Translations under genes and position numbers: made by a program
The notes under the pieces: generated by a model
Told to the model about the DNA's origin: nothing
What the model saw: only the letters and a program-made list of their open reading frames with translations
Database searches by the model: none
Assembly (NCBI GenBank): GCA_947650365.1
Contig: OX393551.1
Span: forward strand, 1,694,001-1,758,000
Reading direction: 5' to 3'
Length of the DNA: 64,000 bases
Source of the DNA: Chamaelirium japonicum
Taxonomy: Eukaryota > Streptophyta > Magnoliopsida > Liliales > Melanthiaceae
Shown: positions 1-64,000 of the stretch, piece after piece
Layout: every line of letters starts with the position of its first letter
How positions within the stretch are numbered: position 1 is the stretch's first letter

Positions 1-1188
1 GAATGGATAGTACGAATGAATTAGAATGGATACCTTCGTGCAAATGAATTAGAATGGATCGTACGAATGAGTAAGAATGGATCGTACGAATGAAATAGAA
101 TGGATCGTATGAATGAATTAGAATGGATCGTGCGAATGAATTAGAATGGATCGTACGAATGAATTAGAATGGATCGTACGAATGAATTAGAATGGATCGT
201 ATGCATGAATTAGAATGGATCGTGCGAATGAATTAGAATAGATCGTACAAATGAATTAGAATGGATCGTACGAAGGAATTAGAATGGATCGTACGAATGA
301 ATTAGAAAGGATCGTATGAATAGATTGTGCGAATGGATTAGAATGAATCATACGATTGAGTAAGAATGGATTGTACGAATGAAATAGAATAGATCGTACG
401 AATGAATTAGAATGGATCATGCTAATGAATTAGAATTGATCGTACGAATGAATTAGAATAGATTGTGTGAATGAATTAGAATGGATCATACGAATGAATT
501 GGAATGGATACATTCGTGCGAATGAATTAGAATGGATCGTATGAATGAATTAGAGTGGATACATTCGTACAAATGAATTAGAATGGATCGTACGAATGAA
601 TTAGAATAGATTGAATTAGAATGAATCGTACGAATGAATTAGAATAGATTGTGCGAATGGATTAGAATGGATCATACGATTGAGTAAGAAAGGATTGTAC
701 AAATGAATTAGAATGGATTGTACGTATATATTAGAATGGATCGTACGAATGAATTAGAATAGATTCTACGAATGAATTAGAATGGATCGTACGAATGAGT
801 AAGAATGGATCGTACGAATAAATTAGAATGGATCGTACGAATAAATTAGAATGGATCATACGAATAAATTAGAATAGATCGTACGAATGAATTAGAATGG
901 ATCGTACGAATGAATTAGAATGGATCGTACGAATGAATTAGAATGGATCGTACGAATGAATTAGAATGGATTGTACGAATGAATTAGAATGGATCGTACG
1001 AATGAATTAGAATGGATCATATGAATGAATTAGAATGGATCGTACGAATGAATTAGAATGGATCGTACGAATGAATTAGAATGGATACATTCATGCGAAT
1101 GAATTAGAATGGATTGTACGAATAAATTAGAATGGATCGTACGAATGAATTAGAATAGATTGTACGAATGAATTAGAATGGATCGTAC
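1..1188 (+). repeat. Block 1, + orientation, about 1.2 kb
   Basis: Head-to-tail monomers. From about 882 to 1075 the run is close to canonical with few variants, which suggests recent local homogenisation. 28-bp monomers occur near 505, 555 and 1083. A 15-bp truncated unit lies near 609. The left limit is the window edge. Confidence 0.95.
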
Positions 1189-1668
1189 GTCTAATTCATT
1201 CGTACGATCCATTCTAATTCATTCATACAATCCATTCTACTTCTTTTGCACGAATGTATCCATTCTAATTCATTCGTACGATCCATTCTAATTCCTTCGT
1301 ACGATCCATTCTAATTCCTTCGTACGATCCATTCTAATTCATTCCCATGAATGTATCCATTCTAATTGATACGTACGATCCATTCTTTTTCATTCGTATG
1401 ATCCATTTTTACTCATTCGTACGATCCAATCTAATTCATTCATACGATCCATTCTACGATCCATTCTAATTCATTCGTACGTTCCATTCTAATTCATTAG
1501 CATGATCAATGCTAATTCATTCGTACGATCCATTCTAATTCATTCGTACAATCCATTCTATTTCATTCGTACGATCCATTCTTACTCATTCGTATGATCC
1601 ATTCTAATTCATTTGAACGAATGTATCCATTCTAATTCATTCGTACAATCCATTCTTACTCATTCGTA
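1189..1668 (-). repeat. Block 2, - orientation
   Basis: Starts where GATCGTACG meets TCTAATTCATTCG. It holds the left arm of the palindrome and then CTTACTCATTCGTA, after which the array flips at 1668 to AATGAATTAGAATGG. The same switch and its flanks recur at about 28249. Confidence 0.93.
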
Positions 1669-2120
1669 ATGAATTAGAATGGATACATTCGTGAAAAAGA
1701 ATTAGAATGGATTGTATGAATGAATTAGAATGGATCGTGCAAATGAATTAGAATGGATCGTGCGAATGAAATAGAATGGATCGTACGAATGAATTAGCAT
1801 TGATCATGCTAATGAATTAGAATGGAACGTACGAATGAATTAGAATGGATCGTAGAATGGATCGTATGAATAAATTAGATTGGATCGTACGAATGAGTAA
1901 GAATGGATCATACGAATGAAATAGAATGGATCGTACGTATCAATTAGAATGGATACATTCATGGGAATGAATTAGAATGGATCGTACGAAGGAATTAGAA
2001 TGGATCGTACGAAGGAATTAGAATGGATCGTACGAATGAATTAGAATGGATACATTCGTGCAAAAGAAGTAGAATGGATTGTATGAATGAATTAGAATGG
2101 ATCGTACGAATGAATTAGAC
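1669..2120 (+). repeat. Block 3, + orientation
   Basis: Holds the right arm of the palindrome from about 1773. Near 1669-1765 it matches 28251-28350 closely, including an A-rich 28-bp unit (GTGAAAAAG here, GTGCAAAAG there). It ends at GAATTAGAC, the mirror of the 1189 switch. Confidence 0.93.
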
Positions 2121-3518
2121 GTACGATCCATTCCAATTCATTCGTACAATCTATTCTAATTCAGTCGTAAGATCCATTCTAATTTATTCGTACAATCCAT
2201 TCTAATTCTTTCGCACGAATGTATCCATTCTAATTCATTCGTACGATCCATTCTAATTCATTCATATAATCCATTCTAATTCATTCGTACGATCCATTCT
2301 AATTCCTTCGTACGAATGTATCTACTCTAATTCATTGATACGATCTATTCTAATTCATTCGCACGATCCATTCTAATTCATACGTACGATCCATTCTAAT
2401 TCATTCATATGATCCATTCTAATTCATTCGTACGATCCGTTCTAATTCATTCGCATGATCTATTCTAATTCATTCATACAATCCATTCTTTTTTATTCGT
2501 ACGATCCATTCTAATTCATTCGCAAGATCCATTCTAATTCATTCATACAATCCAATCTAATTCATTCATACGATCCATTCAAATTCATTAATACGATCCA
2601 ATCTAATTCATTCATATGATCCATTCTAATTCCTTCGTACGATCCATTCTAATTTATACGATCCATTCTAATTCATTCGTAAGATCCATTATAATTCATT
2701 CATATGATACATTCTAATTCCTTCGTATGATCCATTCTAATTCATTAGTACGGTATGATTCATTCTAATTCATTCATACGATCTATTCTAATTCATTCGC
2801 ACGAATATATCCTTTCTAATTCATTCGTACGATCCATTCTAATTCATTCGCACAATCCATTCTAATTCATTCGTACGATCCATTCTAATTCATTCGCACG
2901 ATCCATTCTAATTCATTCATTCAATCCATTCTAATTCTTTTGCACGAATGTATCCATTCTAATTCATTCGTTCGATCCATTCTAATTCATTCGTACGATC
3001 CATTCTAATTCCTTCGTACGATCCATTGTAATTCATTCGTACGATCCATTCTAATTCATTCGCATGATCCATTGAATTAGAATGGATACATTCGTGCGAA
3101 TCCATTCAATTTCATTCGTACGATCCATTCTAATTCATTCGCACGATCCATTCTAATTCATTCATACGATCCATTCTATTTCATTCGTACGATCCATTCT
3201 AATTCATTCGTACGATCCATTCTAATTCATTCGCATAATCTATTCTAATTCATTCGTACGATCCATTCTAATTCATTCGCACGATTCATTCTAATTCATT
3301 CATACGATCCATTCTATTTCATTCGTACGATCCATTCTTACTCATTCGTACGATCCATTCTAATTCATTTGCACGAAGGCATCCATTCTAATTCATTCGT
3401 ACTATCCATTCTAATTCCTTCGTACGATCCATTCTAATTCCTTCGTACGATCCATTCGGATACATTCGTGCAAATCCATTCTATTTCATTCGTACGATCC
3501 ATTTTAATTCATTCGCAC
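2121..3518 (-). repeat. Block 4, - orientation, with two tiny + inserts
   Basis: Pyrimidine-rich reading of the monomer. Short + inserts lie at about 3073-3101 and 3457-3474; each ends in a J1-like junction (GTGCGAATCCATTC, or GTGCAAATCCATTC in the second). They look like junctions whose + arm was almost deleted. The M2 tag (CGAAGGCATCC form) is near 3375. Confidence 0.92.
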
Positions 3519-4701
3519 CTTCGTGCAAATGAATTAGAATGGATCATACGAATGAGTAAGAATGGATCGTACGAATGAAATAGAATGGATCGTATGAATG
3601 AATTAGAATGGATTAGAATGGATCGTATGCAGGAATTAGAATCGATCGTACGAATGAATTAGAATAGATTGTGCGAATGAATTAGAATGGATCGTATGAA
3701 TGAATTGGAATGGATACATTCGTGCGAATTCATTAGAATGGATCGTACGAATGAGTAAGAATGGATCGTACGAATGAATTAGAATGGATTGAATTAGAAT
3801 GAATCCTACGAATGAATTAGAATGGATCGTATGAATGAATTAGAATGGATCGTACGAATGAATTAGAATGGATTGAATTAGAATGAATTGTACGAATGAA
3901 TTAGAATGAATCATACCGTACGAATGAATTAGAATGGATCATACGAAGGAATTAGAATGGATCGTACGAATGAATTAGAATGGATCGTACGAATGAATTA
4001 GAATGGATCGTACGAATGAAATAGAATAGATCGTACGAATGAATTAGAATGGATCGTACGAATGAATTAGAATGGATACATTCGTGCGAATGAATTAGAA
4101 TGGATAGTACGAATGAATTAGAATGGATACCTTCGTGCAAATGAATTAGAATGGATCGTACGAATGAGTAAGAATGGATCGTACGAATGAATTAGAATGG
4201 ATCGTATGAATGAATTAGAATGGATCGTGCGAATGAATTAGAATGGATCGTATGAATGAAATAGAATGGATTGTACGAATGAGATAGAATGGACCGTACG
4301 AATGAATTAGAATATGGATCGTGCGAATGAATTAGAATCGATCGTACGAATGAGATAGAATGGATCGTACGAATGAATTAGAATGGATACATTCATGAGA
4401 ATGAATTAGAATGGATCATACGAATGAATTAGAATGGATCGTACGAAGGAATTAGAATGGATCATATGAATGAATTAGAATTAGAATGGATCGTACGAAT
4501 GAGTAAGAATGGATCATACGAATGAAATAGAATGGATCGTACCTATCAATTAGAATGGATACATTCATAGGAATGAATTAGAATGGATCGTACGAATGAA
4601 TTAGAATGGATCGTACGAATGAATTAGAATGGATCGTATGAATGAATTAGAATGGATCGTGCGAATGAATTAGAATGGATCGTACGAATGAAATAGAATA
4701 G
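3519..4701 (+). repeat. Block 5, + orientation
   Basis: Starts inside a CACCTTCGTGCAAATG word (M2). Carries a GAATCATACCGTACG unit near 3910 and a second M2 near 4131. An AT insertion (GAATATGGATCG) near 4310 is a marker shared with units at about 19765, 27350, 37245 and 39967. Ends in the complement form of J1. Confidence 0.93.
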
Positions 4702-5018
4702 ATTCGCACGAATGTATTCATTCTAATTCATTCGTACGATCCATTCTAAGTCATTCGCACGATCTATTCTAATTGATTCGCACGAATGTATCCATTCTAA
4801 TTCATTCGTATGAATGAATTAGAATGGATCATACGAATGAATTAGAATGGATACATTCGTGCGAATAAATTAGAATGGATCGTGCGAATGAATTAGAATG
4901 GATCGTACGAATTAATTAGAATGGATACATTCGTGCGAATCCATTCTATTTCATTCGTACGATCCATTCTAATTCATTCGCACGATCCATTCTAATTCAT
5001 TCATACGATCCATTCTAC
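4702..5018. repeat. Short alternating blocks (-, +, -)
   Basis: Minus 4702-4810, plus 4811-4939, minus 4940-5018. The entry is the complement form of J1 and the middle + block ends in J1, so two opposite copies of the same junction lie only about 240 bp apart. Confidence 0.9.
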
Positions 5019-7323
5019 GTATGAATGAATTAGAATGGATCGTGCGAATGAATTAGAATGGATTGTACGAATGAATTAGAATTGATACATTCGTGCGAAT
5101 GAATTAGAAAGGATCGTACGAATGAAATAGAATGGATCGTACGAATAAGTAAGAATGGATCGTACGAATAAAATAGAATGGATCGTATGAATGAATTACA
5201 ATGGATCGTGCGAATGAATTAGAATGGATTGTATGAATGAATTAGAATGGATACATTCGTGCGAATGAATTAGAATGGATCGTACAAATGAAATAGAATG
5301 GATCGTACGAATGAATTAGAATGGATCATACGAAGGAATTAGAATGGATCGTACGAATTAATTAGAATGGATCGTACGAATGAATTAGAATGGATACATT
5401 TGTGCGAATGAATTAGAATGGATCATACGAATGAATTAGAATGGATTCATTCGTGCGAACGAATTAGAATGGATCGTACGAATTAAGTAAGAATGGATCG
5501 TACGAATGAATTAGAATGGATTGAATTAGAATGAATCGTACGAATGAATTAGAATGGATCATACGAAGGAATTAGAATGGATCGTACGAATGAATTAGAA
5601 TGGATCGTACGAATGAATTAGAATGGATCGTACGAATGAATTAGAATGGATCGTACGAATGAATTAAAATGGATGGTATGAATTAAATTGAATGGATCGT
5701 ACGAATGAATTAGAATGGATCGTACGAATGAATTAGAATGGATCGTACGAAGGAATTAGAATGGATCGTACGAAGGAATTAGAATGGATAGTACGAATGA
5801 ATTAGAATGGATACCTTTGTGCAAATGAATTAGGATGGATCGTACGAATGAGTAAGAATGGATTGTACGAATGAAATAGAATGGATCGTATGAAAGAATT
5901 AGAATGGATCATGCGAATGAATTAGAATGGATCGTACGAATGAATTAGAATGGATACATTCGTGCGAATGAATTAGAATGGATCGTATGAATGAATTAGA
6001 ATCGATCGTACGAATGAATTAGAATGGATCAAGCGAATGAATAAGAATGGATTGTGCGAATGAATTAGAATGGATCGTACGAATGAAATAGAATGGATTG
6101 TACGAATGAGATAGAATGGATCGTACGAATGAATTAGAATGGATACATTCATGCGAATGAATTAGAATGGATCAGACGAATGAATTAGAATGGATTCATT
6201 CGCTCGAATGAATTAGAATAGATTGTGCGAATGAATTAGAATGGATCGTACGAATGAATTAGAATGGACACATTCATGCGAATGAATTAGAATGGATCGT
6301 ATGAGTGTGAATGAATTAGAATGGATCGTGCGAATGAATTAGAATGGATCGTATTAATGAATTAGAATGGATCGTGCGAATGAATTAGAATGGATCGTAC
6401 GAATGAGTAAGAATGGATCGTGCGAATTAATTAGAATGGATCGTACGAATGAAATAGAATGGATTCATTCGTGCGAATGAATTAGAATGGATCGTACGAA
6501 TGAGTAAGAATGGATCATACAAATGAATTAGAATGGATCGTACGAATGAATTAGAATGGATTGAATTAGAATGGATCATATGAATGAATTAGAATAGATT
6601 GTACGAATGAATTAGAATGGATCGTACGAATGAATTAGAATGGATCAAACGAATGAATTAGAATGGATACATTCGTGCGAATGAATTAGAATGGATCATA
6701 CGAATGAATTAGAGTTGATACATTCGTGTGAATGAATTAAAATGGATAATACGAATGAGTAAGAATGGATCGTATAATTAGAATGGATCGTATGAATGAA
6801 TTAGAATGGATACATACGAATGAATTAGAATGGATCGTATGAATGAATTAGAATGGATCGTGCGAATGAATTAGAATGGATCGTACAAATGAATTAGAAT
6901 GGATCATATGAATGAATTAGAATGGATCGTAGGAATGAATTAGAATGGATCGTACTAATGAATTATAATAGATTGTGTGAATGAATTAGAATGGATCGTA
7001 CGAATGAATTAGAAAGGATACATTCGTACAAATGAATTAGAATGGATCGTACGAGTGAGCTAGAATGGATACATTCGTACAAATGAATTAGAATGGATCG
7101 TACGAATGAATTAGAATGGATACATTCGTGCGAATGAATTAGAATGGATCGTACGAATGAATTAGAATGGATCGTTTGAATAAATTCGAATGGATCGTAC
7201 TTATGAATTCGAATGGGTCGTTTGAGTGAATATGAATGGATCGTGCGAATGAATTAGAATGGATTGTACGAATGAATTAGAATGGATCGTACGAATGAAT
7301 TAGAATGGATACATTCGTGCGAA
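5019..7323 (+). repeat. Block of + orientation, longest + run (2.3 kb)
   Basis: Starts at CATTCTACGTATGAATG. Carries M2 near 5811, a GTGTGAATG insertion near 6304, an M4 copy near 6711 and a degenerate T region (GTTTGAATAAATTCG) near 7173-7230. The last 100 bp are the standard lead-in to J1, which closes the block. The stretch about 6665-6950 is homologous to about 56362-56640. Confidence 0.94.
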
Positions 7324-8141
7324 TCCATTCTATTTCATTCGTACGATCCATTCTAATTCATTCGCACGATCCATTCTAATTCATTCGTACGATCCATTCT
7401 AATTCATTCGTACGAACCATTCTAATTCATTCGTACGATCCATTCTAATTCATTCGTACGATCCATTCTAATTCCTTCGTATGATCCATTCTAATTCATT
7501 CGTACGATATGATTCATTCGAATTCATTCGTACGATTCAATCTAATTCAATCCATTCTAATTCATTCGTACGATCCATTCTAATTCATTCGTACGATCCA
7601 TTCTAATTCATTCGTACGATCCATTCTAATTCATTCGTACGATCTATTCTAATTCATTCGTACGATTCATTCTAATTCTAATTCATTCGTACGATCCATT
7701 CTAATTCCTTCGTACGATCCATTCTAATTCATTCGTACGATCCATTCAAATTCATTCGCACGATCCATTCTAATTCATTCGTACGATCCATTCTATTTCA
7801 TTCATACGATCCATTCTAATTCATTCATACGATCTATTCTAATTCTTTCGCACGAATGCATCTATTCTAATTCATTCGTACGATCCATTCTAATTCATTC
7901 GTACGATCCATTCTAATTCATTCGTACGATCCATTCTAATTCATTTGCACAATCTATTCTAATTCATTCGCACGATCCATTCTAATTCATGCATACGATC
8001 CAATCTAATTCATTCGCACGAATGTATCCATTCTAATTCATTCGCACAATCTAATTCATTCATACGATCCATTCTAATTCATTCGTACGATCTATTTTAA
8101 TTCATTCATACGATCCATTCTAATTCATACAATCTATTCTA
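7324..8141 (-). repeat. Block of - orientation, 0.8 kb
   Basis: Opens with the CTATTTCATTCG unit that normally follows J1. From about 7420 to 7730 many monomers are canonical. A double CTAATTCTAATTC at about 7671 marks a short-unit slip. It ends at the tail-to-tail dyad ATTCTAATTAGAAT. Confidence 0.93.
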
Positions 8142-9037
8142 ATTAGAATGGATCGTACTAATGAATTAGAATAGATTGTGCGAATGAATTAGAATGGATC
8201 GTACGAATGTATTAGAAAGGATATATTCATGCGAATGAATTAGAATTGATCGTATGAATGAATTAGATAGGATCGTATTAATGAATTAGAATGGATCGTG
8301 CGAATGAATTAGAATGGATCGTACGAATGAATTAGAATGGATAGATTCGTGCGAATGAATTTGAATGGATCGTACGAAGGAATTAGAATGGATAGTACGA
8401 AGGAATTAGAATAGATCATACGAAGAAATTAGAATGGATCGTACGAATGAATTAGAATGGATCGTATGAATGAATTAGAATGGATCGTGCGAATGAATTA
8501 AAATGGATCGTATGAATGAAATAGAATGGATCGTATGAATTAGAATGGATCGTACGAATGAAATAGATTGGATCGTACGAATGAATTAGAATAGATTGTG
8601 CGAATGGATTAGAATGGATCATACGATTGAGTAAGAATGGATTGTACGAATGAAATAGAATAGATCGTACGAATGAATTAGAATGGATCATGCTAATGAA
8701 TTAGAATTGATCGTACGAATGAATTAGAATAGATTCTGCGAATGAATTAGAATGGATCGTACGAATGAATTGGAATGGATACATTCGTGCGAATGAATTA
8801 GAATGGATCGTATGAATGAATTAGAGTGGATACATTCGTACAAATAAATTAGAATGGATCGTACGAATGAATTAGAATGGATACATTCGTGCGAATGAAT
8901 TAGAATGGATCATATGAATGAATTAGAATGGATCGTTTGAGTGAATGCGAATGGATCGTGCGAATGAATTAGAATGGATTGTACGAATGAATTAGAATGG
9001 ATCGTACGAATGAATTAGAATGGATACATTCGTGTGA
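8142..9037 (+). repeat. Block of + orientation, 0.9 kb
   Basis: Contains the first copy of the 0.58-kb module (about 8185-8765) and the T tag near 8936. It closes with a J1 variant, GTGTGAATCCATTCTATTTTATTCG. Confidence 0.93.
8185..8765 (+). repeat. 0.58-kb higher-order module, copy 1
   Basis: Parallel to about 10060-10638 at a constant offset of 1873 bp and inverted at about 13300-13870. Shared odd units include GAAAGGATATATTC, GGATAGATTCGTGCG, GAAGAAATTAG and the reverse of the M1 tag. The 240-bp core 8452-8691 translates on the complement with only scattered differences from the cores at 10325-10564 and 13371-13610. Confidence 0.9.
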
Positions 9038-9180
9038 ATCCATTCTATTTTATTCGTACGATCCATTCTAATTCATTCGCACGATCCATTCTAATTCATT
9101 CATACGATCCATTCTAATTCATTCGTACGATCCATTCTAATTCATTCGCACGAATGTATCCATTCTAATTCATTCGTACA
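9038..9180 (-). repeat. Short - block between J1 and K2
   Basis: Only about 143 bp. It ends at K2, the near-palindrome around TACATGTA centred at 9180.5, with arms of about 24 bp and one mismatch. The same switch occurs at 25628.5 and 42046.5 with the same preceding 28-bp unit. Confidence 0.92.
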
Positions 9181-10991
9181 TGTATGAATGAATTAGAATG
9201 GATCGTACGAATGAATTAGATTGGATCGTGCGAACGAATTAGAATGGATCGTACGAATGAATTAGAATGGATCGAACGAATGAATTAGAATGGATACATT
9301 CGTGCGAAAGAATTAGAATTGATCGTATGAATGAATTAGAATGGATCGTATGAATGAAATAGAATGGATCGTACGAATGAAATAGAATGGATCCTATGAA
9401 TGAATTAGAATGGATCATGTGAATGAATTAGAATGGATCGTACGAATAAATTAGAATAGATTGTGCGAATGAATTAGACTGGATCGTACGAATGAATTAG
9501 ATTGGATCGTACGAATGAATTAGAATGGATCGTGCGAATGAATTAGAATGGATCGTACGAATGAATTAGAATGGATCGTATGAATGAAATAGAATGGATC
9601 GTATGAATTAGAATGGATCGTACGAATGAAATAGAATGGATCGTATGAATGAATTAGAATAGATTGTGCGAATGGATTAGAATGGATCATACGATTGAGC
9701 AAGAATGGATTGTACGAATGAAATAGAATAGATCGTACGAATGAATTAGAATGGATCGTATGAATGAATTAGAATGGATCGTGCGAATGAATTAGAATGG
9801 ATCGTACGAATGAATTAGAATGGATCGTACGAAGGAATTAGAATGGATCGTACGAATGAATTAGAATAGATCGTACGAATGAATTAGAATGGATACGAAT
9901 GGATCGTACGAATGAGTAAGAATGGATCGTACGAATGAAATAGAATGGATCGTACGAATGAATTAGAATGGATTGAATTAGAATGAATCGTACGAATGAA
10001 TTAGAATGGATCATACGAATGAATTAGAATGGATCGTACGAATGAATTAGAATGGATTGAATTAGAATGGATCGTACGAATGAATTAGAAAGGATATATT
10101 CGTGCGAATGAATTAGAATAGATCATATGAATGAATTAGATTGGATCATATTAATGAATTAGAATGGATCGTGCGAATGAATTAGAATGGATCGTACGAA
10201 TGAATTAGAATGGATAGATTCGTGCGAATGAATTTGAATGGATCGTACGAAGGAATTAGAATGGATCGTACGAAGGAATTAGAATAGATCATACGAAGAA
10301 ATTAGAATGGATCGTACGAATGAATTAGAATGGATCGTATGAATGAATTAGAATGGATCGTGCGAATGAATTAAAATGGATCGTATGAATGAAATAGAAT
10401 GGATCGTATGAATTAGAATGGATCGTACGAATGAAATAGAATGGATCGTACGAATGAATTAGAATAGATTGTGCGAATGGATTAGAATAGATCATACGAT
10501 TGAGTAAGAATGGATTGTACGAATGAGATAGAATAGATCGTACGAATGAATTAGAATGGATCATGCTAATGAATTAGAATAGATCGTACGAATGAATTAG
10601 AATAGATTGTGCGAATGAATTAGAATGGATCGTACGAATGAATTAGAATGGATTGTACGAATGAAATAGAATAGATCGTACGAATGAATTAGAATGGATC
10701 ATGCTAATGAATTAGAATTGATCATACGAAGGAATTAGAATGGATCGTACGAATGAATTAGAATGGATCGTTGGAATTAATTAGAATGGATCGTACGAAG
10801 GAATTAGAATGGATCGTACGAAAAAATTAGAATGGATAGTACGAATGAATTAGAATGGATACCTTCGTGCAAATGAATTAGAATGGATTGTACGAATGAA
10901 TTAGAATGGATCATACGAATGAATTAGAATGGATTGTACGAATGAATTAGAATGGATCGTACGAATGAATTAGAATGGATACATTCGTGCG
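9181..10991 (+). repeat. Block of + orientation, 1.8 kb
   Basis: Opens at K2. Holds a partial M1-type stretch near 9580-9740, two 15-bp truncated units near 9970 and 10050, the second copy of the 0.58-kb module, and M2 near 10860. Closed by J1. Confidence 0.94.
10060..10638 (+). repeat. 0.58-kb higher-order module, copy 2
   Basis: Same order of variant units as 8185-8765. Divergence begins near 10638, where this copy goes into GGATTGTACG and the other into GAATTGGAATGG. Its inverted partner at about 13300-13870 gives a mirror centre near 11967.5. Confidence 0.9.
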
Positions 10992-12726
10992 AATCCATTC
11001 TATTTCATTCGTACTATCCATTCTAATTCATTCGTACGACCCATTCTAATTCATTCGTACGATCCATTCTAATTCATTCGTACAATCCATTCTTACTCAA
11101 TCGTATGATCCATTCTAATCCATTCGCACAATCTATTCTAATTCATTCGTACGATCCATTCTATTTCATTTGCACAAAGGTATCCATTCTAATTCATTCG
11201 TACTATCCATTCTAATTCCTTTGTACGATCCATTCTAATTCATTCGTACGATCCATTCTAATTCATTCGCACGATCCATTCTATTTCATTCGTACGATCC
11301 TTCTTATGATCCATACTAATTCATTCGTACGGTATGATTCATTCTAATTTATTCGTACGATTCATTCTAATTCAATCCATTCTAATTCATTCGTACGATC
11401 CATTCTAATTCATTAATACGATCCAATCTAATTCATTCATACGATCCATTCTAATTCATTCGTACGATCCATTCAAATTCATTCGCACGATCCATTCTAA
11501 TTCATACGCACGATCCATTCTAATTCATTCATACGATCCATTCTAATTCATTCGTACGATCAATTCTAATTCATTCATACGATCCATTCTAATTCATTCG
11601 TACGATCCATTCTAATTCATTCGCAAGATCCATTCTAATTCATTCGTACGATCCATTCTTACTCAATCGTATGATCCATTCTAATCCATTCGCACAATCT
11701 ACTCTAATTCATTGGTACGATCCATTCTATTTCATTTGCACGAAGGTATCCATTCTAATTCATTCGTACTATCCAATCTAATTCCTTCGTACGATCCATT
11801 CTAATTCATTCGTACGATCCATTCTAATTCATTCGCACGATCCATTCTAATTCATTCGTACGATCCATTCTATTTCATTCATACGATCCATTCTAATTCA
11901 TTCATACGATCCATTCTAATTCATTCGCACGATCCATTCTAATTCATTCGCATGATCCATTCTAATTCATTCGTACGATCGATTCTAATTCATTCATACG
12001 ATCCATTCTAATTCATTCGCACGAATGTATCCATTCTAATTCATTCGTACGATCCATTCTTACTCATTCGTGCGATCCATTCGTATCCATTCTAATTCAT
12101 TCGTACGATCTATTCTAATTCATTCGTACGATCCATTCTAATTCATTAATACGATCCAATCTAATTCATTCGTATGATCCATTCTAATTCATTCGCACGA
12201 TCCATTCTAATTCATTCGCACGATCCATTCTAATTCATTCATACGATCCATTCTAATTCACTCGTACGATCCATTCTAATTCATTCATACGATCCATTCT
12301 AATTCATTCATATGATCCATTCTAATTCATTCGTACGGTATGATTCATTCTAATTCATTCGTACGATTTATTCTAATTCAATCCATTCTAATTCATTCGT
12401 ACGATCCATTCTAATTCATTCGTACGATCCATTCTAATTCATTCATACGATCCATTCTAATTCATTCGTACGATCCATTCTAATTCATTCGCACGATCCA
12501 TTCGCATTCACTCAAACGATCCATTCTAATTCATTCATATGATCCATTCTAATTCATTCGCACGAATGTATCCATTCTAATTCATTCGTACGATCCATTC
12601 TAATTCATTTGTACGAATGTATCCACTCTAATTCACTCATACGATCCATTCTAATTCATTCGCACGAATGTATCCATTCCAATTCATTCGTACGATCAAT
12701 TCAAATTCATTCGCACGATCTATTCG
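10992..12726 (-). repeat. Block of - orientation, 1.7 kb
   Basis: Two M1-like stretches (about 11095 and 11655) each lead into an M2 complement (about 11167 and 11737), so a subsegment of roughly 570 bp is tandemly duplicated within the block. A short slip, CCTTCTTATGATCC, is near 11299. The T tag complement (CATTCACTCAAACG) is near 12513. It ends in CTATTCGAGAATGG. Confidence 0.92.
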
Positions 12727-13024
12727 AGAATGGATCGTATTAATGAATTTGAATGGATCGTGCGAATGAATTAGAATGGATCGTACGAATGAGTAAGAAT
12801 GGATCGTGCGAATGAATTAGAATGGATCATATGAATGAATTAGAATGGATCGCATGAATGAATTTGAATGGATTGTATAAATGAATTAGAATGGATCGTA
12901 CGAATGAATTAGAATGGATCGTTTGAGTGAATGCGAATGGATCGTGCGAATGAATTAGAATGGATTGTACGAATGAATTAGAATGGATCGTACGAATGAA
13001 TTAGAATGGATACATTCGTGCGAA
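12727..13024 (+). repeat. Short + block carrying T tag and J1
   Basis: From about 12903 through 13080 this matches 61567-61745 with one difference in the bases I compared, across the T tag, two ordinary monomers, the 28-bp monomer and the J1 switch. It is the cleanest example of the T-J1 module. Confidence 0.92.
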
Positions 13025-13028
13025 TCCA
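13009..13028. other. J1 junction, reference copy (+ to - switch)
   Basis: Core GGATACATTCGTGCGAATCC: a 28-bp monomer whose dyad CATTCG-TG-CGAAT runs directly into CCATTC of the opposite orientation, with four bases (GTAT) of the expected reverse monomer missing. This form also closes + blocks at about 4939, 7323, 9037, 10991, 19374, 21833, 26731, 39206, 40435, 44002, 46669, 48099, 49769, 55249 and 61687. Its exact complement GGATTCGCACGAATGTATCC closes them at about 4701, 14922, 16056, 17552, 28809, 30066, 34050, 46055 and 49156. Together these are about half of all + to - switches. Confidence 0.93.
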
Positions 13029-14508
13029 TTCTATTTCATTCGTACGATCCATTCTAATTCATTCGCACGATCCATTCTAATTCATTCATACGATCCATTC
13101 TAATTCATTCATACGATCCATTCTAATTCATTCGTGCGATCCATTCGCATTCACTCAAACGATCCATTCTAATTCATTCATATGATCTATTCTAATTCAT
13201 TCGCACGAATGTATCCATTCTATTTCATTCGTACGATCCATTCTAATTCATTCGTACGATCCATTCTAATTCATTCGTATGATCTATTCTAATTCATTCG
13301 TACGATCCATTCTAATTCATTCGCACAATCTATTCTAATTCATTCATACGATCTATTCTAATTCATTAGCATGATCCATTCTAATTCATTCGTACGATCT
13401 ATTCTATTCCATTCGTACAATCCATTCTTACTCAATCGTATGATCCATTCTAATCCATTCGCACAATCTATTCTAATTCATTCGTACGATCCATTCTATT
13501 TCATTCGTACGATCCATTCTAATTCATACGATCCATTCTATTTCATTCATACAATCCATTTTAATTCATTCGCACGATCCATTCTAATTCATTCATACGA
13601 TCCATTCTAATTCATTCGTACGATCCATTCTAATTTCTTCGTATGATCTATTCTAATTCCTTCGTACGATCCATTCTAATTCCTTCGTACGATCCATTCA
13701 AATTCATTCGCAAGAATCTATCCATTCTAATTCATTCGTACGATCCATTCTAATTCATTCGCACGATCCATTCTAATTCATTAATACGATCCAATCTAAT
13801 TCATTTATACGATCTATTCTAATTCATTCGCACGAATATATCCTTTCTAATTCATTCGTACGATCCAAATTCATTTATCCGTACGATCTATTCTATTTCA
13901 TTCGTACGATCCATTCTTATCGTACGATCCATTCTAATTCAATCCATTCTAATTCATTCGTACGATCCATTCTAATTCATTCGTACGATCCATTCTAATT
14001 CATTCGTACGATTCATTCTAATTCAATCCATTCTAATTCATTCGTACGATCCATTCTTACTCATTCGTACGATCCATTCGTATCCATTCTAATTCATTCG
14101 TACGATCTATTCTAATTCATTCGTACGATCCATTCTAATTCCTTCGTACGATCCATTCTAATTCATTCGTACGATCCATTCTAATTCATTCGCACGATCC
14201 ATTGTAATTCATTCGCACGATCCATTCTAATTCATTCGTAAGATCCATTCTATTTCATTCATACGATCCATTCTAATTCATTCATACGATCTTTTCTAAT
14301 TCTTTCGCACGAATGTATCCATTCTAATTCATTCGTACGATCCATTCTAATTCATTCACACGATCCATTCTAATTCATTCACACGATCCATTCTAATTCA
14401 TTCGCACGATCCATTCTAATTCATTCGCACGATCCATTCTAATTCATTCGTACGATCCATTCTAATTCATTCTAATTCATTCGCACGATCCATTCTAATT
14501 CATGCATA
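13025..14508 (-). repeat. Block of - orientation, 1.5 kb
   Basis: T tag complement near 13150, the inverted 0.58-kb module at about 13300-13870, then M3 at about 13866. The part 13741-14340 is homologous to 52841-53420, with at least one 23-bp length difference. The end, CATGCATACGAATGAATCG, is a rare switch form. Confidence 0.93.
13300..13870 (-). repeat. 0.58-kb higher-order module, inverted copy
   Basis: Reverse complement of 10060-10638, with the module's GAAAGGATATATTC word read as GAATATATCCTTTC near 13848. The 240-bp core at 13371-13610 is also present with few changes at 20311-20550. Confidence 0.9.
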
Positions 14509-14922
14509 CGAATGAATCGTACGAATAGATTGTGCGAATGGAATAGAATGGATCATACGATTGAGTAGGAATGGATTGTACGAATGAAATAGAATAGATC
14601 GTATGAATGAATTAGAATGGATCGTGCGAATAAATTAGAATGGATCGTATGAATGAATTAGAATGGATCGTGCGAATGAATTAGAATATAGATCGTACGA
14701 ATGAATTAGAATGGATCGTACGAATGAATTAGAATGGATCATGCGAATGAATTAGAATGGATCGTACGAATGAATTAGAATAGATTGTGCGCATGAATTA
14801 GAATGGATCGTACGAATGAATTAGAATGGATCGTACGAATGAATTAGAATGGATCGTATGAATGAATTAGAATGGATCGTGTGAATGAATTAGAATGGAT
14901 CGTACGATTGAAATAGAATGGA
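14509..14922 (+). repeat. Short + block with M1 complement
   Basis: Begins GAATGAATCGTACGAATAG and carries the M1 tag complement (CGATTGAGTAGG form) near 14558 and an AATATAGATCG insertion near 14695 that also marks 21178, 25250 and 35828. Closed by the complement form of J1. Confidence 0.92.
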
Positions 14923-15794
14923 TTCGCACGAATGTATCCATTCTAATTCATTCGTACTATCCATTCTAATTCATTCGTACAATCCATTCTAATTCATTCG
15001 CACGATCCATTCGCATTCACTCAAACGATCCATTCTAATTCATTCATATGATCCATTCTAATTAATTCGTACGATCCATTCTAATTCATTCGTACGATCC
15101 ATTCTAATTCATTCGCACAATCTATTCTAATTTATTCGTACGATCCATTCTAATTCATTCGCACGATCCATTCTAATTCATTCGTACGATCCATATTCTA
15201 ATTCATTCGCACCATCCATTCTAATTCGAACCATTCTAATTCATTCGTACAATCCATTCTAATTCATTCATACGATCCATTCTAATTCATTCGCACAATC
15301 TATTCTAATTCATTCTTACGATCCATTCTAATTCATTCGCACGATCCATTCTAATTCATTCGTACGATCCATTCTTACTCATTCGTACGATCCATTCTAA
15401 TTCATTTGCACGAAGGTATCCATTCTAATTCATTCGTACTATCCATTCTAATTCCTTCGTACGATCCATTCTAATTCCTTCGTACGATCCATTCGGATAC
15501 ATTCGTGCGAATCCATTCTATTTCATTCGTACGATCCATTCTAATTCATTCGCATGATCCATTCTAATTCATTCATACGATCCATTCTATTTCATTCGTA
15601 CGATCCATTCTTACTCATTCGTACGATCCATTCTAATTCATTCGCACGATCCATTGTACCATTCTATTTCATTCGTACGATCTATTCTAATTCATTCGCA
15701 CGATCCATTCTAATTCATTCATACGATCCATTCTAATTCCTTCGTACGATCCATTCTAATTCATTCTTACGATCCATTCTAATTCATTCGCACG
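14923..15794 (-). repeat. Block of - orientation with a tiny + insert
   Basis: Opens with J1 complement and the T complement near 15008. M2 complement is near 15405. At about 15494-15512 a CATTCGGATACATTCGTG insert leads straight back through a J1 core; the same form is at 3457 and 44449. The + block resumes at CGCACGATGGATCG. Confidence 0.92.
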
Positions 15795-16290
15795 ATGGAT
15801 CGTACGAATGAAATAGAATGGATTGTACGAATGAGATAGAATGGATCGTACGAATGAATTAGAATGGATAATTCATGCGAATAAATTAGAATGGATTGTA
15901 CGAATGAATTAGAATAGATTGTGCGAATGAATTAGAATGGATCGTACGAATGAATTAGAATGGGCCGTACGAATGAATTAGAATGGATCGTATGAATGAA
16001 TTAGAATGGATCTTGCGAATGAATTAGAATGGATCGTACGAATGAAATAGAATGGATTCGCACGAATGTATCCATTCTAATTCATTCGTACGATCCATTC
16101 TAATTCATTCGTACAATCCATTCTAATTCATTCGCACGATCCATTCGCATTCACTCAAACGATCCATTCTAATACATTCATATGATCCATTCTAATTCAT
16201 TCGCACGAATGTATCCATTCTATTTCATTCGTACGATCCATTCTAATTCATTCGCACGATCCATTCTAATTCATTCATATGATCCATTCT
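15795..16290. repeat. Alternating blocks (+ then -)
   Basis: Plus 15795-16056, minus 16057-16290. The - block repeats the J1 complement plus T complement layout seen at 14923. It ends in a perfect 22-bp tail-to-tail palindrome, 16282-16303, centred on TAATTA. Confidence 0.92.
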
Positions 16291-17552
16291 AATTAGAATG
16301 GATTGTACGAATGAATTAGAATAGATTGTGCGAATGAATTAGAATGGATCGTGCGAATGAGTTAGAATGGATCATACGAAGGAATTAGAATGGATCGTAC
16401 GAATGAATTAGAATGGATCGTGCGAATAAATTAGAATGGATCGTGCGAATGAATTAGAATGGATCGTACGAATGAGTAAGAATGAATCGTACGAATGAAA
16501 TAGAATGGATCGTACGAATGAATTAGAATGGATCGTGCGAATGAATTAGAATTGATCGTACGAATGAATTAGAATAGATTGTGCGAATGAATTAAAATGA
16601 TTCGTATAAATGAATTAGAATGGATCGTACGAGTGAATTAGAATGGATATGAAGGAATTAGAATGGATCGTACGAATGAATTAGAATGGATCGTATGAAT
16701 GAAATAGAATGGATCGTACGAATAAATTAGAATGGATCGTGCGAATGAATTAGAATGGATCGTACGAATGAATTAGAATGGATCGTACGAAGGAATTAGA
16801 ATGGATAGTACGAATGAATTAGAATGGATACCTTCGTGCAAATGAAATAGAATGGATCGTACGAATGAATTAGAATGGATCGTATGAATGAATTAGATTG
16901 GATCGTATTAATGAATTAGAATGGATCGTACGAATGAATTAGAATAGATCATACGAATGAATTAGAATGGATACGAATGGATCGTACGAATGAGTAAGAA
17001 TGGATCGTACGAATAAAATAGAATGGATTGTACGAATGAATTAGAATGGATACATTCGTGCGAATGAATTAGGATGGATCGTATGAATGAATTAGAATGG
17101 ATCGTACGAATGAATTAGAATGGATACATTCGTGTGAATGAATTAGAATGGATCATATGAATGAATTAGAATCAATTTTACGAATGAATTTGAATGGATC
17201 ATGCGAATGAATTAGAATGGATCGTGCGAATGAATTAGAATGGATCGTATGAATGAATTAGAATAGATCGTACGAATGAATTAGAATGGATCGTACGAAG
17301 GAATTAGAATGGATCGTACGAAGGAATTAGAATCTATTCTAATTTATTCGTATGAATTAGAATGGATCATACGAATGAATTAGAATGGATCGTGCGAATG
17401 AATTAGAATGGATTGTACGAATGAATTAGAATTGATCGTACGAATGAATTAGAATGGATCGTACGAATGAATTAGAATGGATCGTATGAATGAATTAAAA
17501 TGGATCATGCGAATGAATTAGAATGGATCGTACGAATGAAATAGAATGGATT
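16291..17552 (+). repeat. Block of + orientation with an 18-bp - insert
   Basis: M2 near 16825. From about 16860 to 17270 it parallels 36425-36835 at an offset of 19561 bp, sharing GATTGGATCGTATTAATG, GGATACGAATGG and AATTAGGATGG. At about 17333-17350 a single reversed partial monomer (TCTATTCTAATTTATTCG) interrupts the block. Closed by J1 complement. Confidence 0.92.
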
Positions 17553-17893
17553 CGCACGAATGTATCCATTCTAATTCATTCGTACGATCCATTCTAATTC
17601 ATTCGTACAATCCATTCTAATTTATTCGCACGATCCATTCACATTCACTCAAACGATCCATTCTAATTCATTCATATGATCCATTCTAATTCATTCGCAC
17701 GAATGAATCCATTCTAATTCATTCGCACGATCCATTCTAATTCATTCATACGATCCATTCTATTTCATTCGTACGATCCATTCTTACTCATTCGTACGAT
17801 CCATTCTAATTCATTTGCACGTAGGTATCCATTCTAATTCATTCGTACTATCCATTCTAATTCCTTCTTACGATCCATTCTAATTCCTTCGTA
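17553..17893 (-). repeat. Short - block, T complement to M2 complement
   Basis: Starts with J1 complement, then CACATTCACTCAAACG near 17640 and a mutated M2 complement (CACGTAGGTATCC) near 17818. Ends at a K1-type switch, CCTTCGTACGAATGAG. Confidence 0.92.
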
Positions 17894-19374
17894 CGAATGA
17901 GTAAGAATGTATAGTACGAATGAATTATAATGGATCGTACGAATGAATTAGCATTGATCGTGCTAATGAATTAGAATGGAACGTACGAATGAATTAGAAT
18001 GGATCGTAGAATGGATCGTATGAATGAATTAGATTGGAATGAATTAGAATGGATTGTGCGAATGAATTAGAATGGATCGTATGAATGAATTAGAATGGAT
18101 CGTACGAATGAGTTAGAATAGATTGTGCGAATGAATTAGAATGGATCGTACGAATGAATTAGAATGGTTCGTGCTAATGAATTAGAATGGATCGTACGAA
18201 TGAATTAGAATGGATACATTCGTGCGAAAGAATTAGAATAGATCGTATGAATGAATTAGAATGGATCGTATGAATGAATTAGAACGGATATATTCGTGAA
18301 AATGAATTAGAATGGATCGTATGAGTGTGAATGAATTAGAATGGATTGTGCGAATGAAATAGAATGGATTGTACGAATGAATTAGAATGGATCGTACGAA
18401 TGAATTAGAATAGATTGTATGAATGAATTAGAATGGATACAATGGATCGTATTAATGAATTAGAATGGATCGTGCGAATGAATTAGAATGGATCGTACGA
18501 ATGAGTAAGAATGGATCGTACGAATGAATTATAATGGATTGAATTAGAATGAATCGTACGAATGAATTAGAATGGATCGTACGAATGAATTCGAATGGAT
18601 CGTACGAATAAATTAGAATAGATTGTGCGAATGAATTAGAATAGATTGTGCGAATGAATTATAATGGATCGTACGAATGAATAAGAATGGATAAATTCGT
18701 GCAAATGAATAAGAATGGATTGTATGAATGAATTAGATTGGATCGTATAAATGAATTAGAATGGATCGTACGAATGAATTAGAATGGATCGTGCGAATGA
18801 ATTAGAATGGATCGTATGAATGAATTAGAATGGATCATGCGAATGAATTAAAATGGATCGTATGAATGAAATAGAATGGATCGTAAGAATTAGAATGGAT
18901 CGTACGAATGAAATAGAATGGATCGTACGAATGAATTAGAATGGATATGAATGGATCGTACGAATGAGTAAGAATGGATCGTACGAATGAAATAGAATGG
19001 ATTGTGCGAATGAATTAGAATGGATCGTACGAATGAATTAGAATAGATTGTGCGAATGAATCAGAATGGATCGTACGAATGAATTAGAATGGATCGTACG
19101 AATGAATTAGAATGGATCGAATGAATGAATTAGAATAGATTGTGCGAATGAATTAGAATGGATCGTACGAATGAATTGGAATGGATACATTCGTGCGAAT
19201 GAATTAGAATGGATCGTACGAATGAATTGGAATGGATACATTCGTGCGAATGAATTAGAATGGATCGTATGAATGAATTAGAGTGGATACATTCGTACAA
19301 ATGAATTAGAATGGATCGTACGAATGAATTAGAATGGATCGTACGAATGAATTAGAAAGGATACATTCGTGCGA
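17894..19374 (+). repeat. Block of + orientation, 1.5 kb
   Basis: Near 17945-18030 it carries GCATTGATCGTGCTAATG followed by GATCGTAGAATGG, the same variant pair as in the palindrome arm at 1795-1860. A GTGTGAATG insertion is near 18325. Closed by J1 after a GAAAGGATACATTCG unit. Confidence 0.93.
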
Positions 19375-19963
19375 ATCCATTCTATTTCATTCGTACGATC
19401 CATTCTAATTCATTCGCACGATCCATAACGAATTAGAATGGATTGTACGAATGAATTAGAATGGATCGTACGAATGAATTAGAATGGATCGTACGAATGA
19501 ATTAGAATGGATCGTACGAATGAATTAGAATGGATTGAATTAGAATGAATCATACGAATGAATTAGAATGGATCGTACGAATGAATTAGAATGGATCGTG
19601 CGAATGAATTAGAATGGGTCGTACTAATGAATTAGAATGGATACACGATCCAGATCCATTCTAATTCATTCGTACGATCCATTCTATTTCATTCATACGA
19701 TCCATTCTAATTCATTCATACGATCGTACGAAGGAAATAGAATGGATCGTGCGAATGAATTAGAATATGGATCGTACGAAGGAATTAGAATGGATCGTAC
19801 AAATGAATTCGAATGTATCCTTTCTAATTCGTTCGTACGATCCATTCTAATTCATTCGTACGATCCATTCTAATTCATTCGCACGATCCATTCTAATTCA
19901 TTCGCACGATCCTACGAATGAATTAGAATAGATTGTGCGAATGAATTAGAATGGATCTGGATC
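19375..19963. repeat. Fast-switching zone, six blocks in 0.6 kb
   Basis: Minus 19375-19427, plus 19428-19645, minus 19646-19724, plus 19725-19809, minus 19810-19911, plus 19912-19963. It holds J2 at 19639-19657, J3 near 19808, and the exact complement of J2 at 19953-19971. Part of this layout, from the TATCCTTTC unit to GGATCTGGATCG, recurs at about 57470-57621. Confidence 0.9.
19639..19657. other. J2 junction, reference copy (+ to - switch)
   Basis: Core GGATACACGATCCAGATCC. Other copies: 27912 (GGATACGCG form), 32229, 50215 and 57638, with partial relatives within about 52364-52378 and 60290-60310. Inverted: GGATCTGGATCGTGTATCC at 19953-19971. GATCCAGATCC is found only at this junction family. 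Confidence 0.92.
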
Positions 19964-20872
19964 GTGTATCCATTCTAATTCATTCGTACGACCCATTCTA
20001 ATATATTCGTACGATCCATTCTAATTCATTCATACGATCCATTCTATTTCATTCGTACGATCCATTCTTACTCATTCGTACGATCAATTCTAATTCATTA
20101 GCATGATCCATTCTAATTCATTCGTACGATCTATTCTATTTCATTCATACAATCCATTCTTACTCAATCGTACGATCCATTCTAATTCATACGATCCATT
20201 CTAATTCATTCGCACGAATGTATCCATTCCAATTCATTCGTACGATCCATTCTAATTCATTCGCACAATCTATTCTAATTCATTCGTACGATCAATTCTA
20301 ATTCATTAGCATGATCCATTCTAATTCATTCGTACGATCTATTCTATTTCATTCGTACAATCCATTCTTACGCAATCGTATGATCCATTCTAATCCATTC
20401 GCACAATCTATTCTAATTCATTCGTACGATCCATTCTATTTCATTCGTACGATCCATTCTAATTCATACGATCCATTCTATTTCATTCATACGATCCATT
20501 TTACTTCATTCGCACGATCCATTCTAATTCATTCGTACTATCCATTCTAATTCATTCGTACTATCCATTCTAATTCCTTCGTACGATCCATTCTAATTCA
20601 TTCGTACGATCCATTCTAATTCATTCATACGATCCATTCTAATTCATTCGTACGATCCATTCTAATTCCTTCGTACGATCCATTCTAACTCATTCATACG
20701 ATCCATTCTAATTCATTCGTACGATCCATTCTAATTCATTCGTACGATTCATTCTAATTCAATCCATTCTAATTCATTCGTACTATCCATTCTAATTTCT
20801 TCGTACGATCCATTCTAATTCCTTCGTATGATCCATTCTAATTCATTTGTACGATCCATTCTAATACATTCG
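19964..20872 (-). repeat. Block of - orientation, 0.9 kb
   Basis: Begins with the complement of J2. Carries a 240-bp M1 core at 20311-20550 (with ACGCAATCG) and from 20581 the segment repeated at 35229. Ends at K1 (ACATTCGTACGAATG). Confidence 0.93.
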
Positions 20873-21456
20873 TACGAATGAATTAGAAAGGATAGTACGA
20901 ATGAATTAGAATGGATCGTACGAATGAATTAGAATGGATCGTACGAAGGAATTAGAATGGATCGTACGAAGGAATTAGAATGGATAGTACGAATGAATTA
21001 GAATGGATTAAATTAGAATGAATCGTACGAATGAATTAGAATGGATCGTACGATTGAGTAAGAATGGATTGTACGAATGAAATAGAATAGATCGTACGAA
21101 TGAATTAGAATGGATCGTGCGAATAAATTAGAATGGATCGTATGAATGAATTAGAATGGATCGTGCGAATGAATTAGAATATAGATCGTACGAATGAATT
21201 AGAATGGATCGTACGAATGAATTAGAATGGATCGTGCGAATGAATTAGAATGGATCGTACGAATGAATTGGAATGGATACATTCGTGCGAATGAATTAGA
21301 ATGGATCGTACGAATGAAATAGAATGGATCGTTTGAGTGAATTAGAATAGATTGTGCGAATGAATTAGAATGGATCATACGAATGAATTAGAATGGATCG
21401 TGCGAAGGAGTTAGAATGGAGAATGGATCGTGCGAATGAATTAGAATGGATCGTAC
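20581..21456. repeat. 876-bp segment duplicated at 35229-36104, copy 1
   Basis: Compared base by base with 35229-36104: 876 bp at a constant offset of 14,648, no gaps, two mismatches (near 20689 and 21012). It spans a K1 switch, so it includes both a - half and a + half. Marker units are TACATTCGTACG, GAAAGGATAG, AATATAGATCG and GAGTTAGAATGGAGAATGG. Confidence 0.95.
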
Positions 21457-21833
21457 GAATGAATTAGAATGGATCGTACTAATGAATTAGAATGGATCGT
21501 GTGATACATTCGTGCGAATGAATTAGAATGGATCATACGAATGAATTAGAATGGATTCATTCGTGCGAATGAATTAGAATGGATCGTACGAATGAGTAAG
21601 AATGGATCGTACGAATGAATTAGAATGGATTGAATTAGAATGAATCGTACGAATGAATTAGAATAGATCGTACGAATGAATTAGAATGGATCGTACGATT
21701 GAATTAGAATGGATTGAATTAGAATGGATCAGACGAATAAATTAGAATAGATTGTACGAATGAATTAGAATGGATCGTACGAATGAATTAGAATGGATCG
21801 TATGAATGAATTAGAATGGATACATTCGTGCGA
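20873..21833 (+). repeat. Block of + orientation
   Basis: The first 580 bp belong to the duplicated 876-bp segment. Afterwards GTGTGATACATTCG near 21490 is a fused 28-bp unit, and a 15-bp unit is near 21628. Closed by J1. Confidence 0.93.
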
Positions 21834-22260
21834 ATCCATTCTATTTCATTCGTACGATCCATTCTAATTCATTCGCACGATCCATTCTAATTCATTCATA
21901 TGATCCATTCTAATTCATTCGCACGATCCATTCTAATTCATTCGCACGATCCATTCTAATTCATTCATACAATCCATTCTAATTCTCTTGCACGAATGTA
22001 TCTATTCTAATTCATTCGTACGATCCATTCTAATTCATTCGTACGATCCATTCTAGTTCATTCGCATAATCTATTCTAATTCATTCACACTCATACGATC
22101 CATTCTAATTCATTCGTGCGAATGAATTAGAATGGATCGTATGAATGAATTAGAGTGGATACATTCGTACGATCCATTCTAATTCATTCTAATTCATTAG
22201 AATGGATTGCATGAATGAATTAGAATAGATCGTACGAATGAATTAGAATGGATCGTACGA
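21834..22260. repeat. Alternating short blocks
   Basis: Minus 21834-22114, plus 22115-22168, minus 22169-22196, plus 22197-22260. The 28-bp - block TACGATCCATTCTAATTC reads out of a + GGATACATTCG. The last switch, GTACGAAATGTATCC, is a form I did not see elsewhere. Confidence 0.88.
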
Positions 22261-24954
22261 AATGTATCCATTCTAATTCATTCGTACGATCCATTCTAAT
22301 TCATTCATATGATCCATTCTTACACATTCGTACGATCCAATCTAATTCATTCATACAATCCATTCTACGATCCATTCTAATTCATTCGTACGTTCCATTC
22401 TAATTCATTCGTACGATCCATTCAAATTCATTAATACGATCCATTCTAATTCATTCGCACGATCCATTCTAATTCATTCGTACGATCCATTCTAATTCAT
22501 TCGCACGATCCATTCTATTTCATTCGTACGATCCATTCTAATTCATTCGCACGAATGTATCCATTCCAATTCATTCGTACGATCCATTCTAATTCATTCG
22601 CACAATCTATTCTAATTCATTCGTACGATCAATTCTAATTCATTCGCACGTATCCATTCTAATTCATTCATACGATCCATTCTATTTCATTCGTACGATC
22701 CATTCTTACTCATTTGTACGATCCATTCTAATTCATTCGTACGATCCATTCTAATTCATTCGTACGATCCATTCTAATTCATTCGCACAATCTATACGTT
22801 CCATTCTAATTCATTCGTAAGATATATTCTAATTTATTCGCACGATCCATTCTAATTCATTCGTACGATCCATTCTAATTCATTCGCACAATCTATTCTA
22901 ATTCATTCGAACGATCCTTTCTAATTCATTCATACGATCCATTCTAATTCATTCGTACGATCTATTCTTTTTCATTCGTACAATCCTTTCTTACTCAATC
23001 GTATGATCCATTCTAATCCATTCGCACAATCTATTCTAATTCATTCGTACGATCCATTCTATTTCATTCGTACGATCCATTCTAATTCATACGATCCATT
23101 CTATTTCATTCATACGATCCATTTTAATTCATTTGCACGATCCATTCTAATTCATTCATACGATCCATTCTAATTCATTTATACAATCCATTTTAATTTA
23201 GTCGCACAATCTATTCTAATTCATTCGTACGATCAATTCTAATTCATTAGCATGATCCATTCTAATTCATTCGTACGATCTATTCTATTTCATTCGTACA
23301 ATCCATTTTTACTCAATCGTATGATCCATTCTAATCCATTCGCACAATCTATTCTAATTCATTCATACGATCCATTCTAATTTATTCGCACGATCCATTC
23401 TAATTCCTTCGTATGATCCATTCTAATTCATTCGTACGGTATGATTCATTCTAATTCATTCGTACGATTCATTCTAATTCATTCGTACAATCTATTCTAT
23501 TTCATTCGCACAATCTATTATAATTCATTCGAACGATCCATTCTAATTCATTCATACGATCCATTCAAATTCATTCGTACGAATCTATCCATTCTAATTC
23601 ATTCGTACGATCATTTCTAATTCATTCGCACGATCAATTCTAATTCATTAATACGATCAAATCTAATTCATTCATACGATCTATTCTAATTCATTCGCAC
23701 GAATATATCCTTTCTAATTCATTCGTACGATCCAAATTCATTTATCTGTACGATCTATTCTATTTCATTCGTACGATCCATTCTTATCGTACGATCCATT
23801 CTAATTCAATCCATTCTAATTCAGTCGTACGATCCATTCTAATTCATTCGTACGATCCATTCTAATTCATTCGTACGATTCATTCTAATTCAATCCATTC
23901 TAATTCATTCGTACGATCCATTCTATTTCATTCGCACGATCCATTCTAATTCATTCGCACGATCCATTCTAATTCATTCATACGATCCATTCTAATTCAT
24001 TCGTACGATCCATTCTAATTCATTCGTACGATCCATTCTAATTCATTCGCACAATCTATTCTAATTCATTCGTACGATCCATTCTAATTCATTCGCACGA
24101 TCCATTCTAATTCATTCATACGATCCATTCTATTTCATTCGTACGATCCATTCTTACTCATTCGTACGACCCATTTTAATTTATTTGCTCTAAGGTATCC
24201 ATTCTAATTCATTCGTACTATCCATTCTAATTCCTTCGTACGATCCATTCTAATTCCTTCGTACGATCCATTCTAATTCATTCGTACGATCCATTCTAAT
24301 TCATTCGCACAATCCATTCTAATTCATTCACACTCATACGATCCATTCTAATTCATTCGTACGATCCATTCTATTTCATTCGTACGATCCATTCTAATTC
24401 ATACGATCCATTCTATTTCATTCATACGATCCATTTTAATTCATTCGCACGATCCATTCTAATTCATTTGTACGACCCATTCTAATTCATTCGCACGATC
24501 CATTCTAATTCATTTGTACGATCTAATCTATTTCATTCGTACAATCCATTCTAATTCATTCATACGATCCAATCTAATTCATTCATACGATCCATTCTAA
24601 TTCATTCGTACGATCTATTCTATTTCATTCATACGATCCATTCTAATTCGTTTGTACGATCCTTCCTAATTCCTTCGTACGATCCATTCTATTTCATTCG
24701 TATGACCCATTCTAATTCATAAGTGCGATCCATTCTAATTCATTCAATCGATCCATTCTAATTCATTCGTACGATCCATTCTAATTCATTCGCACGATCC
24801 ATTCTAATTCATTCATACGATCCAATCTAATTCATTCATACGATCCATTCTAATTCATTCGTACAATCCATTCTAATTCATTCGCACGATCCATTCTAAT
24901 TCATTCGTATGATTCATTCTAATTCAATCCATTCTAATTCATTCGTATGATCCA
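22261..24954 (-). repeat. Block of - orientation, longest single block (2.7 kb)
   Basis: Holds M5 near 22790, M1 tags near 22991 and 23311, M3 near 23731 (ATTTATCTGTACG form), an M2 complement relative (TTTGCTCTAAGG) near 24183 and a short CTACGATCCATTC unit near 22367 like that in the palindrome. All the module order here is - on this strand, unlike the mixed blocks either side. Confidence 0.94.
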
Positions 24955-25628
24955 TTGATACATTCGTGCGAATGAATTATAATGGATCGTATGAATGAAT
25001 TAGAGTGGATACATTCGTACAAATGAATTAGAATGGATCGTACGAATGAATTATAATGGATACATTCGTGCGAATGAATTAGAATGGATCATATGAATGA
25101 ATTAGAATGGATCGTTTGAGTGAATTAGAATAGATTGTGCGAATGAATTAGAATGGATCGTACGAATGAATTAGAATGGATCGTGCGAATAAATTAGAAT
25201 GGATCGTATGAATGAATTAGAATGGATCGTGCGAATGAATTAGAATATAGATCGTACGAATGAATTAGAATGGATCGTACGAATGAATTCGAATGTATCC
25301 TTTCTAATTCATTCGTACGATCCATTCTAATTCATTCGTACGATCCATTCTAATTCATTCGTACGATCCATTCAAATTCATTCGCACGATCCATTCTAAT
25401 TAATTCGCACGATCCATTCTAATTCATTCATACGATCCATTCTAATTTATTCGATCGAATGTATCCATTCTAATTCATTCGTTCGATCCATTCTAATTCA
25501 TTCGTATGATCCATTCTAATTCATTCGCACGATCCATTCTAATTCATGCATACGATCCAATCTAATTCATTCATACGATCCATTCTAATTCATTCGCACG
25601 AATGTATTCATTCTAATTCATTCGTACA
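24955..25628. repeat. Two blocks (+ then -) joined by J3
   Basis: Plus 24955-25288, minus 25289-25628. The + block has GTTTGAGTGAATTAG and AATATAGATCG. J3 (GAATTCGAATGTATCC then TTTC) joins the halves; other J3 copies are near 19808, 27390 and 37288. The - half ends at K2 (centre 25628.5). Confidence 0.92.
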
Positions 25629-26731
25629 TGTATGAATGAATTAGAATGGATCGTACAAATGAATTAGAGTTGATACATTCAGACGAATGAATTAGAATGG
25701 ATCGTATGAATGAATTAGAATCGATCGTACGAATGAATTAGAATGGATACCTTCGTGCAAATGAATTAGAATGGATCGTACGATTGAGTAAGAATGGATC
25801 GTACGAATGAAATAGAATGTATCGTATGAATGAATTAGAATGGATACGTGCGAATGAATTAGAATTGATCGTACGAATGAATTAGAATAGATTGTGCGAA
25901 TGAATTAGAATGGATCGTACGAATGAATTAGAATGGATACGATTGGATCGTACGAATGAGTAAGAATGGATCGTACGAATGAAATAGAATGGATTGTACG
26001 AATGAAATAGAATGGATACATTCGTGCGAATGAATTAGGATGGATCGTATGAATGAATTAGAATGGATCGTACGAATGAATTAGCATGGATTGAATTAGA
26101 ATGAATCGTACGAATGAATTAGAATAAATCATACCGTACGAATGAATTAGAATGGATCATAAGAAGGAATTAGAATAGATCGTACGAATGAATTAGAATG
26201 GATCGTACGAATGAATTAGAATGGATCGTACGAAGGAATTAGAATGGATCGTACGAAGGAATTAGAATGGATACCTTCCTGCAAATGAAATAGAATGGAT
26301 CGTACGAATGAGTAAGAATGGATCGTACGAATGAAATAGAATGGATCGTATGAATGAATTAGAATGGATCGTGCGAATGAATTAGAATGGATCGTGCGAA
26401 TGAATTAGAATGGATCGTACGAATGAAATAGAATGGATTGTACGAATGAAATAGAATGGATCGTGCGAATGAATTAGAATGGATCGTACGAATGAATTAG
26501 AATGGATCGTACGAATGACTTAGAATGGATCGTTCGAATGAATTAGAATAGATTGTACGAATGAATTAGAATGGATATATTCGTGCGAATGAATTAGAAT
26601 GGATCGTATGAATGAATTAGAATCGATCGTACGAATAAATTAGAATGGATCATGCGAATGAATTAGAATAGATTATGCTAATGAATTAGAATGGATCGTA
26701 TGAATGAATTAGAATGGATACATTCGTGCGA
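25629..26731 (+). repeat. Block of + orientation, 1.1 kb
   Basis: Opens at K2. Two M2 relatives near 25745 and 26272 (CCTTCCTGC in the second), GGATACGATTGG near 25938 and ATAAATCATACCGTACG near 26124. Closed by J1. Confidence 0.93.
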
Positions 26732-28249
26732 ATCCATTCTATTTCATTCGTACGATCCATTCTAATTCATTCGCACGATCCATTCTAATTCATTCATACG
26801 ATCCATTCTAATTCATTCGTACGATCCATTCTAATTCATTTGCACGAAGGTATCCATTCTAATTCATTCGTACTATCCATTCTAATTCCTTCACACGATC
26901 CATTCTAATTCATTAGTATGATCCATTCTATTTCATTCATATGATCCATTCTAATTCATTCATACGATCCATTCTAATTCATTTGTAAGAATGGATCCTA
27001 CGAATGAATTAGAATGGATACATTCGTGCGAATGAATTAGGATGGATCGTATGAATGAATTAGAATGGATCGTACGAATGAATTAGAATGGATACATTCG
27101 TACGAATGAATTAGAATGGATCGTATGAATGAATTAGAATCGATCGTACGAATGAATTAGAATGGATCATGTGAATGAATTAGAATGGATCGTGCGAATG
27201 AATTAGAATGGATCGTATGAATGAATTAGAATGGATCGTATGAATGAATTAGAATGGATCGTACGAATGAATTAGAATGGATTGTGCGAATAAATTAGAA
27301 TGGATCGTATGAATGAATTAGAATGGATCGTGCGAATGAATTAGAATATGGATCGTACGAAGGAATTAGAATGGATCGTACGAATGAATTCGAATGTATC
27401 CTTTCTAATTCATTCGTACGATCCATTCTAATTCCTTCGTACGATCCATTATAATTCATTCGTACGATCCATTCTAATTCATTCGCACGATCCATTCTAA
27501 TTCATTCGTACGATTCAATCTAATTCATTCGTATGATCAATTCTAATTCATTCGCACAATCTATTCTAATTCATTCGTACGATCCATTCTAATTCATTCG
27601 CACGATCCATTCGTATGAATGAATTAGAATGGATCGTACGAATGAATTAGAATGGATCGTACGAATGAATTAGAATGGATACATTCGTGCAAAAGAATTA
27701 GAATGGATTGTATGAATGAATTAGAATGGATAGTACGACTGAATTAGAATGGATCGTATGAGTGAATTAGAGTGGATCATATGAATGAATTAGAATGGAT
27801 CGTATGAATGAATTAGAATGGATCGTGCGAATGAATTAGAATGGATCGTGCGAATGAATTAGAATGGATCGTACGAATGAATTAGAATGGGACGTACGAA
27901 TGAATTAGAATGGATACGCGATCCAGATCCATTCTAATTCATTCGCACAATCTATTCTAATTCATTCGTAGGATCCATTCTAATTCATTACTACGATCCA
28001 TTCTAATTCATTCATACGATCCATTCTAATTCATTCGTACGATCCATTCTAATTCATTCGCACGATCCATTCTAATTCATTCATACGATTCATTCTAATT
28101 CCTTCGTACGATCCATTCTAATTCCTTCGTACGATCCAATCTAATTCATTCGTACGATCCATTCTAATTCATTCGTATGATCCATTCCAATTCATTCGCA
28201 CGAATGTATCCATTCTAATTCATTCGTACAATTTATTCTTACTCATTCG
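26732..28249. repeat. Five alternating blocks
   Basis: Minus 26732-26987, plus 26988-27389, minus 27390-27611, plus 27612-27919, minus 27920-28249. The + to - joins are J3 (27390) and J2 (27912). 27000-27230 carries the GGATGGATCG units also at 17041 and 36601. After J2 come TAGGATCC and ATTACTACG units shared with 52400-52450. Confidence 0.9.
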
Positions 28250-28809
28250 TAATGAATTAGAATGGATACATTCGTGCAAAAGAATTAGAATGGATTGTAT
28301 GAATGAATTAGAATGGATCGTGCAAATGAATTAGAATGGATTGTGCGAATGAATTAGAATGGATCGTACGAATGAATTTGAATAGATCGTACGTATGAAT
28401 TAGAATGGATACATTCGTGTGAATGAATTAGAATGGATCGTATGAATGAATTATAATGGATTGTATGAATTAGAATGGATACCTTTGTGCAAATGAAATA
28501 GAATGGATCGTACGAATGATTTAGAGTAGATTGTGCGAATGGATTAGAATGGATCATACGATTGAGTAAGAATGGATTGTACGAATGAAATAGAATAGAT
28601 CGTACGAATGAATTAGAATGGATCATACGAATGAATTAGAATGGATCGTTCGAATGAATTAGAATAGATTGTGCGAATGAATTAGAATGGATCGTACGAA
28701 TAAATTAGAATGGATCGTACGAATGAATTAGAATGGATTGTATGAATGAATTAGAATGGATCATGCGAATGAATTAGAATGGATCGTACGAATGAAATAG
28801 AATGGATTC
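28250..28809 (+). repeat. Block of + orientation
   Basis: The first 100 bp match 1669-1765. An M1 complement near 28560 follows a CCTTTGTGCAAATG word, the same order as at 36945-37040. Closed by J1 complement. Confidence 0.92.
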
Positions 28810-29352
28810 GCACGAATGTATCCATTCTAATTCATTCGTACGATCCATTCTAATTCATTGGTACAATCCATTCTAATTCATTCGCACGATCCATTCGCAT
28901 TCACTCAAACTATCCATTCTAATTCTTTTGCACGAATGTATCCATTCTAATTCATTCGTACGATCCATTCTAATTCATTCGTATGATCTATTCTAATTCA
29001 TTCGCATGATCCATTCTAATTCCTTCGTACGATCCATTTTAATTCATTCGCACGATCCATTCTAATTCATTCATACGATCCATTCTAATTCATTCGTACG
29101 ATCCATTCTAATTTCTTCGTATGATCTATTCTAATTCCTTCGTACGATCCATTCTAATTCATTCATACAATCTATTCTAATTCTTTCGCACGAATGTATC
29201 CTTTCTAATTCATTCGTACGATCCATTCTAATTCCTTCGTACGATCCATATTCTACTTCATTCGTACGATCCATTCTAATTTATTCATACAATCCATTCT
29301 AATTCATTCGCACGAATGTATCCATTCTAATTCATTCGTACGATCCATTCTA
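28810..29352 (-). repeat. Block of - orientation
   Basis: J1 complement, then a T complement (CATTCACTCAAACTATCC) near 28899. Near 29250 GATCCATATTCTACTTC is an AT-expanded unit. It ends at ATTCTACGAATTAG, a short-unit switch. Confidence 0.92.
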
Positions 29353-30066
29353 CGAATTAGAATGGATCGTATGAATGAATTAGAATGGATCGTGCGAATA
29401 AATTAGAATGGATCGTATGAATGAATTAGAATAGATTGTGCGAATGAATTAGAATGGATCGTACGAATGAATTAGAATGGATACATTCGTGCGAATGAAT
29501 TAGAATGGATCATACGAATGAATTAGAATGGATCATATGAATGAATTAGAATGGATCGTACGAATGAATTAGAATGGATACATTCATGCGAATGAATTAG
29601 AATGGATCATACGAATGAATTAGAATGGATTCATTCATGCGAATGAATTAGAATGGATCGTACAAATGAGTAAGAATGGATCGTACGAATGAATTAGAAT
29701 GGATTGAATTAGAATGAATCGTACGAATGAATTAGAATGGATCGTACGAATGAATTAGAATGGATCGTACGAATGAAATAGAATGGATCGTATGAATGAA
29801 TTAGAATGGATCGTGCGAATGAATTAGAATGGATCGTACGAATAAATTAGAATAGATTGTGCGAATGAATTAGAATGGATCGTGCGAATGAATTAGAATG
29901 GATCGTACGAATGAGTTAGAATAGATCGTGCGAATGAATTAGAATGGATCGTACGAATGAATTAGAATGGATCGTACGAATGAATTAGAATGGATCGTAT
30001 GAATGAATTAGAATGGATTGTGCGAATGAATTAGAATGGATCATATGAATGAAATAGAATGGATTC
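29353..30066 (+). repeat. Block of + orientation
   Basis: 28-bp units near 29478, 29577 and 29629 lie unusually close together. A 15-bp unit is near 29702. Closed by J1 complement. Confidence 0.93.
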
Positions 30067-31139
30067 GCACGAATGTATCCATTCTAATTCATTCGTACGA
30101 TCCATTCTAATTCATTCGTACAATCCAATCTAATTCATTCGCACGATCCATTCACATTCACTCAAACGATCCATTCTAATTCATTCATATGATCCATTCT
30201 AATTCATTCGTACAATCCATTCTAATTCATTCGTACGATCCATTCTAATTCATTCGCACAATCTATTCTAATTCATTCGTACGATCCATTCTAATTCATT
30301 CGCACGATCCATTCTAATTCATTCGTACGATCCATATTCTAATTCATTCACACGATCCATTCTAATTTGAACCATTCTAATTCATTCGTACGATCCATTC
30401 TAATTCATTCGTACGATCCATTCTAATTCATTCGTATGATTCATTCTAATTCAATCTATTCTAATTCATTCGTACGATCCATTCTTACTCATTCGTACGA
30501 TCCATTCTAATTCATTGGCACGAATGAATCCATTCTAATTCATTCGTATGATCCATTCTAATTCATTAGCATGAATGTATCCATTCTAATTCATTCGTAC
30601 GATCCATTCTATCTCATTCGTACAATCCATTCTATCTCATTCGCACAGTCTATTCTAATTCATTCATACGATCCATTCTAATTTATTCGCACGATCCATT
30701 CTAATTCATTCAGACGATCCATTCTAATTCATTCATACCATCCATTCTAATTCATTCGTACGATCTATTCTAATTCATTCATACGATCCATTCTAATTCA
30801 TTCGTACGATCCATTCTAATTCATTCGTACAATCCATTCTAATTCATTAATACGATCCAATCTAATTCATTCATACGATCCATTCTAATTCATTCGTACG
30901 ATCCATTCTAATTCATTCGCACTATCCATTCTAATTCATTCGCACGATCATTTCTAATTCATTCATACGATCCATTCTAATTCATTCGTACGATCCATTC
31001 TAATTCATTCGCACGATCCATTCTAATTCATTCGTACGATCCAATCTAATTCATTCGTACGATCCATTCTAATTCTAATTCATTCGTACGATCCATTCTA
31101 ATTCTAATTCATTCGTACAATCCATTCTAATTCATTTGT
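30067..31139 (-). repeat. Block of - orientation, 1.1 kb
   Basis: J1 complement and T complement (CACATTCACTCAAACG) near 30160 repeat the 17553 layout. From about 30480 to 30660 there is a CACGAATGAATCC unit and CTATCTCATTCG units that pair with the GAGATAG units of + blocks (for example near 4280 and 6110). Two CTAATTCTAATTC slips are near 31070 and 31095. Confidence 0.93.
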
Positions 31140-31159
31140 ACAAATGAATTAGAATGGAT
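31120..31159. repeat. Perfect 40-bp palindrome at a - to + switch
   Basis: Left half reads ATCCATTCTAATTCATTTGT and the right half is its exact complement, with the axis between 31139 and 31140 on TGTACA. The mutated core, TTTGTACAAA in place of TTCGTACGAA, is itself symmetric, so both sides carry the same change. Confidence 0.95.
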
Positions 31160-32234
31160 CGTACGAATGAGTAAGAATGGATCGTACGAATGAATTAGAA
31201 TGGATTGAATTTGAATGAATCGTACGAATGAATTAGAATGGATCGTACGAATTAATTAGAATGGATCGTACGAATGAATCCATTCTAATTCATTCGTATG
31301 ATCCATTCTAATTCATTCGCATGAATGTATCCATTCTAATTCATTCGCACGATCCATTCTAATTCATTCGCACAATCCATTCAAATTCATTCATACAATC
31401 CATTCTAATTCTTTTGCATGAATGTATCCATTCTAATTCATTCGTACGATCCATTCTAATTCATTCGCACAATCCATTCTAATTCATTCACACTCATACG
31501 ATCCATTCTAATTCAATCGCACGAATGTATCCGTTCTAATTCATTCGTACGATCCATTCTAATTCATTCGCACAATCTATTATAATTCATTCGAACGATC
31601 CATTCTAAGTCATTCGTACGATCCATTTTAATTCATTCGTACGATCCATTCTAATTCATTCGCACGATCCATTCTATTTCATTCTGACGATCCATTCTAA
31701 TTCATTCGCACGAATGTATCCATTCCCATTCATTCGTACGATCCATTCTAATTCATTCGCACAATCTATTCTAATTCATTCGTACGATCAATTCTAATTC
31801 ATTCGCACGTATCCATTCTAATTCTTTCATATGATCCATTCTTTTTCATTCGTACGATCCATTCTTACTCATTCGTACGATCCATTCTAATTCATTCGTA
31901 CGATTCATTCTAATTCATTCGTACGATCCATTCTAATACATTCGCACAATCTATACGTTCCATTCTAATTCATTCGCACGATCCGAATGAATTAGAATGG
32001 ATCGTACGAATGAATTAGAATGGATCGTATGAATGAATTAGAGTGGATCATATGAATGAATTAGAATGGATCGTATGAATGAATTAGAATGGATCGTATG
32101 AATGAATTAGATTGGATCGTATGAATGAATTAGAATGGATTGTACGAATGAAATAGATTAGATCGTACGAATGAATTAGAATGGATCGTGCGAATGAATT
32201 AGAATGGGTCGTACGAATGAATTAGAATGGATAC
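31140..32234. repeat. Alternating blocks (+, -, +)
   Basis: Plus 31140-31277, minus 31278-31983, plus 31984-32234. The - block carries M5 near 31949 in the order also seen at 22500-22810 and 38456-38785. The switch at 31983 (GATCCGAATGAATTAG) recurs at 38829. The last + block ends in J2. Confidence 0.91.
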
Positions 32235-33409
32235 ACGATCCAGATCCATTCTAATTCATTCGCACAATCTATTCCAATTCATTCGTACGATCCATTCTAA
32301 TTTATTTGCACGATCCATTCTAATTCATTCATACGATCCATTCTAATTCATTCGTATGATCCATTCTAATTCATTCGCACGATCCATTCTAATTCATTCA
32401 TACGATCCATTCTAATTCATTCGTACGATCTATTCTATTTCATTTGTACAATCCATTCTTACTCAATCGTATGATCCATTCTAATCCATTCGCACAATCT
32501 ATTCTAATTCATTCATACGATACATTCTATTTTATTCGTACGATCCATTCTAATTCATTCGCACGATCCATTCTAAGTCATTCATACGATCCATTCTAAT
32601 TCATTCGTATGTATCCATTCTAATTCATTCATACGATCCATTCTAATTCTACGATCCATTCTTACTCATTCGTATTATCTATTTTAATTCATTCACACGA
32701 ATGTATCAACTCTAATTCATTCGTATGATCCATTCTAATTCATTCGCACGAATGTATCCATTCTAATTCATTCGTACGATCCATTCTAATTCATTCGTAC
32801 GATCCATTCTAATTCATTCATACGATCCATTCTAATTCCTTCGTATGATCCATTCTAATTCATTCGCACGAATGTATCCATTCTAATTCATTCGTACGAT
32901 CCATTCTAATTCATTCGCACGATCCATTCTAATTCATTCATACGATCCATTCTATTTCATTCGTACGATCCATTCTTACTCATTCGTACGATCCATTCTA
33001 ATTCATTCGTACGATCCATTCTAATTCATTAGCACGATCAAAATTCATTTATCCGTACGATCCATTCTTATCGCACGATCCATTTTAACTCATTCGTACG
33101 ATCCATTCTAATGCATTTGCACGAAGGTATCCATTCTAATTCATTCGTACTATCCATTCTATTTCATTCGTACGATCCATATTAATTCATTCATACGATC
33201 CATTCTAATTCATTCGTACGATCCATTCTAATTCATTCGTACGATCCATTCTAATTCATTCGTACGATCTATTCTAATTCATTCGCACGATCTATTCTAA
33301 TTCATTCGTACGATCCATTCTAATTCATTCGCACGATCCATTATAATTCCTTCATATGATCCATTCTAATTCATTCGCACGAATGTATCCATTCTAATTC
33401 ATTCGTACG
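32235..33409 (-). repeat. Block of - orientation, 1.2 kb
   Basis: J2 at the start, M1 near 32460, M4 complement near 32692-32712, a mutated M3 (CAAAATTCATTTATCCG) near 33039 and M2 complement near 33115. M4 following a CTACGATCCATTCTTAC unit is the same pair as near 52590 and 57930. Confidence 0.92.
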
Positions 33410-34050
33410 AATGGATCGTACGAATGAATTAGAATGGATACATTCGTGCGAAAGAATTAGAATAGATCGTATGAATGAATTAGAATGGATCGTACGAATG
33501 AATTAGAATGGATACATTCGTGCGAATAAATTAGAATGGATCGTGCGAATGAATTAGAATGGATTGAATTAGAATGAATCGTACGAATGAATTAGAATGA
33601 ATCATACCGTACGAATGAATTAGAATGGATCATACGAAGGAATTAGAATGGATCGTACGAATGAATTAGAATGGATCGTACGAATGAATTAGAATGGATC
33701 GTACGAAGGAATTAGAATGGATCGTAGGAAGGAATTAGAATGGATAGTACGAATGAATTATAATGGATACCTTCGTGCAAATGAATTAGAATGGATCGTA
33801 CGAATGAGTAAGAATGGATCGTACGAATGAAATAGAATGGATCGTATGAATGAATTAGAATGGATCGTGCGAATGAATTAGAATGGATCGTACGAATGAA
33901 TTAGAATAGATTGTGCGAATGAATTAGAATGGATTGTACGGATGAATTGGAATGGATCGTACGAATGAATTAGAATGGATCGTATGAATGAATTAGAATG
34001 GATCGTGCGAATGAATTAGAATGGATCGTACGAATGAAATAGAATGGATT
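33410..34050 (+). repeat. Block of + orientation, related to the 45.7-kb higher-order unit
   Basis: From about 33715 to the J1 complement at 34046 it runs parallel to 45720-46051 at an offset of 12,005 bp, with M2 at 33765 matching M2 at 45770. It looks like a dispersed copy of part of the later triplet. Confidence 0.9.
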
Positions 34051-35520
34051 CGCACGAATGTATCCATTCTAATTCATTCGTACGATCCATTCTAATTCAT
34101 TCGTACAATCCATTCTAATTCATTCGTACGATCCATTCTAATTCATTCGCACGATCCATTCTAATTCATTCATACGATCCATTCTATTTCATTCGTACGA
34201 TCCATTCTTACTCATTCGTACGATCCATTCTAATTCATTTGCACGAAGGTATCCATTATAATTCATTCGTACTATCCATTCTAATTCCTTCCTACGATCC
34301 ATTCTAATTCCTTCGTACGATCCATTCTAATTCATTCGTACGATCCATTCTAATTCATTCGCACGATCCATTCTAATTCATGCATACGATCCATTCTATT
34401 TCATTTGCGCGAAGGTATCCATTCTAATTCATTCGTACTATCCATTCGAATTCCTTCATACGATCCATTCTAATTCATTAGTACGATCCATTCTAATTCA
34501 TTCGCACGATCCATTCTAATTCATTCGTACGATCCATTCTATTTCATTCATACGATCCATTCTAATTCATTCATACGATCCATTCTATTTCATTTGCGCG
34601 AAGGTATTCATTCATACGATCCATTCTAATTCATTCATACGATCCATTCTAATTCATTCGCACGATCTATTCTAGTTCATTCGCATGATCCGTTCTAATT
34701 CATTCGTACGATCGATTCTAATTCATTCATACGATCCATTCTAATTCATTCGCACGAATGTATCCATTCTAATTTATTCGTACGATCCATTCTAATTCAT
34801 TCATACGATCCATCCTAATTCATTCGCCCGAATGTATCCATTCTAATTCATTCGTACAATCCATTCTATTTCATTCGTACGATCCATTCTTACTCATTCG
34901 TACGATCCATTCGTATCCATTCTAATTCATTCGTACGATCTATTCTAATTCATTCGTACGATCCATTCTAATTCATTAATACGATCCAATCTAATTCATT
35001 CATACGATCCATTCTAATTCATTCGTACGATCCATTCTAATTCATTCGCACGATCCATTCTAATTCATTCGCACGATCCATTCTAATTCATTCATACGAT
35101 CCATTCTAATTCATTCGTACGATCCATTCTAATTCATTCATATGATCCATTCTAATTCATTCGTACGGTATGATTCATTCTAATTCATTCGTACGATTCA
35201 TTCTAATTCAATCCATTCTAATTCATTCGTACGATCCATTCTAATTCATTCGTACGATCCATTCTAATTCATTCATACGATCCATTCTAATTCATTCGTA
35301 CGATCCATTCTAATTCCTTCGTACGATCCATTCTAATTCATTCATACGATCCATTCTAATTCATTCGTACGATCCATTCTAATTCATTCGTACGATTCAT
35401 TCTAATTCAATCCATTCTAATTCATTCGTACTATCCATTCTAATTTCTTCGTACGATCCATTCTAATTCCTTCGTATGATCCATTCTAATTCATTTGTAC
35501 GATCCATTCTAATACATTCG
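34051..35520 (-). repeat. Block of - orientation, 1.5 kb
   Basis: M2 complements near 34240 and 34400 (TTTGCGCGAAGG in the second) and a fused one near 34590. A CGGTATGATTC unit near 35166 resembles those at 47054 and 48512. From 35229 it is the second copy of the 876-bp segment. Confidence 0.93.
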
Positions 35521-36104
35521 TACGAATGAATTAGAAAGGATAGTACGAATGAATTAGAATGGATCGTACGAATGAATTAGAATGGATCGTACGAAGGAAT
35601 TAGAATGGATCGTACGAAGGAATTAGAATGGATAGTACGAATGAATTAGAATGGATTAAAATAGAATGAATCGTACGAATGAATTAGAATGGATCGTACG
35701 ATTGAGTAAGAATGGATTGTACGAATGAAATAGAATAGATCGTACGAATGAATTAGAATGGATCGTGCGAATAAATTAGAATGGATCGTATGAATGAATT
35801 AGAATGGATCGTGCGAATGAATTAGAATATAGATCGTACGAATGAATTAGAATGGATCGTACGAATGAATTAGAATGGATCGTGCGAATGAATTAGAATG
35901 GATCGTACGAATGAATTGGAATGGATACATTCGTGCGAATGAATTAGAATGGATCGTACGAATGAAATAGAATGGATCGTTTGAGTGAATTAGAATAGAT
36001 TGTGCGAATGAATTAGAATGGATCATACGAATGAATTAGAATGGATCGTGCGAAGGAGTTAGAATGGAGAATGGATCGTGCGAATGAATTAGAATGGATC
36101 GTAC
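35229..36104. repeat. 876-bp segment duplicated at 20581-21456, copy 2
   Basis: Same gapless alignment as its partner. Identity stops at 36104, where this copy reads GTACCAAGG and the partner GTACGAATG; on the left it fades at about 35225. The K1 switch lies at 35520-35521. Confidence 0.95.
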
Positions 36105-37288
36105 CAAGGAATTAGAATGGATCGTACGAATGAATTAGAATGGATCATATGAATGAATTAGAATGGATCGTACGAATGAATTAGAATGGATCGTACGAAT
36201 GAATTAGAATGGATTGAATTAGAATGAATCGTACAAATGAATTAGAATGAATCATACCGTACGAATGAATTAGAATGGATCATATGAATGAATTAGAATG
36301 GATCGTATGAATGAATTAGAATGGATCATACGAATGAATTAGAATGGATCGTATGAATGAATTAGAATGGATCGTGCGAATGAATTAGAATGGATCGTGC
36401 GAATGAATTAGAATGGATCGTACGAATGAATTAGAATGGATCGTATGAATGAATTAGATTCGATCGTATTAATGAATTAGAATGGATCGTACGAATGATT
36501 TAGAATAGATCGTACGAATGAATTAGAATGGATACGAATGGATCGTACAAATGAGTAAGAATGGATCGTACGAATGAAATAGAATGGATTGTACGAATGA
36601 ATTAGAATGGATACATTCGTGTGAATGAATTAGGATGGATCGTATGAATGAATTAGAATGGATCGTACGAATGAATTAGAATGGATACATTCGTGCGAAT
36701 GAATTAGAATGGATCGTATGAATGAATTAGAATCGATCGTACGAATGAATTAGAATGGATCATGCGAATGAATTAGAATGGATCGTGCGAATGAATTAGA
36801 ATGGATCGTATGAATGAATTAGAATGGATCGTATGAATGAAATAGAATGGATCGTACGAATGAATTAGAATGGATCGTGCGAATGAATTAGAATGGATCA
36901 TACGAAGGAATTAGAATGGATAGTACGAATGAATTAGAATGGATACCTTCGTGCAAATGAAATAGAATGGATCGTACGAATGAATTAGAGTTGATTGTGC
37001 GAATGGATTAGAATGGATCACACGATTGAGTAAGAATGGATTGTACGAATGAAATAGAATAGATCGTACGAATGAATTAGAATGGATCGTACGAATGAAT
37101 TAGAATGGATCGTTCGAATGAATTAGAATAGATTGTGCGAATGAATTAGAATGGATCGTACGAATGAATTAGAATGGATCGTGCGAATAAATTAGAATGG
37201 ATCGTATGAATAAATTAGAATGGATCATGCGAATGAATTAGAATATGGATCGTACGAAGGAATTAGAATGGATCGTACGAATGAATTC
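35521..37288 (+). repeat. Block of + orientation, 1.8 kb
   Basis: After the 876-bp copy: CATACCGTACG near 36255, the 16860-type stretch at 36425-36835, M2 near 36945 and an M1 complement (CACACGATTGAG) near 37018. It ends in J3 preceded by GAATATGGATCG, as at 27350-27390. Confidence 0.94.
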
Positions 37289-38829
37289 GAATGTATCCTT
37301 TCTAATTCATTCGTACGATCCATTCTAATTCATTCGTACGATCCATTCTAATTCATTCGCATGATCCATTCTAATTCATTCGTACGATCCAATCTAATTC
37401 ATTCGTATGATCCATTCTAATTCATTCGCACAATCTATTCTAATTCATTCGTACGATCCATTCTAATTCATTCGCATGATCCATTCTAATTCATTCATAC
37501 GATCCATTCTATTTCATTCGTACGATCCATTCTTACTCATTCGTACGATCCATTCTAATTCATTTGCACAAAGGTATCCATTCTAATTCATTCGTACTAT
37601 CCATTCTAATTCCTTCGTACGATCCATTCTAATTCATTCGTGCGATCCATTCTAATTTATTCGTACGATCCATTCTAATTCATTCGTACGATTCATTCTA
37701 ATTTAATCCATTCTAATTCATTCGTACGATCCATTCTTACTCATTCGTACGATCCATTCTAATTCATTCATACGATCCATTCTAATTCATTCGTACGATC
37801 CATTCTAATTCATTCGTACGATCCATTCTAATTTCATTCATACAATCCATTCTAATTCTTTTGCATGAATGTATCCATTCTAATTCATTCTAATTCAATC
37901 CATTCTTACTCATTCGTACGATCCATTCTAATTCATTCGTACGATCCAATCTAATTCATTCGTACGATCCATTCTAATTCATTCGCATAATCTATTCTAA
38001 TTCATTCGTACGATTCATTCTAATTCATTCGCACGATCCATTTGCATTCACTCAAACGATCCATTCTAATTCATTCATATGATCCATTCTAATTCATTCG
38101 CACGAATGTATCCATTCTAATTCATTCGTACGATCCATTCTAATTCATTCGTACAATCCATTCTAATTCATTCGCACGATCCATTCTAATTCATTCATAC
38201 GATCCATTCTATTTCATTCGTACGATCCATTCTTACCCATTCGTACGATCCATTCTTTCTCATTCGTACGATCCATTCTAATTCATTCATACGACCCATT
38301 CTAATTTATTCGTACGATCCATTCTAATTCATTCGCACGATCCATTCTAATTCATTCGCACGATCCATTCTAATTCATTCATACGATCCATTCAAATTCA
38401 TTCATATGATCCACTCTAATTCATTCATACGATCCATTCTCATTCATTCGCACGATCCATTCTATTTCATTCGTACGATCAATTCTAATTCATTCGCACG
38501 AATGTATCCATTCCAATTCATTCGTACGATCCATTTTCTTCTATTTCATTCGTACGATCCATTCGTATGATCCATTCATTCGCATAATCTATTCTAATTC
38601 ATTCGTACGATCAATTCTAATTCATTCGCACGTATCCATTCTAATTCATTCATACGATCCATTCTATTTCATTCGTACGATCCATTCTTACTCATTCGTA
38701 TGATCCATTCTAATTCATTCGTACAATCCATTTCAATTCATTCGTACGATCCATTCTAATTCATTCGCACAATCTATACGTTCCATTCTAATTCATTCGT
38801 AAGATCCATTCTAATTCATTCGCACAATC
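37289..38829 (-). repeat. Block of - orientation, 1.5 kb
   Basis: M2 complement near 37565, T complement (TTTGCATTCACTCAAACG) near 38040, M5 near 38771. A degenerate stretch, CCATTTTCTTCTATTTC, is near 38535. The end switch is shared with 31983. Confidence 0.93.
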
Positions 38830-39865
38830 CGAATGAATTAGAATGGATCGTACGAATGAATTAGAATGGATCGTATGAATGAATTAGAGTGGATCATATG
38901 AATGGATTAGAATGGATCGTATGAATGAATTAGAATGGATCGTGCGAATGAATTAGAATGGATCGTGCGAATGAATTAGAATGGATCGTACGAATGAATT
39001 AGAATGGGTTGTACGAATGAATTAGAATGGATCGTACGAATGAGTAAGAATGGATCGTACGAATGAGTAAGAATGGATCGTACGAATGAAATAGAATGGA
39101 TCGTACGAATGAATTAGAATGGATCGTGCGAATGAATTAGAATGGATTGTACGAATGAATTAGAATGGATCTTACGAATGAATTAGAATGGATACATTCG
39201 TGCGAATCCATTCTATTTCATTCGTACGATCCATTCTAATTCATTCGCACGATCCATTCTAATTCATTCATACGATCCATTCTAATTCATTCGTATGATC
39301 CATTCTAATTCATTCGTACGATCCATTCTAATTCATTCGCACAATTTATTATAATTCATTCGTACGATCCATTCTAATTCATTCGCACGATCCATTCTAA
39401 TTCATTTGCACAATCTATTCTAATTCATTCGTACGATCCATTCTAATTCATTCGCACGATCCATTCTAATTCATTCATACGATCCATTCTATTTCATTCG
39501 TACGATCCATTCTAATTCATTCGTACGATCCATTCTAATTCATTCGTACGATTCATTCTAATTCAATCCATTCTAATTCATTCGTACGATCCATTCTTAC
39601 TCATTCGTACGATCCACTCTAATTCATTCGCACGAATGAATCCATTCTAATTCATTCGTATGATCCATTCTAATTCATTCGCATGAATGTATCCATTCTA
39701 ATTCATTCGTACGATCCATTCTAATTCATTCATATGATCCATTCTAATTCATTCGTATGATCCATTTTAATTCATTCGCACGATCTATTCTAATTCATTC
39801 ATACGATCCATTCTAATTTATTCGCACGATCCATTCTAATTCATTCATACGATCCATTCTAATTT
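38830..39865. repeat. Two blocks (+ then -) joined by J1
   Basis: Plus 38830-39206, minus 39207-39865. The opening + units (GAGTGGATCATATG near 38888) match 32040-32060. In the - half a GAATGAATCC unit near 39646 parallels 30527. It ends at AATTTGTAGAATTG. Confidence 0.92.
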
Positions 39866-41014
39866 GTAGAATTGATCATACGAATGAATTAGAATGGATA
39901 CATTCGTGCGAATGAATTAGAATGGATTGTACGAATAAATTAGAATGGATCGTACGAATGAATTAGAATATGGATCGTACGAAGGAATTAGAATGGATCG
40001 TACGAATGAATTAGAATGGATACATTCGTGCGAAAAGAATTAGAATAGATCGTATGAATGAATTAGAATGGATCGTACGAAGGAATTAGAATAGATCATA
40101 CGAAGAAATTAGAATGGATCGTACGAATGAATTTGAATGGATCGTATGAATGAATTAGAATGGATCGTGCGAATGAATTAAAATGGATCGTACGAAGGAA
40201 TTAGAATGGATCATGCGAGTGAATTAGAATAGATCATACGAATGAATTAGAATGGATCGTACGAATGAATTAGAATGGATACATTCGTGCAAAAGAATTC
40301 GAATGGATTGTATGAATGAATTAGAATGGATCGTTTGAGTGAATGCGAATGGATCGTGCGAATGAATTAGAATGGATTGTACGAATGAATTAGAATGGAT
40401 CGTACGAATGAAGTAGAATGGATACATTCATGCGAATCCATTCTATTTCATTCGTACGATCCATTCTAATTCATTCGCACGATCCATTCTAATTCATTCG
40501 TACGATCCATTCTAATTCATTCGTACGATCCATTCTAATTCATTCGTACGATCCATTCTAATTCATTCGCACAATCTATTCTAATTTATTCGAACGATCC
40601 ATTCTAATTCATTCGTACGATCCATTCTAATTCATTCGTACGATCTATTCTATTTCATTCGTACAATCCATTCTTACTCAATCGTATGATCCATTCTAAT
40701 CCATTCGCACAATCTACTCTAATTTATTCGTACGATCCATTCTATTTCATTTGCACGAAGGTATCCATTCTAATTCATACAATCTATTCTAATTCATTCG
40801 TACGATCCAATCTAATTCATTCATACAATCCATTCTAATTCATTCGCACGAATGTATCCATTCTAATTCATACGTACGATCTATTCTAATTCATTCGTGT
40901 TATCCATTCTAATTCATTCGCACAATCCATTCTAATTCATTTGCACGATCAATTCTAATTCATTCATACAATCCATTCTAATTCTTTTGCACGAATGTAT
41001 CCATTCTAATTCAT
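39866..41014. repeat. Two blocks (+ then -) joined by J1 after a T tag
   Basis: Plus 39866-40435, minus 40436-41014. T is near 40333, and the J1 copy reads CATGCGAATCC. Inside the - half an M1 tag near 40677 runs into M2 complement near 40750, as at 11655-11740. Ends TTCATTACGAATGAG. Confidence 0.92.
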
Positions 41015-42046
41015 TACGAATGAGTAAGAATGGATTGTACGAATGAATTAGAATGGATACATTCGTGCGAATGAATTAGAATGGATCATACGAATGAATT
41101 AGAATGGATCGTATGAATGAATTAGAATGGATCGTACGAATGAATTAGAATGGATCGTACGAAGGAATTAGAATGGATCGTACGAAGGAATTAGAATGGA
41201 TCGTATGAATGAATTAGAATGGATCGTGCGAATGAATTAGAATGGATCGTACGAATGAATTAGCACGATCCATTCGCATTCACTCAAACGATCCATTCTA
41301 ATTCATTCATACAATCCATTCTAATTCTTTTGGACGAATGTATCCATTCTAATTCATTCGTACGATCCATTCTAATTCATTCGTATGATCTATTTTAATT
41401 CATTCGCATGATCCATTCTAATTCCTTCGTACGATCCATTTTAATTCATTCGTACGATCCATTCTAATTCATTCATAAGATCCTTTCTAATTCATTCATA
41501 CGATCCATTCTAATTCATTCTTACGATCCATTCTAATTCATTCGTACGATCCATTCTAATTCTTTCGCACGATCCATTCTAATTCATTCGCACGATCCAT
41601 TCTAATTCATTCATACAATCCATTCTAATTCTTTTGCACGAATGTATCCATTCTAATTCATTCGTACGATCCATTCTAATTCATTCGCATGATCCATTCT
41701 AATTCATTCGCACGATCCATTCTAATTTATTCGCACGATCCATTCTAATTCATTTGCACGAAGGTATCCATTCTAATTCATTCATACTATCCATTCTAAT
41801 TCATTCGTACTATCCATTCTAATTTCTTCGTACGATCTATTCTAATTCCTTCGTTCGATCCATTCTAATTCATTCGTACGATCCATTCTAATTCATTCGT
41901 ACGATCCATTCTAATTCATTCGTTTGATCCATTCTAATTCATTCGCACAATTCATTCTAATTCATGCATACGATCCAATCTAATTCATTCATACGATCCA
42001 TTCTAATTCATTCGCACGAATGTATCCATTCTAATTCATTCGTACA
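41015..42046. repeat. Two blocks (+ then -)
   Basis: Plus 41015-41262, minus 41263-42046. The switch at 41262, GAATTAGCACGATCC, is a non-J form that leads directly into a T complement. The - half ends at K2 (centre 42046.5), with about 80 upstream bases like those at 25556-25628. Confidence 0.91.
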
Positions 42047-44002
42047 TGTATGAATGAATTTGAATGGATCGTACGAATGAATTAGAATGGATTGTATGAA
42101 TGAATTAGAATGGATCGTGCGAATGAATTAGAATGGATCGTATGAATAAATTAGAATGGATCGTATGAGTGAATTAGAATGGATACAAAGGAATTAGAAT
42201 GGATCGTACGAAGGAATTAGAATGGAGAATGGATCGTGCGAATGAATTAGAATGGATCATACGAAGGAATTAGAATGGATCGTACGAATGAATTAGAATG
42301 GATCGTACGAATGAATTAGAATGGATCGTACGAAGGAATTAGAATGGATCGTACGAATGAATTAGAATGGATCGTACGAAGGAATTAGAATGGATTGTAC
42401 GAAGGAATTAGAACGGATAGTACGAATGAATTAGAATGGATACCTTCGTGCAAATGAATTAGGATGGATCGTACGAATGAGTAAGAATGGATCGTACGGA
42501 TGAAATAGAATGGATCGTATGAATGAATTAGAATTGATCGTGCGAATGAATTAGAATGGATCGTACGAATGAATTAGAATGGATACATTCGTGCGAATGA
42601 ATTAGAATGGATCATATGAATGAATTAGAATCGATCGTACGAATGAATTAGAATGGATCCTGCGAATGAATTAGAATGGATCATGCGAATGAAATAGAAT
42701 AGATTGTGCGAATGGATTAGAATGGATCATATGATTGAGTAAGAAAGGATTGTACGACTGAATTAGAATGAATTAGAATGGATTCATTCGTGCGAATGAA
42801 TTAGAATGGATCATACGATTGAGTAAGAATGGATTGTACGAATGAAATAGAATAGATCGTACGAATGAATTAGAATGGATCATGCTAATGAATTAGAATT
42901 GATCGTACGAATGAATTAGAATAGATTGTGCGAATGAATTAAAATGGATCGTATAAATGAATTAGAATGAATCGTATGAATGAATTAGAATGGATCGTGC
43001 GAATGAATTAAAATGGATCGTATGAATGAAATAGAATGGATCGTATGAATTAGAATGGATCGTACGAATGAAATAGAATGGATCGTACGAATGAATTAGA
43101 ATAGATTGTGCGAATGGATTAGAATGGATCATACGATTGAGTAAGAAAGGATTGTACGAATGAAATAGAATAGATCGTACGAATGAATTAGAATGGATCG
43201 TATGAATGAATTAGAATGGATCGTACAAATGAATTAGAATGGATCGTACAAATGAATTAGAATGGATACATTCGTGTGAATGAATTAGAATGGATCGTAT
43301 GAATGAATTAGAATCGATCGTACGAATGAATTAGAATGGATCATGCAAATGAATTAGAATGGATCGTGCGAATGAATTAGAATGGATCGCACGAATGAAA
43401 TAGAATGGATTATACGAATGAGATAGAATGGATCGTACGAATGAATTAGAATGGATACATTCATGCGAATGAATTAGAATGGATCATACGAATGAATTAT
43501 AATGGATTCATTCCTGCGAACGAATTAGAATGGATCGTACGAATGAGTAAGAATGGATCGTACGAATGAATTAGAATGGATTGAATTAGAATGAATCGTA
43601 TGAATGAATTAGAATGGATCGTACGAATGAATTAGAATGGATCGTACGAATGAATTAGAATGGATTGAATTAGAATGAATCGTACGAATGAATTAGAATG
43701 AATCATACCGTACGAATGAATTATAATAAATCATACGAAGGAAGTAGAATGGATCGTACGAATGAATTAGAATGGATCTTACGAATGAATTAGAATGGAT
43801 CGTACGAAGGAATTAGAATGGATCGTACGAAGGAATTAGAATGGATAGTAGGAATGAATTAGAATGGATACCTTCATGCAAATGAATTAGAATGGATCGT
43901 ACGAATGAGTAAGAATGGATCGTACGAATGAAATAGAATGGATCGTATGAATGAATTAGAATGGATCGTATGAATGAATTAGAATGGATACATTCGTGCG
44001 AA
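42047..44002 (+). repeat. Block of + orientation, 2.0 kb
   Basis: M2 near 42437 and 43867, two M1-complement stretches near 42810 and 43130 (about 320 bp apart), CATACCGTACG near 43706 and 15-bp units near 43580 and 43663. Closed by J1 with CTATTTTATTCG as at 9037. Confidence 0.94.
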
Positions 44003-45475
44003 TCCATTCTATTTTATTCGTACGATCCATTCTAATTCATTCGCACGATCCATTCTAATTCATTCATACGATCCATTCAAATTCCTTCGTACGATCCATT
44101 CTAATTCATTCGTACGATCCATTCCAATTCATTCGCATGATCCATTCTAATTCATGCATACGATCCATTCTAATTCATTCGGACGATCCATTCTAATTCA
44201 TTCGTACGATCCATTCTAATTCATTCGCACAATCTATTCTAATTCATTCGTACGATCCATTCTAATTCATTCGCACGATCCATTCTAATTCATTCATACG
44301 ATCCATTCTATTTCATTCGTACGATCCATTCTTACTCATTCGTATGATCCATTCTAATTCATTTGCACGAAGGTATCCATTCTAATTCATTCGTAGTATC
44401 CATTCTAATTCCTTCGTACGATCCATTCTAATTCCTTCGTACGATCCATTCGGATACATGCGTGTGAATCCATTCTATTTCATTCATACGATCCATTCTA
44501 ATTCATTCGCACGATCCATTCTAATTCATTCATACGATCCATTCTAATTCATTCGTACGATCCATTCTAATTCATTCGTACGATCCATTCTAATTCATTC
44601 GCACAATCTATTCTAATTCATTCGTACGATCCATTCTAATTCATTCGTACGATCCATTCTAATTCATTCGCACAATCTTTTCTAATTCATTCGTACGATC
44701 CATTCTAATTCATTCGCACGATCCATTCTAATTTATTCATACGAATCCATTCTATTTCATTCGTACGATCTATTCTATTTCATTCGTACAATCTATTCTA
44801 ATTCATTCATACGATCCATTCTAATTCATTCGTACGATCCATTCTAATTCATTCGCACGATCCATTCTAATTCATTCATACGATCCATTCTAATTCATTC
44901 GCACGATCCATTCTAATTCATTCATACCATCCATTCTAATTTATTCGCACGATCCTTTCTAATTCATTCGTACGATCCATTCTACGATCCATTCTAATTC
45001 ATTCGTACGTTCCATTCTAATTCATTAGCACAATCTATTCTAATTCATTCGTACGATCCATTCTAATTCATTCGTACAATCTATTCTAATTCATTCGTAT
45101 GATCCATTCAAATTCAATCCATTCTAATTCATTCGTACGATCCATTCTAATTCATTCGTACGATCCATTCTAATTCATTCCATTCTAATTCATTCGTACG
45201 ATCCATTCTTACTCATTCGTACGATCCATTCTAATTCATTCGCACGAATGAATCCATTCTAATTCATTCGTTCGATCCATTCGTATTCTTTCGTATGATC
45301 CATTCTAATTCATTCGCACGATCCATTCTAATTCATTCGTACGATCCATTCTAATTCCTTCGTATGATCCATTCTAATTCATTCGTACGATATGATTCAT
45401 TCTAATTCATTCGTACGATTCATTCTAATTCAATCCATTCTAATTCATTCATACGATCCATTCTAATTCATTCGT
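44003..45475 (-). repeat. Block of - orientation with a tiny + insert
   Basis: M2 complement near 44365, then the CATTCGGATACATG insert at about 44449-44468. Short CTACGATCCATTC and CGTTCCATTC units near 44983-45015 recall the 1449-1495 arm. The end at 45475 is the centre of a perfect palindrome. Confidence 0.93.
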
Positions 45476-47055
45476 ACGAATGAATTAGAATGGATCGTAT
45501 GAATGAATTAGAATGGATCGTGCGAATGAATTAGAATGGATCGTGCGAATGAAATAGAATGGATCGTACGAATGAATTAGAATGGATTGAATTAGAATGA
45601 ATCGTACGAATGAATTAGAATGGATCGTACGAATGAATTAGAATGGATCGTACGAATGAATTAGAATGGATAGAATTAGAATGGATCGTACGATAAGAAT
45701 GGATCGTACAAAGGAATTAGAATGGATCGTACGAAGGAATTAGAATGGATAGTACGAATGAATTAGAATGGATACCTTCGTGCAAATGAATTAGAATGGA
45801 TCGTACGAATGAGTAAGAATGGATCGTACGAATGAAATAGAATGGATCGCATGAATGAATTAGAATGGATCGTGCGAATGAATTAGAATGGATCGTACGA
45901 ATGAATTAGAATAGATTGTGCGAATGAATTAGAATGGATCGTACGAATGAATTAGAATGGATCGTACGAATGAATTAGAATGGATCGTATGAATGAATTA
46001 GAATGGATCGTGCGAATGAATTAGAATGGATCGTACGAATGAAATAGAATGGATTCGCACGAATGTATCCATTCTAATTCATTCGTACGATCCAATATAA
46101 TTCATTCGCACGATCCATTCTAATTCATTCATACGATCCATTCTAATTTATTCGTACGATCCATTCTAATTCATTCGTACGATCCATTCTAATTCATTCG
46201 CACAATCTATTCTAATTCATTCGTACGATTCATTCTAATTCATTCGCACGATCCATTCTAATTCATTCATACGATCCATTCTATTTCATTCGTACGATCC
46301 ATTCTTACTCATTCGTACGATCCATTCTAATTCATTTGCACGAAGGTATCCATTCTAATTCATTCGTACTATCCATTCTAATTCATTCGCACGATCCATT
46401 CTAATTCATTCATACGATCCATTCTATTTCATTCGTACGATCCATTCTAATTCATTCACACGATCCATTTTAATTCATTCGTACGATCCATTCTAATTCA
46501 TTCATACGATCCATTCTAATTCATTCGCACGATCCATTCTAATTCATTCATACGATCCATACTAATTCATTCGTACGATCCATTCTAATTCATTTGTATT
46601 AGAATGGATTGTATGAATGAATTAGAATGGATCGTACGAATGAATTAGAATGGATACATTCGTGCGAATCCATTCTATTTCATTCGTACGATCCATTCTA
46701 ATTCATTCGCACGATCCATTCTAATTCATTCATACGATCCATTCTAATTCATTCGTACGATCCATTCTAATTCATTCGTACGATCCTATGATCCATTCTA
46801 ATCCATTCGCACAATCTACTCTAATTCATTTGTACGATCCATTCTATTTCATTTGCACGAAGGTATCCATTATAATTCATACAATCCATTCTAATTCATT
46901 CATACGATCCAATCTAATTCATTCATACGATCCATTCTAATTCATTCGCACGAATGTATCCATTCTAATTCATTCGTACGATCCATTCTAATTCATTTGT
47001 ACGAATGTATCCACTCTAATTCCTTCATACGATCCATTCTAATTCATTCGTACGG
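45391..47055. repeat. Higher-order unit, copy 1 of a tandem triplet (1665 bp)
   Basis: Counted from TATGATTCATTC to the next copy of that word. Internal layout: - to 45475, + 45476-46055, J1 complement, - to 46597, K3, + 46598-46669, J1, - to the end. It carries M2 at 45770, the CGATAAGAATGG unit at 45691, M2 complement at 46336 and GTATCCACTC near 47010. Confidence 0.95.
45433..45518. repeat. Perfect 86-bp palindrome at a K1 switch
   Basis: Axis between 45475 and 45476 in CGTACG. Arms of 43 bp match without error and break at an A/G difference at the outer ends. The identical palindrome is at 48556-48641; in the middle copy (axis near 47141) it is spoiled by substitutions. Confidence 0.94.
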
Positions 47056-48513
47056 TATGATTCATTCTAATTCATTCGTACGATTCATTCTAATTCAATC
47101 CATTCTAATTCGTTCATACGATCCATTCTAATTCATTCGTACGAATGAATTAGAATAGATCGTATGAATGAATTAGAATGGATCGTGCGAATGAATTAGA
47201 ATGGATCGTGCGAATGAAATAGAATGGATCGTACGAATGAATTAGAATGGATTGAATTAGAATGAATCGTACGAATGAATTAGAATTGATCGTACGAATG
47301 AATTAGAATGGATCGTATGAATGAATTAGAATGGATTGAATTAGAATGGATCGTACGATAAGAATGGATCGTACGAAGGAATTAGAATGGATCGTACGAA
47401 GGAATTAGAATGGATAGTACGAATGAATTAGAATGGAAACCTTCGTGCAAATGAATTAGAATGGATCGTACGAATGAGTAAGAATGGATCGTACGAATGA
47501 AATAGAATGGATCGTATGAATGAATTAGAATGGATCGTGCGAATGAATTAGAATGGATCGTATGAATGAATTAGAATAAATTTTGCGAATAAATTAGAAT
47601 GGATCGTACGAATGAATTAGAATGGATCGTACGAATGAATTAGAATGGATCGTACGAATGAATTAGAATGGATCGTATGAATGAATTAGAATGGATCATA
47701 CTTGCACGAAGGTATCCATTCTAATTCATTCATACTATCCATTCTAATTCATTCGCACGATCCATTCTCATTCATTCATACGATCCATTCTATTTCATTC
47801 GTACGATCCATTCTAATTCATTCGCACGATCCATTCTAATTCATTCATACGATGCATTCTAATTCATTAGTACGATCCATTCTAATTCATTCGTACAATC
47901 CATTCTAATTCATTCGCACAATCAATTCTAATTCATTCGTACGATCCATTCTAATTCATTCGCACCATCCATTCTAATTCATTCATACGATCCATTCTAA
48001 TTCTTTCGTACGATCCATTCTAATTTATTCGTATTAGAATGGATTGTACGAATGAATTAGAATGGATCGTACGAATAAATTAGAATGGATACATTCGTGC
48101 GAATCCATTCTATTTCATTCATACGATCCATTCTAATTCATTCGCACGATCCATTCTAATTCATTCATACGATCCATTCTAATTCATTCGTACGATCCAT
48201 TCTAATTCATTCGTACGATCCTATGATCCATTCTAATCCATTCGTACAATCTACTCTAATTCATTCGTACGATCCATTCTATTTCATTTGCACGAAGGTA
48301 TCCATTCTAATTCATACAATCCATTCTAATTCATTCATACGATTCAATCTAATTCATTCATACGATCCATTCTAATTCATTCGCACGAATGTATCCATTC
48401 TAATTCATTCGTACGATCTATTCTAATTCATTTGTACGAATGTATCCACTCTAATTCATTCATACGATCCATTCTAATTCCTTCGTATGATCCATTCTAA
48501 TTCATTCGTACGG
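47056..48513. repeat. Higher-order unit, copy 2 of the triplet (1458 bp, shortened)
   Basis: Same landmarks as copy 1, but the stretch holding the J1 complement is gone: + GGATCATAC joins TTGCACGAAGG at 47701. Offsets to copy 1 change from 1665 to 1366 (minus 299, that is 13 x 23), then to 1435 (+69) and 1458 (+23). Every length change is a whole number of monomers. Blocks: + 47140-47700, - 47701-48032, + 48033-48099, - onward. Confidence 0.94.
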
Positions 48514-50147
48514 TATGATTCATTCTAATTCATTCGTACGATTCATTCTAATTCAATCCATTCTAATTCATTCATACGATCCATTCTAATTCATTCGTAC
48601 GAATGAATTAGAATGGATCGTATGAATGAATTAGAATGGATCGTGCGAATGAATTAGAATGGATCGTGCGAATGAAATAGAATGGATCGTACGAATGAAT
48701 TAGAATGGATTGAATTAGAATGAATCGTACGAATAAATTAGAATGGATCGTACGAATGAATTAGAATGGATCGTACGAATGAATTAGAATGGATTGAATT
48801 AGAATGGATCGTACGATAAGAATGGATCGTACGAAGGAATTAGAATGGATCGTACGAAGGAATTAGAATGGATAGTACGAATGAATTAGAATGGATACCT
48901 TCGTGCAAATGAATTAGAATGGATCGTACGAATGAGTAAGAATGGATCGTACGAATGAAATAGAATGGATCGTATGAATGAATTAGAATGGATCGTGCGA
49001 ATGAATTAGAATGGATCGTATGAATGAATTAGAATAGATTGTGCGAATAAATTAGAATGGATCGTACGAATGAATTAGAATGGATCGTACGAATGAATTA
49101 GAATGGATCGTACGAATGAATTAGAATGGATCGTACGAATGAAATAGAATGGATTCGCACGAATGTATCCATTCTAATTCATTCGTACGATCCATTCTAA
49201 TTCATTCGCACGATCCATTCTAATTCATTCATACGATCCATTCTAATTCATTCGTACGATCCATTCTAATTCATTCGTATGATCCATTCTAATTCATTCG
49301 CACAATCTATTCTAATTCATTCGTACGATCCATTCTAATTCATTCGCACGATCCATTCAAATTCATTCATACGATCCATTCTATTTCATTCGTCCGATCC
49401 ATTCTTACTCATTCGTACGATCCATTCTAATTCATTTGCACGAAGGTATCCATTCTAATTCATTCATACTATCCATTCTAATTCATTCGCACGATCCATT
49501 CTAATTCATTCATACGATCCATTCTACTTCATTCGTACGATCCATTCTAATTCATTCGCACGATCCATTCTAATTCATTTATACGATCCATTCTAATTCA
49601 TTCGTACGATCCGTTCTAATTCATTCGCACGATCCATTCTAATTCATTCATACGATCCATTCTAATTCATTCGTACGATCCATTCTAATTTGTTCGTATT
49701 AGAATGGATTGTACGAATGAATTAGAATGGATCATACGAATGAATTAGAATGGATACATTCGTGCGAATCCATTCTATTTCATTCGTACGATCCATTCTA
49801 ATTCATTCGCACGATCCATTCTAATTCATTCATACGATCCATTCTAATTCATTCGTACGATCCATTCTAATTCATTCGTACGATCCTATGATCCATTCTA
49901 ATCCATTCGCACAATCTACTCTAATTCATTCGTACGATCCATTCTATTTCATTTGCACGAAGGTATCCATTCTAATTCATACAATCCATTCTAATTCATT
50001 CATACGATCCAATCTAATTCATTCATACGATCCATTCTAATTCATTTGCACGAATGTATCCATTCTAATTCATTCGTACGATCCATTCTAATTCATTTGA
50101 ACGAATGTATCCACTCTAATTCATTCATACAATCCATTCTAATTCAT
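48514..50147. repeat. Higher-order unit, copy 3 of the triplet (about 1.63 kb, right end lost)
   Basis: Relative to copy 1 the offset is 3123 at 48814 and 3100 from 49151 to 49961, so only one monomer of length change. Blocks: + 48599-49156, - 49157-49697, + 49698-49769, - 49770-50148. About 13 substitutions separate it from copy 1 over 290 bp near 49436. It stops at AATTCATACCGTACG, where the next unit would begin. Confidence 0.94.
48556..48641. repeat. Perfect 86-bp palindrome, second copy
   Basis: Axis between 48598 and 48599. Sequence identical to 45433-45518, which shows that the palindrome was copied with the higher-order unit. Confidence 0.94.
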
Positions 50148-50148
50148 A

Positions 50149-50254
50149 CCGTACGAATGAATTAGAATGGATCATACGAAGGAATTAGAATGGATCGTAC
50201 GAATGAATTAGAATGGATACACGATCCAGATCCATTCTAATTCATTCGTACGGT
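50149..50254. repeat. Short + and - blocks at the triplet edge
   Basis: Plus 50149-50218, J2 at 50215-50233, minus to 50254, then back to + through GTACGGTATGAATTAG. The CCGTACG word on one side and CGGTATG on the other make a small inverted pair. Confidence 0.9.
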
Positions 50255-52072
50255 ATGAATTAGAATGGATCGTATGAGTGTGAATGAATTAGAATGGATT
50301 GTGCGAATGAATTAGAATGGATCGTACGAATGAATTAGAATGGATCGTACGAATGAATTAGAATGGATACATTCGTGCAAAAGAAGTAGAATGGATTGTA
50401 TGAATCAATTAGAATGGATCGTGCGAATGAATTAGAATGGATCGTACGAATGAGTAAGAATGGATCGTACGAATGAATTAGAATGGATCGTACGAATGAA
50501 TTAAAATGGATACATTCGTGCGAATGAATTAGAATGGATTGTGCGAATGAATTAGAATAGATTGTGCGCATGAATTAGAATGGATCGTACGAATGAATTA
50601 GCATGGATCGTACGAATGAATTAGAATGGATCGTATAAATGAATTAGAATGGATCGTAATAATGAATTAGAATGGATCCTACGAATGAATTAGAATAGCG
50701 TGCGAATGAATTAGAATGGATCGTACGAATGAATTTGAATGGATCGTATGAATGAATTAGAATAGATTGTACGAATGAAATAGAATAGATCGTACGAATG
50801 AAATAGAATGGATTCGTATGAATGAATTAGAATGGATCGTGCGAATGAATTAGAATGGATCGTACTTATGAATTAGAATGGGTCATACGAATGAAATAGA
50901 ATGGATCGTACGAATGAATTAGAATGGATCGTGTGAATGAATTAGAATGGATCGTACGAATGACTTAGAATGGATCGTTCGAATGAATTAGAATAGATTG
51001 TGCGAATGAATTAGAATGGATCGTACGAATGAATTAGAACGGATACATTCGTGCGAATGAATTAGAATGGATCGTATGAGTGTGAATGAATTAGAATGGA
51101 TTGTGCGAATGAATTAGAATGGATCGTACGAATGAATTAGAATGGATCGTACGAATTAATTAGAATGGATACATTCGTGCAAAAGAAGTAGAATGGATTG
51201 TATGAATGAATTAGAATGGATCGTGCGAATGAATTAGAATGGATCGTACGAATGAGTAAGATGGATCGTACGAATGAATTAGAATGGATCGTACGAATGA
51301 ATTAGAATGGATACATTCGTGCGAATGAATTAGAATGGATCATATGAATGAATTAGAATGGATCGTTTGAGTGAATGCGAATGGATCGTGCGAATGAATT
51401 AGAATGGATCGTACGAATGACTTAGAATGGATTGTTCGAATGAATTAGAATAGATTGTGAGAATGAATTAGAATGGATCGTACGAATGAATTAGAACGGA
51501 TACATTCGTGCGAATGAATTAGAATAAATCGTATGAGTGTGAATGAATTAGAATGGATTGTGCGAATGAATTAGAATGGATCATACGAATGAATTAGAAT
51601 AGATCGTACGAATGAATTAGAATGGATACATTCGTGCAAAAGAAGTAGAATGGATTGTATGAATGAATTAGAATGGATCGTGCGAATGAATTAGAATGGA
51701 TCGTGCGAATGAATTAGAATGGATACATTCATGCGAATGAATTAGAATGGATCATACGAATGAATTAGAATGGATTCATTCGCGCGAATGAATTAGAATG
51801 GATCGTACGAATGAATTAGAATGGATCGTACAAATGAATTAGAATGGATCGTATGAATGAATTATAATGGATCGTGCGAATGAATTAGAATGGATCATAT
51901 TAATGAATTTGAATGGATTGTACGAATGAATTAGAATGGAACGTACGAATGAATTAGAATGGATCGTAGAATGGATCGTATGAATGAATTAGATTGGATC
52001 GTACGAATGAGTAAGAATGGATCATACGAATGAATTAGAATGGATCGTACGAATGAATTAGAATGGATACAT
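50255..52072 (+). repeat. Block of + orientation, 1.8 kb
   Basis: Three GTGTGAATG insertions (near 50277, 51078, 51537), each followed by a 28-bp unit with GTGCAAAAGAAG (near 50374, 51177, 51650), point to tandem duplication of a 0.5-0.8 kb subsegment. T is near 51365. GATCGTAGAATGG near 51962 matches the palindrome arm. Confidence 0.93.
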
Positions 52073-52212
52073 TTCGTACGATCCATTCTAATTCATTCGT
52101 ATGATCTATTCTAATTCATTCATGCAATCCAGTCTAATTCATTCGTACGAAGGAATTAGAAAGGATCGTATGAATGAATTAGAATGGATCGTACGAATGA
52201 AATAGAATGGAT
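52073..52212. repeat. Two very short blocks (-, +)
   Basis: Minus 52073-52145 and plus 52146-52212. The exit is at GAATGGATCCATTC, a 14-bp palindrome on GGATCC, a rare + to - switch that needs no 28-bp monomer. Confidence 0.9.
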
Positions 52213-54112
52213 CCATTCTTACTCATTCGTTCTAATTCAATCCATTCTAATTCATTCGCATGATCCATTCTAATTCATTCGTACGATCGATTCTAATTCA
52301 TTCATACGATCCACTCTTCTAATTCATTCGTACGATTCATTCTAATTCATTAGTACGATCCATTCGATCCAGATCCATTCTAATTCATTCGCACAATCTA
52401 TTCTAATTCATTCGTAGGATCCATTCTAATTCATTACTACGATCCATTCTAATTCATTCATACGATCCATTCAAATTCATTCGTCCGATCCATTCTAATT
52501 CATTCGCACGATCCATTCTAATTCATTCATACGATCCATTCTAATTCATTCGTATGTATCCATTCTAATTCATTCATACGATCCATTCTAATTCTACGAT
52601 CCATTCTTACTCATTCGTATTATCCATTTTAATTCATTCACACGAATGTATCAACTCTAATTCATTCGTACGATCGATTCTAATTCATTCGCACGATCCA
52701 TTCTAATTCATTCATACGATCCATTCTAATTCCTTCGTACGATCCATTTTAATTCATTCGCACGATCCATTCTAATTCATTCATACGATCCATTCTAATT
52801 CATTCGTACGATCCATTCTAATTTCTTCGTATGATCCATTCTAATTCATTCGCACGATCCATTCTAATTCATTAATACGATCCGATCTAATTCATTCATA
52901 CGATCTATTCTAATTCATTTGCACGAAAATATCCTTTCTAATTCATTCGTACGATCCAAATTCATTTATCCGTATGACCTATTCTATTTCATTCGTACGA
53001 TCCATTCTTATCGTACGATCCATTCTAATTCAATCCATTCTAATTCATTCGTACGATCCATTCTAATTCATTCGTACGATCCATTCTAATTCAATCGTAC
53101 GATTCATTCTAATTCAATCCATTCTAATTCATTCGTACGATCCATTCTATTTCATTCGTACGATCCATTCTTACTCATTCGTACGATCCATTCGTATCCA
53201 TTCTAATTCATTCGTACGATCTATTTTAATTCATTTGTACGATCAATTCTAATTCCTTCGTACGATCCATTCTAATTCATTCGTACGATCCATTCTAATT
53301 CATTCGCACGATCCATTCTAATTCATTCGTACGATCCATTCTATTTCATTCATACGATCCATTCTAATTCATTCATACGATCTATTCTAATTCTTTCGCA
53401 CGAATGTATCCATTCTAATTCATTCGTACGATTCATTCTAATTCGTTCGCACGATCCATTCTAATTCATTCATACAATCCATTCTAATTCTTTTGCACGA
53501 ATGTATCCATTCTAATTCATTCGTTCGATCCATTCTAATTCATTCGTACGATCCATTCTAATTCATTCGCACGATCCATTCTTACTCATTCGTACGATCC
53601 ATTCTAATTTATTCGCACGATCTATTCTAATTCATTCATACGATCCATTCTAATTTATTCGCACGATCCATTCTAATTCCTTCGTATGATCTATTCTAAT
53701 TCATTCGTACGGTATGATTCATTCTAATTCATTCGTATGATTCATTCTAATTCAATCCATTCTAATTCATTCGTATGATCCATTCTAATTCATTCGTACG
53801 ATCCATTCTAATTCATTCGTACGATTCATTCTAATTCAATCCATTCTAATTCATTCATACGATCCATTCTAATTCATTCGTACGATCTATTCTATTTCAT
53901 TCGTACAATCCATTCTTACTCAATCGTATGATCTATTCAAATCCATTTGCACAATCTAGTCTAATTCATTCGTACGATCCATTCTAATTCATTCGTACGA
54001 TCCATTCTAATTCATTCGCACAATCTATTCTAATTCATTCGTACGATCCATTCTAATTCATTCGCACGATCCATTTTAATTCATTCATACGATCCATTCT
54101 AATTCATTCGTA
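52213..54112 (-). repeat. Block of - orientation, 1.9 kb
   Basis: A J2 remnant near 52365 followed by TAGGATCC and ATTACTACG; M4 complement at 52637-52658; M3 near 52958; M1 (ATGATCTATTC form) near 53920. 52841-53420 parallels 13741-14340. Ends at K1. Confidence 0.94.
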
Positions 54113-55934
54113 CGAATGAGTAAGAATGGATCGTACGAATGAAATAGAATGGATTGTACGAATGAATTAAAATGGATACATTCGTGCGAATGAATTAGGA
54201 TGGATCGTATGAATGAATTAGAATGGATCGTACGAAGGAATTAGAATGGATCGTACGAATGAATTAGAATGGATCATATGAATGAATTAGAATGTATCGT
54301 ACGAATGAATTAGAATGGATCGTATGAATGAATTAGATTGGATCGTATTAATGAATTAGAATGGATCGTACGAATGAATTAGAATAGATCGTACGAATGA
54401 ATTAGAATGGATACGAATGGATCGTACGAATGAGTAAGAATGGATCTATTCTAATTCATTCATACGATCCATTCTAATTCATTCGCACGCTATTCTAATT
54501 CTTTTGTACGATCCATTCTAATTCATTCGCACGATCCATTCTAATTCATTCATACGAATCCATTCTATTTCATTCGTACGATCTATTCTATTTCATTCGT
54601 ACAATCTATTCTAATTCATTCATACGATCCATTCTAATTCATTCGTACGATCCATTCTAATTCATTCGCACACTATTCTAATTCATTCGTAGGATCCATT
54701 CTAATTCATTACTACGATCCATTCTAATTCATTCATACGATCCATTCTAATTCATTCGTACGATCCATTCTAATTCATTCGTACGATCCATGCTAATTCA
54801 TTCGTACGATCCATTCTAATTCATGCGCACAATCTATTCTAATTCATTCGCACAATCTATTCTAATTCATTCGTACGATCCATTCTAATTAATTCGTACG
54901 ATCCATTCTAATTCATTCGCACGCTATTCTAATTCATTCGTAGGATCCATTCTGATTCATTCGTGCAAAAGAATTAGAATGGATCGTACGAATGAATTAG
55001 AATGGATCGTATGCATGAATTAGAATGGATCGTACGAATGAATTAGAATGGATCGTGCGAATGAATTAGAATGGATCATATGAATGAATTAGAATGGATC
55101 GTATGAATGAATTAGAATGAATCGTGCGAATAAATTAGAATGGATCGTATGAATGAATTAGAATGGATCGTACGAATGAAATAGAATGGATTGTATGAAT
55201 GAGATAGAATGGATCGTACGAATGAATTAGAATGGATACATTCGTGTGAATCCATTCTATTTCATTCGTACGATCCATTCTAATTCATTCGCACGATCCA
55301 TTCTAATTCATTCATACGATCCATTCTAATTCATTCGTACGATCCATTCTATTTCATTCGTACGATCGTACGAATGAATTAGAATGAATCGTACGAATGA
55401 ATTAGAATGAATCATACCGTACGAATGAATTAGAATGGATCATACGAATGAAATAGAATGGATCGTATGAATGAATTAGAATGGATCATGCGAATGAATT
55501 AGAATGGATCGTATGAATGAATTAGAATGGATCGTACGAATGAATTAGCATGGATTGAATTAGAATGAATCGTACGAATGAATTAGAATGAATCATACCG
55601 TACGAATGAATTAGAATGGATCATATGAAGGAATTAAAATGGATCGTACGAATGAATTAGAATGGATCGTATGAATGAATTAGAATAGATCCATTCTTAC
55701 TCATTCGTACGATCCATTCGTATCCATTCTAATTCATTCGTACGATCTATTCTAATTCATTACTACGATCCATTCTAATTCATTCATACGATCCATTCTA
55801 ATTCATTCGTACGATCCATTCTAATTCATTCGCATGATCCATTCTAATTCATTCGTACGATCGATTCTAATTCATTCATACGATCCATTCTAATTCATTC
55901 ATACGATCCATTCTTACTCATTCGTACGATCCAT
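54113..55934. repeat. Six alternating blocks
   Basis: Plus 54113-54446, minus 54447-54962, plus 54963-55249, minus 55250-55366, plus 55367-55690, minus 55691-55934. The - block 54447-54962 has three shortened units (CGCACGCTATTC, CGCACACTATTC). CATACCGTACG occurs near 55417 and 55599. Only one join (55249) is J1. Confidence 0.9.
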
Positions 55935-57252
55935 TGAATTAGAATGGATACGAATGGATCGTACGAATGAGTAAGAATGGATCGTACGAATGAAATAGAA
56001 TGGATCGTACGAATGAATTAGAATGGATTGAATTAGAATGAATCGTACGAATGAATTAGAATGGATCGTACGAATGAATTAGAATGGATCGTACGAATGA
56101 ATTAGAATGGATCGTACGATAAGAATGGATCGTACGAATGAAATAGAATAGATCGTACGGATAAATAAATTTGGATCGTACGAATGAATTAGAAAGGATA
56201 TATTCGTGCGAATGAATTAGAATGGATCATATGAATGAATTAGAATGGATCGTATGAATGAATTAGAATGGATCGTGCGAATAAATTAGAATGGATCGTA
56301 TGAATGAATTAGAATAGATTGTGCGAATGAATTAGAATGGATCGTACGAATGAATTAGAATGGATACATTCGTGCGAATGAATTAGAATGGATCATACGA
56401 ATGAATTAGAGTTGATACATTCGTGTGAATGAATTAAAATGGATAATACGAATGAGTAAGAATGGATCGTAGAATTAGAATGGATCGTATGAATGAATTA
56501 GAATGAATACATACGAATGAATTAGAGTGGATCGTATGAATGAATTAGAATAGATCGTGCGAATGAATTAGAATGGATCGTACAAATGAATTAGAATGGA
56601 TCGTATGAATGAATTAGAATGGATCGTAGTAATGAATTAGAATGGATTGTACGAATGAATTAGAATGGATCGTATGAATGAATTAGATTGGATCGTAATA
56701 ATGAATTAGAATGGATCGTACGAATGAATTAGAATAGATCGTACGAATGAATTCGAATGGATACGAATGGATCGTACGAATGAGTAAGAATGGATCGTAC
56801 GAATGAATTAGAATGGATCGTACGAATGAATTAGAATGGATCGTACGTATGACTTAGAATGGATCGTTCGAATGAATTAGAATGGATCGTACGAAGGAAT
56901 TAGAATGGATAGTACGAATGAAGTAGAATGGATCATTCGTGCAAATGAATTAGAATGGATCGTACGAATGAGTAAGAATGGATCGTACGAATGAAATAGA
57001 ATGGATCATATGAATGAATTAGAATGGATCGTGCGAATGAATTAGAATGGATCGTATGAATGAATTAGAATGGATCGTACGAAGGAATTAGAATGGATAG
57101 TACGAATGAATTAGAATGGATACCTTCGTGCAAATGAATTAGAATGGATCATACGATTGAGTAAGAATGGATCGTACGAATGAAATAGAATGGATCGTAT
57201 GAATGAATTAGAATGGATCGTATGAATGAATTATAACGGATACATTCGTGCG
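55935..57252 (+). repeat. Block of + orientation, 1.3 kb
   Basis: From 55940 to 56220 it is the inverted copy of about 52930-53210, with M3 read as CGTACGGATAAAT near 56154. M4 is at 56408 and M2 near 57120. It ends in a damaged J1 (GTGCGACATTC). Confidence 0.93.
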
Positions 57253-57568
57253 ACATTCTATTTTATTCTTACGATCCATTCTTACTCATTCGTACGATCC
57301 ATTCTAATTCATTCGCACGATCCATTCTAATTCATTCATATGATCCATTCTAATTCATTCGCACGAATGTATCCATTCTAATTCATTCGTACGATCCATT
57401 CTAATTCATTTGTACGAATGTATCCACTCTAATTCATTCGTACGATCCATTCTAATTCATTTGTACGAATGTATCCTTTCTAATTCATTCGTACGATCCA
57501 TTCTAATTCATTCGTACGATCCATTCTAACTCATTCGCACGATCCATTCTAATTCATTCGCACGATCC
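57253..57568 (-). repeat. Short - block
   Basis: Three 28-bp units near 57365, 57418 and 57470 are spaced by about two monomers, the densest cluster of them on the - strand. Ends CGATCCTACGAATG, as at 19911. Confidence 0.92.
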
Positions 57569-57586
57569 TACGAATGAATTAGAATA

Positions 57587-57678
57587 GATTGTGCGAATGA
57601 ATTAGAATGGATCTGGATCGTACGAATGAGTTAGAATGGATACACGATCCAGATCCATTCTAATTCATTCGCACAATC
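57587..57678. repeat. Hairpin: 35-bp perfect arms, 22-bp spacer
   Basis: Arms 57587-57621 and 57644-57678 are exact complements built on GGATCTGGATCGT and ACGATCCAGATCC, so both forms of J2 face each other. At 19953-19971 only the fused, spacerless version is found. Confidence 0.95.
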
Positions 57679-58299
57679 CATTCTAATTCATTCATACGAT
57701 CCATTCTATTTCATTCGTACGATCCATTCTTACTCATTCATACGATCCATTCTAATTCATTTGCACGAAGGTATCCATTCTAATTCATTCGTACTATCCA
57801 TTCTAATTCCTTCGTACGATCCATTCTTATTCATTCATACGATCCATTCTAATTCATTCGCACGAATGTATCCATTCTAATTCATTCGTACGATCCATTC
57901 TAATTCATTCATACGATCCATTCTAATTCTATGATCCATTCTTACTCATTCGTATTATCCATTTTAATTCATTCACACGAATGTATCAACTCTAATTCAT
58001 TCGTACGATTCATTCTAATTCAATCCATTCTAATTCATTCGTACGATCCATTCTAATTCATTCGTACGATCCATTCTAATTCAATCATACGATCCATTCT
58101 AATTCATTCGTACGATCCATTCTAATTCATTCGTACAATCCATTCTAATTCATTCGCACGATCCATTCGCATTCACTCAAACGATCCATTCTAATTCATT
58201 CATATGATCGATTCATTCGTACGATCCATTCTTACTCATTCGTACGATCCATTCTAATTCATTTGCACGAAGGTATCCATTCTAATTCATTCGTACTAT
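57645..58299 (-). repeat. Block of - orientation
   Basis: M2 complements near 57765 and 58263, M4 complement at 57971-57992, T complement near 58169. Ends ACTATTCATGCGAATG. Confidence 0.92.
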
Positions 58300-58974
58300 T
58301 CATGCGAATGAATTAGAATGGATCATACGGTTGAGTAAGAATGGATTGTACGAATGAAATAGAATAGATCGTACGAATGAATTAGAATGGATCATGCTAA
58401 TGAATTAGAATTGATCGTATGAATGAATTAGAATAGATAGTGCGAATGAATTAAAATGGTTACATTTGTGCGAATGGATTAGAATGGATCGTATGAATGA
58501 ATTAGAATGGATCGTATGAATTAGAATGGATCGTATGAATAAATTAGAATGGATCGTATGAATGAAATAGAATGGATCGTACGAATGAATAAGAATGGAT
58601 CATGCGAATGAATTAAAATGGATCGTGCGAATGAGTAAGAATGGATCGTACGAATGAAATAGAATGGATCGTATGAATGAATTAGATTGGATCGTATTAA
58701 TGAATTAGAATGGATCGTACGAATGAATTAGAATAGATCGTACGAATGAATTAGAATGGATACGAATGAATCGTATGAATGAATTAGAATGGATCGTACG
58801 AATGTATTAGAATGGATCGTACGAATGAATTAGAATGGATTGAATTAGAATGAATCGTACGAATGAATTAGAATGAATCATATCGTACGAATGAATTAGA
58901 ATGGATCATATGAATGAATTAGAATGGATCGTATGAATGAATTAGAATGGATCGTACGAATGAATTAGAATGTA
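58300..58974 (+). repeat. Block of + orientation
   Basis: M1 complement (CGGTTGAGTAAG form) near 58328; GATTGGATCGTATTAATG near 58684; CATATCGTACG near 58869. Leaves + by GAATGTATCCATTC. Confidence 0.92.
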
Positions 58975-60067
58975 TCCATTCTAATTCATTCGTACGATCC
59001 ATTCTAATTCATTCGTATGATCTATTCTAATTCATTCGCATGATCCATTCTAATTCCTTCGTACGATCCATTTTAATTCATTCGCACGATCCATTCTAAT
59101 TCATTCATACGATCCATTCTAATTCATTCGTACGATCCATTCTAATTTTTTCGTATGATCTATTCTAATTCCTTTGTACGATCCATTCTAATTCATTCGC
59201 ACGATCCATTCTAATTCATTGATACGATCCATTCTAATTCATTCGTACGATCTATTCTAATTCATTCGTACGATCCATTCTAATTCTTTCGTATGATCTA
59301 TTCTAATTCATTCGCATGATCCATTCTAATTCCTTCGTACGATCCATTTTAATTCATTCGCACGATCCATTCTAATTCATTCATACGATCCATTTTAATT
59401 CATTCGTACGATCCATTCTAATTTCTTCGTATGATCTATTCTAATTCCTTCGTATGATCCATTCTAATTCATTCGCACGATCCATTCTAATTCATTCATA
59501 CGATCCAGTCTAATTTATTCGTATGATCCATTCTAATTCATTCGTACGATCCATTCTAATTCATTCGCACAATCTATTCTAATTCATTCGTACGATCCAT
59601 TCTAATTCATTCGCACGATCCATTCTAATTCATTCGCACAATCTATTCTAATTCATTCATATGATCCATTCTAATTCATTCGCACGATCCATTCTAATTC
59701 ATTCATACGATCCATTCTATTTCATTCGTACGATCCATTCTAATTCATTCGTACGATCCATTCTAATTCATTCCTACGATCCATTCTAATTCATTCGTAC
59801 GATCCATTCTAATTCCTTCGTATGATCCATTCTAATTTATTCGCACGATCCATTCTAATTCATTCGTACGATCCATTTTATTTCATTCGTACGATCGATG
59901 CTAATTCATTCGTACGAATGTATCCATTCTAATTCATTCGTACGATCCATTCTAATTCATTTATACGAATGTATCCACTCTAATTCATTCATAAGATCCA
60001 TTCTAATTCATTCGCACGAATGTATCCATTCCAATTCATTCGTATGATCCATTCTAATTCATTCGCA
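58975..60067 (-). repeat. Block of - orientation, 1.1 kb
   Basis: Two parallel runs, about 59020-59190 and 59280-59480, share TATGATCTATTC, GCATGATCC, CCATTTTAATTC and CTAATTTCTTCG in the same order, so roughly 270 bp are duplicated in tandem. The same order is near 28990-29150. Confidence 0.93.
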
Positions 60068-61188
60068 TAATGAATTAGAATGGATCGTACGAATGAATTA
60101 GAATAGATTGTGCGAATGATTTAGAATGGATCATATGAAGGAATTAGAATGGATCGTACGAATGAAATAGAATAGATCGTACGAATGAAATGGAATGGAT
60201 TCGTATGAATGAATTAGAATGGATCGTGCGAATGAATTAGAATGGATCGTACTTATGAATTAGAATGGATCGTACGAATGAATTAGAATGGATCCATTCG
60301 ATTCAGATCCATTCTAATTCATTCGTACTATCCATTCGAATTCCCTCGTACGATCCATTCTAATTCATTCGCACGATCCATTCTAATTCATTCGTATGAT
60401 CCATTCTAATTCATTCATACGATCCATTCTAATTTATTCGCACGATCCATTTTAATTCATTCATACGATCCATTCTAATTCATTCATATGATCCATTCTA
60501 ATTCCTTCGTATGATCTATTCAATTTCATTCGTACGATCCATTCTAATTCATTCATACGATCCTTTCGTATCCATTCTAATCCATTCGTACGATCCATTC
60601 TAATTCATTCGTATGATCCATTCTAATTCCTTTGTACGATCCATTCTAATTCATTCGTACGATCCATTCTAATTCATTCACACGATCCATTCTAATTCAT
60701 TCATACGATCTATTCTAATTCATTCATACGATCTATTCTATTTCATTCGTACAATCCATTCTTACTCAATCGTATGATCCATTCTAATCCATTCGCACAA
60801 TCTATTCTAATTCATTCGTACGATCCATTCTATTTCATTCGTACGATCCATTCTATTTCATTCGTACGATCCATTCTAATTCATTCGTACAATCCATTCT
60901 AATTCATTCGTACGATCCATTCTAATTCATTCATACGATCCATTCTATTTCATTCGTACGATCCATTCTTACTCATTCGTACGATCCATCCTAATTCATT
61001 TGCACGAAGGTATCCATTCTAATTCATCCGTACGATCCATTCTAATTCATTCATACGATCAAATCTAATTCATTCATATGATCCATTCTAATTCATTCGC
61101 ACGAATATATCCATTCTAATTCATTCGCACGATCCATTCTAATTCATTCATACAATCCATTCTAATTCTTTTGCACGAATGTATCCAT
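60068..61188. repeat. Two blocks (+ then -)
   Basis: Plus 60068-60293, minus 60294-61188. The join GGATCCATTCGATTCAGATCC at about 60290 is a J2 relative. M1 near 60763 and M2 complement near 60997. The - half ends GTATCCATTAGAATG. Confidence 0.91.
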
Positions 61189-61687
61189 TAGAATGAATTA
61201 GAATGGATCGTACGAATGAATTAGAATGGATCGTACGAATGAATTAGAATGGATTGAATTAGAATGAATCGTACGAATGAATTAGAGTTGATACATTCGT
61301 GTGAATGAATTAAAATGGATAATACGAATGAATTAGAATGGATTGTATGAATGAATTAGAATGTATCGTGCGAATGAATTAGAATGGATACATTCGTGCG
61401 AATGAATTAGAATGGATCGTATGAACGAATTAGATTGGATCGTATGCATGAATTAGAATGGATCGTGCGAATGAATTAGAATGGATCGTGCGAATGAATT
61501 AGAATGGATCGTACGAATAAATTAGAATGGATACATTCGTGCGAATGAATTAGAATGGATCATATGAATGAATTAGAATGGATCGTTTGAGTGAATGCGA
61601 ATGGATCGTGCGAATGAATTAGAATGGATTGTACGAATGAATTAGAATGGATCGTACGAATGAATTAGAATGGATACATTCGTGCGA
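61189..61687 (+). repeat. Block of + orientation with M4, T and J1
   Basis: M4 at about 61285, T near 61586, and the J1 core near 61676-61695. The T-J1 stretch matches 12903-13080. Confidence 0.93.
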
Positions 61688-62293
61688 ATCCATTCTATTT
61701 CATTCGTACGATCCATTCTAATTCATTCGCACGATCCCTTCTAATTCATTCATACGATCCATTCTAATTCATTCGTACGATCCATTCTAATTCATTCGTA
61801 CGATCCATTCTAATTCATTCGCACAATCTATTCTAATTCATTCGTACGATCCATTCTAATTCATTCGCACGATCCATTCTAATTCATTCATACGATCCAT
61901 TCTAATTCATTCGCACGAATGTATCCATTCCAATTCATACGTACGATCCATTCTAATTCAATCGCACAATCTATTCTAATTCTTCGTACGATCAATTCTA
62001 ATTCATTCGCACGTATCCATTCTAATTCATTCATACGATCCATTCTATTTCATTCGTACGATCCATTCTTACTCATTCGTACAATCCATTCTAATTCATT
62101 CGTACGATCCATTCTAATTCATTCGCACGATCCATTCTAATTCATTCATACGATCCATTCTAATTCATTCGCACGATCCATTCTAATTCATTCGCACGAT
62201 CCATTCTAATTCATTCATATAATCCATTCTAATTCTTTTGCACGACTGTATCCATTCTAATTCATTCGTACGATCCATTCTAATTCATTCGTA
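61688..62293 (-). repeat. Block of - orientation
   Basis: Part of the M5-type order (GATCAATTC then CGCACGTATCC near 61990-62020) but without the M5 tag itself. Ends at K1 (GTACGAAGG). Confidence 0.92.
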
Positions 62294-63146
62294 CGAAGGA
62301 ATTAGAACGGATCGTACGAAGGAATTAGAATGGATAGTACGAATGAATTAGAATGGATACCTTCGTGCAAATGAATTAGAATGGATCGTACGAATGAGTA
62401 AGAATGGATCGTACGAATGAAATAGAATGGATCGTATGAATGAATTAGAATGGATCGTGCGAATGAATTAGAATGGATCGTACGAATGAATTAGAATAGA
62501 TTGTGCGAATGAATTAGAATGGATCGTACGAATGAATTAGAATGGATCGTACGAATGAATTAGAATGGATCGTACGAATGAATTAGAATGGATCGTGCGA
62601 ATGAATTAGAATGGATCGTACGAATGAATTAGAATAGATTGTGCGAATGAATTAGAATGGATCGTGCGAATGAATTAGAATGGATCGTACGAATGAATTA
62701 GAATGGATCGTACGAATGAATTAGAATGGATCGTGCGAATGAATTAGAATAGATTGTGCGAATGAATTAGAATGGATCGTGCGAATGAATTAGAATGGAT
62801 CGTACGAATGAATTAGAATAGATTGTACGAATGAATTAGAATGGATCGTACGAATGAATTAGAATGGATCGTACGAATGAATTAGAATGGATCTTATGAA
62901 TGAATTAGAATGGATCGTGCGAATGAATTAGAATGGATCGTACGAAGGAATTAGAATAGATCATACGATGAAATTAAAATGGATCGTACGAATGAATTAG
63001 AATGGATCGTATGAATGAATTAGAATGGATCGTGCGAATGAATTAAAATGGATCGTACGAAGGAATTAGAATGGATCATGCGAATGAATTAGAATAGATC
63101 ATACGAATGAATTAGAATGGATCGTACGAATGAATTAGAATGGATA
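62294..63146 (+). repeat. Block of + orientation, most regular run in the window
   Basis: M2 near 62358, then about 62430-62930 almost entirely canonical monomers. Within it GAATAGATTGTGCG units recur at 62498, 62636 and 62751, spaced 138 and 115 bp (6 and 5 monomers). A related GAATAGATTGTACG unit follows 69 bp later. Ends GGATATATTCTAATTC. Confidence 0.94.
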
Positions 63147-63819
63147 TATTCTAATTCATTCGTACGATCCATTCTAATTCATTCATACGATCCATTCTAA
63201 TTCATTCATATGATCCATTCTAATTCATTCGTACGGTATGATTCATTCTAATTCATTCGTACGATTCATTCTAATTCAATCCATTCTAATTCATTCGTCC
63301 GATCCATTCTAATACATTCGTACGATCCATTCTAATTCATTCATACGATCCATTCGTATCCATTCTAATTCATTCGTACGATCTATTCTAATTCATTCGT
63401 ACGATCCATTCTAATTCATTATTACGATCCAATCTAATTCATTCATACGATCCATTCTATTTCATTCGTACGATCCATTCTTACTCATTCGCACGATCCA
63501 TTCTAATTCATTCGCATGATCCATTCTAATTCATTCGTACGATCCATTCTATTTCATTCATACGATCCATTCTAATTTATTCATACGATCCATTCTAATT
63601 CATACGATCCATTCTAATTCATTCATACGATCCATTCTAATCCATTCGCACGAATGTATCCATTTTAATTCATTCGCACAATCTATTCTAATTCATTCGT
63701 ACGATCAATTCTAATTCATTAGCATGATCCATTCTAATTCATTCGTACGATCTATTCTATTTCATTCGTACAATCCATTCTTACTCAACCGTATGATCCA
63801 TTCTAATTCATTCGCACGA
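63147..63819 (-). repeat. Block of - orientation
   Basis: CGGTATGATTC near 63234 as in the 45-50 kb units, then an M1 stretch with ACTCAACCG near 63783. The switch CGCACGAATAGTACG is unusual. Confidence 0.92.
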
Positions 63820-64000
63820 ATAGTACGAATGAATTAGAATGGATACCTTCGTGCAAATGAATTAGAACGGATCGTACGAATGAGTAAGAATGGATCATAC
63901 GAATGAATGGATCATATGAATGAATTAGAATGGATCGTTTGAGTGAATGTGAATGGATCGTGCGAATGAATTAGAATGGATTGTACGAATGAATTAGAAT
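63820..64000 (+). repeat. Block of + orientation, cut by the window end
   Basis: M2 near 63845, a fused unit GAATGAATGGATC near 63902 and a T tag (GTTTGAGTGAATGTG) near 63937. The last 60 bp are the usual lead-in to J1, which is not reached. Confidence 0.93.

Follow-up and report, generated by a model that had tools for sequence, protein, structure and literature searches.

The closest described counterpart of the sequence studied here is the satellite pair Chio1/Chio2 of Chionographis japonica, in which the two forms differ by a 5-bp deletion and one substitution, and for which CENH3 binding has been published, with an 11.1-fold CENH3 ChIP enrichment of cluster CL1 (PMC10264360). In Chamaelirium luteum, of the sister genus, the satellite Chama is CENH3-associated like the Chio family, shares the 9-mer TTCGTACGA with the 23-bp Chio monomer and is dyad-rich, but it consists of 60-bp monomers in consistently oriented arrays at macro-monocentromeres (PMC12722358), in contrast to the 23- and 28-bp monomers and 105 orientation runs per 64 kb described below. 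Tyba of Rhynchospora pubera, like Chio, forms a repeat-based holocentromere, but it does so with thousands of regularly spaced units and a suggested Helitron-linked spread, whereas Chio lies in few long arrays (as outlined in PMC10264360). Chio arrays have been reported at about 100 places, and the window analysed here (the whole stretch of 64,000 nucleotides), together with its genome, bears on how the satellite spread to them, how its uniformity is kept up and how important its dyad is.

The window is tiled throughout by a 23-bp unit on alternating strands (TRF), and its autocorrelation is highest at lag 23 (0.754), with peaks also at multiples of 23 and at lags of n x 23 + 28 (74, 97, 120, 143 and 166). 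A decoder assigned 56,807 bases to 23-mer states, 7,193 to 28-mer states and none to background, with 6.1% mismatches and 104 orientation switches. Since the prior of its background state was low (1e-5), short inserts could be absorbed; a word test separate from the decoder covered 99.3% of the window, compared with 6.8% of a letter-shuffled 20,000-base piece, and the longest stretch without coverage was 13 bases. The initial annotation had described 23-bp and 28-bp units in both orientations without any non-satellite insert, and this is true inside the window, while the whole unit does hold an insert: at C3:1.260-1.268 Mb none of three 100-bp samples is satellite, which is present on either side at 1.256 and 1.272 Mb. 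Among the 2,444 monomers of exact length, 2,241 have 23 bp and 203 represent the minority 28-bp form, with the consensus GAATGGAT[ACATT]CGT(G/A)CGAATGAATTA, the bracketed 5 bp being absent from the 23-mer; exactly one 5-bp deletion and one substitution separate the two. The palindromic 8-mer TCGTACGA (identical to its reverse complement) is found 976 times on the plus strand of the window, CATTCGTGCGAATG 36 times and CATTCGNNCGAATG 79 times, and TTCGTACGA sits in the reverse-strand monomer CATTCGTACGATCC. A strict higher-order period was not established from the spacing of the 28-mers, which is broad (mean 7.1 monomers), and neither the Rfam nor the tRNA scan gave a match in the window.

The window shares with Chio1/Chio2 the two monomer lengths, an 8-bp dyad, mixed orientation, long arrays and a large genome share, and no feature in the part of the account consulted conflicts with its membership (PMC10264360). 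The Chionographis japonica satellite named in the initial annotation is thus matched in lengths, in the 5-bp and 1-bp difference, in a dyad with a predicted stem and in mixed orientation. Membership is supported by the published monomer description, against which the letters of the window were matched by description, and because the monomers fit it, the array is one already known, having been published as Chio1/Chio2 (PMC10264360). The window is almost certainly internal to the outermost left-hand Chio1/Chio2 centromere unit sampled on scaffold C3 of Chionographis japonica, and probably forms part of a CENH3 platform built by block copying.

Genome-wide satellite searches were made with exact patterns, as a DNA similarity search with a consensus 69-mer skips common words and gave none. 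The exact 23-mer occurs 2,168,724 times, about half per strand, in the assembly analysed (1,518,659,071 bases, 3,253 contigs), which is close but not identical to the published primary assembly (1,526,137,861 bp, 3,786 primary contigs; PMC10264360). From this count and the density in the window (440 per 64 kb), a rough extrapolation gives about 315 Mb of satellite, or about 21% of the assembly, of the same order as the published share of about 16-17% without being equal to it (PMC10264360). The satellite was found again at C3:16 and 30 Mb. Short repeats that run on without a break are sometimes artefacts, and either a sequencing or assembly artefact or a short-period satellite of another lineage might be proposed in place of Chio; both are extremely improbable, as several independent monomer details fit the available Chio1/Chio2 description, arrays of the satellite are present on many contigs, and on two scaffolds its junction with a retroelement-like flank is precise to the base.

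Table 1. Features located in the 64,000-nucleotide window, in order of position.
Feature	Position	Strand	Evidence
Uninterrupted Chio1/Chio2 array, 105 alternating orientation blocks	1..64000	.	TRF, decoder, word test
Segment collinear with C2:2033383-2045839	904..13043	+	12,057 aligned bases, 98.6% identity by substitutions, 24 indels
Random distinctive 45-mer	3583..3627	+	One in window; 228 exact copies genome-wide
Exact copy of recurrent F-to-R junction J1	4923..4952	+	Window and genome pattern counts
Random distinctive 45-mer	18012..18056	+	One in window; one in whole assembly
R-to-F reflection on TCGTACGA, uninterrupted inverted repeat	48560..48637	.	Folds at -38.2 kcal/mol as DNA
Segment collinear with C12:67983706-67991045	50154..57529	+	7,330 aligned bases, 99.3%
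Segment collinear with C4:92836001-92843153, minus strand	50154-57440		7,095 aligned, 98.8%
Random distinctive 45-mer	51751..51795	+	One in window; 10 exact copies genome-wide
Random distinctive 45-mer	52848..52892	+	One in window; 14 exact copies genome-wide, on seven contigs

The orientation blocks of the window have a median size of 452 bp, a mean of 610 bp and a maximum of 2,695 bp. Were every switch between them an independent local inversion, varied junctions would be no surprise, and the R-to-F junctions are indeed varied, 11 of 52 fitting a reflection on the 24-mer around TCGTACGA. Against this, half of the F-to-R switches (26/52) are copies of one junction and have a diagnostic variant in common, and the F-to-R junction in its exact 43-bp form has 9,622 copies genome-wide. 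Junction J1 is present in 29 copies in the window (at most two mismatches) and in 18,315 near-exact copies across the genome. Independent inversion as the origin of all switches is accordingly very unlikely: half of the F-to-R junctions already contradict it, and the remainder could be independent. No literature joining centromere satellite, palindrome, strand switch and inversion was found.

Long stretches of the window recur on other assembled chromosomes (Table 1), an apparently new observation that hints at centromere copying between chromosomes. Background collinear tracts, estimated from 173 random pairs, have a median of 64 and a maximum of 245 bases. Several of the largest indels in the C2 tract measure 24, 28, 46, 74 or 97 bases. 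The base at which satellite gives way to retroelement is common to C2 and C3, the two scaffolds on which it was read (left unit boundary at C2:1,646,653 and C3:1,243,790), and the flank is 98.4% identical. For a 2-kb flank probe taken at C3:1.0 Mb, seven of the scored copies match at 99-100% (on C3, C4, C12, C14, C36, C43 and C75, the probe's own locus among them) and the other 33 at 91-92%. The satellite probe is also found on five of these seven contigs, and same-strand pairs of the two probes lie 0.70-0.80 Mb apart on C3, C4, C12 and C36 and 1.59 Mb apart on C14. Because the flank probe bears a weak gag match, its seven copies might reflect a recent retroelement burst with no block duplication, which is unlikely since contigs and distances are shared with the satellite probe. 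Comparison confined to two anchors about 0.4-0.5 Mb apart suggests that outer centromere units may move in large blocks from one chromosome end to another.

The same collinearity could also be an assembly artefact, a substantial though somewhat less probable explanation in which the primary assembly kept contigs of one unit from the second haplotype and these were joined to the ends of C2, C4 and C12. At 1.519 Gb the assembly is larger than the published 1C value of 1.368 Gb (PMC10264360), the distance to the scaffold end is about 2 Mb at each of the four main places, and C2:2.09 and C4:92.84 are as alike as alleles might be (identical across the 795 bases compared; 99.4% across 2.8 kb). C12 also carries two near-identical copies 19 kb apart, so that copy number alone is no count of loci. 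A diploid, however, has two alleles, yet the flank probe has seven copies at 99-100%, well separated from the other 33; the joint presence and spacing of the two probes likewise speak against misplaced haplotypes, as does the fact that one of the four window probes lacks a second exact copy. Part of the cross-scaffold pattern may still be due to haplotype contigs that were misplaced. With a confidence just short of even, we consider that holocentromere units move in large subterminal blocks from one chromosome to another that is not its homologue. On this reading C2, C3, C4 and C12 would carry recent copies of a single ancestral unit at their outer positions, the C2/C3 copy would include the retroelement flank and exact boundary, and one rearranged head-to-head junction would have been copied many thousands of times inside units. 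The collinear tracts, with a boundary base in common, seem to be a direct record of sequence moving from unit to unit and, if this is true, block copying would be a way of keeping a polycentric holocentromere uniform, as opposed to independent seeding, eccDNA insertion or short gene conversion alone. The recurrent junction, the collinear tracts and unit boundary shared between scaffolds, and the weak dyad conservation considered next are absent from the published Chio1/Chio2 account as far as its accessible part goes (PMC10264360).

The initial annotation had also mentioned short dyads as a proposed centromere feature where CENP-B boxes are absent; the conservation test lends no support to the view that the dyads are what functions here. 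The 8-bp dyad hairpin could be the selected CENH3-recruiting element and the remaining monomer filler, as neighbouring 23-mers are predicted to pair (consensus dimer: 8-bp stem, -6.8 kcal/mol, z -3.4) and TTCGTACGA is common to the satellite of the sister genus. This is improbable, however, for the dyad is less conserved in the window than the rest of the monomer (mean 0.901 vs 0.956), which speaks against strong sequence selection on it, and it is intact in just 918 of the 2,241 23-bp monomers. Compensatory double changes in the dyad occur about as often as independence predicts (seen/expected 0/0.1, 7/6.7, 59/52.8 and 1/2.4).

We propose that the satellite serves as the DNA platform for CENH3 nucleosomes; earlier work has demonstrated this for the family as a whole, and it is probably also true of these 64 kb. 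Its array may have been built by block copying, in which whole monomers were gained and lost, segments already bearing a strand-switch junction were copied onward and blocks would have been exchanged between units. Kinetochore identity most likely derives from CENH3 chromatin and loading factors such as KNL2, not from the TCGTACGA hairpin. KNL2 has been reported as lost in the sister genus (Cha. luteum). A search for the SANTA exon alone located it at C251:253833-253982 (profile 29-79 of 92, 37.7 bits), as expected for a retained KNL2 and consistent with Chi. japonica but not with Cha. luteum; together with the monomer features, this exon supports the link of the window to Chionographis japonica made in the initial annotation. 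A Pfam search for Borealin (PF10512) gave no match anywhere in the genome, a miss that does not show absence, and so did not confirm the chimeric RPS17-Borealin reported for Chionographis japonica. Two near-full-length RPS17 loci are present in the genome.

The window consists of satellite throughout, which bears out the initial annotation's claim of an uninterrupted array of 23- and 28-bp monomers in both orientations. TRF returned a 23-bp unit of alternating orientation, autocorrelation peaked at lag 23 and its multiples and also at n x 23 + 28, and a decoder in which each monomer had a state on either strand, alongside a low-prior background state, assigned 0 of the 64 kb to background, with 6.1% mismatches and 105 orientation runs. 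Exact-length monomers number 2,241 (23 bp) and 203 (28 bp), with the consensus forms GAATGGATCGTACGAATGAATTA and GAATGGATACATTCGTGCGAATGAATTA, the short form lacking five bases of the long one and differing at one further base. These lengths and this 5-base plus 1-base difference are those given for Chio1 (23 bp) and Chio2 (28 bp) of Chionographis japonica in the available part of the published description (PMC10264360), and by this match the satellite of the window is almost certainly Chio1/Chio2. The link to this holocentric species also holds through the 9-mer TTCGTACGA, an additional identity feature drawn from the available text of PMC12722358, and through a SANTA exon found in the genome, which is consistent with Chi. 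japonica and inconsistent with Chamaelirium luteum of the sister genus. The assembly (3,253 contigs, 1,518,659,071 bases) is close but not identical to the published one and holds 2,168,724 exact copies of the 23-mer (1,078,459 forward, 1,090,265 reverse). The available description reports that the Chio1/Chio2 cluster makes up 16.11% of the genome, is enriched 11.1-fold for CENH3, and forms 100 units of mixed orientation averaging 1.89 Mb (PMC10264360). The satellite is already known, and what is new is evidence on the movement of its arrays and on its dyad, which is worth pursuing with existing data.

On scaffold C3, which carries the window at positions 1,694,001-1,758,000, 20 pieces of 2 kb were sampled, more densely around the window, and six contained satellite (1.4, 1.6, 1.9, 2.6, 16 and 30 Mb). 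The left edge of the unit, as we call one long Chio array, lies at C3:1,243,790, and satellite persists at 2.00 and 2.10 Mb. Within the unit, C3:1.260-1.268 Mb is non-satellite, with satellite on either side at 1.256 and 1.272 Mb, and is possibly a transposable-element insertion. The sample at 2.2 Mb (2200001-2202000) is also non-satellite, flanked by satellite at 2.1 and 2.6 Mb, and represents either a large insert or a gap separating two adjacent units.

Four random 45-mers, each single in the window, in one orientation and at least five mismatches from consensus, have 14, 228, 10 and 1 exact copies genome-wide; three of them have copies on other scaffolds and one has none. Contexts were aligned for 12 of the 14 copies of the first probe, 12 of the 228 of the second together with the window, and all ten of the third, against a background tract length of median 64 and maximum 245 bases (173 pairs). 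With the first probe, the tract common to the window and C12 is 2,062 bases long at 99.3%, and that of C2:2.09 and C4:92.84 Mb is 2,844 at 99.4%, the copies at C3:72 Mb, C8 and C2:121.8 Mb being more remote (94-96% to the window). The second probe gave a tract of at least 2,845 bases at 98.8% with C2:2.04 Mb, the window's other tracts reaching at most 271 bases, and the third only tracts of 111-180 bases for the window, no more than the background range. On C2, C3, C4 and C12, 1.7-2.1 Mb separate the common tracts from the scaffold end. The offset to C2 is nearly constant (338.5 kb at window base 904, 344 kb at 52848), so C2:2.03-2.10 Mb is probably the collinear counterpart of the window, as judged from stretches near both ends.

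Long matches of the window to other scaffolds, from alignment of 10-kb pieces
Window	Counterpart	Orientation	Identity
904-13043	C2:2033383-2045839		98.6%
50154-57529	C12		99.3%
50154-57440	C4	reverse	98.8%

The array also starts at an identical base beside the same retroelement-like sequence at C3:1,243,790 and C2:1,646,653, with flanks 98.4% identical (973 of 989 aligned bases, one gap) and 61 boundary satellite bases from the C3 side identical on C2. About 300 flank bases resemble, at 78%, a retroelement-like sequence at C3:1.0 Mb that matches gag weakly (E 9.1e-05; 23.1 bits, under the 24.1 cut-off). Window base 904 lies 451 kb beyond the boundary on C3, and the corresponding distance on C2 is 387 kb, so that the two blocks, compared at their ends, are unequal in length by about 64 kb. 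Judged by sequence comparison, the outer centromere units at several ends of chromosomes resemble duplicates of a single block. The chief rival explanation is that second-haplotype sequences were misplaced in an assembly that is larger than the measured 1C, which could account for a single pair (C2 and C4, for instance). When 40 of 6,660 candidates for a 2-kb flank probe (C3:1000001-1002000) were scored, seven copies including the probe itself matched at 99-100%, on C3, C4, C12, C14, C36, C43 and C75, and seven copies in a diploid hardly fit misplaced haplotypes, unless there was a retroelement burst. C3, C4, C12, C14 and C36 bear both the first satellite probe and a 99-100% flank copy, at same-strand spacings of about 0.75, 0.70, 0.80, 1.59 and 0.73 Mb, respectively. 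C2 has the satellite probe without any 99% flank copy among the 40 scored, which counts against one uniform block. The 33 other scored copies match at 91-92%, and some of them are no farther than about 0.35 Mb from a scaffold end (C2, C4, C5, C6, C7).

Orientation switches in the window comprise 52 from forward to reverse (F-to-R) and 52 R-to-F. A recurrent F-to-R junction, J1, coincides with 26 of the former and none of the latter; it occurs 29 times at up to two mismatches (20 plus, 9 minus; three away from decoder switches), two extra matches with five mismatches being excluded. Similarity of the flanks spans about -55 to +130 bases (31 sequences, ungapped). Genome-wide, the exact 43-mer has 9,622 copies, and a 30-mer at up to two mismatches 18,315 vs 0 for the reversed control. 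Common breakpoints and a common variant argue for the copying of a single J1 event, from which its copies would descend. The R-to-F switches are more diverse, 11 of the 52 being reflections on the 24-mer around TCGTACGA. J1 density is uneven, with 29 copies in the 64-kb window and 0 in the 2-kb satellite samples at C3:16 and 30 Mb; units may vary in junction density. Neither a recurrent junction nor a shared unit boundary was found reported in the available passages of PMC10264360 and PMC12722358 or among the literature-search listings, and the published higher-order cluster CL73 may contain J1.

For C1, 15 listed copies of the exact J1 junction were compared over 3 kb of context with 15 on C2 and the 29 in the window; these loci were chosen for the exact junction rather than at random, and the median identity over all 1,711 pairs was 69%. 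Full-length identity is 82-98% among the C1 copies at 1.75, 17.2-17.9, 51.0, 75.1 and 134.9 Mb, with stretches at 96-99% interrupted by dips, which may reflect exchange between units of one scaffold; a second group (28.0, 30.65 and 50.2 Mb) stands at 0.85-0.98, and the copy at 52.02 Mb is outside both (0.69-0.75). Between C1 and C2 or the window, the maximum is 0.81-0.82.

The dyad TCGTACGA, which in silico could form a hairpin, is unbroken in 918 of the 2,241 monomers of the window. Selection to keep its pairing left no sign there, either in mean conservation (0.901 at the eight dyad positions vs 0.956 at the other 15) or in compensatory double changes, which at the four pairs equal expectation (seen/expected 0/0.1, 7/6.7, 59/52.8 and 1/2.4). 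A role of the dyads in bulk may still be compatible with this. Transitions affect 11-22% of monomers at three of the four dyad CpG bases and 2% at the fourth; CpG decay accounts for only part of the variation, because a non-CpG dyad A is G in 20% and a G outside the dyad varies in up to 10%. Positions 8, 9, 11 and 12 of the 23-mer (0-based), namely three CpG sites and the one non-CpG A to G, form a mutation hot spot within the dyad.
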